From a bacterium (lineage in GTDB: Bacteria; Desulfobacterota; Desulfocorpusculales; Desulfocorpusculum), in the NCBI GenBank assembly GCA_037481695.1, contig JBBFLE010000005.1:62001-126000 (forward strand): 64,000 nt of DNA, given 5' to 3'. The position numbers and the translations under genes are program-made. Below, piece after piece: positions 1-64,000 of this stretch. Under the pieces are notes generated by a model. It searched no databases and was not told where the DNA came from. It saw only the letters and a list, made by a program, of their open reading frames with translations. Position 1 is the first letter of the stretch; the number at the start of each line of letters is the position of its first letter.

Positions 1-401
1 ACGAGGAGATGTTCGTGGAGATGCTGGCAGAGCGTTTGGAGGCAAGAGGGCTAGAGGTGGTGAAGGCCTTCGATGGAGACCAGGCTCTGGAGAAGATAAG
101 AGAGGGCGACTTGGATGTGGTGATCCTGGATGTGCTCATGCCAGGCAAGGACGGCATAGACACACTGAGAGAGATAAAAAACCTCAAGCCTCTTACCGAG
201 GTGATAATGCTCACGGGTCATGCAACAGTGCAGACGGCCATAGAGGGCATGAAGCTGGGGGCATACGATTATCTCTTGAAACCCACGGAGACAAAGGATC
301 TCTTAGAGAAGATCCAGGGAGCTTACAAGAGAAAATCAGAACATGAGGAGAGGATTCGTCAGGCGGAGATAGAGCGCATTACCCGAAGCAAGAGCTGGTG
401 A
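1..401 (+). CDS. Receiver-only response regulator, 5' end outside window
   Basis: A CheY-like receiver domain with no output domain. The frame is open to the left edge and the first readable residues (EEM, presumably after a VDD acid pair) show that the real start lies upstream. The phospho-acceptor is the Asp in VVILDVLMPG, the switch Thr lies in IMLTGH, and the conserved Lys is in YLLKP. A charged helical tail of about 30 residues follows the domain. Its stop overlaps a possible GTG of the next frame. It closely resembles the other receivers of this island, especially the one at 28107-28544. A partner kinase would transfer phosphate to it; which one cannot be told from the sequence. Confidence 0.93.
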   Translation, partial: EEMFVEMLAERLEARGLEVVKAFDGDQALEKIREGDLDVVILDVLMPGKDGIDTLREIKNLKPLTEVIMLTGHATVQTAIEGMKLGAYDYLLKPTETKDLLEKIQGAYKRKSEHEERIRQAEIERITRSKSW

Positions 402-454
402 GTAAACAGGAGGTTCATAGTATTTCCAGAGGCCAATGGGAAGGAGAATCGGCC

Positions 455-1012
455 ATGGAAGAGGAGCTCAAGGTCAAGGACTTGATGGTCCCCTTGGGGG
501 AATATGCAACGGTATCTGAAGATGCCACCCTTTACGAGGCTGTTTTGGCTCTGGAGGAGGCACAGAAGAGGTTTGATGTCAGTCGAGATCGGCACAGGGC
601 CATCCTGGTCTTGAACAAAGAGGGCAAGGTAGTGGGGAAGCTAAGCCAGCACGACGTGATAAGAGGACTGGAGCCCAGTTATGACAGAATGGGCGATTTC
701 CGGGGCTCGAGCCGCATGGGCTTCAGTCCCGAGTTCATCCGGTCCCTTCTTAAGAACTATGCCCTGTGGGAAAAACCCCTTCGCGAGATCTGCCGCAAGG
801 CGGCCGAGATAAGAGTCAAGGACATCTACTATACCCCAACCAAGGGGGAATATGTGAGGGAGGATGACACCCTCAACACAGCCATCCACCAGTTGATAGT
901 GGGACACCATCAGTCTCTCCTTGTGACCAGAGGTCAAGAAGTGGTGGGCATTTTGAGGTTGAGCGACGTGTTTCGAGAGGTTTGCAAGATGATAAAGGAA
1001 TGTAAGATCTGA
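455..1012 (+). CDS. CBS-domain-pair protein
   Basis: A 185-residue soluble protein made of two CBS motifs, roughly residues 8-70 (VKDLMVPLGEYATV to KLSQHDVIRGL) and 115-180 (VKDIYYTPTKGEYV to GILRLSDVFREV). CBS pairs bind adenine nucleotides or similar ligands and often gate enzymes or transporters. I chose the ATG at 455 because AAGGAG lies 8 bases upstream. A GTG at 398 would overlap the preceding receiver but lacks a ribosome binding site. It sits between a receiver and an anion symporter, so a regulatory role for that transporter is possible but is inference. Confidence 0.85.
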   Translation: MEEELKVKDLMVPLGEYATVSEDATLYEAVLALEEAQKRFDVSRDRHRAILVLNKEGKVVGKLSQHDVIRGLEPSYDRMGDFRGSSRMGFSPEFIRSLLKNYALWEKPLREICRKAAEIRVKDIYYTPTKGEYVREDDTLNTAIHQLIVGHHQSLLVTRGQEVVGILRLSDVFREVCKMIKECKI

Positions 1013-1095
1013 TCCTTGTGAACCTCGGGGTGCCTGAAATCAGAAAACGAGATCCAGGCTGGTTCTGAGAGCTGAAGCAGAGGAGGCTAGAGGCT

Positions 1096-2565
1096 ATGGC
1101 GGCTGAGGGGAATGCATCGGGAGGATTTGACTGGAAGAGGATCTTTTTCATCCTGCTGGGTTTTGGCCTTTTTTTATTTATCTATTACATGCCTGCCTGG
1201 AAAGACGCAGTGGATCCCACCGGTAAAGCCTTTCCCCTCACTCGTGAGGGCAAGGCTTCAATAGCTCTTTTCCTGATGGCCGGGATATGGTGGGTCTTCG
1301 AGGTGGTGCCCATAGGGGTTACCAGCCTGGCCATTGGGGTGATGCAATCCCTTTTTGCCATACGTTCGGCCAAGGATGCTTTCCGGGATTTCATGGACCC
1401 ATCGGTGATGTTCATATTCGGATCTGTGGTCATAGGGCTTGCCTTCACCAAGACAGGCCTGACTAGGCGCATAGCTTACCGGATGCTGGAGCTGGTTGGG
1501 GAGAGAACGAGCATAATACTGTTGGGCTCTTTGATCCTCACCGCGGGCCTGGCCCATTTCATGGCTCACACAGCAGCAGCAGCCACGGTTTTTCCCATTC
1601 TCATCGCCATCAATCACCTTTACGGAGCAGGAGACAGGCCCACAAGATTCGGCAAGGCCCTCTTCATAGGCATGGCCTATGCTGCGGGGGCTGGCAGCAT
1701 AGTCACCTTTTTGGGTGCGGCCAGGGGACCTGCCGCAGCCGGGATGTTCAAGGAGTTCACTGGGGCTGATGTGGGATTCTTTGACCTGCCCATGTACCTC
1801 TTCATCATCGGTTGGGGGATGGTCTTCATTATCTGGGCATACCTCATGGTTTTCCTCAAGCCTGAGAAGGAAAGGATCGAGGGGCTTCGGGAAACCGTGA
1901 GGGAGCTTTCATGGGATATGGGTCCCATGAGCAGGGATGAGAAGTTTGTGATTCTGTGCCTGATTCTGGTGGTCATAGGCATGGCACTTCAGTCCTTTGT
2001 GCCGGCCCTTAAAGAGTGGGACAGGGCCGCCATCATGCTGGTTTCGACGCTGCTGTTTTTCCTCTTTAGGGTTTTGACCATAAAGGAGCTAGAGGATGTG
2101 CCCTGGAACATAATCCTGCTTTTCAGCGGGGCCATGTCCATAGGATTCTGCCTCTGGAAAACAGGTGCTGCCCAGTGGATGGCTGTAAACTGGCTCGTGC
2201 TTTTCCAGAAGGCTCACTGGATGGTCTTTGTGCTGGGAATAGCTTTCTTTGTGCTCATGATGACAAACTTCATAATGAATGTGGCTGCCATAGCCATCTC
2301 CCTTCCTGTGTCCTTGGTCATAGCCAAGTATCTGGGGGTGGCCCCAGAGGTGATCCTGTACTCTTCCCTGGTGACCGCCGGTATGCCCTTTTTGCTCTTG
2401 ATAGGGGCAGCCCCCAATGCCATAGCTTACGAGTCCAGACAGTTCACAACAGGGGAGTTCTTCAAGCATGGGATTCCCATGAGCATCCTGCTTATGTTCG
2501 TCCTGGCAGGAGCCATTGCAGTGCTCTGGCCCCTGCTGGGAATGCCAATACTGATCAGGCAGTAG
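1096..2565 (+). CDS. DASS/SLC13-family sodium:anion symporter
   Basis: A 489-residue inner-membrane transporter with about 11 to 12 hydrophobic segments, of the divalent anion:Na+ symporter family (sulfate or dicarboxylates). The two family signature regions are recognisable: MAHTAAAATVFPI near residue 153 and IGAAPNAIAYESRQFTTGEF near residue 435. In both, the usual Ser-Asn-Thr triad is altered (AHT and APN), so the substrate should not be inferred from well-studied members. GAGGAGG precedes the start at a rather long distance. It lies in a plus-strand group with a CBS protein and two-component genes. The product is confident, the substrate unknown. Confidence 0.88.
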   Translation: MAAEGNASGGFDWKRIFFILLGFGLFLFIYYMPAWKDAVDPTGKAFPLTREGKASIALFLMAGIWWVFEVVPIGVTSLAIGVMQSLFAIRSAKDAFRDFMDPSVMFIFGSVVIGLAFTKTGLTRRIAYRMLELVGERTSIILLGSLILTAGLAHFMAHTAAAATVFPILIAINHLYGAGDRPTRFGKALFIGMAYAAGAGSIVTFLGAARGPAAAGMFKEFTGADVGFFDLPMYLFIIGWGMVFIIWAYLMVFLKPEKERIEGLRETVRELSWDMGPMSRDEKFVILCLILVVIGMALQSFVPALKEWDRAAIMLVSTLLFFLFRVLTIKELEDVPWNIILLFSGAMSIGFCLWKTGAAQWMAVNWLVLFQKAHWMVFVLGIAFFVLMMTNFIMNVAAIAISLPVSLVIAKYLGVAPEVILYSSLVTAGMPFLLLIGAAPNAIAYESRQFTTGEFFKHGIPMSILLMFVLAGAIAVLWPLLGMPILIRQ

Positions 2566-2671
2566 TCCGTGGGGTGTAGCCGGTCTTGACACAGACGGCC
2601 TGGGTCGCCATGATCTGGCTCAGAATTGCCAGGTTGTACCAGCGGGAAATGCGACAGCTGAGGTGGCGGCC

Positions 2672-4321
2672 ATGGAATCGCGGGACTATGCTTCTCTTAG
2701 GAACCGGATAATAGGACTCACCCTGGGCTTCTCTCTTATCCCGCTTTTCTCCCTGGGCCTGACCATCTATTACCAGTTTCACGTTTCTTACACGGACAAG
2801 ACCCTACAGAGCCTAAGGAGTCTTCTGGAGAACCGAAGGGATGCCATAGATCTCTTTTTCGACGAACGCATCTCACAGATAAGCACCGTGGCTTACACTC
2901 ACACCTTGGAGCAGCTCAGGGACGAGGCCTACTTGGAGCGGCTCTTCCGGCTCATACAGTCCCGTTCCAAATCATTCGTGGACTTGGGGGTAATAGATGA
3001 GGAGGGAAACCACGTGGCCTATGTGGGGCCCTATCAGCTCAAGGGTGTTAATTACAGAAACGAGGAGTGGTTCCAGGCCGTCATGTTAAGGGGGGTTTAT
3101 ATCAGCGATGTTTTCATGGGTTTCAGGAGATTTCCCCATTTTGTCATAGCCGTGACCCGCAGGGAGCCCCAGAGAACCTGGATCCTGAGGGCCACAATAG
3201 ACACCGAAATATTTGAAGCCATGGTAAAGGCTGCCCAGGTGGGAAGGCGAGGGGATGCCTTTGTGGTGAACCGACAAAACATGCTCCAGACCACTCCAAG
3301 GTTCGGCGAGTTTAGACTAGGGGAGGTGGTTCTGCCTGAGTTTGCGGCATTCCCGGGCACAAGGCTAGAGCCCACGGTTGTGGATGGCCGAGGGGTGCTG
3401 GTTGGTTCCACATGGCTTCGCAACAAGGACTGGCTTTTGGTGGTGCTTGAGAACCCTGAGGAGGAGCTGGCTCCCTTGCTACGGGCTCGCACTGTGGTGC
3501 TGGGGGTGGTGCTGGGTGGGGTTCTCTTCATAGTTCTGGGCACTGTTTTTCTAGCCAAGGGTATAACTGATCAACTGGTGAGGGCTGACAGGGAGAAAGC
3601 CATCCTGGACTCCAACCTGGTTCAGTCCAGCAAGATGGCGGCCCTGGGGAAGCTCGCAGCCGGTATCGCCCACGAGGTGAACAATCCCCTGGCCGTGATA
3701 AAAGAGAAGGCGGGCTGGATCAGGGATCTCCTGGCAGAGGAAGACATAGCCTCCAGCAGAAACTTCAAAGAGTTCGAGGATGCCATCAAGAAGATAGATT
3801 ACCACGTGGACAGGGCCAGGAAAGTGACCCACAGGCTCCTGGGCTTCGCACGCCGCATGGAACCCGTGCAGGAGATGGTGGATGTGAATCGGGTTCTGGA
3901 GGAGACTGCAGGTTTCTTGGAGAACGAGGCCAGGTTCAGAAATATCCAGATCCAGAAAGAGCTTCTTGATGACCTTCCGGTCATACGTAGTGATTCCTCT
4001 CAGCTCCAGCAGGTCTTTCTCAACATACTTGAGAATGCCATAGACGCGGTGCAAAAGGATGGAACCGTAAAGCTCAGAACCACATACTCTTCCCGGCTCA
4101 GGGAGATTGCGGTGAGTATCTCGGATACGGGTCCAGGCATCCCCAAGGCCATGTTGGACCGCATATTCGATCCCTTCTTTACCACCAAGCCAAGCGGGGA
4201 GGGCACCGGACTCGGCCTTTCTGTGAGTTACAGCATAGTGGAGAAGCTGGGAGGCAGGATAACCGTGGAAAGCGAAGAGGGAAGGGGCACTACCTTCACC
4301 ATCCATCTTCCAGTCCAATGA
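2672..4321 (+). CDS. Membrane sensor histidine kinase with periplasmic Cache domain
   Basis: A 549-residue kinase. One membrane segment near residues 12-34 is followed by a periplasmic double-Cache-like sensor of about 240 residues and a second segment near 275-297. The catalytic core has the phospho-acceptor His334 in AAGIAHEVNNPLAV, N-box LNILENAIDAV, G1 DTGPGIP and G2 GTGLGLSV. Start: ATG 2672 after GAGGTGG; an in-frame GTG at 2663 is less likely. Sensor motifs such as GVIDEEGNHVAYVGPY and AVTRREPQRTWILRATIDTE recur in the kinases at 17693-19390 and 26346-28067, so the three are paralogues. Two receivers lie just downstream and are likely partners. Confidence 0.93.
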   Translation: MESRDYASLRNRIIGLTLGFSLIPLFSLGLTIYYQFHVSYTDKTLQSLRSLLENRRDAIDLFFDERISQISTVAYTHTLEQLRDEAYLERLFRLIQSRSKSFVDLGVIDEEGNHVAYVGPYQLKGVNYRNEEWFQAVMLRGVYISDVFMGFRRFPHFVIAVTRREPQRTWILRATIDTEIFEAMVKAAQVGRRGDAFVVNRQNMLQTTPRFGEFRLGEVVLPEFAAFPGTRLEPTVVDGRGVLVGSTWLRNKDWLLVVLENPEEELAPLLRARTVVLGVVLGGVLFIVLGTVFLAKGITDQLVRADREKAILDSNLVQSSKMAALGKLAAGIAHEVNNPLAVIKEKAGWIRDLLAEEDIASSRNFKEFEDAIKKIDYHVDRARKVTHRLLGFARRMEPVQEMVDVNRVLEETAGFLENEARFRNIQIQKELLDDLPVIRSDSSQLQQVFLNILENAIDAVQKDGTVKLRTTYSSRLREIAVSISDTGPGIPKAMLDRIFDPFFTTKPSGEGTGLGLSVSYSIVEKLGGRITVESEEGRGTTFTIHLPVQ

Positions 4322-4349
4322 GCAGGATTCGGGAAAAGGGGGTAAGCCC

Positions 4350-4733
4350 ATGGCTCCACCTAGGGTGCTAGTAGTGGATGACGAGGAGGATTTCCTGGAG
4401 ACCCTGGTCAACAGGCTCAAGCGAAGGGGTCTGCCCACACAGGGGGCGCTCAGTGGGTCCAGGGCCCTGGAGATGCTAGAAGCAGAGGGCTTCGATGTGG
4501 TGGTGCTGGATGTTCGCATGCCTGGGATGGACGGGTTGGATGTGCTCAAAGAGATAAAGGATCGATGGCCCTTCGTGGAGGTGATCCTGCTTACAGGGCA
4601 TGGCTCCGTGGAGTCCGGCATACAGGGCATGAGGTTGGGAGCATTCGATTATGTGATGAAGCCAGCAGACTTGGAAGATCTCATGGAGAAGATCCAGCAG
4701 GCACATGAGCGAAGGAGCCTCAGGGAGGATTGA
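4350..4733 (+). CDS. Receiver-only response regulator
   Basis: A 127-residue CheY-like receiver: acid pair D10-D11, phospho-acceptor Asp54 in VVVLDVRMPG, switch Thr in ILLTGHGSVESG, Lys in YVMKP. No output domain is present. It begins 28 bases after the Cache kinase and ends 15 bases before the next kinase, so it is probably cotranscribed with both and phosphorylated by one of them. Confidence 0.95.
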   Translation: MAPPRVLVVDDEEDFLETLVNRLKRRGLPTQGALSGSRALEMLEAEGFDVVVLDVRMPGMDGLDVLKEIKDRWPFVEVILLTGHGSVESGIQGMRLGAFDYVMKPADLEDLMEKIQQAHERRSLRED

Positions 4734-4748
4734 GCCTCAGGAGCGGGC

Positions 4749-5696
4749 ATGGAGGCAAATAGGGGGAAGCTGGTCCCTTGGTGTGGCTGGTTGATTTCCG
4801 GGGCCGGATTGGGTTTCATAGCCTTTGGAGTTGTTTTGGTTCTATTGGTAGGTGGCGAGCCCTTGAGCTTAGGGGCGCTCAGTACAGGTCTGGTGCTCTG
4901 CGGGGCGGGCCTGTGGCTTCATGCAAGGGAACTCAGCAGGGCGCAGAGGGAGAGGGCCCTGTTGGACGCCAGGGTTGTCCAGTCCCATAAGCTTGCGGCC
5001 CTGGGGGAGCTTTCCGCAGGCATAGCTCACGAGATCAACAATCCCCTGGCCATAATAGGCCGTGAGGCCGAGCTCATGGAGCATCTGCTGGAGAGCTCCT
5101 TTGATGGACAGGATGAGGCCAAGAGGGAGCTGCGGGAGTCCATAGGGGAGGTGGCCAGACAGATTGAACGCTGCAAGGAGATCACCCGGAATCTCTTGAG
5201 CTTTGCCAGAAAGATGGAGCCTGTTTTCCAGAAGACGGATCTTAATCGCCTGGTGGAAGACATGGTGAAACTGGTGGAGAGGGAGACCCAAGGGAAGGGG
5301 ATCCAGATCCTGAGAGATTATTACCAAGGCTTGGAGCCCATTCGCACGGACCCGCCTGGCCTTAGGCAGGTGGTGTTGAACCTTCTAAACAATGCCAGAC
5401 AGGCCACCTCTCAGGGAGGCACCATAACGGTCAAGACCAGGCCAGCAGCAGGAGGCGCAGTGGAACTGGAGGTGCAGGACACGGGTTGCGGGATCCCCAG
5501 AGAACATCAGGCTCGGATTTTCGATCCCTTCTTTACCACCAAGGCTCACGGAAAAGGCACAGGCCTGGGACTCTCCATATGCCACGGGATAGTGAGCAGG
5601 ATCGGCGGCCGCATTGGAGTGAGAAGTGAGGTAGGGCGGGGTTCCAGCTTCACGGTTTGGCTTCCAATGGAACCAGGCCAGGGGGGCAACCCATGA
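4749..5696 (+). CDS. Membrane histidine kinase without a periplasmic sensor
   Basis: A 315-residue kinase. Two adjacent membrane segments (about residues 10-55) leave almost no periplasmic loop. The core contains His94 in SAGIAHEINNPLAI, N-box LNLLNNARQAT, G1 DTGCGIP and G2 GTGLGLSI. With no sensor domain, the signal may come through the membrane or from a partner protein; this is inference. Its stop overlaps the ATG of the next receiver (ATGA), which suggests translational coupling with that receiver as cognate partner. Confidence 0.92.
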   Translation: MEANRGKLVPWCGWLISGAGLGFIAFGVVLVLLVGGEPLSLGALSTGLVLCGAGLWLHARELSRAQRERALLDARVVQSHKLAALGELSAGIAHEINNPLAIIGREAELMEHLLESSFDGQDEAKRELRESIGEVARQIERCKEITRNLLSFARKMEPVFQKTDLNRLVEDMVKLVERETQGKGIQILRDYYQGLEPIRTDPPGLRQVVLNLLNNARQATSQGGTITVKTRPAAGGAVELEVQDTGCGIPREHQARIFDPFFTTKAHGKGTGLGLSICHGIVSRIGGRIGVRSEVGRGSSFTVWLPMEPGQGGNP

Positions 5697-6088
5697 GTGA
5701 AACAAGAAAGGTTAGAGTGTTGTTGGTAGATGATGAGGAGAGGTTTCGAACCACCACGGCCCGGCTCTTGGGAGTCAGGGGCTTCCAAGTGGGAACAGCG
5801 GCCAGCGGCCAGGAGGCCCTTGAGGAGCTGGAAGCAAATCCTTACCATGTGGTGGTCTTAGACATTCGCATGCCGGGGATGAGCGGGGTAGAGGTGCTGG
5901 CCGAAATCAAGCGCAGGCGGCCCCAGGTGGAGGTCCTGATTTTAACAGGGCACGCCTCGGTGGATGTTGCCGTGGAGATAATGCGTCTTGGAGGTTGCGA
6001 GTATTTGCTCAAGCCCTGTTCCATGGACGAGCTGGTGGACAAGATCGAATCAGCACTGGAGAGGAGGAAGGCCAGAGAGGGTTCTTGA
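5693..6088 (+). CDS. Receiver-only response regulator
   Basis: A 131-residue CheY-like receiver with Asp57 in VVVLDIRMPG, switch Thr in LILTGHASVDVA and Lys in YLLKP. The ATG at 5693 overlaps the kinase stop; the upstream G-rich stretch can act as ribosome binding site. A longer frame from 5657 exists but would lie inside the kinase gene. Last gene of the plus-strand run; the next gene converges on it, and the 180 bases between show only a weak GAGC/GCTC hairpin before a T run near 6170-6197. Confidence 0.93.
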   Translation: MSETRKVRVLLVDDEERFRTTTARLLGVRGFQVGTAASGQEALEELEANPYHVVVLDIRMPGMSGVEVLAEIKRRRPQVEVLILTGHASVDVAVEIMRLGGCEYLLKPCSMDELVDKIESALERRKAREGS

Positions 6089-6270
6089 GGCACGGCCAGA
6101 TAGGCATACATCCTTACACATTGTTGCCAATAACCCAGGCTCAACTTCCCACTGTGCTGCCCATGAGCTGATCTTGCTCAGGGGTTTTTGCGCGATCCCA
6201 TGTAACTTGACTGCTGGACGGGCCAACTTCCTCCCTTTTTTTACACTTTCCTTCATGCAATCAAGCAGGC

Positions 6271-8880
6271 TCATGGGCCAGGGTCTTGGCCCGGGCATCC
6301 ACCCTGGTCTGCCAGAGTCCGGCAGCCATAATCCCCTTCCAGAAAGGCCCTGGACACAGCTTCCACAGCCGCTTCGCTGTGCATGAGCATGTCCATCTGG
6401 CGCGTGAATATGAGGAGCCTGCCCAGAAGATCCAGCTTTTCCTCCAGGGCTGCCCTATCCATCTTCTGAAGGCGCGCGGTCACCCGGTCCCCACAGACCT
6501 GCACAGAGAATCCCAGCTCTTCCATGACTCGGGCTATGGCCCTTGCTCTCCTGTTGCGCCTTATGTTGTCGGCAGCTCCTCCCTGGAAGGAAAAACTGAT
6601 GTAATTCTTGCTCAGGGTCTGGCCGCAGTATGTGTCCAAAACCCCGTAGTGATAACCCACCCTGGAGCTGAAGTTCATGTACCTGTCCGAGACTACGGCA
6701 AAGCTCCTTTCCCCGAAACGCTCCGATGCCAAGGGGTTGGTGAGCATCTGTTCTGTGATCACCGAAAACAGCCCCTTCCACTCTATGGGCCTGGGCTCCT
6801 GGGAGAGAAGACCCTCGTGGGTCATTCCCTTGAGCAGGGCCTTGAGGGGCCTGGAAACTATCTGGTGGAGACCCACCTCCCTGACACCTGATCCAAGATC
6901 CTGGAGTCCGCCCCCCAGGTCTATGATGTAGAGGTCTATGGGTACCCTGGCCTTCAAGTGTACGGCAGCGCCTGTCTGCTCTGATACCAGATCGCTTATC
7001 TTGAACATCTCTCCATAGGAGACCTCGTGGACAAAGCGCATGATGTCGTGCAGGGAACGGCACGCCTCGGGACGGAAATCCTCAGAAGAAGGGTCCACCA
7101 GGTGCAAGGGCACTATCCAGCGGGCCACCCGCTTCAAGGTCTCATGCACTGGTGTGCCCATCATCAGAGCCCTGCGCCGGGTCTGATTTTGCAGGAGTTC
7201 TTCCACTCGACCCTCATACACTCTCCCCGAGTCAGCATCCACTGTCACCACCATGCCCTGGGACACCTTAATGGTGGCTTCCTTGAGGTCCACCACGGTG
7301 GGAACCGAAAACTCCCTGGCAAGGGAGGCCATATGACCAGTAATGCTGCCGTGGTCTGTGAGCACTGCCTGGGCCTTGGGAAGGGCCAGCATAAACTTGG
7401 GTGAGGGCTGAGCAGCCACCAGGACTCCCCCTTCTGGGAAGGCCAACAGATCCTGTTCAGATCGCACGTGGAATGCCGGCCCGCAGCCCACCCCAGGGCA
7501 GGCAATGGCATCTCCCTCCAGAATGAGCCTGTAGCCCTCCACTGGCCTTGCTCTGAGCCTGGGAGGAACACCTTCCTGGCTCAACAAGACCAGGGGCCTA
7601 CACTGCAGCACAAATAACCTTCCCCTGGAGTCCAAAGCCCACTCCACATCCTGGGGCCTCCCAAAATGTTCCTCCAAGAGACTCATATACCTGGCAAGCT
7701 CCTGAACCTGTTCATTGCTCAGAGACGGGGCCTCCAGCAGGTCTTTTCCCACAGGGATACTTTGGAGACCCCCCTCTGGCCTTGGGACCAGCATAAGAGG
7801 TTTTCTAGATATTCTGGCCTCTACCTTGATTTTTCCGCTGGTTCTTTCCACCAGATATATGTCTGGACTGATCACACCTCCCACTGCATAAGGTCCCAGG
7901 CCCCACACCGAGCTTATCCAGATGCGCTGCTCCTTTGGATCAGAAGGATTTCTGCTGTACATGACCCCGCTTGCCCTGGCCTCCACCATCTCGAGGCAGG
8001 CAACGGCCATGGCCTGATCCTCGTCCCTTATTCCCCTGTGCAACCTGTAGGCCATGGCCCTCGGGGTGTACAGGCTTCCCAGGATGATCTTGTAGGTCTG
8101 GGGGATCTGCTCCACGGGCACGTTCAGAGATGAGAGGTACTGGCCTGCAAAGGAGAGTCCGCCTGTGTCCTCTCCGGTGGCGCTGCTACGCATGGCCACA
8201 CGGCTTTTTCCCCTGGAGAGCCAAAGGGCCTTAGCCTGGGCCAAGGCCTTTTCCAGTTGGGGAGGGATCTTGGCCAGCAGGATTCTTCTTTGAATCTCCT
8301 CGCTCATGGCAATTAGGCTCTGGGGGTCCTGAGGGGATATCTCCATCTGGAGCTTGGAGATCTCTTCTCTCAAGTCGTTGTAATCCATGAAGAGATGGAA
8401 TGCATGGGTTGTTATGGCAAAGCCATGGGGAACCGGAAGTCCCACCCTGTTTCTGACCTCTCCCAGATTGGCGTTTTTTGCTCCCACCAGGTCCAGGCAG
8501 TTGCGGTCTATGCTCTCATAAGGGAGGAGCAGCTCCTGGGCAGTCCGGGGGGGCTCCTCATGCATCTCGTTTCGTATTTGCCGGCTGATCTCTTCCAGAA
8601 CCCCATCCAGGCCCGGGTATCTGCCTCCCGAGAGACCATCCAGTGCTCTGACCATCCTATGGGTGTGAAAGACCGCCCTGGCCACGGCTGAGCGCACATA
8701 GGCCGTGCCGAAGATCGTATCGCCCCTTAGCTTCTCCTCCATGTCAGCGATGAGATCAAGGTTCTCGGCATTGGAGGCCAGGAGTTCCTGGAACAGGGCA
8801 TACTTGCGGCTGAAAAGCTCCCTGGAGCCTTCAGCAGGCAGAGCGCCCGGTTTCAGAATCCTCTTGAGCCTTTTCCACAC
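6271..8880 (-). CDS. PEP-synthase-like ATP-grasp/phosphohistidine protein with novel C-terminal domain (copy 1)
   Basis: 869 residues. Order: a helical N-terminal region (about 1-110), a PPDK/PEP-synthase ATP-grasp domain (about 125-440, with VGAKNANLGEVRN and VAMRSSATGEDTGGLSFAGQ), then the swivelling phosphohistidine domain with His516 in GSITGHMASLAREF. The PEP/pyruvate TIM barrel expected after this is absent. About 300 residues of unfamiliar sequence follow, with motifs shared by the copies at 14549-17254 and 31557-34154: SLHDIMRFVHE, DLGGG, RVGYHYGVLDT and NYISFSFQGGAAD. The protein may phosphorylate its His with ATP and pass the phosphate to an unknown acceptor (inference). GTG start after GGAGA. 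It lies 33 bases downstream of a membrane sigma-54 activator. Confidence 0.88.
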   Translation of the reverse strand: MWKRLKRILKPGALPAEGSRELFSRKYALFQELLASNAENLDLIADMEEKLRGDTIFGTAYVRSAVARAVFHTHRMVRALDGLSGGRYPGLDGVLEEISRQIRNEMHEEPPRTAQELLLPYESIDRNCLDLVGAKNANLGEVRNRVGLPVPHGFAITTHAFHLFMDYNDLREEISKLQMEISPQDPQSLIAMSEEIQRRILLAKIPPQLEKALAQAKALWLSRGKSRVAMRSSATGEDTGGLSFAGQYLSSLNVPVEQIPQTYKIILGSLYTPRAMAYRLHRGIRDEDQAMAVACLEMVEARASGVMYSRNPSDPKEQRIWISSVWGLGPYAVGGVISPDIYLVERTSGKIKVEARISRKPLMLVPRPEGGLQSIPVGKDLLEAPSLSNEQVQELARYMSLLEEHFGRPQDVEWALDSRGRLFVLQCRPLVLLSQEGVPPRLRARPVEGYRLILEGDAIACPGVGCGPAFHVRSEQDLLAFPEGGVLVAAQPSPKFMLALPKAQAVLTDHGSITGHMASLAREFSVPTVVDLKEATIKVSQGMVVTVDADSGRVYEGRVEELLQNQTRRRALMMGTPVHETLKRVARWIVPLHLVDPSSEDFRPEACRSLHDIMRFVHEVSYGEMFKISDLVSEQTGAAVHLKARVPIDLYIIDLGGGLQDLGSGVREVGLHQIVSRPLKALLKGMTHEGLLSQEPRPIEWKGLFSVITEQMLTNPLASERFGERSFAVVSDRYMNFSSRVGYHYGVLDTYCGQTLSKNYISFSFQGGAADNIRRNRRARAIARVMEELGFSVQVCGDRVTARLQKMDRAALEEKLDLLGRLLIFTRQMDMLMHSEAAVEAVSRAFLEGDYGCRTLADQGGCPGQDPGP

Positions 8881-8913
8881 GCCTTGCTCTCCTTGCCGGA
8901 TAATCCATCAGAT

Positions 8914-11397
8914 TCACGCAGGATTGCCGGTTTTTGCGGGATAAACAACCTCATATTGCGTGGCAGGGCCCTTTCCTATCTTTCGCAAGAAGCCCCTTGC
9001 CACCATGTCCTGCAAGTCATAAAGGGCTGTCCTGGGGGGGAGCTTTCCCTGGAAGACCTCCTGGTATTCCAGCCTTGTTATGCGGCCCTGCTTTTGAATC
9101 ACTGGCCAGGCCTGCCTCTGCCTGTGGTTCAAGTCCAAAGGTACCAGGGAAGCGGCCTTGGGGGAAGCTGGCTGGAGCAATGGGATGTGCTCAGGCACTT
9201 GAGGCTTGCTGAAGCCTTTTTCACCCAGGGTTATGTCTTCGGCCAGTATCAGGCTACTGCTGGACATGGCAAGGGCCCTCGTCAGACAGTTCATAAGTTC
9301 CCTTACATTTCCGGGCCAGCTATAATTTTTGAGCTTTTCCAGGGCTCCACGGCTAAGTCCCACACCTTCTTTGTTCATCAGCCTGGCAGCCTGTTTCAGA
9401 AAGTGTTCCACCAACAAGGGTATGCTCTCGGGGTGTTCCCTCAGGGGCGGGGTCCTGATGGTCAGAACCTCCAGCCTGTAGTACAGATCCTCCCTGAAAA
9501 GTCCCTGTTGCACAAGCTCTTGCAGCTCTACATTGGAGGCCGCTATGAGCCTGACGTCCACATCCAGCTCCATATCGCTGCCCAGAGGCCGTATCTTGCG
9601 CATGGATATGGCCCTTAGCAGAGCCTGCTGGACCTTGGGGGAAGCTGTGCCGATCTCGTCCAGGAAAAGGGTGCCCTTGTGGGCTGCAAGAAAGGCACCC
9701 TTTCTGTCTTCCTTGGCCTCGGTGAAGGCGCCTTTGACATGCCCGAAGAGGGAGTCCATCAGAAGGCTCTCCTCCAAGGCCCCGCAGTTGATGGATATGA
9801 AAGGCTTCTGGCTTCTGGAGCTGTTGCGGTGAATGGCCTCGGCAACCAGCTGTTTTCCTGTGCCGGTCTCTCCTATAATGAGCACATCGGCTTCCACTGC
9901 CGCAGCCTTCACTATTTCTGCCTTAAGCCTTTCCACCAGAGGACCAACTCCAATGATCTCCTCCAAATGGGGAGTCGCTCCCAGACTCTTGAGAGTTCTT
10001 ATCTCCTCCTCCAACCTCACCTTCTCCCTTTGTCTTTCCAGCTCCAACTGCTGGTCTCGGGCCTGGATCTGAGCCATCTGTTCCTTAAGGGTAAAGATCA
10101 TCTGATTGATGGCCCCCTTGAGAACCCTGGTTTCATGGTCCCTGGCCTCCACTTCCAGAGTTTCCAGCTTCCCTGACTTCACCATCTCTTTGACCTTGCC
10201 TGCCATGCGCAGGATGGACCTGGTCAGTGCTTCACTGGTGGCAAAGATAACAGCGGAAATCAAGAAGATGGAGATCAGAGTCATCACGAACATCACGTCT
10301 ATCTGCCTGTAACCCGCCCAAAGGGGCAGGCGGCTTCTGTCCACGAAACATATGCCGAAGAGAACCGTGGGCTGCGCCTCCTTGGAACTGGTGAACCTAA
10401 CGGGTGCGTAACCCTGTGCTGTGGACACCTCGCCCGAAGATCTCCCTGAACGCAACACCCCATGCGCCCCTTGAAAAACCTCCTTCACCATGTTCCAGTA
10501 CAGGGTGTGTGTTTCATGGGGCTTGAAGGCTTTCTCCAGCCCCGGTCTTCCGAAAGTGCCTGAGAGGCCGTCTCTGGCCATCTCCACGGAGAGCTCCTTT
10601 GTCTGATCTTCGGCGGGTTCGGACTGAAATAGCATCCATCCTTCCCGGTCAAAGAGAAAACTGTACCTGGGCTCAGGACTTCTGGCAAAAGCAAAGAGGG
10701 GAGATCTGGGGGAGTTGAAAAGGGACATGATCTCTCTTAGCTGCCTCAGGTCCAGGCCCACCATGAGGATACCCTTGGGGGATGTGCCTTCGGCAAAATA
10801 AGGGGTGGCCATGCGGATCACCTGGGAGGTAATGGGTTGCGTGATGGAGCCGTCTGCAGAAGGGGGATAATCCACCTGCAGGATCTCCGAAACCCAGACA
10901 GCATCAGGCTTCATCTCGCCAATTCTTTCCAGAAGATGCAAAGGGCTAGGCTTCACCAAGCTCAAATCCTGGGACCTCAAGGCCATGGCTCCTTGACCTA
11001 TATCCAGGAGAAACACGTTCTCCTTTGCCTTGGGTGATATGAAAGCCACCTCCCTGTACATGTATCCCCTGGCTGCCTTCCTGGCCTCCACAGCCTTCAA
11101 GAGATCATTCTGAGCCACAGGCTGGCGGGCCATAATCAGCAGGTCTTCCCTGCATTGATGCAAGAAGATCTCAAGCTCGTGGGCCATTCCCAGGGTCTGG
11201 GTGGCCACGTTTCTATCCAGGGCCTCCTGGAGAAAACGATTGGCAAACCAATGGGTGATATACCCTGTCACAGCCAGGATCAGGACCACCGAAGGAATCA
11301 GGCTTAGAAGAAGACGGGTCCTGAGCCTCATGGACCTAAAGCCCATCCCCACTCCCTCTAGCTCCCAAGAGCCGTCCTCGAGCCTTATCACTCTCAT
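8914..11397 (-). CDS. Membrane-bound sigma-54 activator with periplasmic Cache-like sensor and winged-helix-like C-terminus
   Basis: 827 residues. Membrane segment near 24-46, a periplasmic sensor of about 310 residues, a second segment near 363-387, a linker with a coiled coil, then the AAA+ domain: Walker A GETGTGKQ at 509-516, GAFTEA near 555, Walker B GTLFLDEIG. The sigma-54 contact loop has Glu where GAFTGA has Gly; acidic variants are known in this family. The C-terminus is not a Fis helix; it reads like a winged helix (RITRLEYQEVFQG to DMVARGFLRKIGK). Start: ATG 11397 with GGGGAGG five bases upstream; the frame stays open to 11502. It probably regulates its own neighbourhood, including the divergent transport genes at 11639. 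Confidence 0.88.
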   Translation of the reverse strand: MRVIRLEDGSWELEGVGMGFRSMRLRTRLLLSLIPSVVLILAVTGYITHWFANRFLQEALDRNVATQTLGMAHELEIFLHQCREDLLIMARQPVAQNDLLKAVEARKAARGYMYREVAFISPKAKENVFLLDIGQGAMALRSQDLSLVKPSPLHLLERIGEMKPDAVWVSEILQVDYPPSADGSITQPITSQVIRMATPYFAEGTSPKGILMVGLDLRQLREIMSLFNSPRSPLFAFARSPEPRYSFLFDREGWMLFQSEPAEDQTKELSVEMARDGLSGTFGRPGLEKAFKPHETHTLYWNMVKEVFQGAHGVLRSGRSSGEVSTAQGYAPVRFTSSKEAQPTVLFGICFVDRSRLPLWAGYRQIDVMFVMTLISIFLISAVIFATSEALTRSILRMAGKVKEMVKSGKLETLEVEARDHETRVLKGAINQMIFTLKEQMAQIQARDQQLELERQREKVRLEEEIRTLKSLGATPHLEEIIGVGPLVERLKAEIVKAAAVEADVLIIGETGTGKQLVAEAIHRNSSRSQKPFISINCGALEESLLMDSLFGHVKGAFTEAKEDRKGAFLAAHKGTLFLDEIGTASPKVQQALLRAISMRKIRPLGSDMELDVDVRLIAASNVELQELVQQGLFREDLYYRLEVLTIRTPPLREHPESIPLLVEHFLKQAARLMNKEGVGLSRGALEKLKNYSWPGNVRELMNCLTRALAMSSSSLILAEDITLGEKGFSKPQVPEHIPLLQPASPKAASLVPLDLNHRQRQAWPVIQKQGRITRLEYQEVFQGKLPPRTALYDLQDMVARGFLRKIGKGPATQYEVVYPAKTGNPA

Positions 11398-11559
11398 AAG
11401 GGCCTCCCCAAAGATCTCATCATGGCTCCAAAGCGCCTTATTTTGCCATCTTGCGCGATTTCTCGCAAGAGTCAATTGAGGCATCCCCAGCCTGAAAAAC
11501 ATTCATGTTTTTAGCCTGTTAAAGATCTGTGGGATACTCTTTGAGGGATCAGTACTTCA

Positions 11560-11575
11560 TGGCACGAATCTGGAA
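11560..11575 (+). promoter_or_regulatory. Imperfect sigma-54-like promoter
   Basis: TGGCAC-GAATC-TGGA has a perfect -24 element but lacks the GC of the -12 element. It lies about 65 bases upstream of the first gene of the TSUP unit and opposite a sigma-54 activator gene, which is why it is listed. GCCTGTTAAAG at 11514-11524 resembles half of the dyads found near 22523 and 25650. Confidence 0.25.
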
Positions 11576-11638
11576 TAAATGGTCATGAAGAGGGATCTCG
11601 CAAAGTAAAGAAAAATGGATCAGAGGAGGATGATGACA

Positions 11639-11959
11639 ATGGCGGGGAAAATAAGAGGAGTGAAGAACAGAGTCTTGTGGGCCTTGGGTGCATGGAGTCT
11701 CTCCTTGTGGTTACTTCTCCCAGACTGGGTGTGGGCCGCAGGAGAAAAGGCCACAAACCTGGTTGTGGTGGCAGACACCAGAAGGCTTTCGGGGATCATG
11801 AAGTACTTTGCCAACCTTTACAACACCAACACTCTTCTTTTTGCCATTTGGGCCGTGGTTCTGACAGCTCTTTGGGGGGCCATCCTGGGTTTCTTGATGG
11901 ATTTTCTGATGCAGCGCACAGGCCTGGATCTCAAGTCCAGAAAAATCGTAGAGCACTGA
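11639..11959 (+). CDS. Small membrane protein, TSUP-associated (set 1)
   Basis: A 106-residue protein with an N-terminal signal or anchor segment (LWALGAWSLSLWLLLP to VWAAG), a short periplasmic stretch, and one C-terminal membrane helix (LLFAIWAVVLTALWGAILGF) followed by a basic tail ending RKIVEH. The tail resembles the end of the protein at 21703-22260 (MKIRKIDHYGH), and all three TSUP permeases here have such a neighbour. Start: ATG 11639 nine bases after GAGGAGG; ATGs at 11615, 11630 and 11633 are possible. It ends 13 bases before the permease. Probably a permease accessory subunit; no function is established. Confidence 0.8.
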   Translation: MAGKIRGVKNRVLWALGAWSLSLWLLLPDWVWAAGEKATNLVVVADTRRLSGIMKYFANLYNTNTLLFAIWAVVLTALWGAILGFLMDFLMQRTGLDLKSRKIVEH

Positions 11960-11972
11960 AGGAGGTGGTGGA

Positions 11973-13013
11973 ATGGACTGGCTATACCTTTACATGCCCA
12001 TTGCCGGGGTTACCATCTTTTGGCCGGGGCTCGTGTTGATCGGGTTTTCGGTGGGTGTGCTGGGGGGCTTCTTCGGCATGGGTGGCGCCTGGATGGTTAC
12101 CCCCGGGCTCAACATACTGGGGTTTCCCATGGCATTTGCCATAGGCACTGACATGGCACACATCGCTGGCAAGTCCATGATCTCCACCATGCGCCACTCC
12201 AAATTCGGGAACGTGGACTACAAGCTGGGCCTCATAATGGTTCTTGGCACCTTCATAGGCATCGAGGTAGGGGCTCAGCTGGTCATGTACCTGGAGCGGC
12301 TGGGCAAGGTGGAATCCATAGTGAGATGGGTTTATGTGGGCTTCCTGGCCCTCATCGGCTGGATGATCTTCTACGATTACTACAAGGCCACCCGCAAGAA
12401 GAGGATGGGCCTTGTGGAGGGTGAAAAGGGAACAGAGGGCATAACCTGGTACAAGACCCTGCACCGCATAAAGATCCCGCCCATGGTGCATTTCAAGACA
12501 GCAGGGTTCACCTGCTCCATGTGGCTTCCCATAATCGTGAGTTTCATGACCGGCCTTCTGGCAGGCTTTCTGGGCATCGGGGGTGGGCTTCTCAGGATGC
12601 CAGCCCTGGTTTACCTCATAGGATGCCCTACACACATAGCCGTGGGAACAGATCTTTTCGAGGTCATGATCTCGGGGCTGTATGGTGCCTTTACCTATTC
12701 CATGAAGGGAAGGATCGAGCTGGTGGGTGTATTTGTTATGCTCACGGGTGCGGCCATAGGAGCTCAGATAGGCACCGTGGCCACCAAGTATGCCAAGGGC
12801 TACGGCATAAGGCTGGCTTTCGGCACCTGTGTGGTGGTCTGCATGATATCAATAATCCTCAAGGAATTTCGCTTCAGCGCTATTTCCGCGGCTCTCATCC
12901 TGGGCACCATAGGGATCATGTCAGCATATATCACTGTGATCATGCTCAAAGGGGCAGCAGAGGAGCTGCGAGAGAAAAAAGCCAGGGAGCGAGCCGTTGT
13001 CAAGGCTGCTTAG
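11973..13013 (+). CDS. TSUP (TauE/SafE) family permease (set 1)
   Basis: A 346-residue inner-membrane permease of the TSUP family, whose members move sulfite, sulfonates, sulfoacetate or other small organic anions. The two internal repeats are visible: GFFGMGGAWMVTPGLNILG with IGTDMAHIAGKS near residues 35-70, and GFLGIGGGLLRMPALVYLIG with VGTDLFEV near 200-235. A cytoplasmic loop separates the halves. AGGAGG precedes the ATG. It is cotranscribed with a small membrane protein upstream and a secreted protein downstream. The substrate cannot be read from sequence. Confidence 0.92.
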   Translation: MDWLYLYMPIAGVTIFWPGLVLIGFSVGVLGGFFGMGGAWMVTPGLNILGFPMAFAIGTDMAHIAGKSMISTMRHSKFGNVDYKLGLIMVLGTFIGIEVGAQLVMYLERLGKVESIVRWVYVGFLALIGWMIFYDYYKATRKKRMGLVEGEKGTEGITWYKTLHRIKIPPMVHFKTAGFTCSMWLPIIVSFMTGLLAGFLGIGGGLLRMPALVYLIGCPTHIAVGTDLFEVMISGLYGAFTYSMKGRIELVGVFVMLTGAAIGAQIGTVATKYAKGYGIRLAFGTCVVVCMISIILKEFRFSAISAALILGTIGIMSAYITVIMLKGAAEELREKKARERAVVKAA

Positions 13014-13036
13014 ATGCGATGAGGAGGTTGGGAACC

Positions 13037-13372
13037 ATGAGAAAAAGATTCTGGATGGTTATTTTGGGGCTCATATGTTCCCTGGGCTTGGCCGCATGGG
13101 GCACATGCGCGGAGGTAAGCCAGGGCAAGTGTCTTAAGTTTGAGGAGGCCGGCAAGCTCATTACCCTGGAGGAGTATGACACGGATTTCTCCCCCCAGAA
13201 TCCTTATGGCCGCCCCACTGGGGTCACATCTGTGTATGATGCCTCAGGCGCTTTGATCGGGGCTCCACCAAAGCCCGGGGACATACTTCGCATAGCTTAC
13301 GAGGTGAAGGGGACCCAGCGAGTTGCCTTGAAGGTCATGAATGTGACAAGACAGGATCTCATGAAAAAGTGA
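13037..13372 (+). CDS. Secreted small protein of unknown function
   Basis: 111 residues with a clear Sec signal peptide (basic MRKRF, then a hydrophobic core to about residue 25, CAEV). The mature part of about 85 residues is soluble and matches no family I recognise. The ATG at 13037 follows GAGGAGG by nine bases; another ATG at 13019 lies in the same frame. It is placed between a TSUP permease and a small membrane protein, so a periplasmic accessory role in transport is possible. Confidence 0.78.
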   Translation: MRKRFWMVILGLICSLGLAAWGTCAEVSQGKCLKFEEAGKLITLEEYDTDFSPQNPYGRPTGVTSVYDASGALIGAPPKPGDILRIAYEVKGTQRVALKVMNVTRQDLMKK

Positions 13373-13379
13373 GGGAAAC

Positions 13380-13637
13380 ATGAAGGAGTCCATGAAAGAG
13401 GTTTCCACAAGAAATCCGAGGCCTTCAGAATTCCAGGATACCTTCAAGGGAATTCCCAGATGGATTCTGGCGGTGGCCCTAAATATCTTGATCCTGGGGG
13501 AGCTCACCTGGTGCATGTATTGGAGTCACGGGGCAGGGCAGGACATGGCCGCAGTGTTTCTGAAGAGCTTTGTGCCCATGGTCTTGAGTACCTTGTTCTT
13601 GGGCAGATTACTCATGAGAAAGCTGTCTCGAGGCTGA
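13380..13637 (+). CDS. Small membrane protein of unknown function
   Basis: 85 residues with two hydrophobic segments (PRWILAVALNILILGELTW and VFLKSFVPMVLSTLFLGRLL) joined by a short polar loop, plus a charged N-terminus. The ATG at 13380 comes eight bases after the preceding stop, with GAGGG upstream. It looks like part of the TSUP unit. Similar two-helix proteins occur near the other permeases of the window (20068-20280). Confidence 0.72.
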   Translation: MKESMKEVSTRNPRPSEFQDTFKGIPRWILAVALNILILGELTWCMYWSHGAGQDMAAVFLKSFVPMVLSTLFLGRLLMRKLSRG

Positions 13638-13684
13638 GGGCCAACTTTTTTACCTAAAGTTTTCCAAGCCTTTGGAGGCTTCAC

Positions 13685-14125
13685 ATGGAAAAGGCCAGGG
13701 TTCTGCTGGTGGATGACGAGGGGGAGTTTCTTGACTCCCTGGTGAAGGTCCTGGGCCGAAGGGGGCTTGAGGTAGAGGGGGTCACAAGCGGCCAGGAGGC
13801 CTTGGAAAGAATGGAGAAGACCCCTTTTGACGTGGTGGTCCTGGATCTCATGATGCCGAACATGGATGGTATGGAGACCTTGAAGCGCATCAAGAGCGCA
13901 TGGCCTCAGACAGAGGTAATACTGCTTACTGCGGTGGGCTCCGTGGACATGGGCCTGCAGGGCATGAGTGCAGGAGCCTTCGACTATGTGCTGAAGCCCA
14001 TGGACGTGGATGAGCTGGTGGAGAAGATAAAGCAGGCCCATGAACGAAGTTGGCTACAGTTGGAGGCATCCCTCGGTTGGGCCTCCCCGGATGACCAGGG
14101 GGATGAGCCAAAGCCAGGGAGGTGA
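13685..14125 (+). CDS. Receiver-only response regulator with altered switch motif
   Basis: A 146-residue CheY-like receiver: Asp54 in VVVLDLMMPN, Lys in YVLKP. The residues after the switch Thr read TAVGSVD instead of the TGH seen in its paralogues. About 25 polar residues follow the domain. It ends four bases before the next receiver's ATG, so two receivers close the set 1 transport unit. Confidence 0.93.
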   Translation: MEKARVLLVDDEGEFLDSLVKVLGRRGLEVEGVTSGQEALERMEKTPFDVVVLDLMMPNMDGMETLKRIKSAWPQTEVILLTAVGSVDMGLQGMSAGAFDYVLKPMDVDELVEKIKQAHERSWLQLEASLGWASPDDQGDEPKPGR

Positions 14126-14129
14126 TGCC

Positions 14130-14537
14130 ATGGCTAGGGCCACAAGGGTACTTCTCATAGACGATGAGGAGCTCTATGCCGAATCCCTGGCAAAGGTGCT
14201 TAAGAGGAGGGGCATGGAAGTCTTTACTGCCAGGGACGGTGCCAGCGGCCTTGCCTGGCTGGAGTCCAACCAGGCCGATGTGGTGGTCCTGGACCTCAAG
14301 ATGCCGGGAATGGACGGAATAGCCACCATGGAGGGCATAAGGCATAGAGATGCCTCGATACCCATCATAATGCTCACGGGCCACATAGACCTGGAGAGGG
14401 TCACCAAGGCGCTTCAGGGAGGAGTCGGAGATATCCTACTGAAACCCTGCCCTGTGGATTCCCTGGTTGCAGCCATAGAGAATGCCAAAGAGCGCCATCT
14501 GGCTGCCCAGGCCCTCAAGGAAAAAGGGGCTGAGTGA
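14130..14537 (+). CDS. Receiver-only response regulator
   Basis: A 135-residue CheY-like receiver with acid pair D11-D12, Asp55 in VVVLDLKMPG, switch Thr in IMLTGHIDLE and Lys in ILLKP. ATG 14130 follows AGGGAGGT. Its stop lies only 11 bases from the stop of the converging copy 2 ATP-grasp gene. Confidence 0.94.
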   Translation: MARATRVLLIDDEELYAESLAKVLKRRGMEVFTARDGASGLAWLESNQADVVVLDLKMPGMDGIATMEGIRHRDASIPIIMLTGHIDLERVTKALQGGVGDILLKPCPVDSLVAAIENAKERHLAAQALKEKGAE

Positions 14538-14548
14538 GGAAATCTTTT

Positions 14549-17254
14549 TTAAGAAGGGGGGGATGCTTCTGTCTCCCTTTTCCGGGAAAAGGAATCATTT
14601 TGACCCAGGGTCTCCCTGAGATCGTAGTCGCCCTTTATGAAGGCCTCCTGGAAGAGCCTGGCATGATCCTCCGTGGCCATGGCAGCATCCATCTGCCTGA
14701 AGAACTGCAAGAGCCTTCCCAGGACTCTTAGCTTCTCCTGGGTTTCTCCCCAGGTGGCCTTGCCCAGCCTGGCGGTTACGCTATCCTGGGCAAGGCTTAC
14801 AGAGAAGCCGAAGTGGCGCAACACTCCCCATATGGCCTTAGCCCTCCTGACTCGCCTGGGGTAGTCTGCTGCTCCTCCTCTGAAAAGCAAAGAAATGTAA
14901 TTTTTGTTGGGTGTGGGGCTGCAGTACGTGTCCAGGACGCTGAAGTGGTATCCCACCCTGGCCGTGTAGTTGAGGTAGTAGTCAGATATTAGGGCATAGC
15001 ACGGGTCCTGAAAAGAGCGCTCTTGCTCCGGGGCCGTGGTGGCATGCCTCATCATCACCGAGACGAATCCACCCAGGTCCATGAACCTGGGGCCGAAGCG
15101 GGGAATTCTTTGATCCAGCATGCCCTCCATCAAGGCCCGAAGAGGCACCGAGGCTATCTGAGAGAGCTTGACCTTGTTGCCCTTGGGTTTCTCCTTGAGC
15201 CCTCCCCCTAGATCCAGTACGTAGAGGTCAATGGGCAGGAAGACATCCAGGAGATAGCTTTGAGACCTCATGTCTCCCAGCTTCTCCCCCAGCCCGAACA
15301 TCTCCTGGTAGGACTTCTCGTGGATGTACCTGGCCAGATCGTGAAGGCTCCTGGCGTGCTCAGGGGAAAAATTCTGATCTCTGGGGTCCGTTAGGTTGAG
15401 GGGTGAGACATGAGGTAGCACCTTTTCCAGCAGCTCCCTTTCCTGGCTTGGAAGGCGGGCCTCGGCTTGGGTCACCGTGGCCACTGTTCTCTGGAGCGTG
15501 GCGGCCTCCAGTAGCTCCTTGACCTCACCCTCATAGACCACCTGTGCCGAAGCATCCACGGTCACCAGGGCCCCCGGTGGAATTAGCCTGGTTGCATCCA
15601 GGGTGTTGAGCAGAGCCGGAATGCCCAATTCCCTGGCCAGGGAGGCCATGTGGCCTGTTGTGCTGCCTGCATCTGTAACAATGGCCTTTGCCTTGGACAT
15701 GACCCGGATGAACCTGGGGGAGGAACCCCTGGCAATGAGCACTCCCCCTTCAGGGAATTCTTCCAGGTCACCATCTTGGTCCATGTGAACCGCCTTTCCA
15801 CAGGCCACCCCAGGGCAGGCTGTCTCGCCGGCTCTAAGCAGCACCCTGTATCCACCCAGAGTCTCCTTTTTGAGCTGTTTCTTGGGCACGAGCCTAAGAG
15901 GCCTGGCCTGAAGCAGAAGAAGTTTCCCATCGGGTGCCTTGGCCCATTCCATGTCCTGGGGGGAGCCGAAGTGGGCCTCGGCCACATGGGCCCAGCGTGC
16001 CAGCTCTATGGCCTCCTGATCGCTTAGGGGAGACACCATGAGATCCGAAGGATCAATTAGCTCCTGGCGCAGGGCACTTTTGGGCTCCATTACTACCCGG
16101 ATCTTCTGGGCCGAGGGTTTGCGTTTCACGCATGGGCTTTCCTGGTTCAGGCCGCTGACACGGATCACCTCTGGAGAGACCCTTCCCTCTACCAGGCTCA
16201 CCCCCAGGCCATGCACGGTTTGTATGAGAACCTCCCCTGTATCTGGATCCGCAGGATCCTTAGAGAACACAACTCCGCTTGCCACTGCAGGAACCATGGC
16301 CAGGACACCCACAGCCATCTCTGCTGACTCCCCAGGGATTCCGTGGAGCAACCTGTAATGGATTGCCTCTGGGCAAAACAGGCTTGCCACAACCTTCAGA
16401 TAAGCGTCGGGCAGATCCTCCATGGAGACATTCAACACGGAGCTGAACTGGCCTGCAAAGGACAGCTGGGAGTCCTCGCCCAGGGCGCTTGAGCGCACCG
16501 AGAGCCTAGGTATCTCCCCCATCCGCTGGATTAGTCTCTGGCAGGCACTGCTCATGGCCTGGCTGAGACTGGAGGGGATCTCGGCCTTAAGAATGCGCTC
16601 CTGAATGTCCCTGCTGACACTTTCCACATCCTCGCTGGAGGAAAGGGCCAGGCTCTGGTCCAGTATCCATGAGCGGATGCCAGCCTCCTCCATGAGGAGC
16701 CTATAGCCCTCCACGGTTATGGCGAACCCATCGGGAGTGGGAAGACCCAGCTCGTTTCTCAACTCCCCCAGGTTGGCCATCTTGCCTCCCACCACATCGG
16801 CGTGACTGGCCCTCAACCGGCCAAGTTCCAGTGTCAGCTCAGGGGCGCCCCTCGCAGAGGATTCCTGGAGGGTGGAGAGTATCTCATGGGTTATCCTCTG
16901 AAGAGCAGATGGCAAGCCTGGATATCGCCCCTCGGAGATGACCTGGATGCTTTCCACCATGGCATGTACATCGGCTATGGATCGAAGCACCCTCCTCTTT
17001 ATATACTCTGCGTCCAGGAAGCCAGAGCCCTTCCTTTTTTCCTCCAGTTCGGACAGGGTCTCCAGGAAGCTGTGGTTGGCTGAAAGCAGTTTTCTGAACT
17101 CTGTATGGTAGAGCCTGAACCTGGCCAGTTGGGCATCCTGATCCACATGAGGTTTAGAGGGCAAGAGCCCGATGATCTCCAGGAAGTCCCTAAGAGATCT
17201 CCAGAAGCGTTCCAGAAGGCCAGAGGATTGCTTGGGCAGTTCTTTCTCGGTCAT
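14549..17254 (-). CDS. PEP-synthase-like ATP-grasp/phosphohistidine protein with novel C-terminal domain (copy 2)
   Basis: 901 residues with the same order as copy 1: helical N-terminus, ATP-grasp domain (VGGKMANLGELRN, SVRSSALGEDSQLSFAGQ), phosphohistidine domain with His535 in GSTTGHMASLAREL, then the ~300-residue unfamiliar domain (SLHDLARYIHE, DLGGGL, RVGYHFSVLDT, NYISLLFRGGAAD). The C-terminal PEP-binding barrel of PPDK and PEP synthase is missing. The ATG overlaps the stop of the upstream receiver (ATGA), so translation of the two is likely coupled and the receiver is a natural candidate for controlling this enzyme. It is the last gene of the leftward operon that begins at 22260. Confidence 0.88.
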   Translation of the reverse strand: MTEKELPKQSSGLLERFWRSLRDFLEIIGLLPSKPHVDQDAQLARFRLYHTEFRKLLSANHSFLETLSELEEKRKGSGFLDAEYIKRRVLRSIADVHAMVESIQVISEGRYPGLPSALQRITHEILSTLQESSARGAPELTLELGRLRASHADVVGGKMANLGELRNELGLPTPDGFAITVEGYRLLMEEAGIRSWILDQSLALSSSEDVESVSRDIQERILKAEIPSSLSQAMSSACQRLIQRMGEIPRLSVRSSALGEDSQLSFAGQFSSVLNVSMEDLPDAYLKVVASLFCPEAIHYRLLHGIPGESAEMAVGVLAMVPAVASGVVFSKDPADPDTGEVLIQTVHGLGVSLVEGRVSPEVIRVSGLNQESPCVKRKPSAQKIRVVMEPKSALRQELIDPSDLMVSPLSDQEAIELARWAHVAEAHFGSPQDMEWAKAPDGKLLLLQARPLRLVPKKQLKKETLGGYRVLLRAGETACPGVACGKAVHMDQDGDLEEFPEGGVLIARGSSPRFIRVMSKAKAIVTDAGSTTGHMASLARELGIPALLNTLDATRLIPPGALVTVDASAQVVYEGEVKELLEAATLQRTVATVTQAEARLPSQERELLEKVLPHVSPLNLTDPRDQNFSPEHARSLHDLARYIHEKSYQEMFGLGEKLGDMRSQSYLLDVFLPIDLYVLDLGGGLKEKPKGNKVKLSQIASVPLRALMEGMLDQRIPRFGPRFMDLGGFVSVMMRHATTAPEQERSFQDPCYALISDYYLNYTARVGYHFSVLDTYCSPTPNKNYISLLFRGGAADYPRRVRRAKAIWGVLRHFGFSVSLAQDSVTARLGKATWGETQEKLRVLGRLLQFFRQMDAAMATEDHARLFQEAFIKGDYDLRETLGQNDSFSRKRETEASPPS

Positions 17255-17655
17255 GGAGGGCCATCCATGCAATTCCTGGGGGGAGATTGCCCCTGGCCGG
17301 CAGCTTTTCTTATGAGCTCGATGAGATCAGCTATGGGATGGGGCTTGAGCAAGTAAGCGAAGGCCCCCACCAGCCGACCACTTTGCTCCTCGTCTGGGGA
17401 GATATGCCCTGTCATGAGGATCACCTGCATGCCGGGAGCCATTTGCCTGAAACGCTTGAGAAGGCACAGACCATCCTGCCCGGGCATCTTCACATCCAGC
17501 AGGGCCACATGAAATGATCCACTCTCCATCAGGTCCATAGCCTGCTCACCTCTCAGGGCCACCTGCACATGGAATCCCCTTCGGGTGAGCACCTTGGCCA
17601 GACCCGCGGCGAACTCCTGCTCGTCGTCCACTATCAACACCCGGATGCTTTCCAT
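17251..17655 (-). CDS. Receiver-only response regulator
   Basis: A 134-residue receiver with D10-D11, Asp54 in VALLDVKMPG, switch Thr in ILMTGHISPD and Lys in YLLKP. It sits between the Cache kinase (38 bases upstream) and the ATP-grasp protein (four-base overlap downstream). That order suggests kinase to receiver to enzyme; the last step is inference. Confidence 0.94.
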   Translation of the reverse strand: MESIRVLIVDDEQEFAAGLAKVLTRRGFHVQVALRGEQAMDLMESGSFHVALLDVKMPGQDGLCLLKRFRQMAPGMQVILMTGHISPDEEQSGRLVGAFAYLLKPHPIADLIELIRKAAGQGQSPPRNCMDGPP

Positions 17656-17692
17656 GGATCTTCTCCAGGCATCCCAGGGGAAGCGAAAGCCC

Positions 17693-19390
17693 TTAGTTGT
17701 GCCCTAGGTGCTCTTTTGTTTCCTCAAGCTCCAGGCCACCTTCTATGGCAGGCAGCACCACGGTGAAGCGGCTTCCAACATCCCTGAGGCTTTCCACCTG
17801 GATCTCCCCTCCCATATTCTGGACCAGGCCATGGCATATGGCCAGGCCGAGGCCTGTGCCCTTGCCCACGGGCTTGGTGGTGAAAAAGGGTGTGAATATG
17901 CGCGGCAGATCCTGGGGATCTATGCCCTGGCCGTTGTCCTCCACGGCCACCATTACCTTGCCCCCATTGCTCCAGGCCCTGATAAACACCCTTGCCTGGG
18001 ACCTTCCTGCCGTTGCATCCAGTGCGTTGTTTATGAGGTTGGCGAAGATCTGTTGGAGGTGGGTCGGGTTGGCCCTGATTCTTGGAAGCTGGCCCAACTC
18101 GGCCTCCAAGGAGACGTTCTCCACCCGTGCCCTGGATCTGGTGATCACCAGCAGTTCCTCTAGGAGCTGTCTGAGGTCAAGCTCCTCTGGGCTGGCCTCC
18201 ACCCTTCTGGAGAACTTGAGAAGCCCCTGTGTGATGAGCTTGCAGCGGGCCACCTGCTGTCCTATCTTGGCAGCAGATTCCAGGATCTCCTGCCTGTCCT
18301 CTTCAGGGATGGGGGAAGCCGAGGCCAGGTCTCTGATCCATGTCTGGAGGGTGTCTATGGTGGCCAGGGGATTGTTGATTTCGTGGGCCAGGCCGGCGGA
18401 CATCTCTCCCACGGCCGCAGTCCTGCTGGCCACTATGAGCCGCTGTGTAAGGGCCTCCTTCTCAAGATCCGCCCTGTGGATGCGTCTTACCTGGTCCCTG
18501 GCCACGGCAACGGAAAAGATGGAGGCTCCCAAACCTCCTGCCAGAAAGAGCATCAGACCCACGAAAGAGGCCTTCCAAAGAGGCGCATAGACGTCCTGGG
18601 TCTCCTGCCTGAAGACCAGAAGCCATTTGGGTCTTGGGATCCAGACTGAACTGCAAAGATAGCTCTGCTCCTCCACCTTGAGTTCCTGGACCTTTATGCC
18701 CTCGTGGGGTTCCAGGTGCGGGAAGCCGGAGAAATCCAGGGGGCTGCCCTGGGATCTGGGTGGGACCTGATAAAGCCCCTTTTGGTTGACTATGAAGGTC
18801 TCTCCTGTGCTGCCAAGCCTGGCCGCATCCAGGATCTTGGCAAAATAATCCGTATTCACCGTTGCCCTCAGGATCCAGAAGTCCTCCCCATCCAGCCTCT
18901 TTACTGCCACTATGAAGTGGGGCACACCCCGATAACCCAGGAACATGTCGCTTACATAGAGGCCTTCTTGGACCACTCGGCCGAACCATTCCGTATCCCT
19001 GTAGTTCTTGCTTGCCAGATCAAAGGGGCCCACATACCTTACATGATCCCCCCGGCTGTCGATCACCCCAAGGTCCTCCAACAGTCCACCTCTTCCCTGG
19101 TTGATTCTGTAAAGCCTCTCCAGGGCTCCTGATTTGAATTCTTGAAGGCTGTACTGATGGGCCAGGGAGACCACCTCCGAAACCAGGCCGTTTAAGAAGC
19201 TCTCCACGGACTCCTTGTGATATCTCAAGAAATTGGCGTGCTGTTCCAGCACCACGGATCTGTTCAGATGATAGAAGAGGAAGAAGTTAGCCCCTCCTAT
19301 GCCGGCCAGGGGCACCATGGACACGAGCACCATCTTGGTGACCAGGGAGCGGAACATGAAGCGGTAGCGATTACCGTCTCTGAGCTCCAT
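17693..19390 (-). CDS. Membrane sensor histidine kinase with periplasmic Cache domain
   Basis: 565 residues. Membrane segment near 20-42, a Cache-like periplasmic sensor (LGVIDSRGDHVRYVGPFDL, WILRATVNTDYF), a second segment near 275-297, then the kinase core: His336 in SAGLAHEINNPLAT, N-box FANLINNALDAT, G1 DNGQGIDP, G2 GTGLGLAI. ATG 19390 follows GAGGGAG. It is a paralogue of the kinases at 2672 and 26346, with very similar sensor motifs, so the three probably detect related ligands. It is part of the leftward operon with TSUP and the copy 2 ATP-grasp gene. Confidence 0.93.
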   Translation of the reverse strand: MELRDGNRYRFMFRSLVTKMVLVSMVPLAGIGGANFFLFYHLNRSVVLEQHANFLRYHKESVESFLNGLVSEVVSLAHQYSLQEFKSGALERLYRINQGRGGLLEDLGVIDSRGDHVRYVGPFDLASKNYRDTEWFGRVVQEGLYVSDMFLGYRGVPHFIVAVKRLDGEDFWILRATVNTDYFAKILDAARLGSTGETFIVNQKGLYQVPPRSQGSPLDFSGFPHLEPHEGIKVQELKVEEQSYLCSSVWIPRPKWLLVFRQETQDVYAPLWKASFVGLMLFLAGGLGASIFSVAVARDQVRRIHRADLEKEALTQRLIVASRTAAVGEMSAGLAHEINNPLATIDTLQTWIRDLASASPIPEEDRQEILESAAKIGQQVARCKLITQGLLKFSRRVEASPEELDLRQLLEELLVITRSRARVENVSLEAELGQLPRIRANPTHLQQIFANLINNALDATAGRSQARVFIRAWSNGGKVMVAVEDNGQGIDPQDLPRIFTPFFTTKPVGKGTGLGLAICHGLVQNMGGEIQVESLRDVGSRFTVVLPAIEGGLELEETKEHLGHN

Positions 19391-19412
19391 GTAACGCTCC
19401 CTCACACCTTTC

Positions 19413-20087
19413 TCATGCCCCCACCGGGACCATGAAACTCTTCCCCTTGGAGTTCACGTGGAATCTGATCTCTGTGACGAGCTCTTTGGCGCTCTTTTTC
19501 CCAGGGGCCAGGATCCTGAATGGTTCCTTTGCTCCCCCTTTGCCTGTTATCTCCAGCCATCTGGTGGGAAGCAACAGCCCGTGGAGCACACCCAGTAGCC
19601 CCAGAACCATCAATAATATTCCCGTGACCTCCAGCCACTTTCCGAACACAAAGCCCACGGCCCCCATGGCAAAGCCTGCCAGAGCCTCTCCCGGTCGGAT
19701 CCTGTGTTTGGACTCCACTTTCTGAATCTTTGCCAGGGGAATCTCATCCAGGATGGTGCCGTCTCTTTGGTCAGCCGTGGTGGGCTCCCCCGGTCTTATC
19801 CAGGAGCGGACCCTAAGGAGCCTCTTGTGGGTGAGAAAGAGGCTGGTGGCTACCTGTTCAGGCTCTTGGAGCACTGACCGGGTGAGCTTCATGTGAGCCT
19901 CCACCACGTGGTGCTCCTTTAGGATCCTCTCACCTGGCTGGAGGGAGTTCTCCACCAGGGCTCTATAAAGGTCCATGGTCCTTTGGGCCAGGAGGCGCTG
20001 GAATGCCTTTTCCCGCAGATCCCCCCTGGCATGGGCCAGATGCAATCTTCTTATGTCTTCTCTTATCTCATCCATGGGATTCCGCAT
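19413..20087 (-). CDS. Membrane protein of unknown function with PH-like region
   Basis: 224 residues. The first ~70 are helical and charged. A middle stretch (ATSLFLTHKRLLRVRSWI to DEIPLAKIQKVESKHRI) reads like a bacterial PH-type domain. Two close hydrophobic segments follow (FAMGAVGFVFGKWLEV and GILLMVLGLLGVLHGLLLP), then a short soluble tail. ATG 20087 is eight bases after GGGGAGG. The gene overlaps the end of the small membrane gene upstream by about 20 bases. Its role is unknown; it is placed between transport and kinase genes. Confidence 0.78.
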   Translation of the reverse strand: MRNPMDEIREDIRRLHLAHARGDLREKAFQRLLAQRTMDLYRALVENSLQPGERILKEHHVVEAHMKLTRSVLQEPEQVATSLFLTHKRLLRVRSWIRPGEPTTADQRDGTILDEIPLAKIQKVESKHRIRPGEALAGFAMGAVGFVFGKWLEVTGILLMVLGLLGVLHGLLLPTRWLEITGKGGAKEPFRILAPGKKSAKELVTEIRFHVNSKGKSFMVPVGA

Positions 20088-20280
20088 CCGGAAACCTCCC
20101 CGGCGAAAGCCCTTGGGCGTGAAGCCTGGGCATAAGCTGCACCAATATGGCCACAAAGATCACGAACCCCACGCAAAAGGCAAACCAAGGGTCGGACTCC
20201 ACAATCAAGGCATCGTAGAGCAGCCATACCAGAAACGCGTACAGTATCAGGTTGGCCAAGATCTGTCCCAGCTTGTGCAT
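20068..20280 (-). CDS. Small two-helix membrane protein
   Basis: 70 residues with two hydrophobic segments (ANLILYAFLVWLLYDALIV and FCVGFVIFVAILVQLMP). ATG 20280 follows AGGAGGG. It overlaps the next gene at its 3' end, which argues for cotranscription. I do not recognise the family. Confidence 0.72.
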   Translation of the reverse strand: MHKLGQILANLILYAFLVWLLYDALIVESDPWFAFCVGFVIFVAILVQLMPRLHAQGLSPGRFPDAESHG

Positions 20281-20434
20281 GATTCCCTCCTGTTTGACCT
20301 GCACCCTATTACAGCTCTTGCAGGCTCAGGTTTTGACATCCCCAACTCACCTTGTTTCTCGGGACCAATACATCGTTTTGCCATCTCTTTGCCCAAGGGT
20401 CTCCAGCCAGGGCCAACCAGGCTCTTGAGGGCTG

Positions 20435-20452
20435 GGGGGCTTTGAGGCCCCC
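20435..20452 (-). terminator. GC-rich hairpin inside the leftward operon
   Basis: GGGGGC and GCCCCC form a perfect six-pair stem around a six-base loop. On the minus strand no T run follows, so it is more likely a processing or attenuation hairpin than a full terminator. It lies in the 200-base gap between a 37-codon gene and the next small gene, the largest gap within the leftward operon. Confidence 0.35.
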
Positions 20453-20481
20453 GAGCCGCCTGGCTCCTCGTACAGCCCGGG

Positions 20482-20595
20482 CTAGAGGTGCATGTTATCA
20501 TGGAGCCACAACACATATACCAGTGCTGCAGCGCCCAGGGATATGATGAGAAGCACCATCCAGTAACCCAACATGCTTTCCCAGAGCCACTTCAT
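20482..20595 (-). CDS. 37-residue single-helix membrane protein
   Basis: A short gene. ATG 20595 is preceded by GAGGAGGTGGAACA, a strong ribosome binding site at good spacing, and the frame ends at TAG 20482. The protein starts MKWLWESMLGYW, continues with one hydrophobic helix (MVLLIISLGAAALVYVLWL) and ends in a short polar tail (HDNMHL). It lies 23 bases downstream of the TSUP permease stop. Single-helix proteins of this size often serve as subunits of membrane transporters; that role here is inference. Confidence 0.7.
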   Translation of the reverse strand: MKWLWESMLGYWMVLLIISLGAAALVYVLWLHDNMHL

Positions 20596-20618
20596 TGTTC
20601 CACCTCCTCATCTCAAGA

Positions 20619-21689
20619 TCAGGCTGCTGCCACTACCAGGGGCGGCACCCACTTGGGAACTGGTTTGCCGTGGGTGTACCTCACGGAAAAGATCACAAGG
20701 GAGACTATGAAAAGGCAAAGAAAGAGCATTTCTCCCAGGGTGAAGACCACGGCGAAGAAGGCCAGAAACTCTATCTGCTGGCCTGTGAGCACATAGATGA
20801 GCCTAAGAAGAGCCCCTGTGGTGGCCAGGATCAGAGAATAGCTAAGGATGTAACGGATGGCCGGTCCCCTGACAAAGGAAGTTGCTATGCTTCCGAACTG
20901 GGCACCGATCATGGCTCCCAGTATCAGGAAGAAGACCGCCATCATGTCCACATTGCCGCTCATGGTCTGCCGCAGGGCGCCGTACCCGCCCGAGACCACT
21001 ATTTCCACCAGATCCGTTCCCACGCCTATGTGAGTGGTGGCGCCAATCACGTAAACCAGTGCAGGGACCCTTATGAAGCCTCCCCCAACACCGAAGAAAC
21101 CGGCCAATACCCCTGTGGCTACCCCCACCAGCACTATGACCCACATGGAGATGACCACCCTGGCGTGGGTGCACTTGACTATGGGTAGAATGGGAATGGA
21201 CTGGAACCAGATGTGGACTCTGGAGGTCTTGAGCTCTCTCCCCACCCTCTCCCCGTGTTCTGAGATCTCATGTATTTTCTTGTGAGCCCTGTGAGTCTCT
21301 ATCTGGGTGTAAAGGAAGAGCCCGAACATTATGAGCACAGAGCCCGTCAAGAGGGCCGGCCCGGAGAGGCCTATGGACTTGGTGTAGTTCAGGAGCCTGA
21401 CTCCCAGCTCCACCCCTAGCATGGTTCCTCCCACCATGGTCAGGGCCAAGGTCCAGTCTATGTTTCCCAACTGCCTATGGCGCACAGAGGAGATCACAGC
21501 CTTGCCGGCAATGTGGGTGGCGTCCACTCCAGAGGCCATGTAACCAGGGAAACCAAAGACGATGAGGGCAGGTGTGACCATGTATCCCCCACCAACACCT
21601 ATGAAACCGCCCACGATCCCCACCGTGAATCCCGTGATCATCAAGAGAAAAATCGGGGCCTGAATTCCTGCTATGGCAAAATCAAACAT
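20619..21689 (-). CDS. TSUP (TauE/SafE) family permease (set 2)
   Basis: A 356-residue inner-membrane permease. Family repeats: GGFIGVGGGYMVTPALIVFG with SGVDATHIAGKA near residues 28-65, and GFFGVGGGFIRVPALVYVIG with VGTDLVEI near 205-240. A long cytoplasmic loop (TQIETHRAHKKIHEIS to SRVHIWFQSIP) lies between the halves. ATG 21689 comes five bases after an AGGAGG core; GTG 21695 is the alternative. Second gene of the leftward sigma-54 operon. It is closer to the set 1 permease (both have HIAGK and similar flanks) than to the set 3 one. Substrate unknown. Confidence 0.92.
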   Translation of the reverse strand: MFDFAIAGIQAPIFLLMITGFTVGIVGGFIGVGGGYMVTPALIVFGFPGYMASGVDATHIAGKAVISSVRHRQLGNIDWTLALTMVGGTMLGVELGVRLLNYTKSIGLSGPALLTGSVLIMFGLFLYTQIETHRAHKKIHEISEHGERVGRELKTSRVHIWFQSIPILPIVKCTHARVVISMWVIVLVGVATGVLAGFFGVGGGFIRVPALVYVIGATTHIGVGTDLVEIVVSGGYGALRQTMSGNVDMMAVFFLILGAMIGAQFGSIATSFVRGPAIRYILSYSLILATTGALLRLIYVLTGQQIEFLAFFAVVFTLGEMLFLCLFIVSLVIFSVRYTHGKPVPKWVPPLVVAAA

Positions 21690-21702
21690 GTTCACCTCCT
21701 CC

Positions 21703-22260
21703 TCAGTGGCCGTAGTGGTCTATCTTCCTAATCTTCATGCCCATGATATCGGTGAAACCCTCAGCCATGAGTCCCAGGCAAAGGCCCATGGCTATGACCA
21801 CGGCCACGTTCCATACTCCTGACCAGGGATTGGTCTGAATTCCCTTGTGGATGAAGGTGTCCCTGTACTTGAAACCTTTTGACTCCTTGATCTCCCAGGG
21901 GATCAGCACCAGGAGTTTATCCCCGTCCAGCTTGGCCCGCTTTCCTGCCTCCACGATCTTCTTTTCTATGACCCCATTGGCTCCCTCTGGGAGCCTGTCA
22001 CCTTTTTTCACGGGCACGGCAACCCTTCCCTCGATCTTCTTTTCTCCTGGCTGGATCTGGAGCACAGCGGGTTTTTCTTTGGTGGCTTCTTTGAAGGAGT
22101 TGGTGTTGATGGCGTACCCATCCAGCTTGCTCTGGTAGTAATACCATCGCACCATCTCGCCGGAGTTATAGGAATGGAGCACGAAATAGGACAAACCTAT
22201 ACTGGCTATGGTCCATACCACGAACTTGATCGTTCCCCTTGTCCTGTGATTGTTAGCCAA
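21703..22260 (-). CDS. TSUP-associated membrane protein (set 2)
   Basis: 185 residues: an N-terminal membrane helix (TIKFVVWTIASIGLSYFVL), a periplasmic domain of about 100 charged residues (GEKKIEGRVAVPVKKGDRLP), and a C-terminal helix (VAVVIAMGLCLGLMAEGF) with the tail TDIMGMKIRKIDHYGH. I take TTG 22260 as start because GGGAGGG lies just upstream and the perfect sigma-54 promoter at 22402-22416 lies about 145 bases before it; the longer frame to 22485 would run through the promoter. First gene of the leftward operon, 13 bases before the permease. Confidence 0.8.
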   Translation of the reverse strand: MANNHRTRGTIKFVVWTIASIGLSYFVLHSYNSGEMVRWYYYQSKLDGYAINTNSFKEATKEKPAVLQIQPGEKKIEGRVAVPVKKGDRLPEGANGVIEKKIVEAGKRAKLDGDKLLVLIPWEIKESKGFKYRDTFIHKGIQTNPWSGVWNVAVVIAMGLCLGLMAEGFTDIMGMKIRKIDHYGH

Positions 22261-22401
22261 GGCTATCCCTCCCTTCTTGCAGTTTTGGTCCAGGCTTGCC
22301 AGGCAAGTGAACCCTTGATCTATTGTGGAGTGATTTTCATTGCATCCCCCCTTCCTTTTGGGTTTTGCCTTGAGGTTCAAAGGCCTTCGGCTTCCCTTGA
22401 A

Positions 22402-22416
22402 GCAAGGGGAGTGCCA
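22402..22416 (-). promoter_or_regulatory. Consensus sigma-54 promoter for leftward operon
   Basis: On the minus strand TGGCAC-TCCCC-TTGC matches the -24/-12 consensus exactly, with correct spacing. Transcription should start near 22390 and run into the TSUP-associated gene at 22260. It lies in the 375-base gene-free stretch 22261-22635 between divergent units; apart from this promoter and the dyad at 22515-22531 I see nothing else there. Confidence 0.85.
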
Positions 22417-22514
22417 TGAGGCTTGGGGGGTGGAAAAGGGCCAAAAAGCGGCCTCTGGTGGCATGGGGGGCCAAGCTCTATTCATTGGTGGAAGAAAAGG
22501 GGCATGCAGGATTT

Positions 22515-22531
22515 CTTTACAGCCTGTAAAG
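22515..22531. promoter_or_regulatory. Palindrome, candidate activator (UAS) site
   Basis: CTTTACA-GCC-TGTAAAG is a perfect dyad with seven-base arms. Its centre is about 133 bases upstream of the inferred start of the leftward sigma-54 transcript, a normal enhancer distance. A nearly identical dyad lies upstream of the rightward sigma-54 promoter. The likely binder is the NtrC-type regulator at 24108-25541, by position (inference). Confidence 0.6.
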
Positions 22532-22635
22532 CCCTGATGCAGCCTGCGGGGAATTCCCCCAAACGGGCAGGTCGATGTTTATCCTGGTTTCCCCCTCATT
22601 GCCTGCTGCTTTGCCCTGTGCTATATGGTGATCCC

Positions 22636-24123
22636 ATGGTGTGGAGACGCGTGAGCCTCAGGGTTAGGATTCTGGTCTTGGTGGGAGCCATGGCCTCGGC
22701 GGCACTGGCTGGTGGGCTGGTGACAGTGCTGTACATGGTTTGGCTTGGATCTGTTCTTACCTCCATATCTGAAAAAGATGTTGTGGCCATGAGGATGGCC
22801 AGGGAACTGGAAATCTCTCTGGTCATGCAAAAGGGCTTTGCCACCTATTATGCCCAGGACAAAGATCCGCACTGGCTCACACAACTGGACCATTACAGAA
22901 ACGGCTTCCAGCATTGGCTCACAAAGGCAATGGAGACCGCCGTTGACCAGGAGGACAGGAGGCTTCTGGAGAGGATCAGGGATGCTTACCTGCAGTACGA
23001 CAGCCAGCGGGCAAGGGTCATAGAGCTTTACTCCAAGGGATTTGATCAGGAGGCCCTCTTTGTTCACAGATCCGTGCGCAACAAGTTCTTGGAAATAAGT
23101 GATCTGTGTGAGAGCTACAGCATGTTACACGAGAAGCACATGGAAGATGCCAGAGGCCAGATCTCCCGAAGGGCGGATTTCATAAACGATCTGGCCATGG
23201 CCACCATGCCAGGGGTGGTCCTCTTAGCTGCGGCCTTGGGATATGTGCTCTTGAGGCAGGTACTCGAGCCCATAAGGCGACTTGCCACTGAGTCCTGGAC
23301 AGAGCCGGCCGGGGCCCCGGAGCCTGACGAGGTCAAGGCCCTCACCAGGAGGGTGAGGGGACTCATGGAGGATGTGGACCAGACAAGGCTCCAGCTGGAG
23401 CAGAGCCAGGAGCAACTGGTCAGATCCGAGAAGCTGGCCCTGGTGGGAAAGCTGGCAGCGGGCGTGGCACACTCCATCAGAAATCCTCTCACTTCGGTAA
23501 AGATGCGCATCTTCTCCCTGGAGAGGGGGCAGGGGCTCACACCACAGCAGAGGGAAGACCTCTCGGTTGTCTCGGAGGAGATCCGCCAGATAGACCACAT
23601 CCTCCGGACTTTCCTCGAGTTCTCACGGCCTCCCAGGCTGAGAATGGAAAGGGTGAGTCCCTCCCAATTGGTGGACGGAGTAATTCACCTGCTGCGGGAC
23701 AGATTCCGAGGATATGGGGTGGAACTCATGGTGGAGCGGGCAGAGCCCCTAGGGGAGATATATGTGGATCCTGACAGGCTCAAGGAGGTGCTGGTCAACC
23801 TCATGGTCAACGCCGCCGAGGCCATGGGAGCCAGAGGAGGAAGGATCACCATCAGGGAACGCCGGGAAAGCTCAGCGAGTGGACAAGCACTGGTTGTCTT
23901 GGAGGTAGAGGACAATGGGCCCGGCATTCCAGCCTCCATCCAGGACAAGGTGCTCCAGCCCTTTTTCAGCACCAAGGAAGAGGGCACGGGCCTGGGGCTG
24001 AGCATCGTGGCCCGCATAGTGGAAGAGCACGGAGGCTGGCTGGAGCTCAGATCCCAAGAGGGAGAGGGGGCCACTTTCATAATCAAGCTGCCGGCGAGGG
24101 AGGAGCCTTGGGTAACGTCCTGA
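22636..24123 (+). CDS. Membrane histidine kinase, partner of NtrC-type regulator
   Basis: 495 residues. Membrane segment near 12-36, a helical periplasmic domain of about 155 residues (looks like a four-helix bundle rather than Cache), a second segment near 195-215, a HAMP-like linker and coiled coil, then the kinase core with His279 in AAGVAHSIRNPLTS, N-box VNLMVNAAEAM, G1 DNGPGIP and G2 GTGLGLSI. The residue after His is Ser rather than Glu. Its 3' end overlaps the next gene by 16 bases. Start ATG 22636 is a best guess, since the ribosome binding site is weak and the frame is open further upstream. It presumably phosphorylates the regulator that follows. Confidence 0.9.
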   Translation: MVWRRVSLRVRILVLVGAMASAALAGGLVTVLYMVWLGSVLTSISEKDVVAMRMARELEISLVMQKGFATYYAQDKDPHWLTQLDHYRNGFQHWLTKAMETAVDQEDRRLLERIRDAYLQYDSQRARVIELYSKGFDQEALFVHRSVRNKFLEISDLCESYSMLHEKHMEDARGQISRRADFINDLAMATMPGVVLLAAALGYVLLRQVLEPIRRLATESWTEPAGAPEPDEVKALTRRVRGLMEDVDQTRLQLEQSQEQLVRSEKLALVGKLAAGVAHSIRNPLTSVKMRIFSLERGQGLTPQQREDLSVVSEEIRQIDHILRTFLEFSRPPRLRMERVSPSQLVDGVIHLLRDRFRGYGVELMVERAEPLGEIYVDPDRLKEVLVNLMVNAAEAMGARGGRITIRERRESSASGQALVVLEVEDNGPGIPASIQDKVLQPFFSTKEEGTGLGLSIVARIVEEHGGWLELRSQEGEGATFIIKLPAREEPWVTS

Positions 24124-25541
24124 TTGTTGATGATGACCCCAGAGTCCGAGATAGCTTCGAGAGGCTGCTTGCTGCCGAGGGACATCGGGTGTTGACGGCT
24201 GCCACGGGCGAAGCGGCCCTGGAAATGGTCCGAGAGTCCATGCCTGATCTGGTTGTAATGGACCTGAGGCTTCCGGGCATGAACGGCCTGGAGACTTTTT
24301 TGGCCATGCGCGAGGTGGAGCCCAGGCTCCCGGTCATCATTATGACTGCTTTCGGCACCACAGAGACGGCCATAGAGGCCACGAAATTGGGGGCCTTTGA
24401 TTACATCCTCAAGCCCTTCGAGATCCCGGAGATGCTCTCGCTCATCTCACAGGCCATAGAGGCAGGCAAGTTCATGCGCTCCAGGGTGGAAGTGGATCCC
24501 TCAAGCGGTTCCATGCCATCAGGGGAAGCCCTTGTGGGAAGAAGCAGGGCCATGCAGGAGGTGTACAAGGCCATTGGGCGCGTGGCTCCCACAGATGCCA
24601 CGGTTCTCATCAGGGGAGAATCTGGAACGGGCAAGGAGCTTGTGGCAAGGGCCATTTACCAGCACAGCACAAGGGCCCACAGGCCCTTCCTGGTCATAAA
24701 CTGCGTGGCCATTCCCGAGACCTTGCTGGAAAGCGAACTGTTTGGTTACGAGAGGGGTGCCTTTACAGGGGCCATGGCTCGCAAAGTGGGGAAGATAGAG
24801 CAGGCCAATCACGGGACTGTTTTCCTGGACGAGATAGGAGACATGCCCTTCAGCATTCAATCCAAGATCCTGAGGCTCTTGCAGGAAAGGAGCATAGAGA
24901 GGCTGGGAGGCAGGGAGCCCATCAGCGTGGATGTGCGGATAATAGCTGCCACCAACAGGGATCTGGAGGCTGCTCTGGCCGAGGGCAGGTTCAGGGATGA
25001 TCTCTACTATCGCCTGAACGTGGTGACCCTGTGGCTGCCGCCTCTTAGGGATCGCACAGAGGACATCCCCCTTCTGGCAGATTATTTCTTGTGCCGTTTC
25101 GCAGGGGAGTTGGGCACCACCAATCCGGGCCTGACACCAGATGCACTGAAGGCCCTGAGAGCCCACCTCTGGCCCGGAAACGTAAGGGAACTGGCCAACA
25201 CCCTGCAGAAAGCCCTCATCTTCAGCAGGGGTGCTCCCATCTCTGCCCGGGAGGTGTACCAGGCCATAGGGGCCACGGAGCCGACCGACAAGGGGCCGGA
25301 TCAGGCATCCATAGAGGATGTCTTGAGGGCCTGGGTCAAGAGAACCATAGCCGAGGGCCCCCAGGAGGGCCTGTTCGAATGCCTCACCGAGAGGTTTGCC
25401 AGCCTGGTGATTAGGGAGGTCTTGAACCTGACCGGAGGAAATAGAAGCAGGGCCGCTAAGCTTCTGGGGCTTTCCAGGCCCACCCTGCAGGCCAAGATAG
25501 AGAAATACGGCCTGAGGATTCAGACCTCCGTGGAGGAGTGA
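24108..25541 (+). CDS. NtrC-type sigma-54 response regulator
   Basis: 477 residues: receiver (Asp52 in LVVMDLRLPG, Lys in YILKP), AAA+ domain (GESGTGKE near 180, canonical GAFTGA near 228, GTVFLDEIGD) and a C-terminal Fis-type helix-turn-helix (GGNRSRAAKLLGLSRPTLQAKI). It starts at TTG 24108 after GGGAGGAG, inside the end of the kinase gene. Phosphorylated, it should bind upstream sites and open sigma-54 promoters. Two perfect such promoters flank this pair, each with a similar dyad, so the local targets are likely the leftward and rightward transport operons. Confidence 0.94.
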   Translation: MGNVLIVDDDPRVRDSFERLLAAEGHRVLTAATGEAALEMVRESMPDLVVMDLRLPGMNGLETFLAMREVEPRLPVIIMTAFGTTETAIEATKLGAFDYILKPFEIPEMLSLISQAIEAGKFMRSRVEVDPSSGSMPSGEALVGRSRAMQEVYKAIGRVAPTDATVLIRGESGTGKELVARAIYQHSTRAHRPFLVINCVAIPETLLESELFGYERGAFTGAMARKVGKIEQANHGTVFLDEIGDMPFSIQSKILRLLQERSIERLGGREPISVDVRIIAATNRDLEAALAEGRFRDDLYYRLNVVTLWLPPLRDRTEDIPLLADYFLCRFAGELGTTNPGLTPDALKALRAHLWPGNVRELANTLQKALIFSRGAPISAREVYQAIGATEPTDKGPDQASIEDVLRAWVKRTIAEGPQEGLFECLTERFASLVIREVLNLTGGNRSRAAKLLGLSRPTLQAKIEKYGLRIQTSVEE

Positions 25542-25640
25542 TTAAGGTGGCCCTGATGCAAAGGGAAAGCTGCCAAAGTTGGTTCGGGGTTGAAAAAAAA
25601 CCAGCCTCCCCCTTGCTGCACGGGAAGATTCATGAACCAC

Positions 25641-25658
25641 CTTTGACACCCTGTAAAG
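25641..25658. promoter_or_regulatory. Dyad, candidate activator (UAS) site
   Basis: CTTTGACA-CCC-TGTAAAG repeats the dyad at 22515-22531 with one extra base in the left arm; the right arm is identical. Its centre is about 96 bases upstream of the inferred start from the sigma-54 promoter at 25721-25735. Candidate binding site of the regulator encoded just upstream. Confidence 0.55.
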
Positions 25659-25720
25659 AGCTTTGGCACAGGCAAGGAGGCTCAAGACTTGCCAGATGGG
25701 CTGTTTGGGTCTTGGGGCCC

Positions 25721-25735
25721 TGGCACGGCCCTTGC
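25721..25735 (+). promoter_or_regulatory. Consensus sigma-54 promoter for rightward operon
   Basis: TGGCAC-GGCCC-TTGC matches the -24/-12 consensus exactly. The start is expected near 25746, about 20 bases before the TTG of the degenerate receiver at 25766. It lies in the 224-base gap after the NtrC-type gene and should drive the run of genes from 25766 toward 34154. Confidence 0.85.
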
Positions 25736-25765
25736 GAAGGCTCAGCTTGGGGTCGGAGGAGAGCA

Positions 25766-26206
25766 TTGAGCAGGCAGGTCAGAATCCTGGTTGCAGACAG
25801 AAACCGTCACGTGCGAGAGTTCCTGCAGAGGGAGCTGGCGGCCGAGGGCTTTTGCGTGGAGACAGCGGCAGACGGCCGGGAAGTGCTGGCCAGGATGGAG
25901 CTGCAGCCTCTTCCAGAGCTCTTGGTGCTGGATTTGGAACTGCCTTTTGTTGAGGGCTGCGAGGTGGCAGCTAGATTAAAACAAATGGGAGTAAGGATCC
26001 CCATCGTGGTGCACAGCTTACCTCCGCGATCCCCTCTGCCGTGTAGTGTGGAGGAAATAGGCCCTTTTGTGGAGAAAAGCGGAGAAAACATCCAGGGGCT
26101 CACCTGCATCATCTGGAAATCCCTCAGAGAGGCTTATCCCGGCCGCTTTCCTGCCCCACGGGGGCCCCAGGAGCCTTGGGATGATGCCCCGCCCGGAGCT
26201 CCTTGA
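25766..26206 (+). CDS. Degenerate receiver-domain protein
   Basis: 146 residues. A CheY-like fold with Asp56 in LLVLDLELPF. The acid pair is reduced (VADRNRH), the switch residue is Ser (VVHSLPP) and the Lys is in PFVEKSG. A Pro-rich tail of about 30 residues follows. TTG 25766 is six bases after GGAGGAG and just downstream of a sigma-54 promoter, which fixes the start; the longer frame from 25538 would cross the promoter. Phosphorylation may be weak or absent. First gene of the rightward operon. Confidence 0.75.
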   Translation: MSRQVRILVADRNRHVREFLQRELAAEGFCVETAADGREVLARMELQPLPELLVLDLELPFVEGCEVAARLKQMGVRIPIVVHSLPPRSPLPCSVEEIGPFVEKSGENIQGLTCIIWKSLREAYPGRFPAPRGPQEPWDDAPPGAP

Positions 26207-26345
26207 TCCATGCAGCAGAATCTTCCTTTGCAATGTTTTTCCTGGTATGTTTGCAGCAGGCTTTGTGCTTAGCAAAGAGACTTCCTGTAATGGGAAAGAA
26301 CCTACCCAGAGGACTTTCCTTACCAGGAAGGGCCGTGGAGCCGGG

Positions 26346-28067
26346 ATGCAGCCTTTCTCCATCTCCAGCCGCGACATGGTCGGGCCTGGCTTCTACAGAT
26401 CCCTCAGGCGCAACATTCTGCTGGTCATAGTGCTGGTTTCCTTTGCCCCCTTGGTCCTGATAACCGGACTCATAGGCTATTTTTTCCACACCTCTTATCA
26501 GAGCAAGGTGGTGGCCCATTTGGTGGAGCTTGTGGAAAAGCACAAGCAGACCATAGACAGCTTTCTCTATGAGCGGCTCTCTGGCATAGCCCTCATTGCG
26601 CGCACCTTCGATTTTGAGCAACTCAGCAATGAGATGTTCCTCAGGGAGAAACTCTCAGCCCTTAGGGAGGAGTACGGGGGCATATTCGTGGACCTGGGGC
26701 TTGTGAGCGACCAGGGCATCCAGATAGCCTATGCAGGCCCCTTCGAGCTTCGCCGGGCCCTTTACTCAGAGGCGGACTGGTTCAAGAAGGCCATGCAGAG
26801 CCAGGTCTTCATTAGTGATGTTTTCACTGGCCTCAGGGGTATGCCCCATTTCATAGTGGCCGTAAAGAGGACTTACGGCTCCAGGGAGTGGATCCTGAGG
26901 GCCACCATAGATTTTGTGGCCTTCAACTCCCTCGTGGAGTCAACCAGAATGGGCACAACCGGATCGGCATTCATAGTCAATAGAGCCGGAGAGTTCCAGA
27001 CAAGGCCTCGTTTAGAGAAGTTCGTGCACAAGGAGATGATAATCCAGTTTCTGTCCAGCCCATCCCTCAAGGAGCGTGTGGCTGTCCTGGAGCAGGGTGA
27101 TCCCTCGGGCCGAAAGTTTCTTTATGTGATGACACCCCTCAAGAATGGTGAGTGGATATTGGTATACCAGCAGGACGAAGACGACGCCTTTGCCGACCTG
27201 TACAGGGCCAGAAGATGGGCCTTTGCCATAGTGCTTCTGGGGGGCATAGGAATAGTGGCCACATCCATTGCTCTTTCCCGGCGCATGGTGCACCGCATAG
27301 AGCGGGCAGACAGGGAAAAGGAGATGATGAACGAGCAGGTGATAGAGGCCGGGAAGCTGGCTTCAGTGGGAGAGCTGGCAGCGGGAATAGCACACGAGAT
27401 CAACAACCCCGTGGCCATAATGGTGGAGGAGGCCGGCTGGATAGAAGATCTTCTGGAGGATGAGGAGTTTCGCTCCAGCGCCAATCTGGAGGAATTCCGA
27501 AGGGCGGTTCGCCAGATCCAGACCCAGGGTAGGCGTTGCAAAGAGATAACACACAAGCTCTTGAGCTTTGCCCGCAAGACAGACCCCAAGCTCAAAGAAG
27601 TGAACATGAACGAGCTGGTCCAGGAGATGGCGGCTCTCTGCGAGCAAAGGGCTCGCTTCAGCAACGTGCGCATAGAGTTGCATCTGGATCCGGAGCTTCC
27701 CCTCATATGCGCATCTCCTTCAGAGATGCAGCAGGTGTTCCTGAACCTCATCAACAACGCCCTGGATGCCATGGAGAAAACAGGAGGCAAGATAGACATA
27801 ACCACGCGCCTGGACGGAGACAGTGTGGTGGTGGATGTGGCTGATACAGGGGCGGGCATCCCCCAGGCCAATCTTCAGAGAATCTTTGATCCATTTTTTA
27901 CCACCAAGCCTGTGGGCAAGGGAACTGGTTTGGGGCTTTCCATCTGCTATGGTATCATCCACAAAATGGGAGGCGAGATCAGCGTGCAAAGCGCTGTGGG
28001 GGTAGGCACGGTGTTCCATGTCCGACTTCCTCTTCCCAGAGGGCAGGCGGGCTCGCCGTGCGCATGA
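26346..28067 (+). CDS. Membrane sensor histidine kinase with periplasmic Cache domain
   Basis: 573 residues. Membrane segment near 20-44, a Cache-like sensor (GGIFVDLGLVSDQGIQIAYA, WILRATIDFVAF), a second segment near 290-312, then His350 in AAGIAHEINNPVAI, N-box LNLINNALDAM, G1 DTGAGIP and G2 GTGLGLSI. ATG 26346 has GGAG five bases upstream; the frame is open to 26067. Paralogue of the kinases at 2672 and 17693. Three receivers follow directly and are likely phosphorylated by it. Confidence 0.93.
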   Translation: MQPFSISSRDMVGPGFYRSLRRNILLVIVLVSFAPLVLITGLIGYFFHTSYQSKVVAHLVELVEKHKQTIDSFLYERLSGIALIARTFDFEQLSNEMFLREKLSALREEYGGIFVDLGLVSDQGIQIAYAGPFELRRALYSEADWFKKAMQSQVFISDVFTGLRGMPHFIVAVKRTYGSREWILRATIDFVAFNSLVESTRMGTTGSAFIVNRAGEFQTRPRLEKFVHKEMIIQFLSSPSLKERVAVLEQGDPSGRKFLYVMTPLKNGEWILVYQQDEDDAFADLYRARRWAFAIVLLGGIGIVATSIALSRRMVHRIERADREKEMMNEQVIEAGKLASVGELAAGIAHEINNPVAIMVEEAGWIEDLLEDEEFRSSANLEEFRRAVRQIQTQGRRCKEITHKLLSFARKTDPKLKEVNMNELVQEMAALCEQRARFSNVRIELHLDPELPLICASPSEMQQVFLNLINNALDAMEKTGGKIDITTRLDGDSVVVDVADTGAGIPQANLQRIFDPFFTTKPVGKGTGLGLSICYGIIHKMGGEISVQSAVGVGTVFHVRLPLPRGQAGSPCA

Positions 28068-28106
28068 GGCTGCGAGGCTGGATCCGGGAGATGAAGGAGG
28101 AGAGTC

Positions 28107-28544
28107 ATGGCAGGTGCGGTTGTGATGCTTGTGGATGACGAGGTTCCCTTTGTGGAGACCATGACCAAGCGCCTCACCAGGAGGAATCTCACGGTGTTGG
28201 CTGCATTCAGCGGGCCCGAGGCGCTCAAGAAGCTGGATGAGACCCATAACGTGGACGTGGTCATCCTGGACGTGAAGATGCCTGGAATGGACGGCATAGA
28301 GACGCTGCGGGAGATCAAGCGCCAGCATCCTCTGGTAGAGGTGATCATGCTCACCGGGCATGCCACGGTGGAGACTGCCATAGAGGGGATGAAGCTGGGG
28401 GCCTTCGACTATCTCATGAAGCCCTGCGAGGTGGAGCAGCTTTTGGCCAAGGTGGAGGAGGCCAAGGCCAAAAAGAGCCAGCACGAAAGAAAAATAATGG
28501 AAGCCCGCATGAAGGAGATCACCTCCAGGCGGGGATACGATTGA
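28107..28544 (+). CDS. Receiver-only response regulator
   Basis: 145 residues: Asp55 in VVILDVKMPG, switch Thr in IMLTGHATVE, Lys in YLMKP, and a charged helical tail (about residues 120-145) like that of the receiver at the left edge. First of three consecutive receivers after the Cache kinase. Confidence 0.94.
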   Translation: MAGAVVMLVDDEVPFVETMTKRLTRRNLTVLAAFSGPEALKKLDETHNVDVVILDVKMPGMDGIETLREIKRQHPLVEVIMLTGHATVETAIEGMKLGAFDYLMKPCEVEQLLAKVEEAKAKKSQHERKIMEARMKEITSRRGYD

Positions 28545-28554
28545 GGGCAGAGCC

Positions 28555-28962
28555 ATGGGCGATTCGGGCCCAGCTCATGAAGCTCCTATTCGCCTGCTTC
28601 TGGTGGACGACGAGGAGGGCTACGTGCATGTCCTGGCCAAGCGACTGGGCAGGCGCAAGATCCAGGTGACCCCGGCTCTGAGCGGCCAGGAGGGGATTCA
28701 ACAGCTTCGCCGCCAGGATTTTGATGTGGCCGTGCTGGACCTCAAGATGGAGGACATGGACGGCATAGAAGTGCTTCGCATATTCAAGCGAATGGACCCT
28801 GAGATGCCGGTAATCATGCTCACGGGCCACGGTTCAGAGAAGGCAGCCCGTGAGGGCCTGGAGCTTGGTGCCTTTGACTACCTCACCAAGCCGTGCGATC
28901 TGGAGGAACTATTGACCAAGATTCGCGAGGCCTGCCGGAGGGGAGGTGAGGGTAGTGGGTGA
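28555..28962 (+). CDS. Receiver-only response regulator with substituted proline
   Basis: 135 residues: acid pair at 18-19, Asp62 in VAVLDLKMED, switch Thr in IMLTGHGSEK, Lys in YLTKP. The nearly invariant Pro after the phospho-acceptor loop (KMP) is Glu here (KMED), unlike its neighbours. It ends within the start region of the next receiver. Confidence 0.93.
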   Translation: MGDSGPAHEAPIRLLLVDDEEGYVHVLAKRLGRRKIQVTPALSGQEGIQQLRRQDFDVAVLDLKMEDMDGIEVLRIFKRMDPEMPVIMLTGHGSEKAAREGLELGAFDYLTKPCDLEELLTKIREACRRGGEGSG

Positions 28963-29392
28963 TTTGGGAGTCTTGTTGGTGGATGACGAACTGGAATTCC
29001 TGGAGACCCTGGAGAAGAGGCTCCGCAGGCGAAACATGCAGGTCAGCATTGCCACAAGCGGGGAACAGGCCCTGGAGGTGCTGGGGCAGAGGACCCCTGA
29101 TGTGGTGGTGCTGGACGTGAAGATGCCTGGAATGGATGGCATAGAGACCCTGCGGGAGATAAAGCGGAGGGCCCCTCTGGTGGAAGTGGTAATGTTGACC
29201 GGGCATGCCAATGTGGAGGTGGCCATCCAGGGCATGGAGATGGGCGCCTTCGACTATCTCATGAAACCAGTGGACATAGACGAGCTGGTGTACAAGCTCC
29301 AGGATGCCCACCGGAGAAAGAGTCTTCAGGAGGAGAGGATCCGGGAGCTGGAGGACAAAGGCAGGCTTTCCGGGCCAGGCCCAGGCGGCTAG
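28946..29392 (+). CDS. Receiver-only response regulator
   Basis: About 148 residues: Asp57 in VVVLDVKMPG, switch Thr in VMLTGHANVE, Lys in YLMKP, then a charged tail. GTG at 28946 or 28955 can start it; both follow a GGAGG-like site, and the gene overlaps the preceding one by up to 17 bases. Third receiver in a row, 71 bases before the set 3 permease. Confidence 0.93.
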   Translation: MRVVGDLGVLLVDDELEFLETLEKRLRRRNMQVSIATSGEQALEVLGQRTPDVVVLDVKMPGMDGIETLREIKRRAPLVEVVMLTGHANVEVAIQGMEMGAFDYLMKPVDIDELVYKLQDAHRRKSLQEERIRELEDKGRLSGPGPGG

Positions 29393-29463
29393 AGACCGTA
29401 TCCATCGGGTGTTGGCCTGCGCTGAAGCTGAGATCTGGCGGAGCAAAAGGAGGTGTGATGCAG

Positions 29464-30744
29464 ATGCGGAAATGGAAGGCGGTTTACAGGATGTTGGTTG
29501 CGGCAGCGATCGCCCACGCCCGGTGGGAAAAGGAGATGTCAGACAACCTTTTTCGCAGCAAAAGAAGGCTCTTGCTGCTTGCGGCCCTAGGAGGTGGGGC
29601 AGCCCTTGTCTCGGTGGCCCTGGCCTCTGATTTACCCAAGGTGCTGGGCGGCAAGGAGGCCTACACGCCCTCTTTCTACACTCCCACCACCTTTCTGGTG
29701 TCCACTGTCATAGGTCTTTGTGCAGGGCTCATAACAGGAGCCATAGGAGCCGGCGGAGGCTTCATCATAACCCCTGCTTTGATGAGCGCCGGGGTGAAGG
29801 GAATCCTGGCTGTGGGCACAGACCTTTTTCATATCTTCGCCAAGGCCATCATGGGCACGGTGGTGCACAAGAAGCTGGGAAACGTCTCGGTGAGCCTGGC
29901 CATAGCCTTTCTGGTGGGATCTGTCCTGGGGGCCACCGGGGGCGGACTCATAAACAGGGCCCTTTATGAGACAAACCCGGTCTTGAGCGATACCTTCATC
30001 AGCGTGGTTTACGTGCTTCTGCTGGGGTTTTTGGGGATTTACTCCCTGATGGACTTCCTGAAGCTAAGAAGGATGGGAGATCAGGTGGGTCCACATCACG
30101 GGGAGAGTCCCCATGGAGCTGAGGCGGCAAAGGCGGACAAGGGACTTCCGGCCAAGCTCCAGGCAGCCCGCATTCCACCCATGCTTACCTTTGACGAGGA
30201 CCTGGTGCCTGGAGGCAAGAGAATCCCAGCCCTCTTCGTGGCCATATGTGGGGCAGTGGTTGGGTTCGTGGCCTCCATCATGGGGGTGGGAGGAGGTTTT
30301 CTGACCTTCCCCATGTTCGTGTACATACTCGGGGTTTCCTCCTTCACCACCGTGGGCACTGACGTCCTGCAGATCATATTCACGGCTGGCTACGCTGCCA
30401 TAAGCCAGTATGTGATCTACGGTTTTATCTTCTACACCCTGGCCATGGGCATGCTGCTGGGTTCACTCATAGGGATACAACTGGGGGCCATGACCACCAA
30501 GGTGGTAAAGGGAATATACATCAGGGGATTCTATGCCACCGCGGTCTTGGCCGGTTTCATAAACAGGCTCTTCGCCCTTCCCAAACAGCTTAGGGAAATG
30601 GAGATCCTGGACATTTCCAAGGGAAGCGTGGATCTCATTTCCAGCGTGGGCAACTGGGTCTTCTTCATAGTGGTGGGGATCTTTGCCTTCTGGGTCATCA
30701 GCAAGTTCGTAAGCAATATCCGTGTGCTCAAAGGGGAGGGCTGA
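29464..30744 (+). CDS. TSUP (TauE/SafE) family permease (set 3)
   Basis: A 426-residue permease, longer than the other two because of an N-terminal extension with an extra hydrophobic segment and a His-rich central loop (PHHGESPHGAEA). Family repeats: GAIGAGGGFIITPALMSAG with VGTDLFHIFAKA, and SIMGVGGGFLTFPMFVYILG with VGTDVLQI. I chose ATG 29464, eight bases after AGGAGG; GTG 29455 and ATG 29458 are alternatives. It belongs to the rightward operon and ends three bases before its small partner gene. Confidence 0.9.
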   Translation: MRKWKAVYRMLVAAAIAHARWEKEMSDNLFRSKRRLLLLAALGGGAALVSVALASDLPKVLGGKEAYTPSFYTPTTFLVSTVIGLCAGLITGAIGAGGGFIITPALMSAGVKGILAVGTDLFHIFAKAIMGTVVHKKLGNVSVSLAIAFLVGSVLGATGGGLINRALYETNPVLSDTFISVVYVLLLGFLGIYSLMDFLKLRRMGDQVGPHHGESPHGAEAAKADKGLPAKLQAARIPPMLTFDEDLVPGGKRIPALFVAICGAVVGFVASIMGVGGGFLTFPMFVYILGVSSFTTVGTDVLQIIFTAGYAAISQYVIYGFIFYTLAMGMLLGSLIGIQLGAMTTKVVKGIYIRGFYATAVLAGFINRLFALPKQLREMEILDISKGSVDLISSVGNWVFFIVVGIFAFWVISKFVSNIRVLKGEG

Positions 30745-30747
30745 AAA

Positions 30748-31455
30748 ATGGTGGTGGTAAACAAGAAACAATTCAGGATAGGGATTTTTATGACCATTAG
30801 CTTTTTCGTGGTGCTCTTTATCATGTTCTCTCCACTTTTCGGCGGTAAGAACGCCTTTGAGGCAGCAGATGACTTCTTCAACTCCATAGCCAAAGGATCC
30901 ACTTATTACATGGAGGATCTAAGAAAGACTGCAGAGAAGTTCAAAGGAAGGCTGATAGAGGTCCATATCAAGCTGGGGGATGCCAAGGCCGCTTCCTCAA
31001 CAGCTGTTATGCTAAAGAAGGCAGGGCTCTTGGTGGAGGAGTCCGCACAGCAATTGAGAGCCGCAGGTGAGCTCTTCAAGGTAACCCAGGCGGCCATCCA
31101 GGACTCAGAGAACATGTTCCACAACAAGGGACAGGAGGTCTCCAGCCGGTACGGTTTGCCTGAGAAGGAGGCCCTTTACCTTTGGTGGACGGCATTTAGG
31201 GAAATAGAAAAGGACCTCAAGCGCCAGAAGAAGTTCGAGGAGGCGTCCTGGCTTTCTACTGTCTCCAAGAAGGCACTGGAGGTGGGCTACAATTTCTACG
31301 GCATCCAGGCCAAGAGTGCTTCTGCCACAGCAGGAGGCCTGGCTTTTTCACTGGTTTTTTACGTGCTCTACACCTTGTGGTGGGGTTATGCCATCCTGTT
31401 TTTGTGTGAGGGGCTGGGCCTCGAGATGAAGCCTGGGGGCAAAAAAGAGGTCTGA
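30748..31455 (+). CDS. TSUP-associated membrane protein (set 3)
   Basis: 235 residues: N-terminal helix (IGIFMTISFFVVLFIMFSPLF), a helical, probably coiled-coil periplasmic domain of about 160 residues, and a C-terminal helix (GGLAFSLVFYVLYTLWWGYAI) followed by LFLCEGLGLEMKPGGKKEV. The end resembles those of the partner proteins at 11639-11959 and 21703-22260, although the periplasmic parts differ. ATG 30748 has GGAGGG seven bases upstream. Probably a dedicated subunit of the set 3 permease; no function is established. Confidence 0.8.
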   Translation: MVVVNKKQFRIGIFMTISFFVVLFIMFSPLFGGKNAFEAADDFFNSIAKGSTYYMEDLRKTAEKFKGRLIEVHIKLGDAKAASSTAVMLKKAGLLVEESAQQLRAAGELFKVTQAAIQDSENMFHNKGQEVSSRYGLPEKEALYLWWTAFREIEKDLKRQKKFEEASWLSTVSKKALEVGYNFYGIQAKSASATAGGLAFSLVFYVLYTLWWGYAILFLCEGLGLEMKPGGKKEV

Positions 31456-31556
31456 GGGTGATTTTGGGGGGGGTAGGCTCTTGGGCCCCTTAATGTGGCC
31501 CTGGCCCTCCTCCCTTGGTGCCTTGCCTGAAAAGAGTCTCCTCTCAGGGGTTTAGC

Positions 31557-34154
31557 ATGTCAGCCCTGGTGAAGTTGTTCAACAAGATCCTGCCTCGCAG
31601 CAGGAGAGAAGAAAGTCTGCCCTCTGATCCCGAGAGCCTAAGAGCAGCATTTCGCTCCAGGTACCACAGCTTCAGATTGCTTCTCACGGCCAATACCAGG
31701 GCCCTGGAGACAATGAGCGATATGGAGATGGCTGCCAGGGGGGACCGTCCCTTTGGCATGTCCTTCATCAGGGCCAATGTAACGGCAGTCACGGTGAATG
31801 TGTTTCGCATCATAAAGCATCTGGACGAGCTGGCCCCCGGCAAGTACAGGGCGCTTTTTGCCAGATTCCGTGAGATACAGGAAAGAATTGACCGGGAGAT
31901 GGCTCCTCATGAAATTCCTCTGGCCCATAGATTGGTCTACTCGCTCCAGGAAGTGGACAGGCACATGGCGGATCTCGTGGGGAGCAAGATGGCCAACCTG
32001 GGAGAGGTAAGAAACCGCATGGGGCTGAAGGTGCCCCCTGGCTTTGTGATCTCCACCCTTGCTTACAGGCGCTTCATGGATGAGAACGATCTTCAGGCAG
32101 AGATAGACAGGAGGCTTCAGGCCACAGAGCTTCAGGACATGGCCGACCTTTATGGGCTCAGCGCATCCATCCAGCAACTTATCCTGAGGTGTCCGGTTCC
32201 AGGGGATGTGGCAGATGCCATACAGGATGCTTATGGGAAGCTGGAGGCCGAGGCTGGAGAGGGCATCACGGTGTCCATGAGAAGCAGCGCCCTGGCCGAG
32301 GACTCGGCTGGCACTTCCTTTGCGGGCCAGTACCGATCCATCTTGAATGTCAGCAGGGATAGCCTCCTGGAGGCCTACAAGGAGATCCTGGCCAGCAAGT
32401 ACAGCGTTCAAGCCATGGCTTACAGGCAAGGCAGGGGGATTCGGGACGAGGACGTGGCCATGTGCGTTGGCTGCATGGCCATGGTGAAGGCAAGGGCCAG
32501 CGGGGTCATGTACTCTCGCGCCCCGCTGAACATAAGGGATCTCTCGGTGCACATAAACTCTGCCTGGGGGCTTCCCAAGTCCGTTGTGGATGGGAGTGTG
32601 ACTCCTGATCTGTTTGTTGTGGCCAGGGAGCCTGAGCTGGCCCTGGTGCGAGAGGAGATAAGGCGCAAGGAGAGGGCCTTCGTGTGTTATCCCCAGGAGG
32701 GGGTCTGCAGGCTGGATCTCACAGGAGAAGAGGCCATGGCTCCGTCTCTTACCCGGGACCAAGCCCTGGAGCTGGCCCTGGTGGCCATCAGACTGGAGGA
32801 ACACTATGGAGTTCCCCAGGACATAGAATGGGCCCTGGGAGAGGACGGTTCCCTTTATGTCTTGCAGTGTAGACCCCTGAAACAGATGCAAGGCAAAGCA
32901 CTGGAAGAGCCGTGGGAGGGCACAAGGCTGCTCGGGGTGAGCCCTCTTTTGGCCGGCGGAGCCACGGCCAGCCCGGGAGTGGGGGCCGGTCCAGTCTTCA
33001 AGGTGAAAAAGGATGCAGACCTCTTGAGATTCCCGGAGGGGGCGGTTCTGGTGGCCTCACAGGCCCTGCCCAGATGGGCCGCGGTATTGAGCCGGGCTGC
33101 GGCCGTGGTAACGGAGCAGGGTAGCGTTACAGGGCACCTGGCCAATGTGGCCAGGGAGTTCGGGGTGCCGGCCTTGTTGGGTCTTTCCAATGCCATGACG
33201 GTCCTGGAGGATGGGATGCTGGTGACCGTGGATGCCGAGGGTCTCAGGGTCTACCAGGGCCAGGTGGAGGGGCTCTTGGAAAGGCAACCCAAGGGCCCAA
33301 GCCTCATGGAAGGGAGCCCTGTGCACATGGTATTGAGGAGGGTCATGGAGCACATAGTTCCCCTTAACCTCATAGATCCGGACAGCCCCTTGTTCAAAGC
33401 CGAGCGCTGCCAGACTCTCCATGATATAACCCGTTTTGCCCACGAGAAGTCGGTGGAGGAGATGTTCAATTTTGGCAAGGCCCATCGCTTCACAGAGCGC
33501 ACCAGCAAACAGCTTTTGTGTCAGGTGCCCATGCAGTGGTGGATCCTGGACCTGGAGGATGGCATATCCCACGAGGCACAGGGCAGGTACGTGAAACTGG
33601 AGCAGATCCGCTCCATTCCCATGCTGGCTCTTTGGGAGGGCATAACGGCGGTGGCCTGGGAAGGGCCCCCACCAGTGGATGCCAGGGGGTTCATGTCAGT
33701 GATGGTCCAGGCCACTTCCAACCCTGCCTTGGACCCATCCATGCAGTCCCCCTACGCCAACAGGAACTACTTTATGATCTCCCGCAATTACTGCAGCCTG
33801 AATTCGCGCTTCGGATTTCACTTCTCGGCAGTGGAGACCCTGGTGGGAGAGCGCCCTCCCGAGAACTACATAAGCTTCCAGTTCAAGGGAGGGGCGGCGG
33901 ATTTTCCCAGAAGGGTGGCCAGAGCGGTCTTTGTGGCAGACATCCTAAGAGGATACGGTTTCAGGGCCGAGGTGAAGGAGGACGCTGTGTTCGCCCGCCT
34001 GGACGGCGGGGAGGAGTCCTTCATGTGCCATAGGCTAAAAGTTCTGGGCTATCTGATAATCCACACCAGACAACTGGACATGGTCATGGCCAACCAGGCC
34101 GCGTACCAAAGACAAAGAGAGAAGATCCTTTCAGATCTGCAAGGGCTGGCTTAG
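31557..34154 (+). CDS. PEP-synthase-like ATP-grasp/phosphohistidine protein with novel C-terminal domain (copy 3)
   Basis: 865 residues, same layout as copies 1 and 2: helical N-terminus, ATP-grasp domain (VGSKMANLGEVRN, SMRSSALAEDSAGTSFAGQ), phosphohistidine domain with His527 in GSVTGHLANVAREF, then the unfamiliar domain (TLHDITRFAHE, LDLEDG, RFGFHFSAVET, NYISFQFKGGAAD). The motif DLGGG is altered to DLEDG here. No PEP-binding barrel is present. ATG 31557 follows AGGGG by seven bases. It is the last gene of the rightward operon. The catalytic His is kept in all three copies, so phosphotransfer is probably retained; the acceptor is unknown. Confidence 0.88.
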   Translation: MSALVKLFNKILPRSRREESLPSDPESLRAAFRSRYHSFRLLLTANTRALETMSDMEMAARGDRPFGMSFIRANVTAVTVNVFRIIKHLDELAPGKYRALFARFREIQERIDREMAPHEIPLAHRLVYSLQEVDRHMADLVGSKMANLGEVRNRMGLKVPPGFVISTLAYRRFMDENDLQAEIDRRLQATELQDMADLYGLSASIQQLILRCPVPGDVADAIQDAYGKLEAEAGEGITVSMRSSALAEDSAGTSFAGQYRSILNVSRDSLLEAYKEILASKYSVQAMAYRQGRGIRDEDVAMCVGCMAMVKARASGVMYSRAPLNIRDLSVHINSAWGLPKSVVDGSVTPDLFVVAREPELALVREEIRRKERAFVCYPQEGVCRLDLTGEEAMAPSLTRDQALELALVAIRLEEHYGVPQDIEWALGEDGSLYVLQCRPLKQMQGKALEEPWEGTRLLGVSPLLAGGATASPGVGAGPVFKVKKDADLLRFPEGAVLVASQALPRWAAVLSRAAAVVTEQGSVTGHLANVAREFGVPALLGLSNAMTVLEDGMLVTVDAEGLRVYQGQVEGLLERQPKGPSLMEGSPVHMVLRRVMEHIVPLNLIDPDSPLFKAERCQTLHDITRFAHEKSVEEMFNFGKAHRFTERTSKQLLCQVPMQWWILDLEDGISHEAQGRYVKLEQIRSIPMLALWEGITAVAWEGPPPVDARGFMSVMVQATSNPALDPSMQSPYANRNYFMISRNYCSLNSRFGFHFSAVETLVGERPPENYISFQFKGGAADFPRRVARAVFVADILRGYGFRAEVKEDAVFARLDGGEESFMCHRLKVLGYLIIHTRQLDMVMANQAAYQRQREKILSDLQGLA

Positions 34155-34182
34155 CTTCCTGTTAACCGGAAGGGGGAAGGCC

Positions 34183-34201
34183 CTCAGGATTCAACCCTGA
34201 G
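34183..34201. terminator. Hairpin between convergent genes
   Basis: CTCAGG and CCTGAG pair around a seven-base loop between the stops of two converging genes. No T run follows, so it is only a candidate bidirectional terminator. Confidence 0.3.
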
Positions 34202-34228
34202 AGGGGAAGGTTCTCCTTTGCCTGGGTC

Positions 34229-34978
34229 TCAGTCCTCAGGGGGATGGACGAAATTGGAGGTTCCCGCTAACTCCAGCAAAGGCCTCCATCCGCTGCACCA
34301 GCCCACAGCCGCCAGCAGTCCCGCCAGGTCCATTTCTGTTTCGGTGCCTCTGAATTCCCACCTGAAAGAGCGGCAGTAACGGGTGACCCGCTCCAGAATC
34401 TCTGATACCAGCTCCAGATTAGCCTGGTAATCTCCTCTGGCATGGCCTGTTTCAGAAAGCAGGTGAGGCCGACACCTCAGCACAGAGGCATTTCCCAGAC
34501 ATTTACCGCAGATCATGTCTTTCCAGAAGGGCCATGTGCGGCGGGAAATATCTCTTATGGTGGTATGATCCCGGCCCTTTTCAAACAATTGGGAACTAGC
34601 CATGCCGGGGGAGCGTGGTCCCAAGCCCATCTCACACATGGGGCATGGGCCTCTGTCCCTCAACCTCAGGGTGGCCCTGGAAAACCTGCTAGGGCCGCGA
34701 ACCTTCAGAAAGGCAGATGCCCTGCTCATGAGATCCTCATAGAGAACAGCCGGACCATGCAAGTAGCCTTGCCGGAAAGAGCTCTCCACGAAGATGGCAC
34801 CCCAGGCGTGCCTCTGGCACATGCCCCATGCCTTTCTAAGCTTTTCACGCACAAAGGGGCTCATGATGCTGCCCTGAATATACCACCAAAGGTAATGTAT
34901 CTCGCCGTTGGAAAGATTCAGAACCCCAGGGAAATGGGTTCTGGAATTCCCAAACTCTTCCTCTTTCATGATCTCCAT
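34229..34978 (-). CDS. Cysteine-containing protein of unknown function
   Basis: About 249 residues. The N-terminal half has basic helical stretches (REKLRKAWGMCQRHAWGAIF). Two Cys pairs that could bind metal follow: CPMCEMG and ICGKCLGNA. I do not recognise the family with confidence. ATG 34978 after AGGA leaves a 38-base gap to the GTPase upstream; a GTG at 35047 would overlap that gene by 31 bases. It follows the dynamin-like gene on the same strand and is probably under the same fluoride riboswitch. Confidence 0.65.
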   Translation of the reverse strand: MEIMKEEEFGNSRTHFPGVLNLSNGEIHYLWWYIQGSIMSPFVREKLRKAWGMCQRHAWGAIFVESSFRQGYLHGPAVLYEDLMSRASAFLKVRGPSRFSRATLRLRDRGPCPMCEMGLGPRSPGMASSQLFEKGRDHTTIRDISRRTWPFWKDMICGKCLGNASVLRCRPHLLSETGHARGDYQANLELVSEILERVTRYCRSFRWEFRGTETEMDLAGLLAAVGWCSGWRPLLELAGTSNFVHPPED

Positions 34979-35016
34979 GGGTTCCTGTGCGGGCCCTGCT
35001 ATGGGCTGTGCTTCGT

Positions 35017-36798
35017 TCAATGGGTCGTTTCCAGGGATTTCAGGCACTGTTTAAGACTAATGCCTATGGCTTCCAGGCTGGACCTCCTGGCTTCCAACAG
35101 AACTCTTCTCTCTTTTACTGCCTCTTGGCTTTTTTGCTTCAGCTCCAGGGTGTGGCTTATGGCCTTCTCTATGCCTTCCCTGGTGGTATCTATGTTAAGG
35201 CCCAGTTCCCATCTGAACTGCAGGTGGCTGTTTTGAAGCCTCTGTGTGAAGTCAGCCCTGACTCTTCCGCAATTGCGGTCTATTATCTCGGGGAGCTTTC
35301 GCTTGAGATCCCGAAGGATCATCTTCTGGGAGATGTTTTTGGGAAGCAGGGAGCGGGAAAGAAAACGAAGGGTGCCCTCCAGGTCGAAGAACTTGGGGGG
35401 ATCTCCGACCATGTAGTACAGGCCAGTTTGGGAATCCAAGGATTCCATGGTCTTGAACCTTTCCAAGGAAAGATCGAACAGCCCGGAGGAGATATCAAGT
35501 ATCTCCTGTATTATCTGGTTGATCTTGCCTGAGAAGCGGGAAGCCACCTGGGCGTACTGGTCGTCCAGCTTGGCGTTTTCCTTCTCCAGCCACTTGTCGA
35601 ACTCCTGGACGATTCTCTCGTGCACATATTTCTCTATGGCCTCTGCATATTGGGAGGAGGTCAATCCCTTTTTCTCCTGGTGTGCCTTGTCCAGCCCTTC
35701 AATCATCTTGGCGACTTCCGTGCGGTGAAACCTTTCCAGGTCCAGGTCCAACTCTTGTATGAGACGTTTGATCTCGCCCTCGAAGAGCACTCTTGCGTCG
35801 AAGGCGTCCTGATCTATTCTTTTCATCTCCTCCTGGAATCTCCTAAGCTTCTCTTCCAGGACCTGAACGGGGGTCTCAAGAGCCTTGAGCTCCAGTTCCA
35901 GGGCGAACTTCTCTTCACCCAAAACCCTGAGGGCCTGATCTGCGCCAGAGCGTAGCACCTCTCTTCCCTTTTCTCGCATCAAGAAATCCCCCAGGATAAG
36001 TTCCAGTCTAGGCAGACAGCTCTCCTCCAGCGCTGCTGGATCCCCCTGTTGTTTGGCATTGAGGGCCATCCTGGCCGAAAGAGGGTGCACTTCCACGGAA
36101 TCCACACCCAGAACCTTTTCAATCACATTGCGGCTGAATTCCATGGACTCCAAGCGCTCGTGGCTGTCCAGACGGTCCACCTTGTTCTGCACAAAAAAGA
36201 CCTTCCGGATGGACTGGCGCACATCCTTCAAGAAAGCCAGTTCAGACTGGCTTATGGGTGGGTCAGCCGCCAGGAGGAATATAGCAGCATCGGCCTTAGG
36301 TATGAAGTTGTATGTGACCTCGGTATTGTTGGCAAAGACGGAACCAACCCCGGGTGTATCCACCAGGAATACGCCCTCCTGTAAGAAGGAAGAGGGGTAG
36401 GTGACCTCCACCCTCTTGACTCCTTTTTCGTTTCCAGGGTTTCCCCTCTCTGTTACATAGAAAGCCAGATCCTCCATGGAGATCTCCGTTACCCGACCAT
36501 CCTGGAAGATCACCTCCACGCGCTGTTCATTGCCGTATTTCATCATGGTGACAATGGATGTGAGAGGCACCACGGCAGTGGGTAAAAGAGGCTCCCCCAG
36601 GAGGGCGTTTATGAAGGTGGTCTTACCTCTTTTGAATTCCCCCAGGACTACGAGGTAGAAACGGTTCTCCTTGATCTTCTGGGAAATCTCTTCCAGAGAC
36701 TCAGCGGCCTTCTTGTTACCCCCGTGCAGTGCGAAACTCTTGAGTTCTTCCACACCCCAAAGCAGGTTCTTGCGAAGCTCCTTGTACTGGTCCAGCAT
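35017..36798 (-). CDS. Dynamin-like GTPase
   Basis: 593 residues of the bacterial dynamin-like family, which hydrolyse GTP and act on membranes. G1 GEFKRGKTT near residue 53, G3 DTPGVGS near 150, G4 QNKVDRL near 207. The C-terminal half is helical with long coiled coils (about 300-420 and 540-593), as usual for the stalk. No clear membrane helix is seen; a paddle region would be expected instead. Its leader carries a promoter, a fluoride aptamer and two intrinsic terminators, so expression should rise with fluoride. Bacterial dynamins are not among the commonly listed fluoride-riboswitch targets as far as I know. Confidence 0.9.
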   Translation of the reverse strand: MLDQYKELRKNLLWGVEELKSFALHGGNKKAAESLEEISQKIKENRFYLVVLGEFKRGKTTFINALLGEPLLPTAVVPLTSIVTMMKYGNEQRVEVIFQDGRVTEISMEDLAFYVTERGNPGNEKGVKRVEVTYPSSFLQEGVFLVDTPGVGSVFANNTEVTYNFIPKADAAIFLLAADPPISQSELAFLKDVRQSIRKVFFVQNKVDRLDSHERLESMEFSRNVIEKVLGVDSVEVHPLSARMALNAKQQGDPAALEESCLPRLELILGDFLMREKGREVLRSGADQALRVLGEEKFALELELKALETPVQVLEEKLRRFQEEMKRIDQDAFDARVLFEGEIKRLIQELDLDLERFHRTEVAKMIEGLDKAHQEKKGLTSSQYAEAIEKYVHERIVQEFDKWLEKENAKLDDQYAQVASRFSGKINQIIQEILDISSGLFDLSLERFKTMESLDSQTGLYYMVGDPPKFFDLEGTLRFLSRSLLPKNISQKMILRDLKRKLPEIIDRNCGRVRADFTQRLQNSHLQFRWELGLNIDTTREGIEKAISHTLELKQKSQEAVKERRVLLEARRSSLEAIGISLKQCLKSLETTH

Positions 36799-36838
36799 TA
36801 ATAGGCTCCCTCAGCTTGAGCAAAAGACTACATAGATC

Positions 36839-36866
36839 AAAAGACCCCCGAGCGCTGGTGGGGGTC
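36839..36866 (-). terminator. Second intrinsic terminator in the GTPase leader
   Basis: GACCCCC and GGGGGTC form a seven-pair stem with a ten-base loop, followed on the minus strand by TTTT. It lies between the first leader terminator and the GTPase start, 40 bases before the ATG. Confidence 0.65.
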
Positions 36867-36867
36867 C

Positions 36868-36902
36868 AAAACAAAACCCCACCGGGTGGACCCGTGTGGG
36901 GT
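36868..36902 (-). terminator. Riboswitch expression-platform terminator
   Basis: On the minus strand CCCCAC pairs with GTGGGG over an inner CGGGT/ACCCG stem, followed by TTTTGTTTT. The CTACCCC on its 5' side can also pair with GGGGTAG at 36917-36924 just upstream, so terminator and antiterminator would exclude each other, as expected of a transcriptional riboswitch. Confidence 0.75.
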
Positions 36903-36941
36903 AGGTTCATTTCTGACTCCTACCCCGGAGAGACTCCTTTT

Positions 36942-36999
36942 CGGGTAGAAGTCATCAGCCTGCTTTGCTACAGGCGATTAACGGCGGACTTCATCGCCC
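36942..36999 (-). ncRNA. Fluoride riboswitch (crcB motif) aptamer upstream of dynamin-like GTPase
   Basis: The minus strand reads GGGCGATGAAGTCCGCC, then GCCTG-loop-CAGGC, then TGATGACTTCTACCC. This reproduces the known aptamer: pseudoknot GGCG with CGCC, P1 GAAGTC with GACTTC, the second stem, and the conserved TGATG. A terminator follows directly. Fluoride with Mg2+ would stabilise this fold and allow read-through into the GTPase gene. Confidence 0.9.
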
Positions 37000-37010
37000 T
37001 TTGAGAAGTT

Positions 37011-37040
37011 TTTGTAGCATGTAAAGAGCAGAAATGTCAA
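37011..37040 (-). promoter_or_regulatory. Sigma-70-type promoter for the GTPase riboswitch unit
   Basis: Minus strand: perfect -35 TTGACA (37035-37040), 18-base spacer, -10 TACAAA (37011-37016). The start is expected near 37004, a few bases before the aptamer. The -35 overlaps the stop codon of the upstream MutS-like gene. Confidence 0.6.
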
Positions 37041-38596
37041 GCTTTGTTACCTTGGGAGCAGATCGCCTCAGAGCTCTCCCCCTGGGTCTTGGGAAGTTTC
37101 TGATCCTGAAAAATAAGCTTATAAAGGTCCATACCGTGACTGGTTGCCAATGGTTTGCCCTCCACGAGTTTGAAGGTACGGGTTCCATCACATTCTCTTT
37201 GGGCCCTCAAGAAAATAACATTCGAGCATTCTCTGTCAAAGTACCTCCTTGCGAACTCGTAGAGATGGGTGACGAAGAATACCTTGACTCCACTTTCCAG
37301 AAGCCCGTTGACTATTTCCCAGGCTATCTCTGACCCCTCATGCTCATTGGTGGTCCCGAAAGATTCATTAAAAAGGACCATGGAACCTGGGCCAAGAGCC
37401 TCCACGATACTGCTCATGCGTGCCAGTTCCTCGTCCAGCTTGCCGCTTTTCATGCTGGAGTCCTCTTGCTTCTTGTAATGAGTAAACAGACCCGTAGAGA
37501 GTTCTGCTGAAAAAGACTCGGCGGGCACGAACATGCCGCTTTGCATCATGAGCTGGGATATTCCCAAACTTCTTAGGAAGGTGGACTTGCCACCCTGATT
37601 TGCTCCTGTGATGATTACCAGATCCTTTCCTTGTGCAACCATATCATTGCCCACCACCTTTTGACCCATCTGGAGGGCCAAACAGGGGTCATAAAGGCCT
37701 TTAAATCGCATGCTGCGGGTGCCTGTGGGGAAAAGCTCCGGGAAAGCAATGGGTTCCCCCAGTCTCTCCAAGGCATGGGCCAGGTTGAGACATCCCACAT
37801 AGAAAGCCAGCTCCCTTTGGAGCGCCTTCCAGAAGGCCTCCACATGATCTGCTGCCTGCGCCACAGCATTGGCTGCCCTGGCGATACCCTTGTTTCTCAG
37901 CTCCCCCAAGGCCATGGCTCCGGAATCATCTCTGGGATGCAGTGAAAAGGAGTAATTACGGGACTTCCACCGACCGACCACAGAGGCCAGCCAACCACTT
38001 TTTTGTGTCAAAGGCCTTCGCAAAACATAATTGCAGCCTTCATTACCAGGTCCTAGCTGTGCACTCACCAACACACCTTGCCGAAACCTGAGCATTTGGA
38101 CATGATCCCTTAAGCAGGCCAGGTAATCTGGCTGAAGTTCGGTTTGCAACATAGCCATGAAACGACAGAAACCTTGGGATTGGAATCGGTGTGCATGTTT
38201 TAAAGCTATTTCTCTCATGGCCTCCAGAGAGCCAAGGTAGAACTCCAGCATTCCCCTGGCCCCGCTGAGGATACTGTCAGGGAAGGAACCGTATTTGCCG
38301 AGCCAGAGTCTCCTTCTGCCCTCCAGGGCCTGAAGCGCCACCCTGTACATATCCCGGACCACCTCCGGGTTGTTCAGACAATCCTTTAGGACAGCCTGTC
38401 TAAACAAGATCTCCACTGGGTCGCCAGCTTGTGAAAGAAGGGCCTGCTTGACTATTCTCAAGATGGACTCATCACCCTGTGCCATGGTCTCTAGCAGGAT
38501 ATGGAGACCCAGGTCTTGCATCAGCTCCAGGGTGTGAGCCGGCAATGGTTTTTCAAACTCAAGATCCCTGTAGGGGTGCATAAGAAAAACCTTCAT
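37037..38596 (-). CDS. MutS-like ATPase B
   Basis: 519 residues. The last ~230 are a MutS-type ABC ATPase: Walker A GANQGGKST, signature region, Walker B MVLFNESF, His loop VTHLYE. Upstream are helical lever/clamp-like sequences; the mismatch-recognition domain of true MutS is absent. The usual Walker B Asp is Asn (FNE), as also in the neighbour (LNE). Its ATG overlaps the stop of MutS-like A (ATGA), so the two are translated together and may form a heterodimer. MutS-like genes are known members of fluoride-riboswitch units; their role in fluoride resistance is unexplained. Confidence 0.9.
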   Translation of the reverse strand: MKVFLMHPYRDLEFEKPLPAHTLELMQDLGLHILLETMAQGDESILRIVKQALLSQAGDPVEILFRQAVLKDCLNNPEVVRDMYRVALQALEGRRRLWLGKYGSFPDSILSGARGMLEFYLGSLEAMREIALKHAHRFQSQGFCRFMAMLQTELQPDYLACLRDHVQMLRFRQGVLVSAQLGPGNEGCNYVLRRPLTQKSGWLASVVGRWKSRNYSFSLHPRDDSGAMALGELRNKGIARAANAVAQAADHVEAFWKALQRELAFYVGCLNLAHALERLGEPIAFPELFPTGTRSMRFKGLYDPCLALQMGQKVVGNDMVAQGKDLVIITGANQGGKSTFLRSLGISQLMMQSGMFVPAESFSAELSTGLFTHYKKQEDSSMKSGKLDEELARMSSIVEALGPGSMVLFNESFGTTNEHEGSEIAWEIVNGLLESGVKVFFVTHLYEFARRYFDRECSNVIFLRAQRECDGTRTFKLVEGKPLATSHGMDLYKLIFQDQKLPKTQGESSEAICSQGNKA

Positions 38597-40188
38597 TTGC
38601 TTATCCGATCTTTTATCTGCTGGTAGGTAAGTCCATGTTTGCGTGCTATGGACAGGGCGTAGGCCAGACCGTCGGCCGGTTTCCTGAGGATTTTGAAGGT
38701 TCTGATGGAGGGATCCTCAGGATCCACGGTCCCGGTCATGCTCACAATCTTCTCGCCCATGCACGAGAGTTGTTCAAGGAAGGTCACCCATACACACAGA
38801 CAATCAAGCTCCGTTATCTTTTTCATGATGCTTCTGCCAAGAAAAAGTGCATCATGGAGCGTAGTGGAAGAGAAAACCTCATTGAGGACAAGGAGGCTAT
38901 CGGGTCCTGCCCTGGATAGCAATTCACGCATTCTGACCAGATCGTCTTGAAGTCTTCCCCGCAGGTCTTCAACCCTTTCTTCTCTCTGGAAATGAGTAAA
39001 GATCCGGTCGCAGAGAAAAAGAACAGCCTTCCTAGCAGGAACCGGGCAGCCCAAGGCGGCTAGGTAGTGAAGCTGCCCGAACATCCTGGCAAAGGTGGTC
39101 TTGCCGCCCTGGTTGGGACCCGTGACCACCATCACCCGCTCAGCTCCGGCCAGGTAATAGTCATTACAAACCACTGGCCTTTGCTCTTTGCGCAAAACCC
39201 TGGCCAAGGCCAAGTCAAATCCCTCTATTACCTGCTCCTCTTTGCTTCGTGTGCTTACTTGAGGATAAGAAAAGGGCAGTCCCCCGCGTTTGAAGTCTTC
39301 AACAAAATTCAAATAGGCCAGGTAAAACTGCACCTCTCGGTCGAAACGCTCTATAACCTCGTCCATGAAATCGTAATGTTGCTTGCAGAATCGCTCAAGT
39401 CTAGAGAAAGGCTCTGGGAAGAGTCGGGCGACAAACTCAAGGATCTTAGCCTCTACATGATTCATTCCCCCTCCGTCCCTAGGGGGAGGGACATACTGCT
39501 TGACAACCCCCTGCCTGAATTTCTCGAAGGTCTCTTCGATCTCCCTAGTGTAATCGGGCTCTGCCTGGTAAGCTTTTACTATAAATCTACCGGGATGAAT
39601 GATGATGGAGTATCTGAGGCCTGCAAGTGCTTGCCTGACGCTTCGAGCCTCCTTGAGCAGGACTCCAAAGCCCGGAGAGTTCACATACTGCCGGAGGTAT
39701 TCCCGAAACCTTCTAAGACCCGTGGAGATAAGTTCCACTTGGCTAAGGCCTTCTTGCAGCTTCTCTACGGCCTCACAATAGGTCAAAGCTGACTCCAGAA
39801 ACCAGCCCCTCTTTTGGTCCTCGTATTGAAGTTTCTCAAGCATCCTCATATGGCGTTTCACCCGGCTCATCTTCTCGCCAAATGAAACGATGTTGTCCAT
39901 GACAAGGGGCTTTTCAAGATCTCTGAAGATCTCCTGTCGATATCTGATTTGCCTTTCATCTCCAAGAGGCGTGTAATAGTAAGGTTTGAGGTCGTATTCT
40001 TTCTTTGGTTCGCATATGGCCTCGACCAGTTGATCCAGATTCAGATCCTCGAAGGATTCAGGTTGCTTCCCTTGTTCTCCAAACATGCCTCCAGGCACTA
40101 AAATGCTATGGAAGCTCAAGGCCTGATCCCCGTTGGGAGCGCAATCTGCCCTTTTGGCACATCCTGCCACGGTGGGAGAAATGATCAT
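38593..40188 (-). CDS. MutS-like ATPase A
   Basis: About 531 residues. Early motif SFHSILVPGG, a helical middle, then a C-terminal MutS-type ATPase: Walker A GPNQGGKTT, Walker B LLVLNEVF, His loop VTFLEQL. No mismatch-recognition domain. The Walker B Asp is replaced by Asn, as in the partner. ATG 40188 (AGGGG upstream) or ATG 40206 can start it; both lie just after the riboswitch terminator. First gene of the fluoride-controlled MutS-like pair. Confidence 0.9.
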   Translation of the reverse strand: MIISPTVAGCAKRADCAPNGDQALSFHSILVPGGMFGEQGKQPESFEDLNLDQLVEAICEPKKEYDLKPYYYTPLGDERQIRYRQEIFRDLEKPLVMDNIVSFGEKMSRVKRHMRMLEKLQYEDQKRGWFLESALTYCEAVEKLQEGLSQVELISTGLRRFREYLRQYVNSPGFGVLLKEARSVRQALAGLRYSIIIHPGRFIVKAYQAEPDYTREIEETFEKFRQGVVKQYVPPPRDGGGMNHVEAKILEFVARLFPEPFSRLERFCKQHYDFMDEVIERFDREVQFYLAYLNFVEDFKRGGLPFSYPQVSTRSKEEQVIEGFDLALARVLRKEQRPVVCNDYYLAGAERVMVVTGPNQGGKTTFARMFGQLHYLAALGCPVPARKAVLFLCDRIFTHFQREERVEDLRGRLQDDLVRMRELLSRAGPDSLLVLNEVFSSTTLHDALFLGRSIMKKITELDCLCVWVTFLEQLSCMGEKIVSMTGTVDPEDPSIRTFKILRKPADGLAYALSIARKHGLTYQQIKDRISK

Positions 40189-40216
40189 CTTGTCCCCTGC
40201 CTCCATGACCTGACCC

Positions 40217-40254
40217 AAAAAAAAACTCCTGCCGCACCTCGGTCTCGGCAGGAG
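40217..40254 (-). terminator. Riboswitch terminator before MutS-like pair
   Basis: Minus strand: CTCCTGCCG pairs with CGGCAGGAG (nine pairs, 11-base loop), followed by nine T. A textbook intrinsic terminator. Its 3' arm CGGCAGGAG can also pair with the aptamer's CTCCTGC end, and the CGGCAGGGG just upstream offers an alternative partner, consistent with switching. Confidence 0.9.
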
Positions 40255-40292
40255 CCTTTTGTTTTACCCACGAGACCCCTGCCGCAACCCAA

Positions 40293-40345
40293 GCAGGAGT
40301 CATCAGTCCTTCCTAGGGACGTTTTCTAGGCGGACTCCATCGCCC
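40293..40345 (-). ncRNA. Fluoride riboswitch (crcB motif) aptamer upstream of MutS-like genes
   Basis: Minus strand: GGGCGATGGAGTCCGCC, an A-rich junction, GTCC-loop-GGAC, then TGATGACTCCTGC. Pseudoknot GGCG/CGCC, P1 GGAGTC/GACTCC and the conserved TGATG match the family. The same motif occurs at 36942-36999. MutS genes downstream of this motif are described for the class. Confidence 0.92.
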
Positions 40346-40366
40346 TTTATCCTTTCACACCAAAGG

Positions 40367-40395
40367 ATCCTAACAAATCAGGCCCTAAGGGTCAA
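40367..40395 (-). promoter_or_regulatory. Sigma-70-type promoter for MutS-like riboswitch unit
   Basis: Minus strand: -35 TTGACC (40390-40395), 17-base spacer, -10 TAGGAT (40367-40372). The start is expected near 40360, about 15 bases before the aptamer. Confidence 0.55.
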
Positions 40396-40427
40396 CAGCG
40401 TTATTCTTGGGTTATTCTTTCATCTTT

Positions 40428-40462
40428 GGATAACGGGCGGGCCCCAAGCCCGGCCGCTATCC
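40428..40462 (-). terminator. Hairpin after pckG
   Basis: GGATA and TATCC close a long GC-rich hairpin (CCGGGC against GCCCG near the loop) 50 bases past the PEP carboxykinase stop. The T run is poor, but position and stem support a terminator that separates pckG from the riboswitch promoter. Confidence 0.5.
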
Positions 40463-40512
40463 AATAGCATGAAGACCCATGAGGAGAAACTGCTCCTGAG
40501 AAAACTGGCGGG

Positions 40513-42276
40513 TCAAAAGGCGGCCTTGAGTTTTTCCAGATGCGCCCTAAGTTCTTCTGGCAGACGCTTTCCAAACTGGGAATAGAAGCTCTCGGCCTCC
40601 TCAACCTCTTTGCGCCATTCCTGGGGCTTTACCTCCAGGAGCCTTTCCAGGCTCTTGGGATCCATATTAAGGCCATCCAGGCACAGGTCTTGGGGCCTGG
40701 GCAGGAGTCCTATGGGAGTCTCAACTGCTGAAGCTTTTCCCTTTATTCTGTCTATGATCCACTTGATGACCCTGGTATTTTCCCTGAATCCGGGCCATAT
40801 GAATTGGCCCTTTTCATCTTTCTGAAACCAGTTGACGGAGTAGATCTTGGGGGGGCGGCTCAGCTTCTTACCCATTTCCAGCCAGTGGCGGAAATAATCG
40901 GCCATGTTGTAACCGGCGAAGGGAAGCATGGCCATGGGGTCGCGGCGCACTACTCCTACCTTGCCTATGGCTGCAGTGGTTGTCTCAGAGCCGTTGATGG
41001 AGGCCTTGAAGACCCCATGGGTCCAGTCAAAGCTTTCTGTGACAAGGGGGATGGTGTCTGAGCGGCGACCTCCGAATATTATTGCCGAGACAGGCACACC
41101 GGCGGGGTTATCGAATTCCGGGGAGAGGGTGGGGCAGTTGTAAAGGGAGACCGTGAATCTGGAGTTGGGATGTGCGGCGGGCTTGCCCGATGCCGGATCA
41201 TAGGGGTTGCCCTGCCAGTCCTCCAGCTCGGATGGCATTTCACCCAGGCCTTCCCACCATGGGGAGTTGGTCTTCACATCCAGGGCAGTATTGGTGAAAA
41301 GGGTGGGATACCACTTGTCGTTTTCAAGGGTTCGCATCATGTTGGGATTGGTCTTGTACGAGGTGCCTGGGGCAACTCCGAAAAATCCACTTTCCGGATT
41401 TATGGCATAGAGCCTTCCATCCGGCCCTGGGTTGATCCATGCTATGTCGTCTCCCAAGGTGGTGACTTTGTAACCCTCCAAGATGGGATCCAGCATGGCC
41501 AGGTTGGTCTTGCCGCATGCCGATGGAAAAGCTCCCAGGATGTAGGTCATATCTCCATCTGGGTCTTCCACGCCCATGATGATCATGTGCTCGGCCAGCC
41601 AGCCCTCCCTGTATCCCTGGTGGGAGGCAATGCGCAAGGAGAAGCATTTCTTCCCCAGAAGGGCATTTCCTCCATAACCAGATCCTATGCTCATGACAAG
41701 ATTCTCTTGAGGGAAATGCATTATGAAACGTCTTTGGGGATCCAGATCTCCTATGGAATGCAAACCCTTTACAAAATCTTCCGAGTCTCCGATACGTTCA
41801 TAGGTGCGCTGCCCAGCCCTGGTCATGATGCACATGCTCACCACAACATAGATGGAGTCGGTTATCTGAATGCAGGGCTTGGCATAGGGGGAGTCGGGAT
41901 GTCCCATCATGTACGGGATCACGTAAAGGGTCCTGCCTTTCATGCAGCCTTCGAACAGGCCGTAAAGCAATTTTTTTGCTTCTCCTGGCTCCATCCAGTT
42001 GTTGTTGGGACCTGTCTCCTCCTTGGTGGGCAGACAAACGAAGGTGAGCTGTTCTGTGCGGGCCACATCTGTGGGATGGCTTCTGTGCAAATAGGACTTG
42101 GGGAAGACCTTGTGGTTTAGTTCCCTGAAGGTGAGGTGGGGACCTGTGTGCTCCACGGTCATGGCTATTTCCATGAGGCCCCTAAGTTCTTCTTCGGTGC
42201 CTTTGACCCAATGTATCTTGTCAGGCTTTGTAAGCCTGGCCTGCTCCTCCACCCAACGTTCCACAGCCTTCGGCAT
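40513..42276 (-). CDS. pckG: Phosphoenolpyruvate carboxykinase (GTP)
   Basis: 587 residues, the usual length of the GTP-dependent enzyme (EC 4.1.1.32), which interconverts oxaloacetate and PEP in gluconeogenesis or anaplerosis. Diagnostic features: the P-loop FPSACGKTN, VEHTGPHLTF near the N-terminus, SIGSGYGGNALLGKK, and FGGRRSDTIPLV. ATG 42276 lies six bases after GAGGAGG; a longer frame starts at 42291. Transcribed alone. The 295 bases upstream hold a weak hairpin with a T run but no clear promoter. Confidence 0.97.
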   Translation of the reverse strand: MPKAVERWVEEQARLTKPDKIHWVKGTEEELRGLMEIAMTVEHTGPHLTFRELNHKVFPKSYLHRSHPTDVARTEQLTFVCLPTKEETGPNNNWMEPGEAKKLLYGLFEGCMKGRTLYVIPYMMGHPDSPYAKPCIQITDSIYVVVSMCIMTRAGQRTYERIGDSEDFVKGLHSIGDLDPQRRFIMHFPQENLVMSIGSGYGGNALLGKKCFSLRIASHQGYREGWLAEHMIIMGVEDPDGDMTYILGAFPSACGKTNLAMLDPILEGYKVTTLGDDIAWINPGPDGRLYAINPESGFFGVAPGTSYKTNPNMMRTLENDKWYPTLFTNTALDVKTNSPWWEGLGEMPSELEDWQGNPYDPASGKPAAHPNSRFTVSLYNCPTLSPEFDNPAGVPVSAIIFGGRRSDTIPLVTESFDWTHGVFKASINGSETTTAAIGKVGVVRRDPMAMLPFAGYNMADYFRHWLEMGKKLSRPPKIYSVNWFQKDEKGQFIWPGFRENTRVIKWIIDRIKGKASAVETPIGLLPRPQDLCLDGLNMDPKSLERLLEVKPQEWRKEVEEAESFYSQFGKRLPEELRAHLEKLKAAF

Positions 42277-42395
42277 CACCAACCTCCTCATCCCATGTTT
42301 CTTGTATCCGCATCCTACAGGGTGCGGGTCTAACCTGCCCCGGGAAACCAGGCAGGGCTTTTAAAATTGAAATATCAGGCCTCCAACATAAGATC

Positions 42396-42412
42396 AAAAA
42401 AACCTGCCCAGG
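42396..42412 (-). terminator. Weak hairpin plus T run between polyprenyl synthase and pckG
   Basis: On the minus strand ACCT-GGGC-AGGT is followed by seven T. The stem is only four pairs, so this is a weak candidate terminator for the ssb-polyprenyl synthase unit. The rest of 42277-42571 shows nothing I recognise. Confidence 0.3.
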
Positions 42413-42571
42413 TCTTTTGCTCCCAACAAAAGAGAATCCTCTGGCTTTGAGAACTGTTTTCTTAAGTTTTCTGAAATCTTCCATGGCTTGCAAATGATCC
42501 AGGCTCTTTAAGCTTGGCTTAGAGGGAGGAATCTGGGCAGCAAAGTCGTCTTGGAGCTTCTTGTTCCAGGC

Positions 42572-43537
42572 TCATCTCTTGCGGGCTGCCACGAAATCTG
42601 CCACTGCCAGCAAAGCGGCTTTGGCTTTGGAAGGCGGAAGCTCCACGAGGCTGGCCTTGGCCTCTTTCACGAATCGCAGGGCCATCTGCTGGGTATACTG
42701 GAGGCCGTCGTAGTTTTGAACGGTCTCGAGAATCTCGTGCACTTCTTTCTGGCTTGCGGATCTGGCCCTTATCACCTCAGTTAGTCTATTTCTTTCCGCA
42801 GCCGTACAACGACCCAAGGTGCGGATGATGGGGAGCGTCACCTTCCCTTCCTGAATATCCTTCCCCACGGTCTTTCCCAGCTCCTCCTCCTCTGCAGCAT
42901 AATCCAAGACATCGTCCACAAGCTGAAATGCCACCCCCAGATTCATTCCGAACAATGAAAGAGGTTCCTCCCACTGGGGCTTTTCCCCCAGTATGGGCCC
43001 CAGGCGGCAGGCGGCCGCGATCAAGACCGCTGTCTTGTCCCTCACAATGGCCAGGTAATCATCTTCGCCTATGTTCGGATCCCCGCTCTTGGCCAGCTCC
43101 AGTATTTCCCCCTCGGCCAGCTGGTTGCAGGCCTTGCTCATGAGCTCCAGAATCCTGATGTCCCCGTGCTCCACCATCATGCAGAAAGAACGGGTAAAGA
43201 GAAAATCTCCTATGAGGATGCTGGTCTCGCTGCTCCAAAGGGAGTTCACCGACCGGGCTCCCCTTCTCAGATCAGCATGATCCACCACGTCGTCATGGAG
43301 CAAAGTGGCGGTGTGTATCAGCTCCGTGACAGCGGCCATGATCAGGTGGGCGCTGCCCTGGTAGCCGCACAAGCGGCTGGACAAGATGGTCAGCAGAGGC
43401 CGCATGCGTTTTCCGCCGCTTTCGAAAACGTAGCGGCCCACTTGGGGAATCAGGGATACCTCGGAGGAGAGTCCGGTGCGAAGTACCTGCTCCACCCGGT
43501 GGAGGTCTTCCTGCACGTACCCGAAGACCTCCTCCAT
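42572..43537 (-). CDS. Polyprenyl (octaprenyl-type) diphosphate synthase
   Basis: About 321 residues, typical of long-chain E-type prenyltransferases that extend farnesyl diphosphate with isopentenyl diphosphate for quinone side chains. First Asp-rich motif LLHDDVVDHADLRRG, second LVDDVLDYA, and GGKRMRPLL near the N-terminus. I favour ATG 43537, giving the common length; the frame is open to 43594, overlapping ssb. It lies directly downstream of ssb. The exact chain length cannot be told. Confidence 0.92.
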   Translation of the reverse strand: MEEVFGYVQEDLHRVEQVLRTGLSSEVSLIPQVGRYVFESGGKRMRPLLTILSSRLCGYQGSAHLIMAAVTELIHTATLLHDDVVDHADLRRGARSVNSLWSSETSILIGDFLFTRSFCMMVEHGDIRILELMSKACNQLAEGEILELAKSGDPNIGEDDYLAIVRDKTAVLIAAACRLGPILGEKPQWEEPLSLFGMNLGVAFQLVDDVLDYAAEEEELGKTVGKDIQEGKVTLPIIRTLGRCTAAERNRLTEVIRARSASQKEVHEILETVQNYDGLQYTQQMALRFVKEAKASLVELPPSKAKAALLAVADFVAARKR

Positions 43538-43574
43538 GGTGAGGGCCCAGTGCCCGTCACATGGGATCTGGTCT

Positions 43575-43997
43575 TCAGAAAGGGATATCATCATCGGGAT
43601 CCATGGGCGGCTCGGTAGGAGGCAGCGGAGGGGGCTCCTCCTCCACCCGTCCTTGTTCGGCTCCTGCCGGTGAAAGCATTTGCATATGGGAGGCCACTAT
43701 TTCCGTAGTCCAGCGGCGATTTCCATCCCGGTCCTCCCACTCCCTGGTCTGTATACGGCCCTCAATATAGACCAGTCTTCCCTTGGAGAGATACTGGTCG
43801 CAGATCTCCGCCAGTTTCCCCCAGGCCACTATTCTGTGCCACTCGGTCTTTTCCTCCCGCTGTCCCTCCCGGTTGGTGCGAGGGGGTGCGGAGGTGGCCA
43901 ATCGGAAGGTCACCACAGGCATTCCGCTTGCAGTGTATCGTTTCTCGGGATCTGCACCCAGTCTTCCCACAAGAATCGCCTTGTTGACGCTGGCCAT
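43575..43997 (-). CDS. ssb: Single-stranded DNA-binding protein
   Basis: 140 residues: OB-fold from residue 1 to about 110 ([45 protein letters not shown]), a Pro/Glu-rich linker and the acidic C-terminal tip DPDDDIPF that recruits partner proteins. ATG 43997 follows GGAG by seven bases. Essential for replication and repair. Confidence 0.96.
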
Positions 43998-44137
43998 GGC
44001 CCTTCTCCAGGTGGGATATGCCCCGGGGCTGAACCCCACGGCATCATGATCATATAACACCTTTTGGCCTGATTGGCAATTCCCCATTTGGAACATCCGG
44101 GATGCTTTGATTGACCCACCTTTGGGGGTTTCCTATA

Positions 44138-44869
44138 ATGGCCCTGAATCCGGGAGGTTTTGGTTTGTTTAGAACCGTTTTTGTGAACCTCAACATTCTT
44201 CTGGCCTTCCTCACCTTGGCCTATCCCAGGGTCGTGCTATCCATCCTGGATCCCTCAGGGGATCTTGCCCACAAGGTGGCTCGGCTCTGGGGCAGATGGA
44301 TACTGGCTTGTGCGGGAGTTCGAGTCAGGGTGCGGGGAAAGGAGAATCTGCTTCAGGGGCGTCCCCAAGTTGTTTTCAGCAACCACTCCAGTTACTTCGA
44401 CGTGTTTTGCCTCTTGGCTCATCTGCCTATCCAGTTTCGCTGGCTGGCCAAGGAAGAGCTATTCCGCATACCCCTTTTCGGCAAAGCCATGCACTACGGC
44501 GGCTACCTTCCCATAGACAGATCCAACCCCAGGAGGGCTCATCGCAGCATGGTTGCGGCCGCCGAGAGGATAAGGGCCGGCACATCCATAATAATCTTCC
44601 CCGAAGGCACCAGGAGCCCTGATGGGAAGCTCCAGGAGTTCAAGAGTGGAGGAGCCATCTTGGCCATAAGGGCTCAGGTCCCCGTTGTGCCGGTGGCTGT
44701 CATGGGCACCCATTCCATAATGCCCAAGGGCACCCTCAGGGTCAAACCAGGACCTGTGGAGATAAGGATAGGAGAGCCCATCCCCACTGAAGGGCTGAGC
44801 CAGAAGCACAGGGAAGATCTGCTTCTCAAGGCCAGGCAGAGCATATTGAAGTTGATGGAGGAGGGTTGA
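44138..44869 (+). CDS. plsC: 1-acyl-sn-glycerol-3-phosphate acyltransferase
   Basis: 243 residues. N-terminal membrane segment, then the acyltransferase domain with the HX4D motif in NHSSYFD near residue 84, the FPEGTRS block near 159 and VPVVPVAVMG near 187. It makes phosphatidic acid from lysophosphatidic acid at the inner membrane. ATG 44138 has GGGGG about eight bases upstream; a TTG at 44111 is in frame. Divergent from ssb; RNase J follows one base later. Confidence 0.92.
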   Translation: MALNPGGFGLFRTVFVNLNILLAFLTLAYPRVVLSILDPSGDLAHKVARLWGRWILACAGVRVRVRGKENLLQGRPQVVFSNHSSYFDVFCLLAHLPIQFRWLAKEELFRIPLFGKAMHYGGYLPIDRSNPRRAHRSMVAAAERIRAGTSIIIFPEGTRSPDGKLQEFKSGGAILAIRAQVPVVPVAVMGTHSIMPKGTLRVKPGPVEIRIGEPIPTEGLSQKHREDLLLKARQSILKLMEEG

Positions 44870-44870
44870 G

Positions 44871-46550
44871 TTGGACTTGGTGCCTAAAGACGATTCAGTG
44901 GCCTGGATTCCACTGGGGGGACTTGGGGAGATTGGGCTCAACTGCATGGCCCTGGCCTGCAAAGGCCGGATCATGCTGGTGGATGCAGGATCCATGTTTC
45001 CTGAGGAAAAAATGCCAGGTGTGGATGTGGTCATTCCTGATCTGCGTCCCATTCTCAAAGAAAATGGAGGGGTTTCAGGCATACTGCTGACCCACGGCCA
45101 CGAGGACCACATAGGTGCTCTGCCTTATTTGCTGCCTTCCATGCCTGAGGTGGTTCTTTACGGGACTCCATTCACCTTGGCCTTGGTCAAGGAGAAGCTC
45201 CTGGAACACAGGATTGATCAGCTTCCTCCCATGGTGGAGGTGCAGCCCGGGCAAAAGGTTAGGGTGGAGCCGTTTGAAATAGAGTTCTTGAGGGTATGTC
45301 ACAGCATTGCCGACGGGGTGGGGCTGGCCATTCGAACCCCCAAGGGGGTGATACTCCATGCAGGAGATTTCAAGTTCGACCCCTCTCCGGTGGGGGAGGA
45401 GCCTCTGGACATTCAAAGCTTCAGCAGATATGGGCAGGAGGGGGTGAGGCTGCTTCTGAGCGATTCCACCAACGTGGAGAGGCCGGGCTGTTCCATTTCG
45501 GAAAAAGAGATAAAGGCAAATCTGGAAGGTATATTCAGATCCTGTGATGGCAGGATCATAATTTCCACATTTGCCTCCAATGTGCAACGCATAAGGGAAG
45601 TGGTGGAGCTCACCCAACATTGCGGCAGAAGGCTCTATCTGAGCGGCCGGTCCATGGTTTCCATGGTAAGGCTGGCCGTGGAGTTGGGGCATCTTGAAAT
45701 CCCCCGGGGGCTCCTGGTGGATGCAAGCGAGCTGGGAGGGGTTGCCCAGGAGCGGCTGGTGGTGCTTACCACAGGAAGTCAGGGCGAGCCCCTTTCATCC
45801 TTGTCCCTCATGGCCACTGACAGGCACAAGTGGCTGAAGGTGGAGCCTGGAGATACGGTGATTTTCTCCTCCAGATTCATCCCGGGAAATGAACGGGCCA
45901 TTTACGGAATCATAAACTCCCTTTACCGCAAGGGGGCCAAGGTTCTGTACGAGCCCTTGGCTCAGGTGCATGTATCGGGCCATGCCAACCGTGAGGAACT
46001 CAAACTCATGATCAGGCTGACCAGGCCAGAGTATTTCGTGCCTATTCACGGCGAGTTCCGGCATCTGGTTCAACACAGGGACCTGGCCATGGAGGTGGGG
46101 GTAAGCCCGGACAAGGCACTGGTGGCCCAAAACGGCGAGGTTTACAGGATCAGCGATGGTGGCATAGACAGGGCTGGCTCGGTTTCGGCGGGCCGGGTAT
46201 ATGTGGACGGCAAGGGAGTGGGGGACATAGAAGAGGCGGTGCTGAGGGACAGGCAGCACCTGGCCGAGGACGGACTGGTGGTGGCCATGGTGGTGATACA
46301 CAAGGCCAGCGGGGAGGTTGTCTCTGGCCCTGAGCTCTTCTCCCGAGGGTTCATCTTGGAGGGAGAGGAGACACGCATGATGATGGAAGCCCGACAATTG
46401 GTGCTGAATGTGCTAAGAGAGGCCAGGGAGAGCTCCGAGGGTGAGAATCCCGAGAACCTGGAGGCTGAGCTGAGGGGGGTCTTGAGGCGCCACTTCTGGC
46501 GATCCATAGGAAGGCGCCCCATGATAATGCCAGTGGTAGTCCAATTGTGA
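44871..46550 (+). CDS. rnj: Ribonuclease J
   Basis: 559 residues of the metallo-beta-lactamase/beta-CASP RNase family that processes and degrades mRNA from the 5' end. Metal motif THGHEDHIGA near residue 72, further ligands in VCHSIADGVG and DAGDFKF-like HAGDFKFDP, beta-CASP block STFASNVQRIRE, and IHGEFRHL. It ends RRPMIMPVVVQL, the usual C-terminus. TTG 44871 follows GGAGGAGGG at good spacing, and the gene begins one base after plsC stops. Confidence 0.93.
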   Translation: MDLVPKDDSVAWIPLGGLGEIGLNCMALACKGRIMLVDAGSMFPEEKMPGVDVVIPDLRPILKENGGVSGILLTHGHEDHIGALPYLLPSMPEVVLYGTPFTLALVKEKLLEHRIDQLPPMVEVQPGQKVRVEPFEIEFLRVCHSIADGVGLAIRTPKGVILHAGDFKFDPSPVGEEPLDIQSFSRYGQEGVRLLLSDSTNVERPGCSISEKEIKANLEGIFRSCDGRIIISTFASNVQRIREVVELTQHCGRRLYLSGRSMVSMVRLAVELGHLEIPRGLLVDASELGGVAQERLVVLTTGSQGEPLSSLSLMATDRHKWLKVEPGDTVIFSSRFIPGNERAIYGIINSLYRKGAKVLYEPLAQVHVSGHANREELKLMIRLTRPEYFVPIHGEFRHLVQHRDLAMEVGVSPDKALVAQNGEVYRISDGGIDRAGSVSAGRVYVDGKGVGDIEEAVLRDRQHLAEDGLVVAMVVIHKASGEVVSGPELFSRGFILEGEETRMMMEARQLVLNVLREARESSEGENPENLEAELRGVLRRHFWRSIGRRPMIMPVVVQL

Positions 46551-46588
46551 AAAAAGGGTGGGGGATGCACCCTGGGGAAGTGGCTTAG

Positions 46589-48802
46589 GTGGCTCAGGAA
46601 AAGGCTTCGGGAACAGCCAAGATGCAGACCACAGCCAGAAGACTGGGCATGGAGCTCATGGGGCTTCTGCTTTGGGGGGCCTCGGCTTATCTGCTCATGA
46701 GTCTGCTTTCCTATTCCTCCGCGGATCCTTCCTTCAATCGCGCTGGAGGCACCGGGCCTGTGCGCAACTGGGGAGGGCTGGTGGGGGCATATGTCTCGGA
46801 TCTCTTGCTGCAGGCTCTGGGGCTGGCGGCCATGGTCTTGCCGGTTCTGGGCGCCTGGATGGGCTGGGGACATCTGAGGCTCAGAGGCTGGAGATGGGGG
46901 ATCCTGCAATGGATAGGAATGCTCCTGGGGCTTGTGGTCCTCTGCTCAGCCTTGCACCTCCTGACTGGGGCCTGGGCCGGAGGGGTCTCCATCAAGAGGG
47001 CTGGTGGGCTGGTGGGTTATCTGCTTTGTTCCACCCTCTTGGTTTACATGAATCCCGGGGGCACCTGGCTTCTTCTCCTGGTGTTGCTAAGCGTGGGAGT
47101 GCTCATGATGACAGGCACTGGCCCCTTGAGCCTGCTCAAGCCAGCTCTGGCCAGGCTCCAAGCTCAATGGGTAAAGCTCTGGGCTCGTCTCAGGCCGCCC
47201 AAGGTAGAATCTCCAGGCAAATCCATGGAGACGGCCAAAAAAAAGAAAAAGGACAAGACCAAATTGCAGGAGCCCGAGATCATAGAGCTTCCCCGCAAAC
47301 CGCCTCCCAAGGGGCGGCCTGTCCAGGATTCCTTTCCTTTTGCCGGCAAAGGGGCCTCCTATCGTTTCCCGCACCTTTCCTTGTTAGACCAGCCCCCAGG
47401 CGGGGAGATCCGCGTGGACAAGGAAAGCCTTCGCATGAACGCCCTTTTGCTGGAGCGCAAACTGGGGGACTTCGGGGTTCAGGGCAAGGTCACCGAGGTG
47501 CATCCCGGCCCCATAGTCACCCTTTACGAATTCGAGCCTGCGGCGGGGGTCAAGATAAGCAGAATAGTGAGCCTTCAAGACGATCTGGCCATGGCCCTCA
47601 GGGCCCTGAGCATCAGGATAATAGCACCCATACCTGGCAAGGCAGCCGTTGGTGTTGAGATTCCCAACAACAGGAGGGAAACGGTTTTTCTTCAGGAGAT
47701 ACTTGCCTCTGAAGCCTTCCAGAAGGCTCCCCACAGGCTCACCATAGCCTTAGGCAAGGACACTGTGGGAAGGCCTGTGGTGGCCAACCTGGCTTCCATG
47801 CCCCATCTGCTCATTGCCGGGGCAACGGGCTCGGGCAAGAGCGTATGCCTCAATGCCATAATAACCAGCATTCTGTTCAGGGCCACTCCCGAAGAGGTGA
47901 AGTTCCTGATGGTTGACCCCAAGAGGCTGGAGCTGTCTGTGTACAGGGACATCCCCCACCTGCTCCACCCTGTGGTGGTGGAGCCCAAGAAGGCGGCCGT
48001 GGCCCTGGGCTGGGCCGTAAGGGAGATGGAGAGGCGGTACAAATGGATGGAGCGGGCCGGGGTGCGAAACATAGACAGGTACAATGCCAAGATGGCCAAG
48101 GCAGCAGTCCCTGTCCAAGCACAAGATGGCCCTGAGGAGGAGCCGCTTCCACAAAACCTACCATACATAGTCGTGGTGATAGATGAACTTTCAGATCTGA
48201 TGGTGGTGGCCTCCAGGGAAGTGGAGGAGGCCGTGCTGAGACTTGCCCAGATGGCAAGAGCGGCCGGGATCCATCTGGTGGTGGCCACCCAGAGACCCTC
48301 GGTGGACGTGCTCACGGGCACAATAAAGATAAACCTGCCCGTGCGCATAGCCTTTCAGGTAACGTCCAAGTTTGACTCCAGGACCATCCTGGACACCCAG
48401 GGGGCTGAACACCTCCTGGGCTCAGGAGATATGCTGTTCTTGCCTCCAGGCACTGCCGGGCTTCAGAGGATCCACGGTGCTTATGTCTCAGAGGGAGAGG
48501 TGCGCAGGGTAGTGGATTTTCTCAAACAGCAGGCCAGGCCCAGGTACGACCCCACGGTACTTCAGGCTCCTGTAGCAGACTCAGAGGAGGAAGAAGAGGC
48601 CGAGATGGATGAGAAGTATCAAGAAGCCGTGGCCCTTGCCAGGAGGCTCAGGCAGATCTCCATCTCCTCCATACAAAGGCACCTTCGTATCGGTTACAAC
48701 AGGGCTGCCAGGATAATCGAGCGCATGGAGGCCGAAGGGATAGTGGGGCCAGCGGATGGGAGCAAACCCAGGGAGGTGTTGGTTAGATCCCTGGAGTCGT
48801 GA
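46589..48802 (+). CDS. ftsK: DNA translocase FtsK
   Basis: 737 residues. About four to five N-terminal membrane segments (20-170), a basic linker (a Lys-rich stretch near 215), then the motor: Walker A AGATGSGKS near 413, Walker B YIVVVIDELSDLM near 530, and the gamma winged helix (QISISSIQRHLRIGYNRAAR) that reads KOPS-type sites. It anchors at the division septum and moves chromosome termini for XerCD resolution. GTG 46589 is used; ATG 46622 is a plausible alternative. Confidence 0.95.
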   Translation: MAQEKASGTAKMQTTARRLGMELMGLLLWGASAYLLMSLLSYSSADPSFNRAGGTGPVRNWGGLVGAYVSDLLLQALGLAAMVLPVLGAWMGWGHLRLRGWRWGILQWIGMLLGLVVLCSALHLLTGAWAGGVSIKRAGGLVGYLLCSTLLVYMNPGGTWLLLLVLLSVGVLMMTGTGPLSLLKPALARLQAQWVKLWARLRPPKVESPGKSMETAKKKKKDKTKLQEPEIIELPRKPPPKGRPVQDSFPFAGKGASYRFPHLSLLDQPPGGEIRVDKESLRMNALLLERKLGDFGVQGKVTEVHPGPIVTLYEFEPAAGVKISRIVSLQDDLAMALRALSIRIIAPIPGKAAVGVEIPNNRRETVFLQEILASEAFQKAPHRLTIALGKDTVGRPVVANLASMPHLLIAGATGSGKSVCLNAIITSILFRATPEEVKFLMVDPKRLELSVYRDIPHLLHPVVVEPKKAAVALGWAVREMERRYKWMERAGVRNIDRYNAKMAKAAVPVQAQDGPEEEPLPQNLPYIVVVIDELSDLMVVASREVEEAVLRLAQMARAAGIHLVVATQRPSVDVLTGTIKINLPVRIAFQVTSKFDSRTILDTQGAEHLLGSGDMLFLPPGTAGLQRIHGAYVSEGEVRRVVDFLKQQARPRYDPTVLQAPVADSEEEEEAEMDEKYQEAVALARRLRQISISSIQRHLRIGYNRAARIIERMEAEGIVGPADGSKPREVLVRSLES

Positions 48803-48862
48803 TAACATGAAAAACAAATGTTGCTTGAAAAGCTCAGGGCCGGATTGCTCATCCAGGTGGAA

Positions 48863-48943
48863 GAGGGGAGCCTAACTCCTCTCTGGTAAAAGGGATGCTC
48901 AGACTCCTTTCCGTTACACCTTTTACTCGGCTAAGAGGAGAAG
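48863..48943 (+). other. Structured intergenic sequence upstream of lolA
   Basis: In the 228-base gap between ftsK and lolA two hairpins can form on the plus strand: AGAGG(G)GAG with CTCCTCT (48862-48882), and GTAAAAGG with CCTTTTAC (48886-48893, 48919-48926) closed further by CTCT/AGAG. It does not match a riboswitch or tRNA I know. It may be leader structure, an ftsK terminator region or a small RNA. Confidence 0.35.
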
Positions 48944-49030
48944 CAGTAAGGTTCGGTTGAGGATATCATTGGGTGGGCCTTGGTGATTTGATCATCATCA
49001 GCGATGGGGCCTGGGGACCTGTGAGGAGAG

Positions 49031-49738
49031 ATGCCAGTGAAGAGCCTTGTGGGGAGAGAGGCCAGGTTGATGGCCATTTTTGGGGTGGCTGTGATCTGTT
49101 GGCTTGCCTGCCTGGGATATGCTCGGGCCTGGAGTGTGGCGGAGCTTTTGGATGGGGTTCAAAAGAGCTACAAGAAGATAAGGGACCTGCAGGCTGACTT
49201 CCGCCAGGAGGCAACTCTTCCCATGTTGAATCGGGTCACCGAAGCCGGAGGAAGGCTGTATCTGAAGATGCCAGGCAAGATGCGCTGGGAATATCTGCAA
49301 GGCCAGGAAAAGCTGGTGGTCATCAACGAAAATACCATGTGGTTCTATGAGCCCAACGAGCAGCAGGTCACCATAACAGACCTCACCAAATTGCCCAACT
49401 CCCAGGAACTGCTCACCTTCCTGACCGGCATGGGAGATCTCAGAAGGGAATTCCTGGTGGAGGAGGCCCAAGCCCCTGTGGAGACCAAGGAAGGCTATTT
49501 CATGGTCAAGCTGCTGCCCAGGTCCAAGACCTCCCAGTGGACAACCCTGAGGCTCCTGATAGACCCGAGAAACTTTCACGTGGTCCAGACGGCCTTCGAA
49601 GGGATTCAGGGTGAGAGGACCGTGATCCATTACTCCAACATAAGCACAGACCTGGGCCTCCCCGAAGAGCTGTTTCAATTCAAGATTCCTGAAGGGGCCG
49701 AAGTGATCCACTATCCCGCAGAGGGAACCAAGCCTTGA
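49031..49738 (+). CDS. lolA: Outer-membrane lipoprotein carrier LolA family protein
   Basis: 235 residues with an N-terminal hydrophobic signal (MAIFGVAVICWLACLGYARA). The mature domain has the LolA hallmarks: LQADFRQEATLP, GRLYLKMPGKMRWEY, LVVINENTMWFYEPNEQQV, and LRLLIDPRNFHVVQ. It carries lipoproteins across the periplasm from LolCDE to the outer membrane. Start ATG 49031 or GTG 49037, after GAGGAG. It is followed by rimO with an overlapping TTGA. ftsK-lolA-rimO is a common gene order. Confidence 0.92.
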   Translation: MPVKSLVGREARLMAIFGVAVICWLACLGYARAWSVAELLDGVQKSYKKIRDLQADFRQEATLPMLNRVTEAGGRLYLKMPGKMRWEYLQGQEKLVVINENTMWFYEPNEQQVTITDLTKLPNSQELLTFLTGMGDLRREFLVEEAQAPVETKEGYFMVKLLPRSKTSQWTTLRLLIDPRNFHVVQTAFEGIQGERTVIHYSNISTDLGLPEELFQFKIPEGAEVIHYPAEGTKP

Positions 49739-51081
49739 AAGACAAGGGGCCTGCCACCAGGTTCCACATGGTGAGTCTGGGCTGTCCCAAGAACTGGATA
49801 GACAGCGAGCTGGCCGTGGGACACCTGCTCCAAGGGGGCTATGTGTGCGTTTCCTCCCCCCAAGAGGCGGAACTCATACTGGTCAATACCTGTGCCTTTG
49901 TACAAGAGGCCAAGCAGGAGGCTGTGGAAACCATCCTGGAGATGGCGCAGTGGAAGAACAAAGGAAGATGCAGGCATCTGGTGGTGCTGGGCTGCCTCCC
50001 CCAGAGATATGGACAGGAGCTCCTGGAGCTCATGCCCGAGGTGGATCTATTTCTGGGAAGCGGAGAGATACCTCACATCCTGAAACATCTTGGCTCCATG
50101 GAGCAAAAGGCTTTGAGCTCCTGTCACCTGAGCAGGCCTGGGTATCTGCTGGAAGAAGAGGGATTTTTTCTGCGTCCTGTGACAGGGCCCAGCGCATACC
50201 TGAGGATAGCCGAGGGATGCTCCAATTGCTGCTCTTACTGTGCGGTGCCCCTGATAAGGGGGCCTCTTAGGAGCAGAAGCCCCGAGTCTGTGGTGGATGA
50301 GGCCAGGTGGCTGGTGCAAAAGGGTATCAAGGAGTTGATCCTGGTGGCCCAGGACACTACTGCGTACGGGGTGGACCAAAGGGGTGAGAGCCTGCTGCCA
50401 GAGCTTCTTGAGGAGCTTGACCGGCTGGAGGGGCTCAGGTGGATCAGACTCATGTACGTGCACCCTGCTGGTGTGAGCCCAAGGCTCTTGGAAGTCCTCC
50501 ACAAGATGGTGAAGCTTTGCCCTTACGTGGATTTGCCCATCCAGCACATAGCCCCCAGGATCCTGAAGGAAATGAAAAGACGGGTGGACCCGCAAGGCAT
50601 AAGGAATGCTATTCGAGCCCTGAGGGAAGCTGTGCCCGGAATCCACATACGTACAAGCCTCATAGTGGGATTCCCGGGGGAGACCCAGGAGGAGTTTCTG
50701 GAGCTAATGGATTTTGTCCAAGAGACCCGTTTCCAATGGCTGGGCGCATTTGTTTACTCCAGGGAGGAGGGCACAGAAGCTGCCAGGCTCAAGGCCCAGG
50801 TGCCCAGAAAACTGGCTAAAAAGAGGCTTGGAGAGCTGATGGCGTTACAGAGGCGTATCACAGGGGAGCTCTTGGAAAGATGGGTGGGACAGGAACTCAC
50901 GGTCCTGGTGGAAGCCCGCAGGAGAAACACGCTTGTGGGCCGCTGCTCATTCCAGGCCCCTGATATAGACGGAATGGTGCTTCTGGGAAAGGGCAATACA
51001 CCCCTGGGTTGCTTTGCAAGGGCCCGCATAAGGGGCGTGAGGGGCTATGATCTGGTGGGAGTCTTGCTTCCTTTGAGCTGA
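49735..51081 (+). CDS. rimO: Ribosomal protein S12 methylthiotransferase
   Basis: 448 residues, radical SAM methylthiotransferase that modifies an aspartate of ribosomal protein S12. N-terminal UPF0004 domain with the RimO-type motif VSLGCPKNWIDSE and two more cluster Cys (NTCAFV, GCLPQRY). Radical-SAM CX3CX2C is in GCSNCCSYCAVP. A C-terminal TRAM domain (VLVEARRRNTLVGR to RGYDLVGVLLP) follows. TTG 49735 overlaps the lolA stop; ATG 49768 just before VSLGC is an alternative. Confidence 0.94.
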   Translation: MKDKGPATRFHMVSLGCPKNWIDSELAVGHLLQGGYVCVSSPQEAELILVNTCAFVQEAKQEAVETILEMAQWKNKGRCRHLVVLGCLPQRYGQELLELMPEVDLFLGSGEIPHILKHLGSMEQKALSSCHLSRPGYLLEEEGFFLRPVTGPSAYLRIAEGCSNCCSYCAVPLIRGPLRSRSPESVVDEARWLVQKGIKELILVAQDTTAYGVDQRGESLLPELLEELDRLEGLRWIRLMYVHPAGVSPRLLEVLHKMVKLCPYVDLPIQHIAPRILKEMKRRVDPQGIRNAIRALREAVPGIHIRTSLIVGFPGETQEEFLELMDFVQETRFQWLGAFVYSREEGTEAARLKAQVPRKLAKKRLGELMALQRRITGELLERWVGQELTVLVEARRRNTLVGRCSFQAPDIDGMVLLGKGNTPLGCFARARIRGVRGYDLVGVLLPLS

Positions 51082-51368
51082 TCCAGCTCCTGGGGGGACT
51101 GGGGCTTCTCAAATAGGGGCTCGTCCAGATCCAACACCTTGAGGGGGCTCTTGCCTGTGAACATCCGGATGATCTGGCCCACTGTGTAAGCGTTTCCCTG
51201 GAGCACCAGATGGCAATTGCGAAAGCTGCAACCGTGAAGTTCTGTGTCCCCTTTCTCCAGCACTATTATGCAATCCTCGAACTCACAATGCTCGAAGGCC
51301 TTTCCGTCCAGCTCTATTCTTTGCCTGCAAAACTTGGAGTTTTTTTGCCTGACCCTGTAATCTGCCAT
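51045..51368 (-). CDS. Conserved-looking small protein of unknown function
   Basis: 107 residues. The middle has repeated short beta-like blocks rich in Cys and Phe (GKAFEHCEFEDCIIVLE, LHGCSFRNCHLVLQG), like a short pentapeptide or right-handed helix repeat. The stop overlaps the end of rimO by 37 bases, tail to tail. ATG 51368 has only a weak ribosome binding site; the longer frame from 51530 looks non-coding. Function unknown. Confidence 0.65.
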   Translation of the reverse strand: MADYRVRQKNSKFCRQRIELDGKAFEHCEFEDCIIVLEKGDTELHGCSFRNCHLVLQGNAYTVGQIIRMFTGKSPLKVLDLDEPLFEKPQSPQELDQLKGSKTPTRS

Positions 51369-51456
51369 GATTTCTTCACCCCGTATGCTCCATAGTCTTT
51401 TTGCCCATGCTGGGTGGCCCAGCCGGGTTTTGCAACAGCAGTTCTTAAGGGAAATG

Positions 51457-51774
51457 CTACTCCCTTCCCACCAGTTCTGATAGGTCTTTTTCCCTGAGAA
51501 GACTTCTCTTCCATGACTCCAAAGATGCAATAGAGTAAGGAAGGAGCCTCAGAGAGAAGTAGGGCGGAAACAAGGGCAAGCCCACCATATCCCCAAAGAT
51601 GGCCAAAAAAAGCAGATCTTCCAAGGCGCGCCTTTCCCTTCTGAGCTCCAGGTCCAGCTCGTGCACTGTCATTCCGTAAAGGACCTCGCCCAAAGCCCTT
51701 CTGAAGCCGCGATACTTTTTCAAAACTTTATGGAAAATATGCTCAAGAGTCTCCAAAGAGATTCTCCACCCCAA
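51457..51774 (-). CDS. Small protein of unknown function
   Basis: About 105 residues, charged helical N-terminal half, then FLAIFGDMVGLPLFPPYFSL and a basic end (SWKRSLLREKDLSEL). The sequence is protein-like, but I cannot name a family. The start is uncertain: TTG 51774 is the longest option and lacks a good ribosome binding site. It follows the DUF169-CoaE gene on the same strand by 25 bases. Confidence 0.5.
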   Translation of the reverse strand: MGWRISLETLEHIFHKVLKKYRGFRRALGEVLYGMTVHELDLELRRERRALEDLLFLAIFGDMVGLPLFPPYFSLRLLPYSIASLESWKRSLLREKDLSELVGRE

Positions 51775-51799
51775 TGAAAGCCTGAGAGGTTTTAGCCCT

Positions 51800-53242
51800 T
51801 TAGGGGACCTGATTCCCTAATCTGTTTGATGACATGCGCTGCCTTTGGATCTCCTTGAGCTTTTCCCAGAGCTCTCTTACCTGTGCTCGCGTCTCATCCA
51901 GAGATCCATCGTTTCTTATGATGAAATCCGCGTAGCCCAGCTTTTCCTCTATGGGAAGCTGTGACTTGAGCATGGCCATTGCTTGCTCTTGGCTTATCTT
52001 GTCCCTTTCCATGAGTCTCTGGATCTGCATTTCCTCGGGAATGTACACCACCAGGAGCTTATGGCACTGGTACTGCATGTTGAGCTCAATCATCAGGGGG
52101 ACCACCATCTGAATGATGACATTGGGATCTCTTTGGGCAAAAACATTGACCTGGCGCAGGACCTCTTCTCCCATACGCGGATGGATGAAACTCTCCAGCT
52201 TCTTTCTCTTCTCCGCGTCTCTGAAAACGATCTCCGAGAGCTTCTTGCGGTCCAGGGTGCCGTCTTCCTTCAAGACCTGCTTGCCGAAATAATCCACTAT
52301 CTCCTGAAGGGCCGGCTGGCCGGGCTCCACCACCTTGCGGGCTATGAGATCGAAATCCACTATGGGTGCCCCCAGCTCGGCCAGCATGTTGGCCACCGTG
52401 GTCTTGCCGCTGGCAATACCTCCCGTGACACCCAAGAGGAGGCGGTTGTCATTTCCACGCAGGGCCTCCAGTTGCTCTATGGCCGCATAAGCCGCAGGAA
52501 AGGCACGGGAGATGTCCTGCTCGGCCCCTGCATAGCTTATGGGGTACCTAACACCTCTTCGATACAAGGTTTCCAGCCCCCTGAGGGCTTTTTCCACAAA
52601 AGAGGAAGGCATCCCCATCACCAGCTCATCGTCTTGGGCGTGTCCGTACCGGCGCTCCCCATAACAGGGGATGCTCAAGGAGGGTTTGCCCGTGAGGTAA
52701 CAGCGAGAGATGGCATCCGAGCAGGAAGACTCCCCGACGCAGAAGAACTGCATCACCTCGTAATCTTCGAACTGGAGGGCATTGATCAGCAGGATCATCT
52801 GGGCCGGATTGGCATAGATGAGCACGATGTCCGGCTCGAAGGGATTGTACACCAGAGGCGCCATGGCCACGGCCTGGTATTTTCCCAAGGGCACCCTAGG
52901 AATGGAGGCCTCGTACCTGCGGGCATCCTCTTTGGTTTTCACCCAAACAATGCTCCTGAAGGTGCCATCCTTGTAAATAGGGGGTGTGTCCTGAAGACCT
53001 ATGATGGAAGCACAGACCGGGGATACGAAGTCCTGAGCCTCAGCTCCCACTGTCCAGTCGAAGTTTCTGACCAGGTTTATCATCTGGCAGAGGGTGCTCT
53101 TGTGGGAGAGCCTTCGCAGGAAGGGGATCTGGTTCAAGGACTCCTTGTTTTCCAGAAGCTTGAAGGCCACTGGAAAGGACTTGAGCCTCAAGAGCAATTC
53201 CATACGCCTTATGAGCTTTTCCCAGTCGCGCCTGGCCTCCAT
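51800..53242 (-). CDS. coaE: DUF169 domain fused to dephospho-CoA kinase
   Basis: 480 residues. Residues 1 to about 255 form a DUF169-like domain (FPVAFKLL to GVRYPISYAGAEQ, with Cys-containing FFCVGESSCSD and CYGERRYGH). Residues 268-470 are CoaE: P-loop GVTGGIASGKTT, DFDLIARKVV, FIHPRMGEEV, and MERDKISQEQAM in the lid. CoaE phosphorylates dephospho-CoA, the last step of CoA synthesis. The fusion to DUF169 is unusual, since standalone CoaE is about 200 residues. No internal start with a good ribosome binding site is evident, so it is probably one polypeptide. Confidence 0.9.
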   Translation of the reverse strand: MEARRDWEKLIRRMELLLRLKSFPVAFKLLENKESLNQIPFLRRLSHKSTLCQMINLVRNFDWTVGAEAQDFVSPVCASIIGLQDTPPIYKDGTFRSIVWVKTKEDARRYEASIPRVPLGKYQAVAMAPLVYNPFEPDIVLIYANPAQMILLINALQFEDYEVMQFFCVGESSCSDAISRCYLTGKPSLSIPCYGERRYGHAQDDELVMGMPSSFVEKALRGLETLYRRGVRYPISYAGAEQDISRAFPAAYAAIEQLEALRGNDNRLLLGVTGGIASGKTTVANMLAELGAPIVDFDLIARKVVEPGQPALQEIVDYFGKQVLKEDGTLDRKKLSEIVFRDAEKRKKLESFIHPRMGEEVLRQVNVFAQRDPNVIIQMVVPLMIELNMQYQCHKLLVVYIPEEMQIQRLMERDKISQEQAMAMLKSQLPIEEKLGYADFIIRNDGSLDETRAQVRELWEKLKEIQRQRMSSNRLGNQVP

Positions 53243-53651
53243 GAACTCTCCTCGGACAAAGGTATCTTGTATTTTAAGAATCTGCTCCCAAAAGCCAATG
53301 AAAAAGCCTTAGTGCAACAGGCTATCCTTGCCTTGGGTTTTTAGAATCTGTGTTAGGCCATACTACAATTCATTTTCAACTCATCAGGATACTAACATGA
53401 ATATCCTGCCTTGGTCACCGATGGAATTGAGCCCCAGATCAGTGAATCACGGGGGCCAACTTCATGTGCTCCTAAGATGAACTGGTTCGTGCTCAAGGAC
53501 AATCTTTTTTTCTCTCCGGGCCTCCCTTGGTTTATACCTTTTGACATCTCCAGGTACCTGGGGGGCATGGCTCGGGGTCCTGGAGGCCAAATTCATCGGT
53601 ATGGAGAAGGATCCCTCTAGGCCAGGCAGCGGCATGAGAGCTCCTCTGGCC
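53243..53651. other. Gene-free stretch upstream of DUF169-CoaE
   Basis: 409 bases without a credible gene. A short plus-strand frame (53411-53620, TTG start) and a minus-strand frame are open but not protein-like. Visible: a perfect 12-base palindrome CCAGGTACCTGG at 53550-53561, and an AT-richer part near 53350-53400 with TTGAAA and TAACAC on the minus strand, a weak promoter candidate for the CoaE fusion. Confidence 0.4.
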
Positions 53652-54491
53652 TTACTCAAAACAGAGGCTGGTTCCCACATGGGCGAAGCAGAATCTTTCT
53701 CCGAATCTTTGCATCAGGCGGGCTGCTGCCGGTAAGCCCGTGCAGTGGGAGACTGCCACCAGCTTCGGCTCCATGGCCTCCAGCTCCGAGATGGATTCCT
53801 CAAGCTGCTCGGGGGAGAGAAACCCCAGATGGGTTCCTCCCAGCACCGCCCTTATGCGCTGCTGGCCGGTTTTTCTCTGGGCGTAGCGAAGGGTGTTTAT
53901 CATCCCTGAATGCGCACAACCCATGAGCACCACCAGGCCCTCGGATGTTAGAATCACCATGGACTGGTCATCCAGGACCGGATCCTGAGTGAAGCTGCCG
54001 CTGAAGGGTATCAGAAGGTTAGGATCTCCCTTTTCAAAGGGCGTCTCCCTTGGAATCTCTCCTGTCAAAAAAACTCCAGGAGCGATCTCCTGGAATCCAC
54101 ATTCCAGGTGGAACCTGGCACCCAGTTGTTCCAGGTACTCGCTTCTGTGGGGAATGCCTATGAACCTCCTTATCACGGTCTCACCGAGCCTTCTTTCACC
54201 AAACCGCTCCTGAAAAATGCCGGGGTGAGCATACACCACTGGATTTCTCATGAGAGGCAACACCTGGGCTAGCCCCTCTGTGTGATCGAAGTGGCCGTGG
54301 CTGAGACAGATCTTCTCCACGGCCCGAAGGTCCTTACCGAAGGTAAGCCCATTGGAGATGAGGCCCTTGCCGCTGCCTGTGTCGAAGAGGATGTTTTGAT
54401 CACCCGCCTCAACCAGGGCAGAAAAGCCGTGCTCTCCTATGCCGAAGGGGAACCCCACCACATTGTCACAAAGAATGGTGATCCGAATCAC
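53652..54491 (-). CDS. Metallo-beta-lactamase fold protein
   Basis: 279 residues. Metal motif SHGHFDHTEG near residue 64, further ligands GCAHSGMINT near 192 and GGTHLGFL near 219, and a late VSHCTG. The pattern resembles the family often annotated as dihydropteridine/ribofuranosylaminobenzene phosphate synthase-related hydrolases found in archaea and anaerobes. GTG 54491 follows GAGGGGGTG by six bases. It precedes zinc-ribbon genes on the same strand order; the substrate is unknown. Confidence 0.82.
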   Translation of the reverse strand: MIRITILCDNVVGFPFGIGEHGFSALVEAGDQNILFDTGSGKGLISNGLTFGKDLRAVEKICLSHGHFDHTEGLAQVLPLMRNPVVYAHPGIFQERFGERRLGETVIRRFIGIPHRSEYLEQLGARFHLECGFQEIAPGVFLTGEIPRETPFEKGDPNLLIPFSGSFTQDPVLDDQSMVILTSEGLVVLMGCAHSGMINTLRYAQRKTGQQRIRAVLGGTHLGFLSPEQLEESISELEAMEPKLVAVSHCTGLPAAARLMQRFGERFCFAHVGTSLCFE

Positions 54492-54558
54492 AATCCACCC
54501 CCTCTCAACGCGTTAAGGCCCCAAGAAGGCCTGATTCCGAGCTTATTTCCTGCGAAAA

Positions 54559-54804
54559 TCAGCCCCGACTGCAGGAGCCCTCTGCAGAGCATGGCGGTCT
54601 TTCGCAGCGTTCCTGGCGGCCGCAGCAGGTGTGGCCTGGCGACTTGGATCCGACTGGGGCTTTAGCATGGGCAGATATGACCCTTAAGCTCTGATCTGCT
54701 CCACAGCTTTTGCAAGGTGGCCCTTTTGCCGAGCTGTCTCCTGGAGGCAGAATAGCCTCCTGGATCTCTCCACATATGGGACACTGGAATTCGTATATAG
54801 GCAT
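54559..54804 (-). CDS. FmdB-type zinc-ribbon protein
   Basis: 81 residues: MPIYEFQCPICGEIQE starts the family signature, and CPIC with CKSCG supply four zinc ligands. The C-terminal part adds several Cys (HTCCGRQERC, RPPC). FmdB-type proteins are thought to regulate or assist metal enzymes. ATG 54804 is six bases after GGAGGG. Confidence 0.82.
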   Translation of the reverse strand: MPIYEFQCPICGEIQEAILPPGDSSAKGPPCKSCGADQSLRVISAHAKAPVGSKSPGHTCCGRQERCERPPCSAEGSCSRG

Positions 54805-54847
54805 GAAGCCCTCCTTCCAAGACCCTTTCCTTGGTTAGGGATTTCCA

Positions 54848-55054
54848 TTACTCCCCGCGAACCATGGCTGATCCACATTGGGGACAGTTCATCTGTGCAC
54901 AAGGCCTCCCAGGCTCATGGGGTACAGTGATCCCGCATTCAGGGCAGACACATTTTGCCGGGCCTCCCTTTCCCTTTCCAGGACCTCTGCCCATGCCCCT
55001 CGCTCGTCCTCTCATGCGCCCTGCAGGAAGGCCCTTACCGTTTTTTGCAAGCAT
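54848..55054 (-). CDS. Small zinc-ribbon protein
   Basis: 68 residues. A Gly/Arg/Lys-rich N-terminus (RMRGRARGMGRGPGKGKGG) and a C-terminal ribbon with CVCPECG and MNCPQCG separated by VPHEPGRPCAQ. Probably zinc-binding; the basic arm could contact nucleic acid or a partner. Similar Cys-rich minis occur with Mrp/NifX genes in anaerobes, but I cannot name a function. Confidence 0.72.
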   Translation of the reverse strand: MLAKNGKGLPAGRMRGRARGMGRGPGKGKGGPAKCVCPECGITVPHEPGRPCAQMNCPQCGSAMVRGE

Positions 55055-55066
55055 AGCTTTCCCCCT

Positions 55067-55372
55067 TCAATTGGAGCCTTGCCCCAGGATCTGCTCCAGC
55101 TCAGCAGCCCTATGGAAGTTTTCCACCTTGATACTCACCGTTTCAACCCCAGCGACCTTGATGAGAGCTGCCTTTATCTCCGCGCCCAGGGCAAATGCCA
55201 GAGGACATGTCCTGGAAGAGGGTCTGAATACCAACTCTACACCTCTCCCTTCCTTGATTTGGACATGGCGGACGAGCTTCATCTCCCAGATGCTTTGACA
55301 GGTCTCGGGATCAATCACCCCTTGGAGGGCTTTAATAACGCGTTCTTTGAGTTTCGTTTCTTTGTTTTCCAT
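55067..55372 (-). CDS. DUF59 (MIP18/PaaD-like) protein
   Basis: 101 residues: VIKALQGVIDPET, ELVFRPSSRTCPLAFAL and VAGVETVSIKV match the DUF59 pattern, including the conserved Asp-Pro-Glu and a Cys (TCPL). Such proteins help assemble Fe-S clusters, often with Mrp/ApbC ATPases, which lie in the same cluster here. ATG 55372, eight bases after the ParA gene ends. Confidence 0.82.
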   Translation of the reverse strand: MENKETKLKERVIKALQGVIDPETCQSIWEMKLVRHVQIKEGRGVELVFRPSSRTCPLAFALGAEIKAALIKVAGVETVSIKVENFHRAAELEQILGQGSN

Positions 55373-55380
55373 GCTTTTTC

Positions 55381-56253
55381 TCACGCATGCGGCACCAGCG
55401 GTCTTACTCTTTCCCAAAGCCTCTGGATTTCTTCTGCCACACGGCTCTCGGGAGCCCACTCCACCAGGACTCTTCTGGCCACCAATGCTCTGCTGACCAC
55501 AAGATCATAGGGGATTTTCCCCACCACTGGGATCTGCTGATCTTGGCAGAACCGCTCTATCTCTTCGGTGACCTGTGGGTTGAGATCCCATTTGTTTATG
55601 CAGACGGTCCTTACAAGCCTGAAATGGGATGCCAGCTCGGCCACGCGTCTTAGGTCATGTAGCCCCGAAGGAGTAGGCTCAGTGACCATGAGGACCGCTC
55701 CTGCTCCTGCCATGGCAGATATGACCGGGCATCCTATTCCTGGAGGTCCATCCACTATGAGCCATGATATGTTCTGTTCTTCAGCCAGCACTCGCGCCTG
55801 ATGCCTGACAAGCGCCACAAGCTTTCCCGAGTTTTCCTCCCCTGGATGAAGCCTGGCGTGGACAAAGGGGCCGAAGCGTGTATTGGAAACATACCACTGT
55901 CCCGAGTTCCTATCCGTGAAAGATACGGCTTGCACTGGGCAGACCTGAGCGCACACACCACAACCTTCGCACTCCGTGGGCTGAACCTGGAACTGTTCTG
56001 AGATGGCCTCGAATCTGCAAGCCTCCCTGCACTGTCCGCACTGGGTGCAGAGATCCCCCTGGATGGTGGCCACCCTCCCGGCTCTGAACTCTCTGCTCAT
56101 GGTGGTTTGGGGATCCAGCAGGATGAAAAGATCTGATGCATCCACATCGGCATCGGCTACAATTTTGGAGGATTTCTCCATGGCTGCAAGGCAAGCCGCT
56201 ATGGTAGTTTTTCCTGTGCCGCCCTTACCGCTGGCGATGAGTAGTTCTCTCAT
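55381..56253 (-). CDS. ParA/MinD-type ATPase with 2x4Fe-4S insert (A)
   Basis: 290 residues. Deviant Walker A GKGGTGKTT at residues 9-17, a ferredoxin-like insert at about 68-110 with two CX2CX2CX3C sets (CTQCGQCREAC and CEGCGVCAQVC), then the rest of the P-loop fold (VDGPPGIGCPV, TEPTPSG, CINKWDLN). This family occurs in tandem pairs in anaerobes and is linked to Fe-S or cofactor handling. Its ATG overlaps the stop of the paralogue upstream (ATGA), so the two are likely produced as a pair. Confidence 0.92.
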   Translation of the reverse strand: MRELLIASGKGGTGKTTIAACLAAMEKSSKIVADADVDASDLFILLDPQTTMSREFRAGRVATIQGDLCTQCGQCREACRFEAISEQFQVQPTECEGCGVCAQVCPVQAVSFTDRNSGQWYVSNTRFGPFVHARLHPGEENSGKLVALVRHQARVLAEEQNISWLIVDGPPGIGCPVISAMAGAGAVLMVTEPTPSGLHDLRRVAELASHFRLVRTVCINKWDLNPQVTEEIERFCQDQQIPVVGKIPYDLVVSRALVARRVLVEWAPESRVAEEIQRLWERVRPLVPHA

Positions 56254-57170
56254 CTGCGCCTCCCAGATGCTGTCCCAATGCTGAAGGTGCCTTTGGCTTC
56301 CCCTGTCCCCCTAGACATGCGTGAAACTTTCTTTTCTGAGAGCATTTCCTGTATGGAACGAAAAAGATCCAGGAAAGCTTTGCGATAGTGGGGATGGGTT
56401 TCTGTCATCAATTGGCCCCTGGCATAAGCTTCAGCTATGGTGCGATCCTCTGGGATGCGCATCAGGATGGGAATCGCTTTTTCATCTGAGATTCTCTCCA
56501 GCTCACCGTCTCCCAGATCTGCGCGATTGATCACGAGGCCGTGCGGAATTCCCAAGGAACGCACTATCTCAAGGGCCAGAGTCAGGTCGTGGATGCCAAA
56601 GGGAGTGGGCTCTGTGACAAGGACACAGAAGTCTGCCCCGCGCAGGGTAGCTATAACTGGACAGGAGGTGCCGGGGGGGGCATCCAGTATCACCACCCGA
56701 TCCGCTCTGGCTAGCTTTCTTGCGGCCTTGATGAGGGGGGCTGACATGGCCTCTCCGACCCTGAGTCTTCCTCCGGCATAAAGCAGGCCACCCGCACGAC
56801 CTTCCTCCAACACTCCCAGGAGCCTGGGCTCCTCCCGGATGGCCCCCTCCGGGCAGGCCAGCAGGCAGCCTCCACAGCCGTGGCAAAGCTCTCTGAAGGT
56901 GAGGATCTGCTGACCTACCACCACCAGGGCTTTGTAGTAGCAGGCTTGAGCACATTTTCCGCATAAGCTGCACTTGGATAGGTCCACCTGGGGCACAGCA
57001 AGGGTCACAGGCATGACCCTTTCCACCGTAGGATAAAGAAAGAGATGAGCGTTTGGCTCCTCCACATCGCAGTCAATTATCTGGGCGCGCTCACCCAGGC
57101 AATGAGCCAGGTTGGTGGCTACTGTGGTCTTGCCCGTTCCGCCCTTGCCGCTGGCTACGGCTATTATCAT
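56250..57170 (-). CDS. ParA/MinD-type ATPase with 2x4Fe-4S insert (B)
   Basis: 306 residues. Walker A GKGGTGKTT at 8-16, ferredoxin-like insert (CSLCGKCAQAC and CHGCGGCLLAC), then DAPPGTSCPV, TEPTPFGIHD and NRADLGD. Paralogue of the following gene. Start ATG 57170, giving MIIAVASGKGG at the N-terminus as expected; the longer frame to 57281 overlaps the IscU-like gene. Likely forms a heterodimer with ATPase A. Confidence 0.92.
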   Translation of the reverse strand: MIIAVASGKGGTGKTTVATNLAHCLGERAQIIDCDVEEPNAHLFLYPTVERVMPVTLAVPQVDLSKCSLCGKCAQACYYKALVVVGQQILTFRELCHGCGGCLLACPEGAIREEPRLLGVLEEGRAGGLLYAGGRLRVGEAMSAPLIKAARKLARADRVVILDAPPGTSCPVIATLRGADFCVLVTEPTPFGIHDLTLALEIVRSLGIPHGLVINRADLGDGELERISDEKAIPILMRIPEDRTIAEAYARGQLMTETHPHYRKAFLDLFRSIQEMLSEKKVSRMSRGTGEAKGTFSIGTASGRRR

Positions 57171-57198
57171 GGCCCTATAGTACCTCCTCGGGAGCTTT

Positions 57199-57669
57199 TC
57201 AAAGGTTTCTGGATCTGTAGAGTCTCTTCCATGGCTCGTTTCTGATCTCCAGGGCATTACGAAGGGCCGCCTTGAGGGCATTGGCCGCCAGATCAGCGCA
57301 GTGTGTGTGTTCTATGGGAAGCCCGCCCAGAGCCTCGATGACCCTCTTGCCATCTATGCCCAGGGCCTCCTTGATGGTTGCCCCCTGGGCCAACACCGTG
57401 ACCATGCTGGAGCAAGCCACTGTGGCTGCACAACCATTTGTCATGAAGCGGATCTCCTGTATCCTGTCTCCCTGCAACCTGAGCTGGATTCGCACGGTGT
57501 CCTCGCAGATTCCGCTCAGTGTAGCCTCGCCATCGGGGTCAGTCAGGCTTCCGGCGTTTTGCGGATTGAGGGCATGCTCAGCCACCTTGTGCCCCACGGC
57601 CTTGCCCAGCTCCTCAAGGATAGCCCGCTCCAATTGCCGGGCCACTTGCTCAGAGTCCTCAGAATTCAT
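57199..57669 (-). CDS. IscU/NifU-N-like iron-sulfur scaffold protein
   Basis: 156 residues. The three conserved scaffold Cys are visible: GICEDTVRI, NGCAATVACSS and IEHTHCADLA, with the ALNPQNAGSL entry motif. It would assemble Fe-S clusters for delivery to partners, plausibly the two ferredoxin-type ATPases directly downstream. ATG 57669 chosen over an in-frame TTG 18 bases upstream. Confidence 0.88.
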   Translation of the reverse strand: MNSEDSEQVARQLERAILEELGKAVGHKVAEHALNPQNAGSLTDPDGEATLSGICEDTVRIQLRLQGDRIQEIRFMTNGCAATVACSSMVTVLAQGATIKEALGIDGKRVIEALGGLPIEHTHCADLAANALKAALRNALEIRNEPWKRLYRSRNL

Positions 57670-57760
57670 CTGCCCATCCCCCCCCAAGAAATGCTCTCAA
57701 AAGAATACCAATCCCCTCCACCCTGGGGGCCTGCTCTTAAGTCAAGTCAGCCTTGTGATT

Positions 57761-57778
57761 CATCATTCGTAAATGATG
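57761..57778. promoter_or_regulatory. Palindrome upstream of IscU-like gene
   Basis: CATCATT-CGTA-AATGATG is a perfect dyad with seven-base arms in the 113-base gap before the IscU-like gene and just past the CGGC gene. It could be an operator or a short hairpin; the binder is unknown. Confidence 0.35.
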
Positions 57779-57782
57779 CGCA

Positions 57783-58142
57783 CTAGTATGGATGCGTGCC
57801 CACCACCACCTGCTTGTTGAAGTTCTCCTTTACAAGAGCTGCCACTTTATCGAAATCCAAAGGACACTGCCCTGTTTTCTTGGCCTTGACCACGCAAGTG
57901 CCCAGATGTACGACGTCGAAATCCCGCTCCAGCATTCCGGTTATCTCCTTCATGAGCTTCAGCTTGGGAATGACAAGACCAGGGCAGTCCCCACAGTTTC
58001 CAAGGGCCACCAGTTCTACATCCTGTCCCTTGTATCTGGAGAACTCACCTTCTCTCAGGCTCAAGCCCTTCAGACACTTGGCGCACGCCACACAGAGTTG
58101 GTCTTGAATCCTCTTGCATCCCACGATGGCTACTCTGGTCAT
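57783..58142 (-). CDS. CGGC-domain protein
   Basis: 119 residues with regularly placed Cys (VGCKRIQDQLCVACAKCLKG, LGNCGDCPG, LGTCVVKAKKTGQCP), typical of the CGGC family of putative metal-binding proteins common in anaerobes. ATG 58142 lies seven bases after GAGGAGG. It is separated from the NifX gene upstream by a strong hairpin and may have its own promoter (TATTAT near 58180 on the minus strand). Confidence 0.85.
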   Translation of the reverse strand: MTRVAIVGCKRIQDQLCVACAKCLKGLSLREGEFSRYKGQDVELVALGNCGDCPGLVIPKLKLMKEITGMLERDFDVVHLGTCVVKAKKTGQCPLDFDKVAALVKENFNKQVVVGTHPY

Positions 58143-58195
58143 CTGATCACCTCCTCTTATTTTGATACGGTGGTGCTTATAATACCCCGGCGGGA

Positions 58196-58220
58196 GGGCC
58201 GGAGAATAGCTCTCCGGCCC
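58196..58220 (-). terminator. Strong hairpin between NifX-like and CGGC genes
   Basis: GGGCCGGAGA and TCTCCGGCCC form a perfect ten-pair stem with a five-base loop, 36 bases past the NifX-like stop on the minus strand. No T run follows. Terminator or RNA-stability hairpin. Confidence 0.5.
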
Positions 58221-58255
58221 AATGCGGGGGGTATGGGGGCAGGTTTCCATTTTTT

Positions 58256-58588
58256 TCAGTGGTCACATACATTAGCCCCTGTCTGCAAGGTGCGCCTGAG
58301 GTATTGCTCCACGAGGGTTTCGGGAGGAAGCATTGGGGCACCTGTCACGACCCTGATCCCCATTTCCTGAAACATGCCCATGGCCCTGGCTCCCATGCCT
58401 CCCGCTATGATCACTTGTACTCCCATACCCTGAAGCCACCGTGGGATGACGCCGGGCTCATGGGGTGGGGGGGTCAGGAGCTCCTTTTTCACAACCTGCT
58501 CCCCCTCCGCCTCGATCATGGCGAACTGCTGACAGTGGCCGAAGTGGTTGCAAAGCACTCCATCGGCCAAGGGAACGGCGAATCTCAT
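58256..58588 (-). CDS. NifX/NifB-C-type (dinitrogenase Fe-Mo cofactor family) protein 1
   Basis: 110 residues of the family that binds metal-sulfur cofactors in nitrogenase and many non-nitrogenase anaerobic clusters: MRFAVPLADGVLCNHFGHCQ with the conserved Cys/His, VQVIIAGGMGARAM, and a terminal NVCDH. No nif structural genes are present, so a nitrogenase role is not supported. The 225 bases upstream to the next gene hold no convincing frame. Confidence 0.87.
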   Translation of the reverse strand: MRFAVPLADGVLCNHFGHCQQFAMIEAEGEQVVKKELLTPPPHEPGVIPRWLQGMGVQVIIAGGMGARAMGMFQEMGIRVVTGAPMLPPETLVEQYLRRTLQTGANVCDH

Positions 58589-58813
58589 GACAACCTCCTT
58601 CTAAGCTGGACTGGGGTTCTTCCCACAATCCAAGTGAAGATGTCGGGCCTCAATGGTCCTGCATGTGGCGCTAGCATTACAAAGTTTCAAGAATCTGTTT
58701 GGAACGCAAACCATGGCCGAACCAATGCCGTGAACAATGTGGTTTTTCCCAAGAGCCAATCCAGGTCCATGGGACCCTGCATTTTCCACGGCTTGCAAAT
58801 GACCGCTGGTTCG

Positions 58814-59176
58814 TCAGGCCCAGTGACCTGTCACGTTGGGCCCCGGGGCCGGCTTGTAACGGCCTTCCAGGAAGGCCTGGAGTGCTTCTTTGGCCGTGCC
58901 CTGCACGCCCACACATACCTTGATCCCACGGGCCTCCAGTACCTTGAATGCCTTGGGGCCGCAATTGCCAGTCAGGACCACATCGGGGCACTCCCTGATG
59001 AGGTTCTGGGCAGCCTGAATTCCGGCTCCTTGAGGCAGCTCCAGGCTCATGGTGTTCTCCAGGGCTTTCCAGGCCATGGTTTGTGAGTCCACGATAAGGA
59101 AATAGGGCGCTCTTCCGAAACGTGGATCCACCGGAGCGTCAGGGTCGGAGCGCTGTGCTGAGATGGCGATCTTCAT
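58814..59176 (-). CDS. NifX/NifB-C-type protein 2
   Basis: 120 residues: MKIAISAQRSDPDAPVDPRF start, APYFLIVD, VVLTGNCGPKAFKVL and the Gly-rich, Cys-containing middle place it in the dinitrogenase cofactor family. It overlaps the Mrp stop by four bases (ATGA), so Mrp and this protein are probably coupled. Confidence 0.87.
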   Translation of the reverse strand: MKIAISAQRSDPDAPVDPRFGRAPYFLIVDSQTMAWKALENTMSLELPQGAGIQAAQNLIRECPDVVLTGNCGPKAFKVLEARGIKVCVGVQGTAKEALQAFLEGRYKPAPGPNVTGHWA

Positions 59177-60078
59177 GTTTTAACCTCCACCTGGGGACTC
59201 ACCCCGTTGAGCTTGGCCACCACGCTGCGGCCTAGCTCCTCGTATGCCTTCTTGGCTCTGGAGTAAGGTTTGGTCCATACCAGAGGTTTCCCCTGGTCAC
59301 ACAGCTCCACCATGTCCGGCTCTATGGGGATGCGGCCCAGGAAATCCACGCGCAGCTCTCGGGCCGCCCGCTCGCCTCCACCTATCTTGAACAGGGGGAT
59401 CTCACTGGAGCAATGAGGACAGACTAGGCCGCTCATGTTCTCCACGATACCCAGAACAGGGATGTGGAGCAGGCGGCTGAAGCCAACCGCCTTTCGGGAG
59501 TCCAGAAGCGCCACGTCCTGTGGAGTGGTCACTATTATGGATCCATCCACCTGGCCGATGAGGTGGGCCACGCTAAGGGGCTCATCCCCGGTTCCTGGAG
59601 GAAGATCCACCACCAGGAAGTCCAGGTCCCCCCACTGTACATCGCCCAGGAACTGTTTTATGACGTTGTGTTTTATGGGGCCCCTCCAGACAATGGGCGA
59701 GTCCGGGTTATGGGAAATAAGGGCCATGGAAACCACCATGAGGTTCGGGTAAGCCTGTACAGGCCTGAGCCCCTCCCTGGTGCCTTCCAGGGCGCAAAGA
59801 TCCACACCCAGCATCCTGGGTACATTGGGCCCGTGAATGTCAGCATCCAGGATGCCTACCCTGTACCCATCCATGGCCAGAGTGGCTGCCAGATTTACAG
59901 CTACCGTGCTCTTTCCCACTCCACCCTTCCCGCTCATTACCATGAGCTTGTGCTTTATGTGGAAAAGGCGCTCTTTGAGCCTGCGCTCCTCGTGAGCCTC
60001 TTTTTGCTCATCAGAGCAACGGCCTGCTGAGTCGCAGGCTTCACAAGCCTTGTTCTTCTTACATGTTTCTTCGTTCAT
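59173..60078 (-). CDS. Mrp/NBP35 (ApbC) Fe-S carrier ATPase
   Basis: 301 residues. Cys-rich N-terminus (CKKNKACEACDSAGRC, NBP35-like), Walker A SGKGGVGKST near residue 48, DADIHGPNVPRMLG, VDLPPGTGDEPL, and the C-terminal CX2C CPHC near 222 for the bridging 4Fe-4S. It loads or carries clusters to target proteins. ATG 60078 is used; the longer frame to 60138 adds a non-conserved stretch. Confidence 0.95.
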   Translation of the reverse strand: MNEETCKKNKACEACDSAGRCSDEQKEAHEERRLKERLFHIKHKLMVMSGKGGVGKSTVAVNLAATLAMDGYRVGILDADIHGPNVPRMLGVDLCALEGTREGLRPVQAYPNLMVVSMALISHNPDSPIVWRGPIKHNVIKQFLGDVQWGDLDFLVVDLPPGTGDEPLSVAHLIGQVDGSIIVTTPQDVALLDSRKAVGFSRLLHIPVLGIVENMSGLVCPHCSSEIPLFKIGGGERAARELRVDFLGRIPIEPDMVELCDQGKPLVWTKPYSRAKKAYEELGRSVVAKLNGVSPQVEVKT

Positions 60079-60173
60079 AGTATCTTGCTCTCTTTCCTCC
60101 AAAAGATTCTCTGGCCGGCAAACAAGGAGGCGGACCATGGCCCGCCTCCCGGAAGCTCAAGGAGACCTCAGCT

Positions 60174-60527
60174 CTATTCCTTGCCGCTTAGATCCTGCAG
60201 GCGCTTTTCAACCCGCTCCAGCTCCTCTTTGAGCAACTCTGCACGCTCCTTGAGCCATGCCGCCTCGTCTCCCATGAATGGGGGACCCCAACCCAAATCG
60301 GACCAGGCCTGAGGGGGAGAAGCCATGGTCCTCCACCTCCAGCCGAAGCCGCGGCCGAGACCCCGAGCCCATCCGCGGCTCCATCCGAAGGCCGGACCTC
60401 TGGCGGGTCCCCAATTTCCCCAGGGACGAGGGGCACTACGCCGGCCTCTTCGGCCATAACACCATCCAAGGCCCCATCCGGTTCCTGGACCCATTCCCAT
60501 GGGCCCCGTGCCATCCAATCCTGGCAT
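60174..60527 (-). CDS. DUF5320-type small protein
   Basis: 117 residues: MPGLDGTGPMGMGPGTGWG is the family start, followed by a Gly/Trp/Arg-rich middle and a C-terminal coiled coil (KERAELLKEELERVEKRLQD). These proteins accompany NifX and Mrp genes in anaerobes; function unknown. ATG 60527 lies seven bases after GGAGG. Confidence 0.85.
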   Translation of the reverse strand: MPGLDGTGPMGMGPGTGWGLGWCYGRRGRRSAPRPWGNWGPARGPAFGWSRGWARGLGRGFGWRWRTMASPPQAWSDLGWGPPFMGDEAAWLKERAELLKEELERVEKRLQDLSGKE

Positions 60528-60546
60528 GCTGAACACCTCCTTCTCT

Positions 60547-60921
60547 CTATGATTCCATCCTGTGACCTCGGCCTCGAGCTCGTCTCATCCTTCGCCTGAG
60601 GCACTGACCTGGAGCAGGACTCTGGACTCCAGCCATATACGCGCTTAGAGCCTCCTGTGGAGTACCTATGAGTCCCCAGATTACCAGGATCCCCAAGGCC
60701 CGAAACATTTCCTGGAACACGGCGTTGATGCCTCCGGTGAGAACTACATGGACGCCTCTTTCGTGCAGAAGCCTGGGAATCTCATGGGGCAAACACCCAT
60801 CTAGGGCAAGGGTCTCCTGGCCGATGATTTTCTCTCCTTCCAATTCCATCACGAGTACGTCCTCGGTGAAACCGAATCTCGGGGAGACTCGCCCCCGGTA
60901 TCTGGGAATTGCTATCTTCAT
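60547..60921 (-). CDS. NifX/NifB-C-type protein 3
   Basis: 124 residues: MKIAIPRYRGRVSPRFGFTE, HVVLTGGINAVFQEM and a basic C-terminus with one Cys (CLRRRMRRARGRGH). ATG 60921; the longer frame to 61077 crosses the sigma-54 promoter. First gene of the operon NifX3-DUF5320-Mrp-NifX2. It lacks the N-terminal Cys seen in NifX-like protein 1. Confidence 0.85.
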   Translation of the reverse strand: MKIAIPRYRGRVSPRFGFTEDVLVMELEGEKIIGQETLALDGCLPHEIPRLLHERGVHVVLTGGINAVFQEMFRALGILVIWGLIGTPQEALSAYMAGVQSPAPGQCLRRRMRRARGRGHRMES

Positions 60922-60957
60922 GGCTGTGCCTGGTGCCTTTTTTCGAAAATGAGAAAA

Positions 60958-60972
60958 GCAAGGCCCATGCCA
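60958..60972 (-). promoter_or_regulatory. Sigma-54 promoter for NifX3-DUF5320-Mrp unit
   Basis: Minus strand TGGCAT-GGGCC-TTGC, one base from the -24/-12 consensus, with a T run after the -12. The start is expected near 60946, 25 bases before the ATG of NifX-like protein 3. A sigma-54 activator is encoded just upstream. Confidence 0.75.
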
Positions 60973-61114
60973 CTTGCCTCTGGACCCAGGAGATGATGGG
61001 ATTTCCTTTGCAAGCCAAACCAACTGCGGCCTCAAGAATGGGTTACGAGGTAGGGTGATGTCGTCTTGATGCAACAATGCCTTGGGGCTGGAGAAGGCTT
61101 CTTAAGAGAGAGGC

Positions 61115-61130
61115 GTTGCGTTAATGCAAC
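61115..61130. promoter_or_regulatory. GTTGC-N6-GCAAC palindrome, candidate UAS 1
   Basis: GTTGC-GTTAAT-GCAAC, about 176 bases upstream of the inferred sigma-54 start. It overlaps the stop codon of the activator gene and is one of three exact copies in 1.5 kb. Confidence 0.65.
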
Positions 61131-62524
61131 TGTTGCATTTCCGCAACAAATTCTTCCGAGATGCCCAGGCGTTTCATCTTTCTCCACAATGTGGAGCGAT
61201 GGATGCCCAGATCCCGGGCCGCGGAGGCTATTCGGCCTCGGTGGCGCTGAAGCACACACACGATGGCCTCCTTCTCCTTTTCCCTCAGGACCATGCTTCC
61301 GGGCTTATCCACAGCAGGCACAGGACGGGAAGGGCTGCTGTGGGTAAGGTAGGTGGGTAGGTGCCTGGGCTGGATCTCCACCCCCTTGCACAGGATCATG
61401 GCATGCTCTAGGATGTTTTGCAGTTCCCGAACATTGCCTGGATAATTGTGGTCCAGCAGGATCCTCAGTGCCTTCTCTGATACTCCCCTGACCTGTTTAC
61501 CAAGCCTGCGGTTTAGCCTGTGGAGAAAATGGTCTATGAGAAGGGGGATGTCCTCCCGACGCTCCCTGAGGGGAGGGATGTCGATCCGCACCACATTCAA
61601 GCGGTAATAAAGGTCCTCCCTGAAGCGTCTGCGGGCCACCAATTCTTCCAAAACCAGGTTCGTGGCCGCCACTATCCTCACATCGGCTCGCTCTGTTCGC
61701 ACCCCACCCAGGGGCTCGTACTCTTTTCGCTCCAGCACCCGAAGGAGCTTTACCTGGGTCCCCAAGGAGAGGTCTCCCACCTCGTCCAGAAAGAGAGTTC
61801 CCCCCTCTGCCAGCTTAAATCTTCCAGGCTTGTCCGTCTTGGCATCTGTGAAGGCCCCTTTCTTGTATCCGAAGAGTTCTGATTCCAACAAGGTCTCTGG
61901 AAGGGCCCCGCAGTTGACTTTGATGAAGGGGCCCTTCTTGCGGCGGCTCAGTTGATGGATGGCCGAAGCAAAGAGCTCCTTACCAGTTCCACTTTCCCCG
62001 TGCAAGAGGACCGTAGCATCGCTGAGAGCTATGTCTGGAAGCACCTGGAAGATCCTGGAAAATGATTTACTTCGACTCACTATGTCCTGAAAACGGTAAC
62101 GGCCCGATATCTCCTCCTGGAGCTGATGGATGAGAGATAGGTCCCGAAAGGTCTCCACCGCGCCTATTACCCGTCCCTTTTGGTCTCTGATCTGGGCTGT
62201 GGAAATGCTTATGGGAACCTCCCGGTTCTCCCGGTTGAGGATATTGACTTCCAGATTGACTATGCGCTCCTGGGTCTGGGCAGTTCGTCTGAGGGGGCAG
62301 TCCTCGAAGCAGATGTTGGCCCGGAAGATCTCGTGGCAGAACTGGCCTATGGCCTCATGGCGGCTGAATCCTGTTATCTGCTCGGCCGCCCTGTTGAAGG
62401 ATGTTATACGGCCATCCTGATCCACTGTGAAGACCCCATCGGCTATGCTGTCCAGTATGAGCTGGGTCCAGCCCGGATCTGCTGCTGGATTGAGCTTTTT
62501 TTCTGGCGAGGTTCGCTCTGCCAT
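61121..62524 (-). CDS. PAS-domain sigma-54-dependent transcription activator
   Basis: 467 residues. PAS domain at about 20-140 with a Cys set (FCHEIFRANICFEDCPL), AAA+ domain (GESGTGKE near 175, GAFTDA near 223, GTLFLDEVGD) and a C-terminal Fis-type helix (RGRIASAARDLGIHRSTLWRKM). The sigma-54 contact loop has Asp in place of the last Gly, a known variant. ATG 62524 is six bases after GGAGGG. The three GTTGC-N6-GCAAC palindromes at its own promoter and 3' end suggest autoregulation and control of the NifX-Mrp unit. The PAS kinase gene next to it is a possible signalling partner, though no receiver domain is present. Confidence 0.93.
   Translation of the reverse strand: MAERTSPEKKLNPAADPGWTQLILDSIADGVFTVDQDGRITSFNRAAEQITGFSRHEAIGQFCHEIFRANICFEDCPLRRTAQTQERIVNLEVNILNRENREVPISISTAQIRDQKGRVIGAVETFRDLSLIHQLQEEISGRYRFQDIVSRSKSFSRIFQVLPDIALSDATVLLHGESGTGKELFASAIHQLSRRKKGPFIKVNCGALPETLLESELFGYKKGAFTDAKTDKPGRFKLAEGGTLFLDEVGDLSLGTQVKLLRVLERKEYEPLGGVRTERADVRIVAATNLVLEELVARRRFREDLYYRLNVVRIDIPPLRERREDIPLLIDHFLHRLNRRLGKQVRGVSEKALRILLDHNYPGNVRELQNILEHAMILCKGVEIQPRHLPTYLTHSSPSRPVPAVDKPGSMVLREKEKEAIVCVLQRHRGRIASAARDLGIHRSTLWRKMKRLGISEEFVAEMQQLH
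61132..61147. promoter_or_regulatory. GTTGC-N6-GCAAC palindrome, candidate UAS 2
   Basis: GTTGC-ATTTCC-GCAAC, 17 bases from the first copy, about 193 bases upstream of the inferred start. It lies inside the last codons of the activator (encoding part of VAEMQQLH). Confidence 0.65.
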
Positions 62525-62559
62525 GCCAATCCCTCCTGAGTATTCAACATAAGCCACAG

Positions 62560-62575
62560 GTTGCTTTTATGCAAC
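62560..62575. promoter_or_regulatory. GTTGC-N6-GCAAC palindrome at activator gene
   Basis: GTTGC-TTTTAT-GCAAC, extended by one more pair (G/C) on each side, 35 bases upstream of the activator ATG. Same dyad as the two sites near 61130; a likely autoregulatory operator. Confidence 0.6.
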
Positions 62576-62661
62576 CTGGATGGATCCTGGATCAAGCGGA
62601 TGGCAGGGCTTGCCAGTGAGGGCGCTTTTCGTGAGGTGCACTGCTCAGGGGTTATCAGGCT

Positions 62662-64000
62662 TCAGCCATTGGCTAAAGCGGAACTAACAGCAGGAAGGCT
62701 TAGACAGAACCTGGATCCACTGCCCGGTTTGGACTCAACAGAGATGCTACCCCCATGCTCGTGCACCAGCTTATGGGTAAGCATCAGACCCAGACCTGTG
62801 CCCTTTGTGCCCTTGGTGGAGAAAAACCTGTGGAAGAGCTTTTGACGGGTGGCCTGATCCATACCAATGCCATTGTCCATGACCTCAAAGAGAATCTCCC
62901 CTGCTGGCCCGGTGCCGGTTCGGAGAGTCACCTTGTGGTAGCTCTTTTTCTTGTCTTCAGCACAAGCATCCAAGGCATTGGATAGAAGGTTCACCAGGCA
63001 CGTGTGAATAGCCTTTGTGTCCATGGGGATGGGCCCGAGAGAGGGATCCAGCTCCAGGACCAGCTCTATGCCCATCCTGCTAGCTGTCTCCAAGAAGAGC
63101 CCGGCAGCCTCCTCCGCCACTTCATTGGGATTGGCGGGCTGCATCTTCGTTATGCCTACCCTTGAGTACGCAAGAAGGTCCCGCACCAGGTGGGAAATTC
63201 GATCTATGTTTCGCTCCACCATGGCCCAGCCCTTCTGTAGCAAGACCTGATCCCCTTTGGTCATGGCGGTCTGGGTGACATAAACCCCTCCCTCCAGGCC
63301 GGTCAGGATGTTCTTTATTCCATGGGCCAGGGAGGCCACGGTTTCCCCAACCAATGCCAGGCGCTCGGCCTGGAGCTTCTCCTGCTCCAGGGCTTTCAGT
63401 GGCCTCAAATCCACAGACATCTCAATCACATGGTCAACCTGGCCCCATTCGTTCATCACCGGAGCCGTGTAAACCAGGTAAGGAATCTCCTCTCCTTCAC
63501 GGGTGACGCCTCTCTCTTCGCTCCTGTGGGGGGATCCATTCTGGAAGCTCTTCTCCACGAGGCAAGCCTCACATTTTTTATCTCTGTTTTTGTACACGTG
63601 GAAACAGTAATCCCCCAGAGCTCCTCCAAAAGTCTCCCGGAAATTTCGATTGGCCTCGGCTATTCGAAAGTCTCGATTCACCACGGCTATGTAAGACGGC
63701 ACGCTCTCGAAGATGGCCTGATATTCCTTGCGGCTCCTTTCCAATTGTCTCTCGCGCTCTCGAACCCGCTCTTCCATGAGCGGGATGGACTGCGCCAAGA
63801 GCCCCAGTTCACCCCTTCCCTCCATCAGCAGTGGCTCCCCATACTGGCCTTTAGCGATACGGGCCGTTGCATCGGCCAGTTTGCGAATGGGCTTTACTAC
63901 CATCAGGAACAGTAGCATGCAGATTGCGGCTGAGGTGAGAGAGGACAAAACTGCCCATGCAATTCCAAGGGACTTAATACCCTGGCCCTCAGGCCCCTGC
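62662..64000 (-). CDS. PAS-domain membrane histidine kinase, 5' end outside window
   Basis: The frame is open to the right edge, so the N-terminus is missing. Visible part of about 445 residues: a membrane helix (LTSAAICMLLFLMVV), HAMP (KPIRKLADATARIAKGQYGE), a PAS domain with a Cys set (CFHVYKNRDKKCEACL), and the kinase core (His in ASLAHGIKNILTGLEG, N-box VNLLSNALDAC, G1 DNGIGMD, G2 GTGLGLML). It ends 138 bases before the PAS/sigma-54 activator and may act with it. Both PAS domains carry similar Cys patterns. Confidence 0.92.
   Translation of the reverse strand, partial: QGPEGQGIKSLGIAWAVLSSLTSAAICMLLFLMVVKPIRKLADATARIAKGQYGEPLLMEGRGELGLLAQSIPLMEERVRERERQLERSRKEYQAIFESVPSYIAVVNRDFRIAEANRNFRETFGGALGDYCFHVYKNRDKKCEACLVEKSFQNGSPHRSEERGVTREGEEIPYLVYTAPVMNEWGQVDHVIEMSVDLRPLKALEQEKLQAERLALVGETVASLAHGIKNILTGLEGGVYVTQTAMTKGDQVLLQKGWAMVERNIDRISHLVRDLLAYSRVGITKMQPANPNEVAEEAAGLFLETASRMGIELVLELDPSLGPIPMDTKAIHTCLVNLLSNALDACAEDKKKSYHKVTLRTGTGPAGEILFEVMDNGIGMDQATRQKLFHRFFSTKGTKGTGLGLMLTHKLVHEHGGSISVESKPGSGSRFCLSLPAVSSALANG

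Follow-up and report, generated by a model that had tools for sequence, protein, structure and literature searches.

Three ATP-grasp/phosphohistidine proteins with a shared C-terminal domain: candidate switches for adjoining TSUP and DASS transporters

Three copies of one protein and their gene surroundings

The window, a stretch of 64,000 nucleotides from a Desulfobacterota genome, contains three copies of a gene for a protein with an ATP-grasp domain, a swivelling phosphohistidine domain, and an additional C-terminal domain (Table 1). Copy 1 shares 41% identity with copy 2 and 41% with copy 3. All three match PF01326 (PPDK_N ATP-grasp; E-values 6e-79 to 9e-98) and PF00391 (swivelling phosphohistidine domain) far above the Pfam cut-offs, and 37-45 residues separate the two matches. 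The conserved histidine is residue 516, 535, and 527 of copies 1, 2, and 3, numbered from the starts at 8880, 17254, and 31557. The coordinates, domains, and histidines that had been assigned in a sequence-only reading of this DNA agree with the open reading frames and the Pfam matches. The approximately 290 residues behind the histidine domain have no Pfam match above the cut-off in the three copies; the motifs (S/T)LHD..R..HE, R.G(Y/F)H, NYIS, and GGAAD, by which the same reading had defined a shared domain, each occur once in every copy. The host genome encodes this domain at three places, all inside these 28 kb of the window.

Table 1 Features of the window around the three copies
Feature	Position	Strand	Remarks
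Copy 1	6271..8880	-	869 aa; N-terminal helical part, then ATP-grasp residues 130-436
Copy 1 C-terminal domain	about 6334-7167	-	about residues 572-849
Copy 1 phosphohistidine domain		-	residues 481-552; His516 at 7333-7335
Sigma-54 activator	8914..11502	-	dCache match below threshold; adjoins copy 1 on its upstream side, same strand
Small membrane partner of type-1 TSUP	11615..11959	+	114 aa; no Pfam family
TSUP permease type 1	11973..13013	+	PF01925
Single receiver protein	14040..14537	+	PF00072
Copy 2	14549..17272	-	907 aa; likely start ATG at 17254; His at 15650-15652; C-terminal domain about 14633-15463
Single receiver protein	17251..17655	-	overlaps copy 2 start
dCache histidine kinase	17693..19405	-	copy-2 gene run
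Type-2 partner protein	19413..20156	-	no Pfam family; relatives hold same position
TSUP permease type 2	20619..21695	-	PF01925
Type-2 membrane partner	21703..22485	-	two predicted TM helices; sub-threshold MoeA_N match
Histidine kinase	22423..24123	+	first of copy-3 signalling run
NtrC-type response regulator	24108..25541	+	
dCache histidine kinase	26067..28067	+	
Receiver protein	28107..28544	+	
Receiver protein	28555..28962	+	
Receiver protein	28946..29392	+	
TSUP permease type 3	29455..30744	+	PF01925
Type-3 membrane partner	30748..31455	+	two predicted TM helices, long stretch between
Copy 3	31515..34154	+	879 aa; likely start ATG at 31557; His at 33135-33137; C-terminal domain about 33294-34136

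The absence of a PEP/pyruvate barrel, also part of the sequence-only reading, is borne out: PF02896 gives no match at E ≤ 1 with the three whole proteins and none at E ≤ 10 with their isolated C-terminal regions. The C-terminal fold, predicted with a pLDDT of 88, is not a TIM barrel, its predicted secondary structure lacks an eightfold strand/helix repeat, and comparison of the predicted domain with the PDB gave no convincing match. A divergent PEP-binding barrel, named beforehand as one of two refuting outcomes, is seen neither in the Pfam search nor in the predicted models. The copies score 332.3, 297.9, and 352.5 bits against the NCBIfam PEP synthase model TIGR01418, below its curated cut-off of 739.75, and 205.1, 189.7, and 239.1 bits against the rifampin phosphotransferase model NF041857, below its curated cut-off of 999. 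The two places of the host genome that match PF02896 lie on other contigs, and one of them is a separate barrel-bearing frame of 971 aa.

Each copy lies close to a TSUP gene and to receiver genes, as had been noted from the sequence; these three TSUP genes are among eight in the host genome. The true start of the type-2 membrane partner is probably near 22263, many of its relatives being 185-195 aa long. The pairing of a sigma-54 activator with a copy-1-like gene recurs in several other loci. Upstream of copy 1, a receiver (9-401), a 204-aa protein (398-1012), and a DASS transporter (Na/sulfate symporter, 1096-2565) are encoded consecutively; the 204-aa protein and the partner in the fourth setting described below are presumably CBS-like. 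Beyond copy 3, a dynamin-family GTPase (35017-36798) adjoins a 272-aa protein that contains several CxxC motifs (34229-35047); the latter has relatives in two of the sequences searched, the window itself possibly among them. Two neighbouring genes at 37037-40218 contain MutS domain V as their sole MutS domain.

The host probably reduces sulfate or sulfite, because its dsrA match exceeds the curated cut-off; the matched stretch (G000:C7:149136-150317) contains one TAG, which may be the gene's own end. On the host contig, upstream of the window, a Lon-type protease with a receiver domain (L117:5402-7432) is located near two further TSUP genes and near kinase/NtrC genes. This locus resembles DVU3303-3305, a set of Lon, kinase, and regulator that has been linked to an anion transporter (PMC10102598).

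Distribution of the family and conservation of its neighbourhood

With the C-terminal region of copy 1 as query, 2008 of 7180 candidate proteins matched at E ≤ 0.001. PF01326 is present in all of the 120 matches listed and PF00391 in all but one; the readable names among the matches listed are pyruvate, water dikinase; PEP/pyruvate-binding protein; and PEP-utilizing enzyme. The first of these names is attached to many members in which no PEP barrel is detected, and would misguide models of carbon metabolism in sulfate reducers. From a scan of genome contigs, 77 loci were retained. Most are from Thermodesulfobacteriota, and the remainder was binned as Nitrospirota, Acidobacteriota, Myxococcota, Chloroflexota, Ignavibacteria, and others; the taxonomic outliers may be binning errors, because most of the loci are from MAGs. 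Matches at E ≤ 0.001 were found in 147 of 395 genomes of a phylum sample, one of them marginal, and family members match in 68 of 99 genomes of one taxonomic family. Residues K135, R231, E413, Q426, R428, and H516 of the ATP-grasp and histidine domains are invariant in all 84 full-length relatives, as are D612, R615, H618, H744, G768, R778, and D830 of the C-terminal domain. The conservation of the catalytic ATP-grasp residues and the histidine in 84 of 84 proteins, together with the lack of a detected barrel in the three copies, is consistent with the earlier proposal of a phosphohistidine donor that operates without PEP chemistry.

The association with transporters, whose conservation had been proposed as a check and whose absence elsewhere as the second refuting outcome, holds in other genomes. 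A TSUP gene is present in 49 of the 77 loci and a TSUP or DASS gene in 53; among the 52 loci of more than 12 kb, 43 have one or the other. Receivers occur in 52 loci overall and in 39 of the long ones; in the other 13 long loci the protein is present with no receiver found, four of these being beside a sigma-54 activator. Twenty regions from 20 other families contain TSUP in 15 cases, TSUP or DASS in 16, a receiver in 16, and a kinase in 15.

Four settings recur. Relatives of copy 1 are accompanied by a membrane partner of approximately 100 aa, a TSUP of approximately 350 aa, and often a sigma-54 activator; those of copy 2 by a membrane partner of approximately 190 aa, TSUP, and a protein of approximately 225 aa; and those of copy 3 by a TSUP of approximately 425 aa with a two-TM partner of approximately 235 aa. 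The fourth setting has DASS, often with the CBS-like protein, and the pair of the 204-aa protein and DASS seen in the window also adjoins family members in other genomes. In a quick tree of 84 proteins the three copies belong to three clades with different transporter settings. Each protein was labelled by its closest partner up to four genes away, 28 rows being without one; this partner type changes 10 times on the tree, compared to 30.7 times for shuffled labels; none of the partner groups forms one clean clade (2, 6, 7, and 5 changes).

The Desulfovibrio nitrate cluster and versions without the histidine domain

One branch of the family corresponds by gene order to DVU0251-DVU0245 / Dde_0597-0605, reported as a nitrate-resistance locus of Desulfovibrio (Korte et al. 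2014, PMC4001038); DVU0246/Dde_0604 are likened to the family by gene order and annotation. The cluster includes genes for TSUP, a small protein, a PtxB-like protein, a kinase, a receiver, and a PPDK-like protein. D. vulgaris grows at 100 mM nitrate as it does without nitrate when DVU0251 (TauE permease), DVU0250, DVU0247 (receiver), or DVU0246 carries an insertion, and disruption of the homologues in D. alaskensis results in positive fitness in nitrate. For DVU0250, the pooled data conflict with those from isolated mutants; mutants in DVU0245 remain nitrate-sensitive. The cluster behaves as if it admitted nitrate, and the authors suggest a leaky thiosulfate transporter; the thiosulfate data were unpublished in their paper. 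The cluster kinase of D. vulgaris is annotated as a pseudogene and therefore cannot drive the receiver there. DVU0246 is annotated with a PPDK PEP/pyruvate-binding (ATP-grasp) domain and a mobile domain, with no C-terminal barrel listed, and its annotated length of 2235 bp is shorter than that of intact relatives, which have roughly 815 aa or more. A gene apparently of this kind has already been the object of mutant studies (PMC4001038); the C-terminal domain is uncharacterised, and neither it, nor the family, nor a mechanism of the PPDK-like gene is described in the available text of that paper.

In genomes of one family, the surroundings of the PtxB-like gene repeat all or much of the nitrate-cluster gene set, and in all 20 regions chosen from 142 matching genomes the PPDK-like protein carries the C-terminal domain described here. 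Eighteen nitrate-cluster proteins with an intact histidine domain are about 29-35% identical to the window copies, and because the identity is only this high, the nitrate phenotype would extend to the copies only by extrapolation.

Thirty-nine PtxB-type clusters with a match to the C-terminal domain were compared (40 were fetched and L205 was dropped). Twenty-two encode an intact protein, in every case with a receiver within 1.5 kb, and an alignment of these receivers, judged by eye, indicates that the Asp, Thr, and Lys positions are kept. The remaining 17 all belong to a single genus. Their proteins retain nothing of the mobile domain (0 of 72 columns) and have lost most of the checked ATP-grasp residues; 16 of these clusters have no receiver within 1.5 kb, the exception being L190. 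TSUP is present in all 17 clusters without the histidine domain and in 21 of the 22 intact ones. The remnants are under purifying selection: the median pN/pS is 0.16 in the N-terminal part, 0.38 in the ATP-grasp domain, and 0.26 in the C-terminal domain (134-136 pairs), ratios that are rough because synonymous sites are near saturation. The pattern is suggestive of a single event in one lineage, in which the histidine domain was lost before the receiver. The genomes that carry dead versions frequently encode additional family members, with three to six domain matches in G401, G439, G463, and G480. A further member, L211:1-1512, has an altered C-terminal motif (LHD..Y..SE) and is possibly another partly dead lineage.

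The dead versions provide a genetic handle on which residues matter. In comparison with 106 intact proteins, the C-terminal domains of the 17 dead ones have lost H611, H618, R740, G742, H744, Y760, and D830, as well as L594, P597, C607, G703, and A770, and have kept D612, R615, E619, N759, G767, G768, R778, and others. We read the lost residues as a putative site that works with the phosphohistidine, and the kept ones as serving the fold or docking.

A candidate transport switch, its alternatives, and related enzymes

Because most of the relatives examined adjoin predicted anion transporters and signalling genes, the family is likely to function as an ATP-powered switch for small-anion uptake and not as a metabolic enzyme. 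We give about an even chance to the more specific reading that the protein is a phosphohistidine effector powered by ATP, by means of which a pathway of sensor and receiver would turn on the adjoining TSUP or DASS transporter. ATP would phosphorylate His516, and the swivelling domain would carry the phosphoryl group to a C-terminal site including H611, H618, R740, H744, Y760, and D830, proposed for this role because they are lost together with the histidine domain. The receiver, which has no output domain, would gate the His516 cycle or exchange phosphoryl groups with it. The N-terminal helical part and the conserved rest of the C-terminal domain may dock to the transporter or the small membrane partner, because the dead versions keep these parts best. 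Candidate phosphoryl acceptors are the C-terminal site, a small molecule bound there, the receiver, and the transporter. A receiver-gated effector on the transporter is favoured because the dead versions stay selected and the mutant phenotype is shared (PMC4001038), and the selection of a dead remnant beside the transporter argues for a regulator with a docking role over a metabolic enzyme. Against this reading, the joint loss of histidine domain and receiver represents one lineage, in which L190 keeps its receiver, and the other family members of those genomes could do the work; moreover, a quarter of the long loci (13 of 52) have no receiver found, and in D. vulgaris the pseudogene kinase, the conflicting DVU0250 data, and the sensitive DVU0245 mutants do not fit easily. 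Transcriptional or indirect effects may also underlie the influence on the transporter.

The sequence-only reading had left a choice between a phosphorelay and a substrate-activating enzyme; the persistence of dead versions under selection and the accompanying loss of the receiver favour signalling or transport control, and substrate activation has become less favoured. An enzyme that uses ATP to phosphorylate an imported anion or organic acid at an Arg/His-rich C-terminal site, as rifampin phosphotransferase does with its drug, is an unlikely but serious competitor: the first two domains are of the same types, the site residues are conserved in the 106 intact proteins and lost with the histidine domain, and the clades differ in transporter setting. 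However, insertions in the PPDK-like gene mimic loss of the transporter, which is not obviously expected of a downstream enzyme (PMC4001038), 17 dead versions persist under selection alongside the transporter, and the receiver is missing where the histidine domain is missing (16 of 17). Comparably tentative is a PTS-like, ATP-driven phosphotransfer in which the charged histidine would exchange with the stand-alone receiver and the new C-terminal acceptor domain, and so set TSUP or DASS activity in sulfur-cycle bacteria. A direct phosphorelay, in which His516 donates to or accepts from the Asp of the adjoining single-domain receiver without a classical kinase, is more doubtful still. It would account for the receivers beside all intact proteins and their absence from 16 of the 17 others, for the conserved receiver positions, and for the importance of receiver and PPDK-like gene in D. 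vulgaris despite the pseudogene kinase (PMC4001038); however, in most cases a kinase is encoded alongside and could act on the receiver, the long loci without one are not accommodated, and the C-terminal site residues are left unexplained.

That the gene merely travels with TSUP clusters by operon inheritance, the mutant phenotypes being polar, is very improbable. Within clades, the clusters are mostly passed on as blocks, and no complementation of the PPDK-like gene is described in the available part of the mutant study (PMC4001038); however, the pairing with a transporter recurs in four settings and in 16 of the 20 families sampled. A TSUP ORF was selected in 15 of the 20 regions, and in each of these it precedes the PPDK-like gene in the same orientation, which makes polarity on the transporter unlikely; gene numbering suggests the same orientation in D. 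vulgaris itself. The least probable alternative is a PEP synthase or PPDK that has diverged and whose barrel goes unrecognised, as the database names pyruvate, water dikinase and PEP/pyruvate-binding protein would have it. It is disfavoured by the missing PF02896 match, the predicted secondary structure, PEP synthase scores of 298-353 bits against a cut-off of 740, and the separate barrel-bearing frame of the host. If members of the family are transport switches, ATP, two-component signalling, and small-anion uptake would be linked in sulfur-cycle organisms, and the nitrate resistance of the PPDK-like gene mutants would be explained, which bears on the nitrate treatment of oil wells.

The family shares with PEP synthase (pyruvate, water dikinase; PDB 2ols, 8a8e) the order of an ATP-grasp domain followed by a swivelling phosphohistidine domain, and is 30% identical to 2ols across the aligned part, residues 116-558. 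Unlike PEP synthase, it has no detected PEP/pyruvate barrel, and it has an extra N-terminal helical part, another C-terminal domain, and transporter neighbours. Rifampin phosphotransferase (PDB 5hv1-5hv3) has the same first two domain types, and the alignment with 5hv3 reaches its residue 866; however, the drug-binding domain of that enzyme is located between the ATP-grasp and histidine domains, whereas the extra domain of the family follows the histidine domain. PTS enzyme I takes its phosphate from PEP via the barrel; by contrast, in the family no barrel is detected and an ATP-grasp domain is present.
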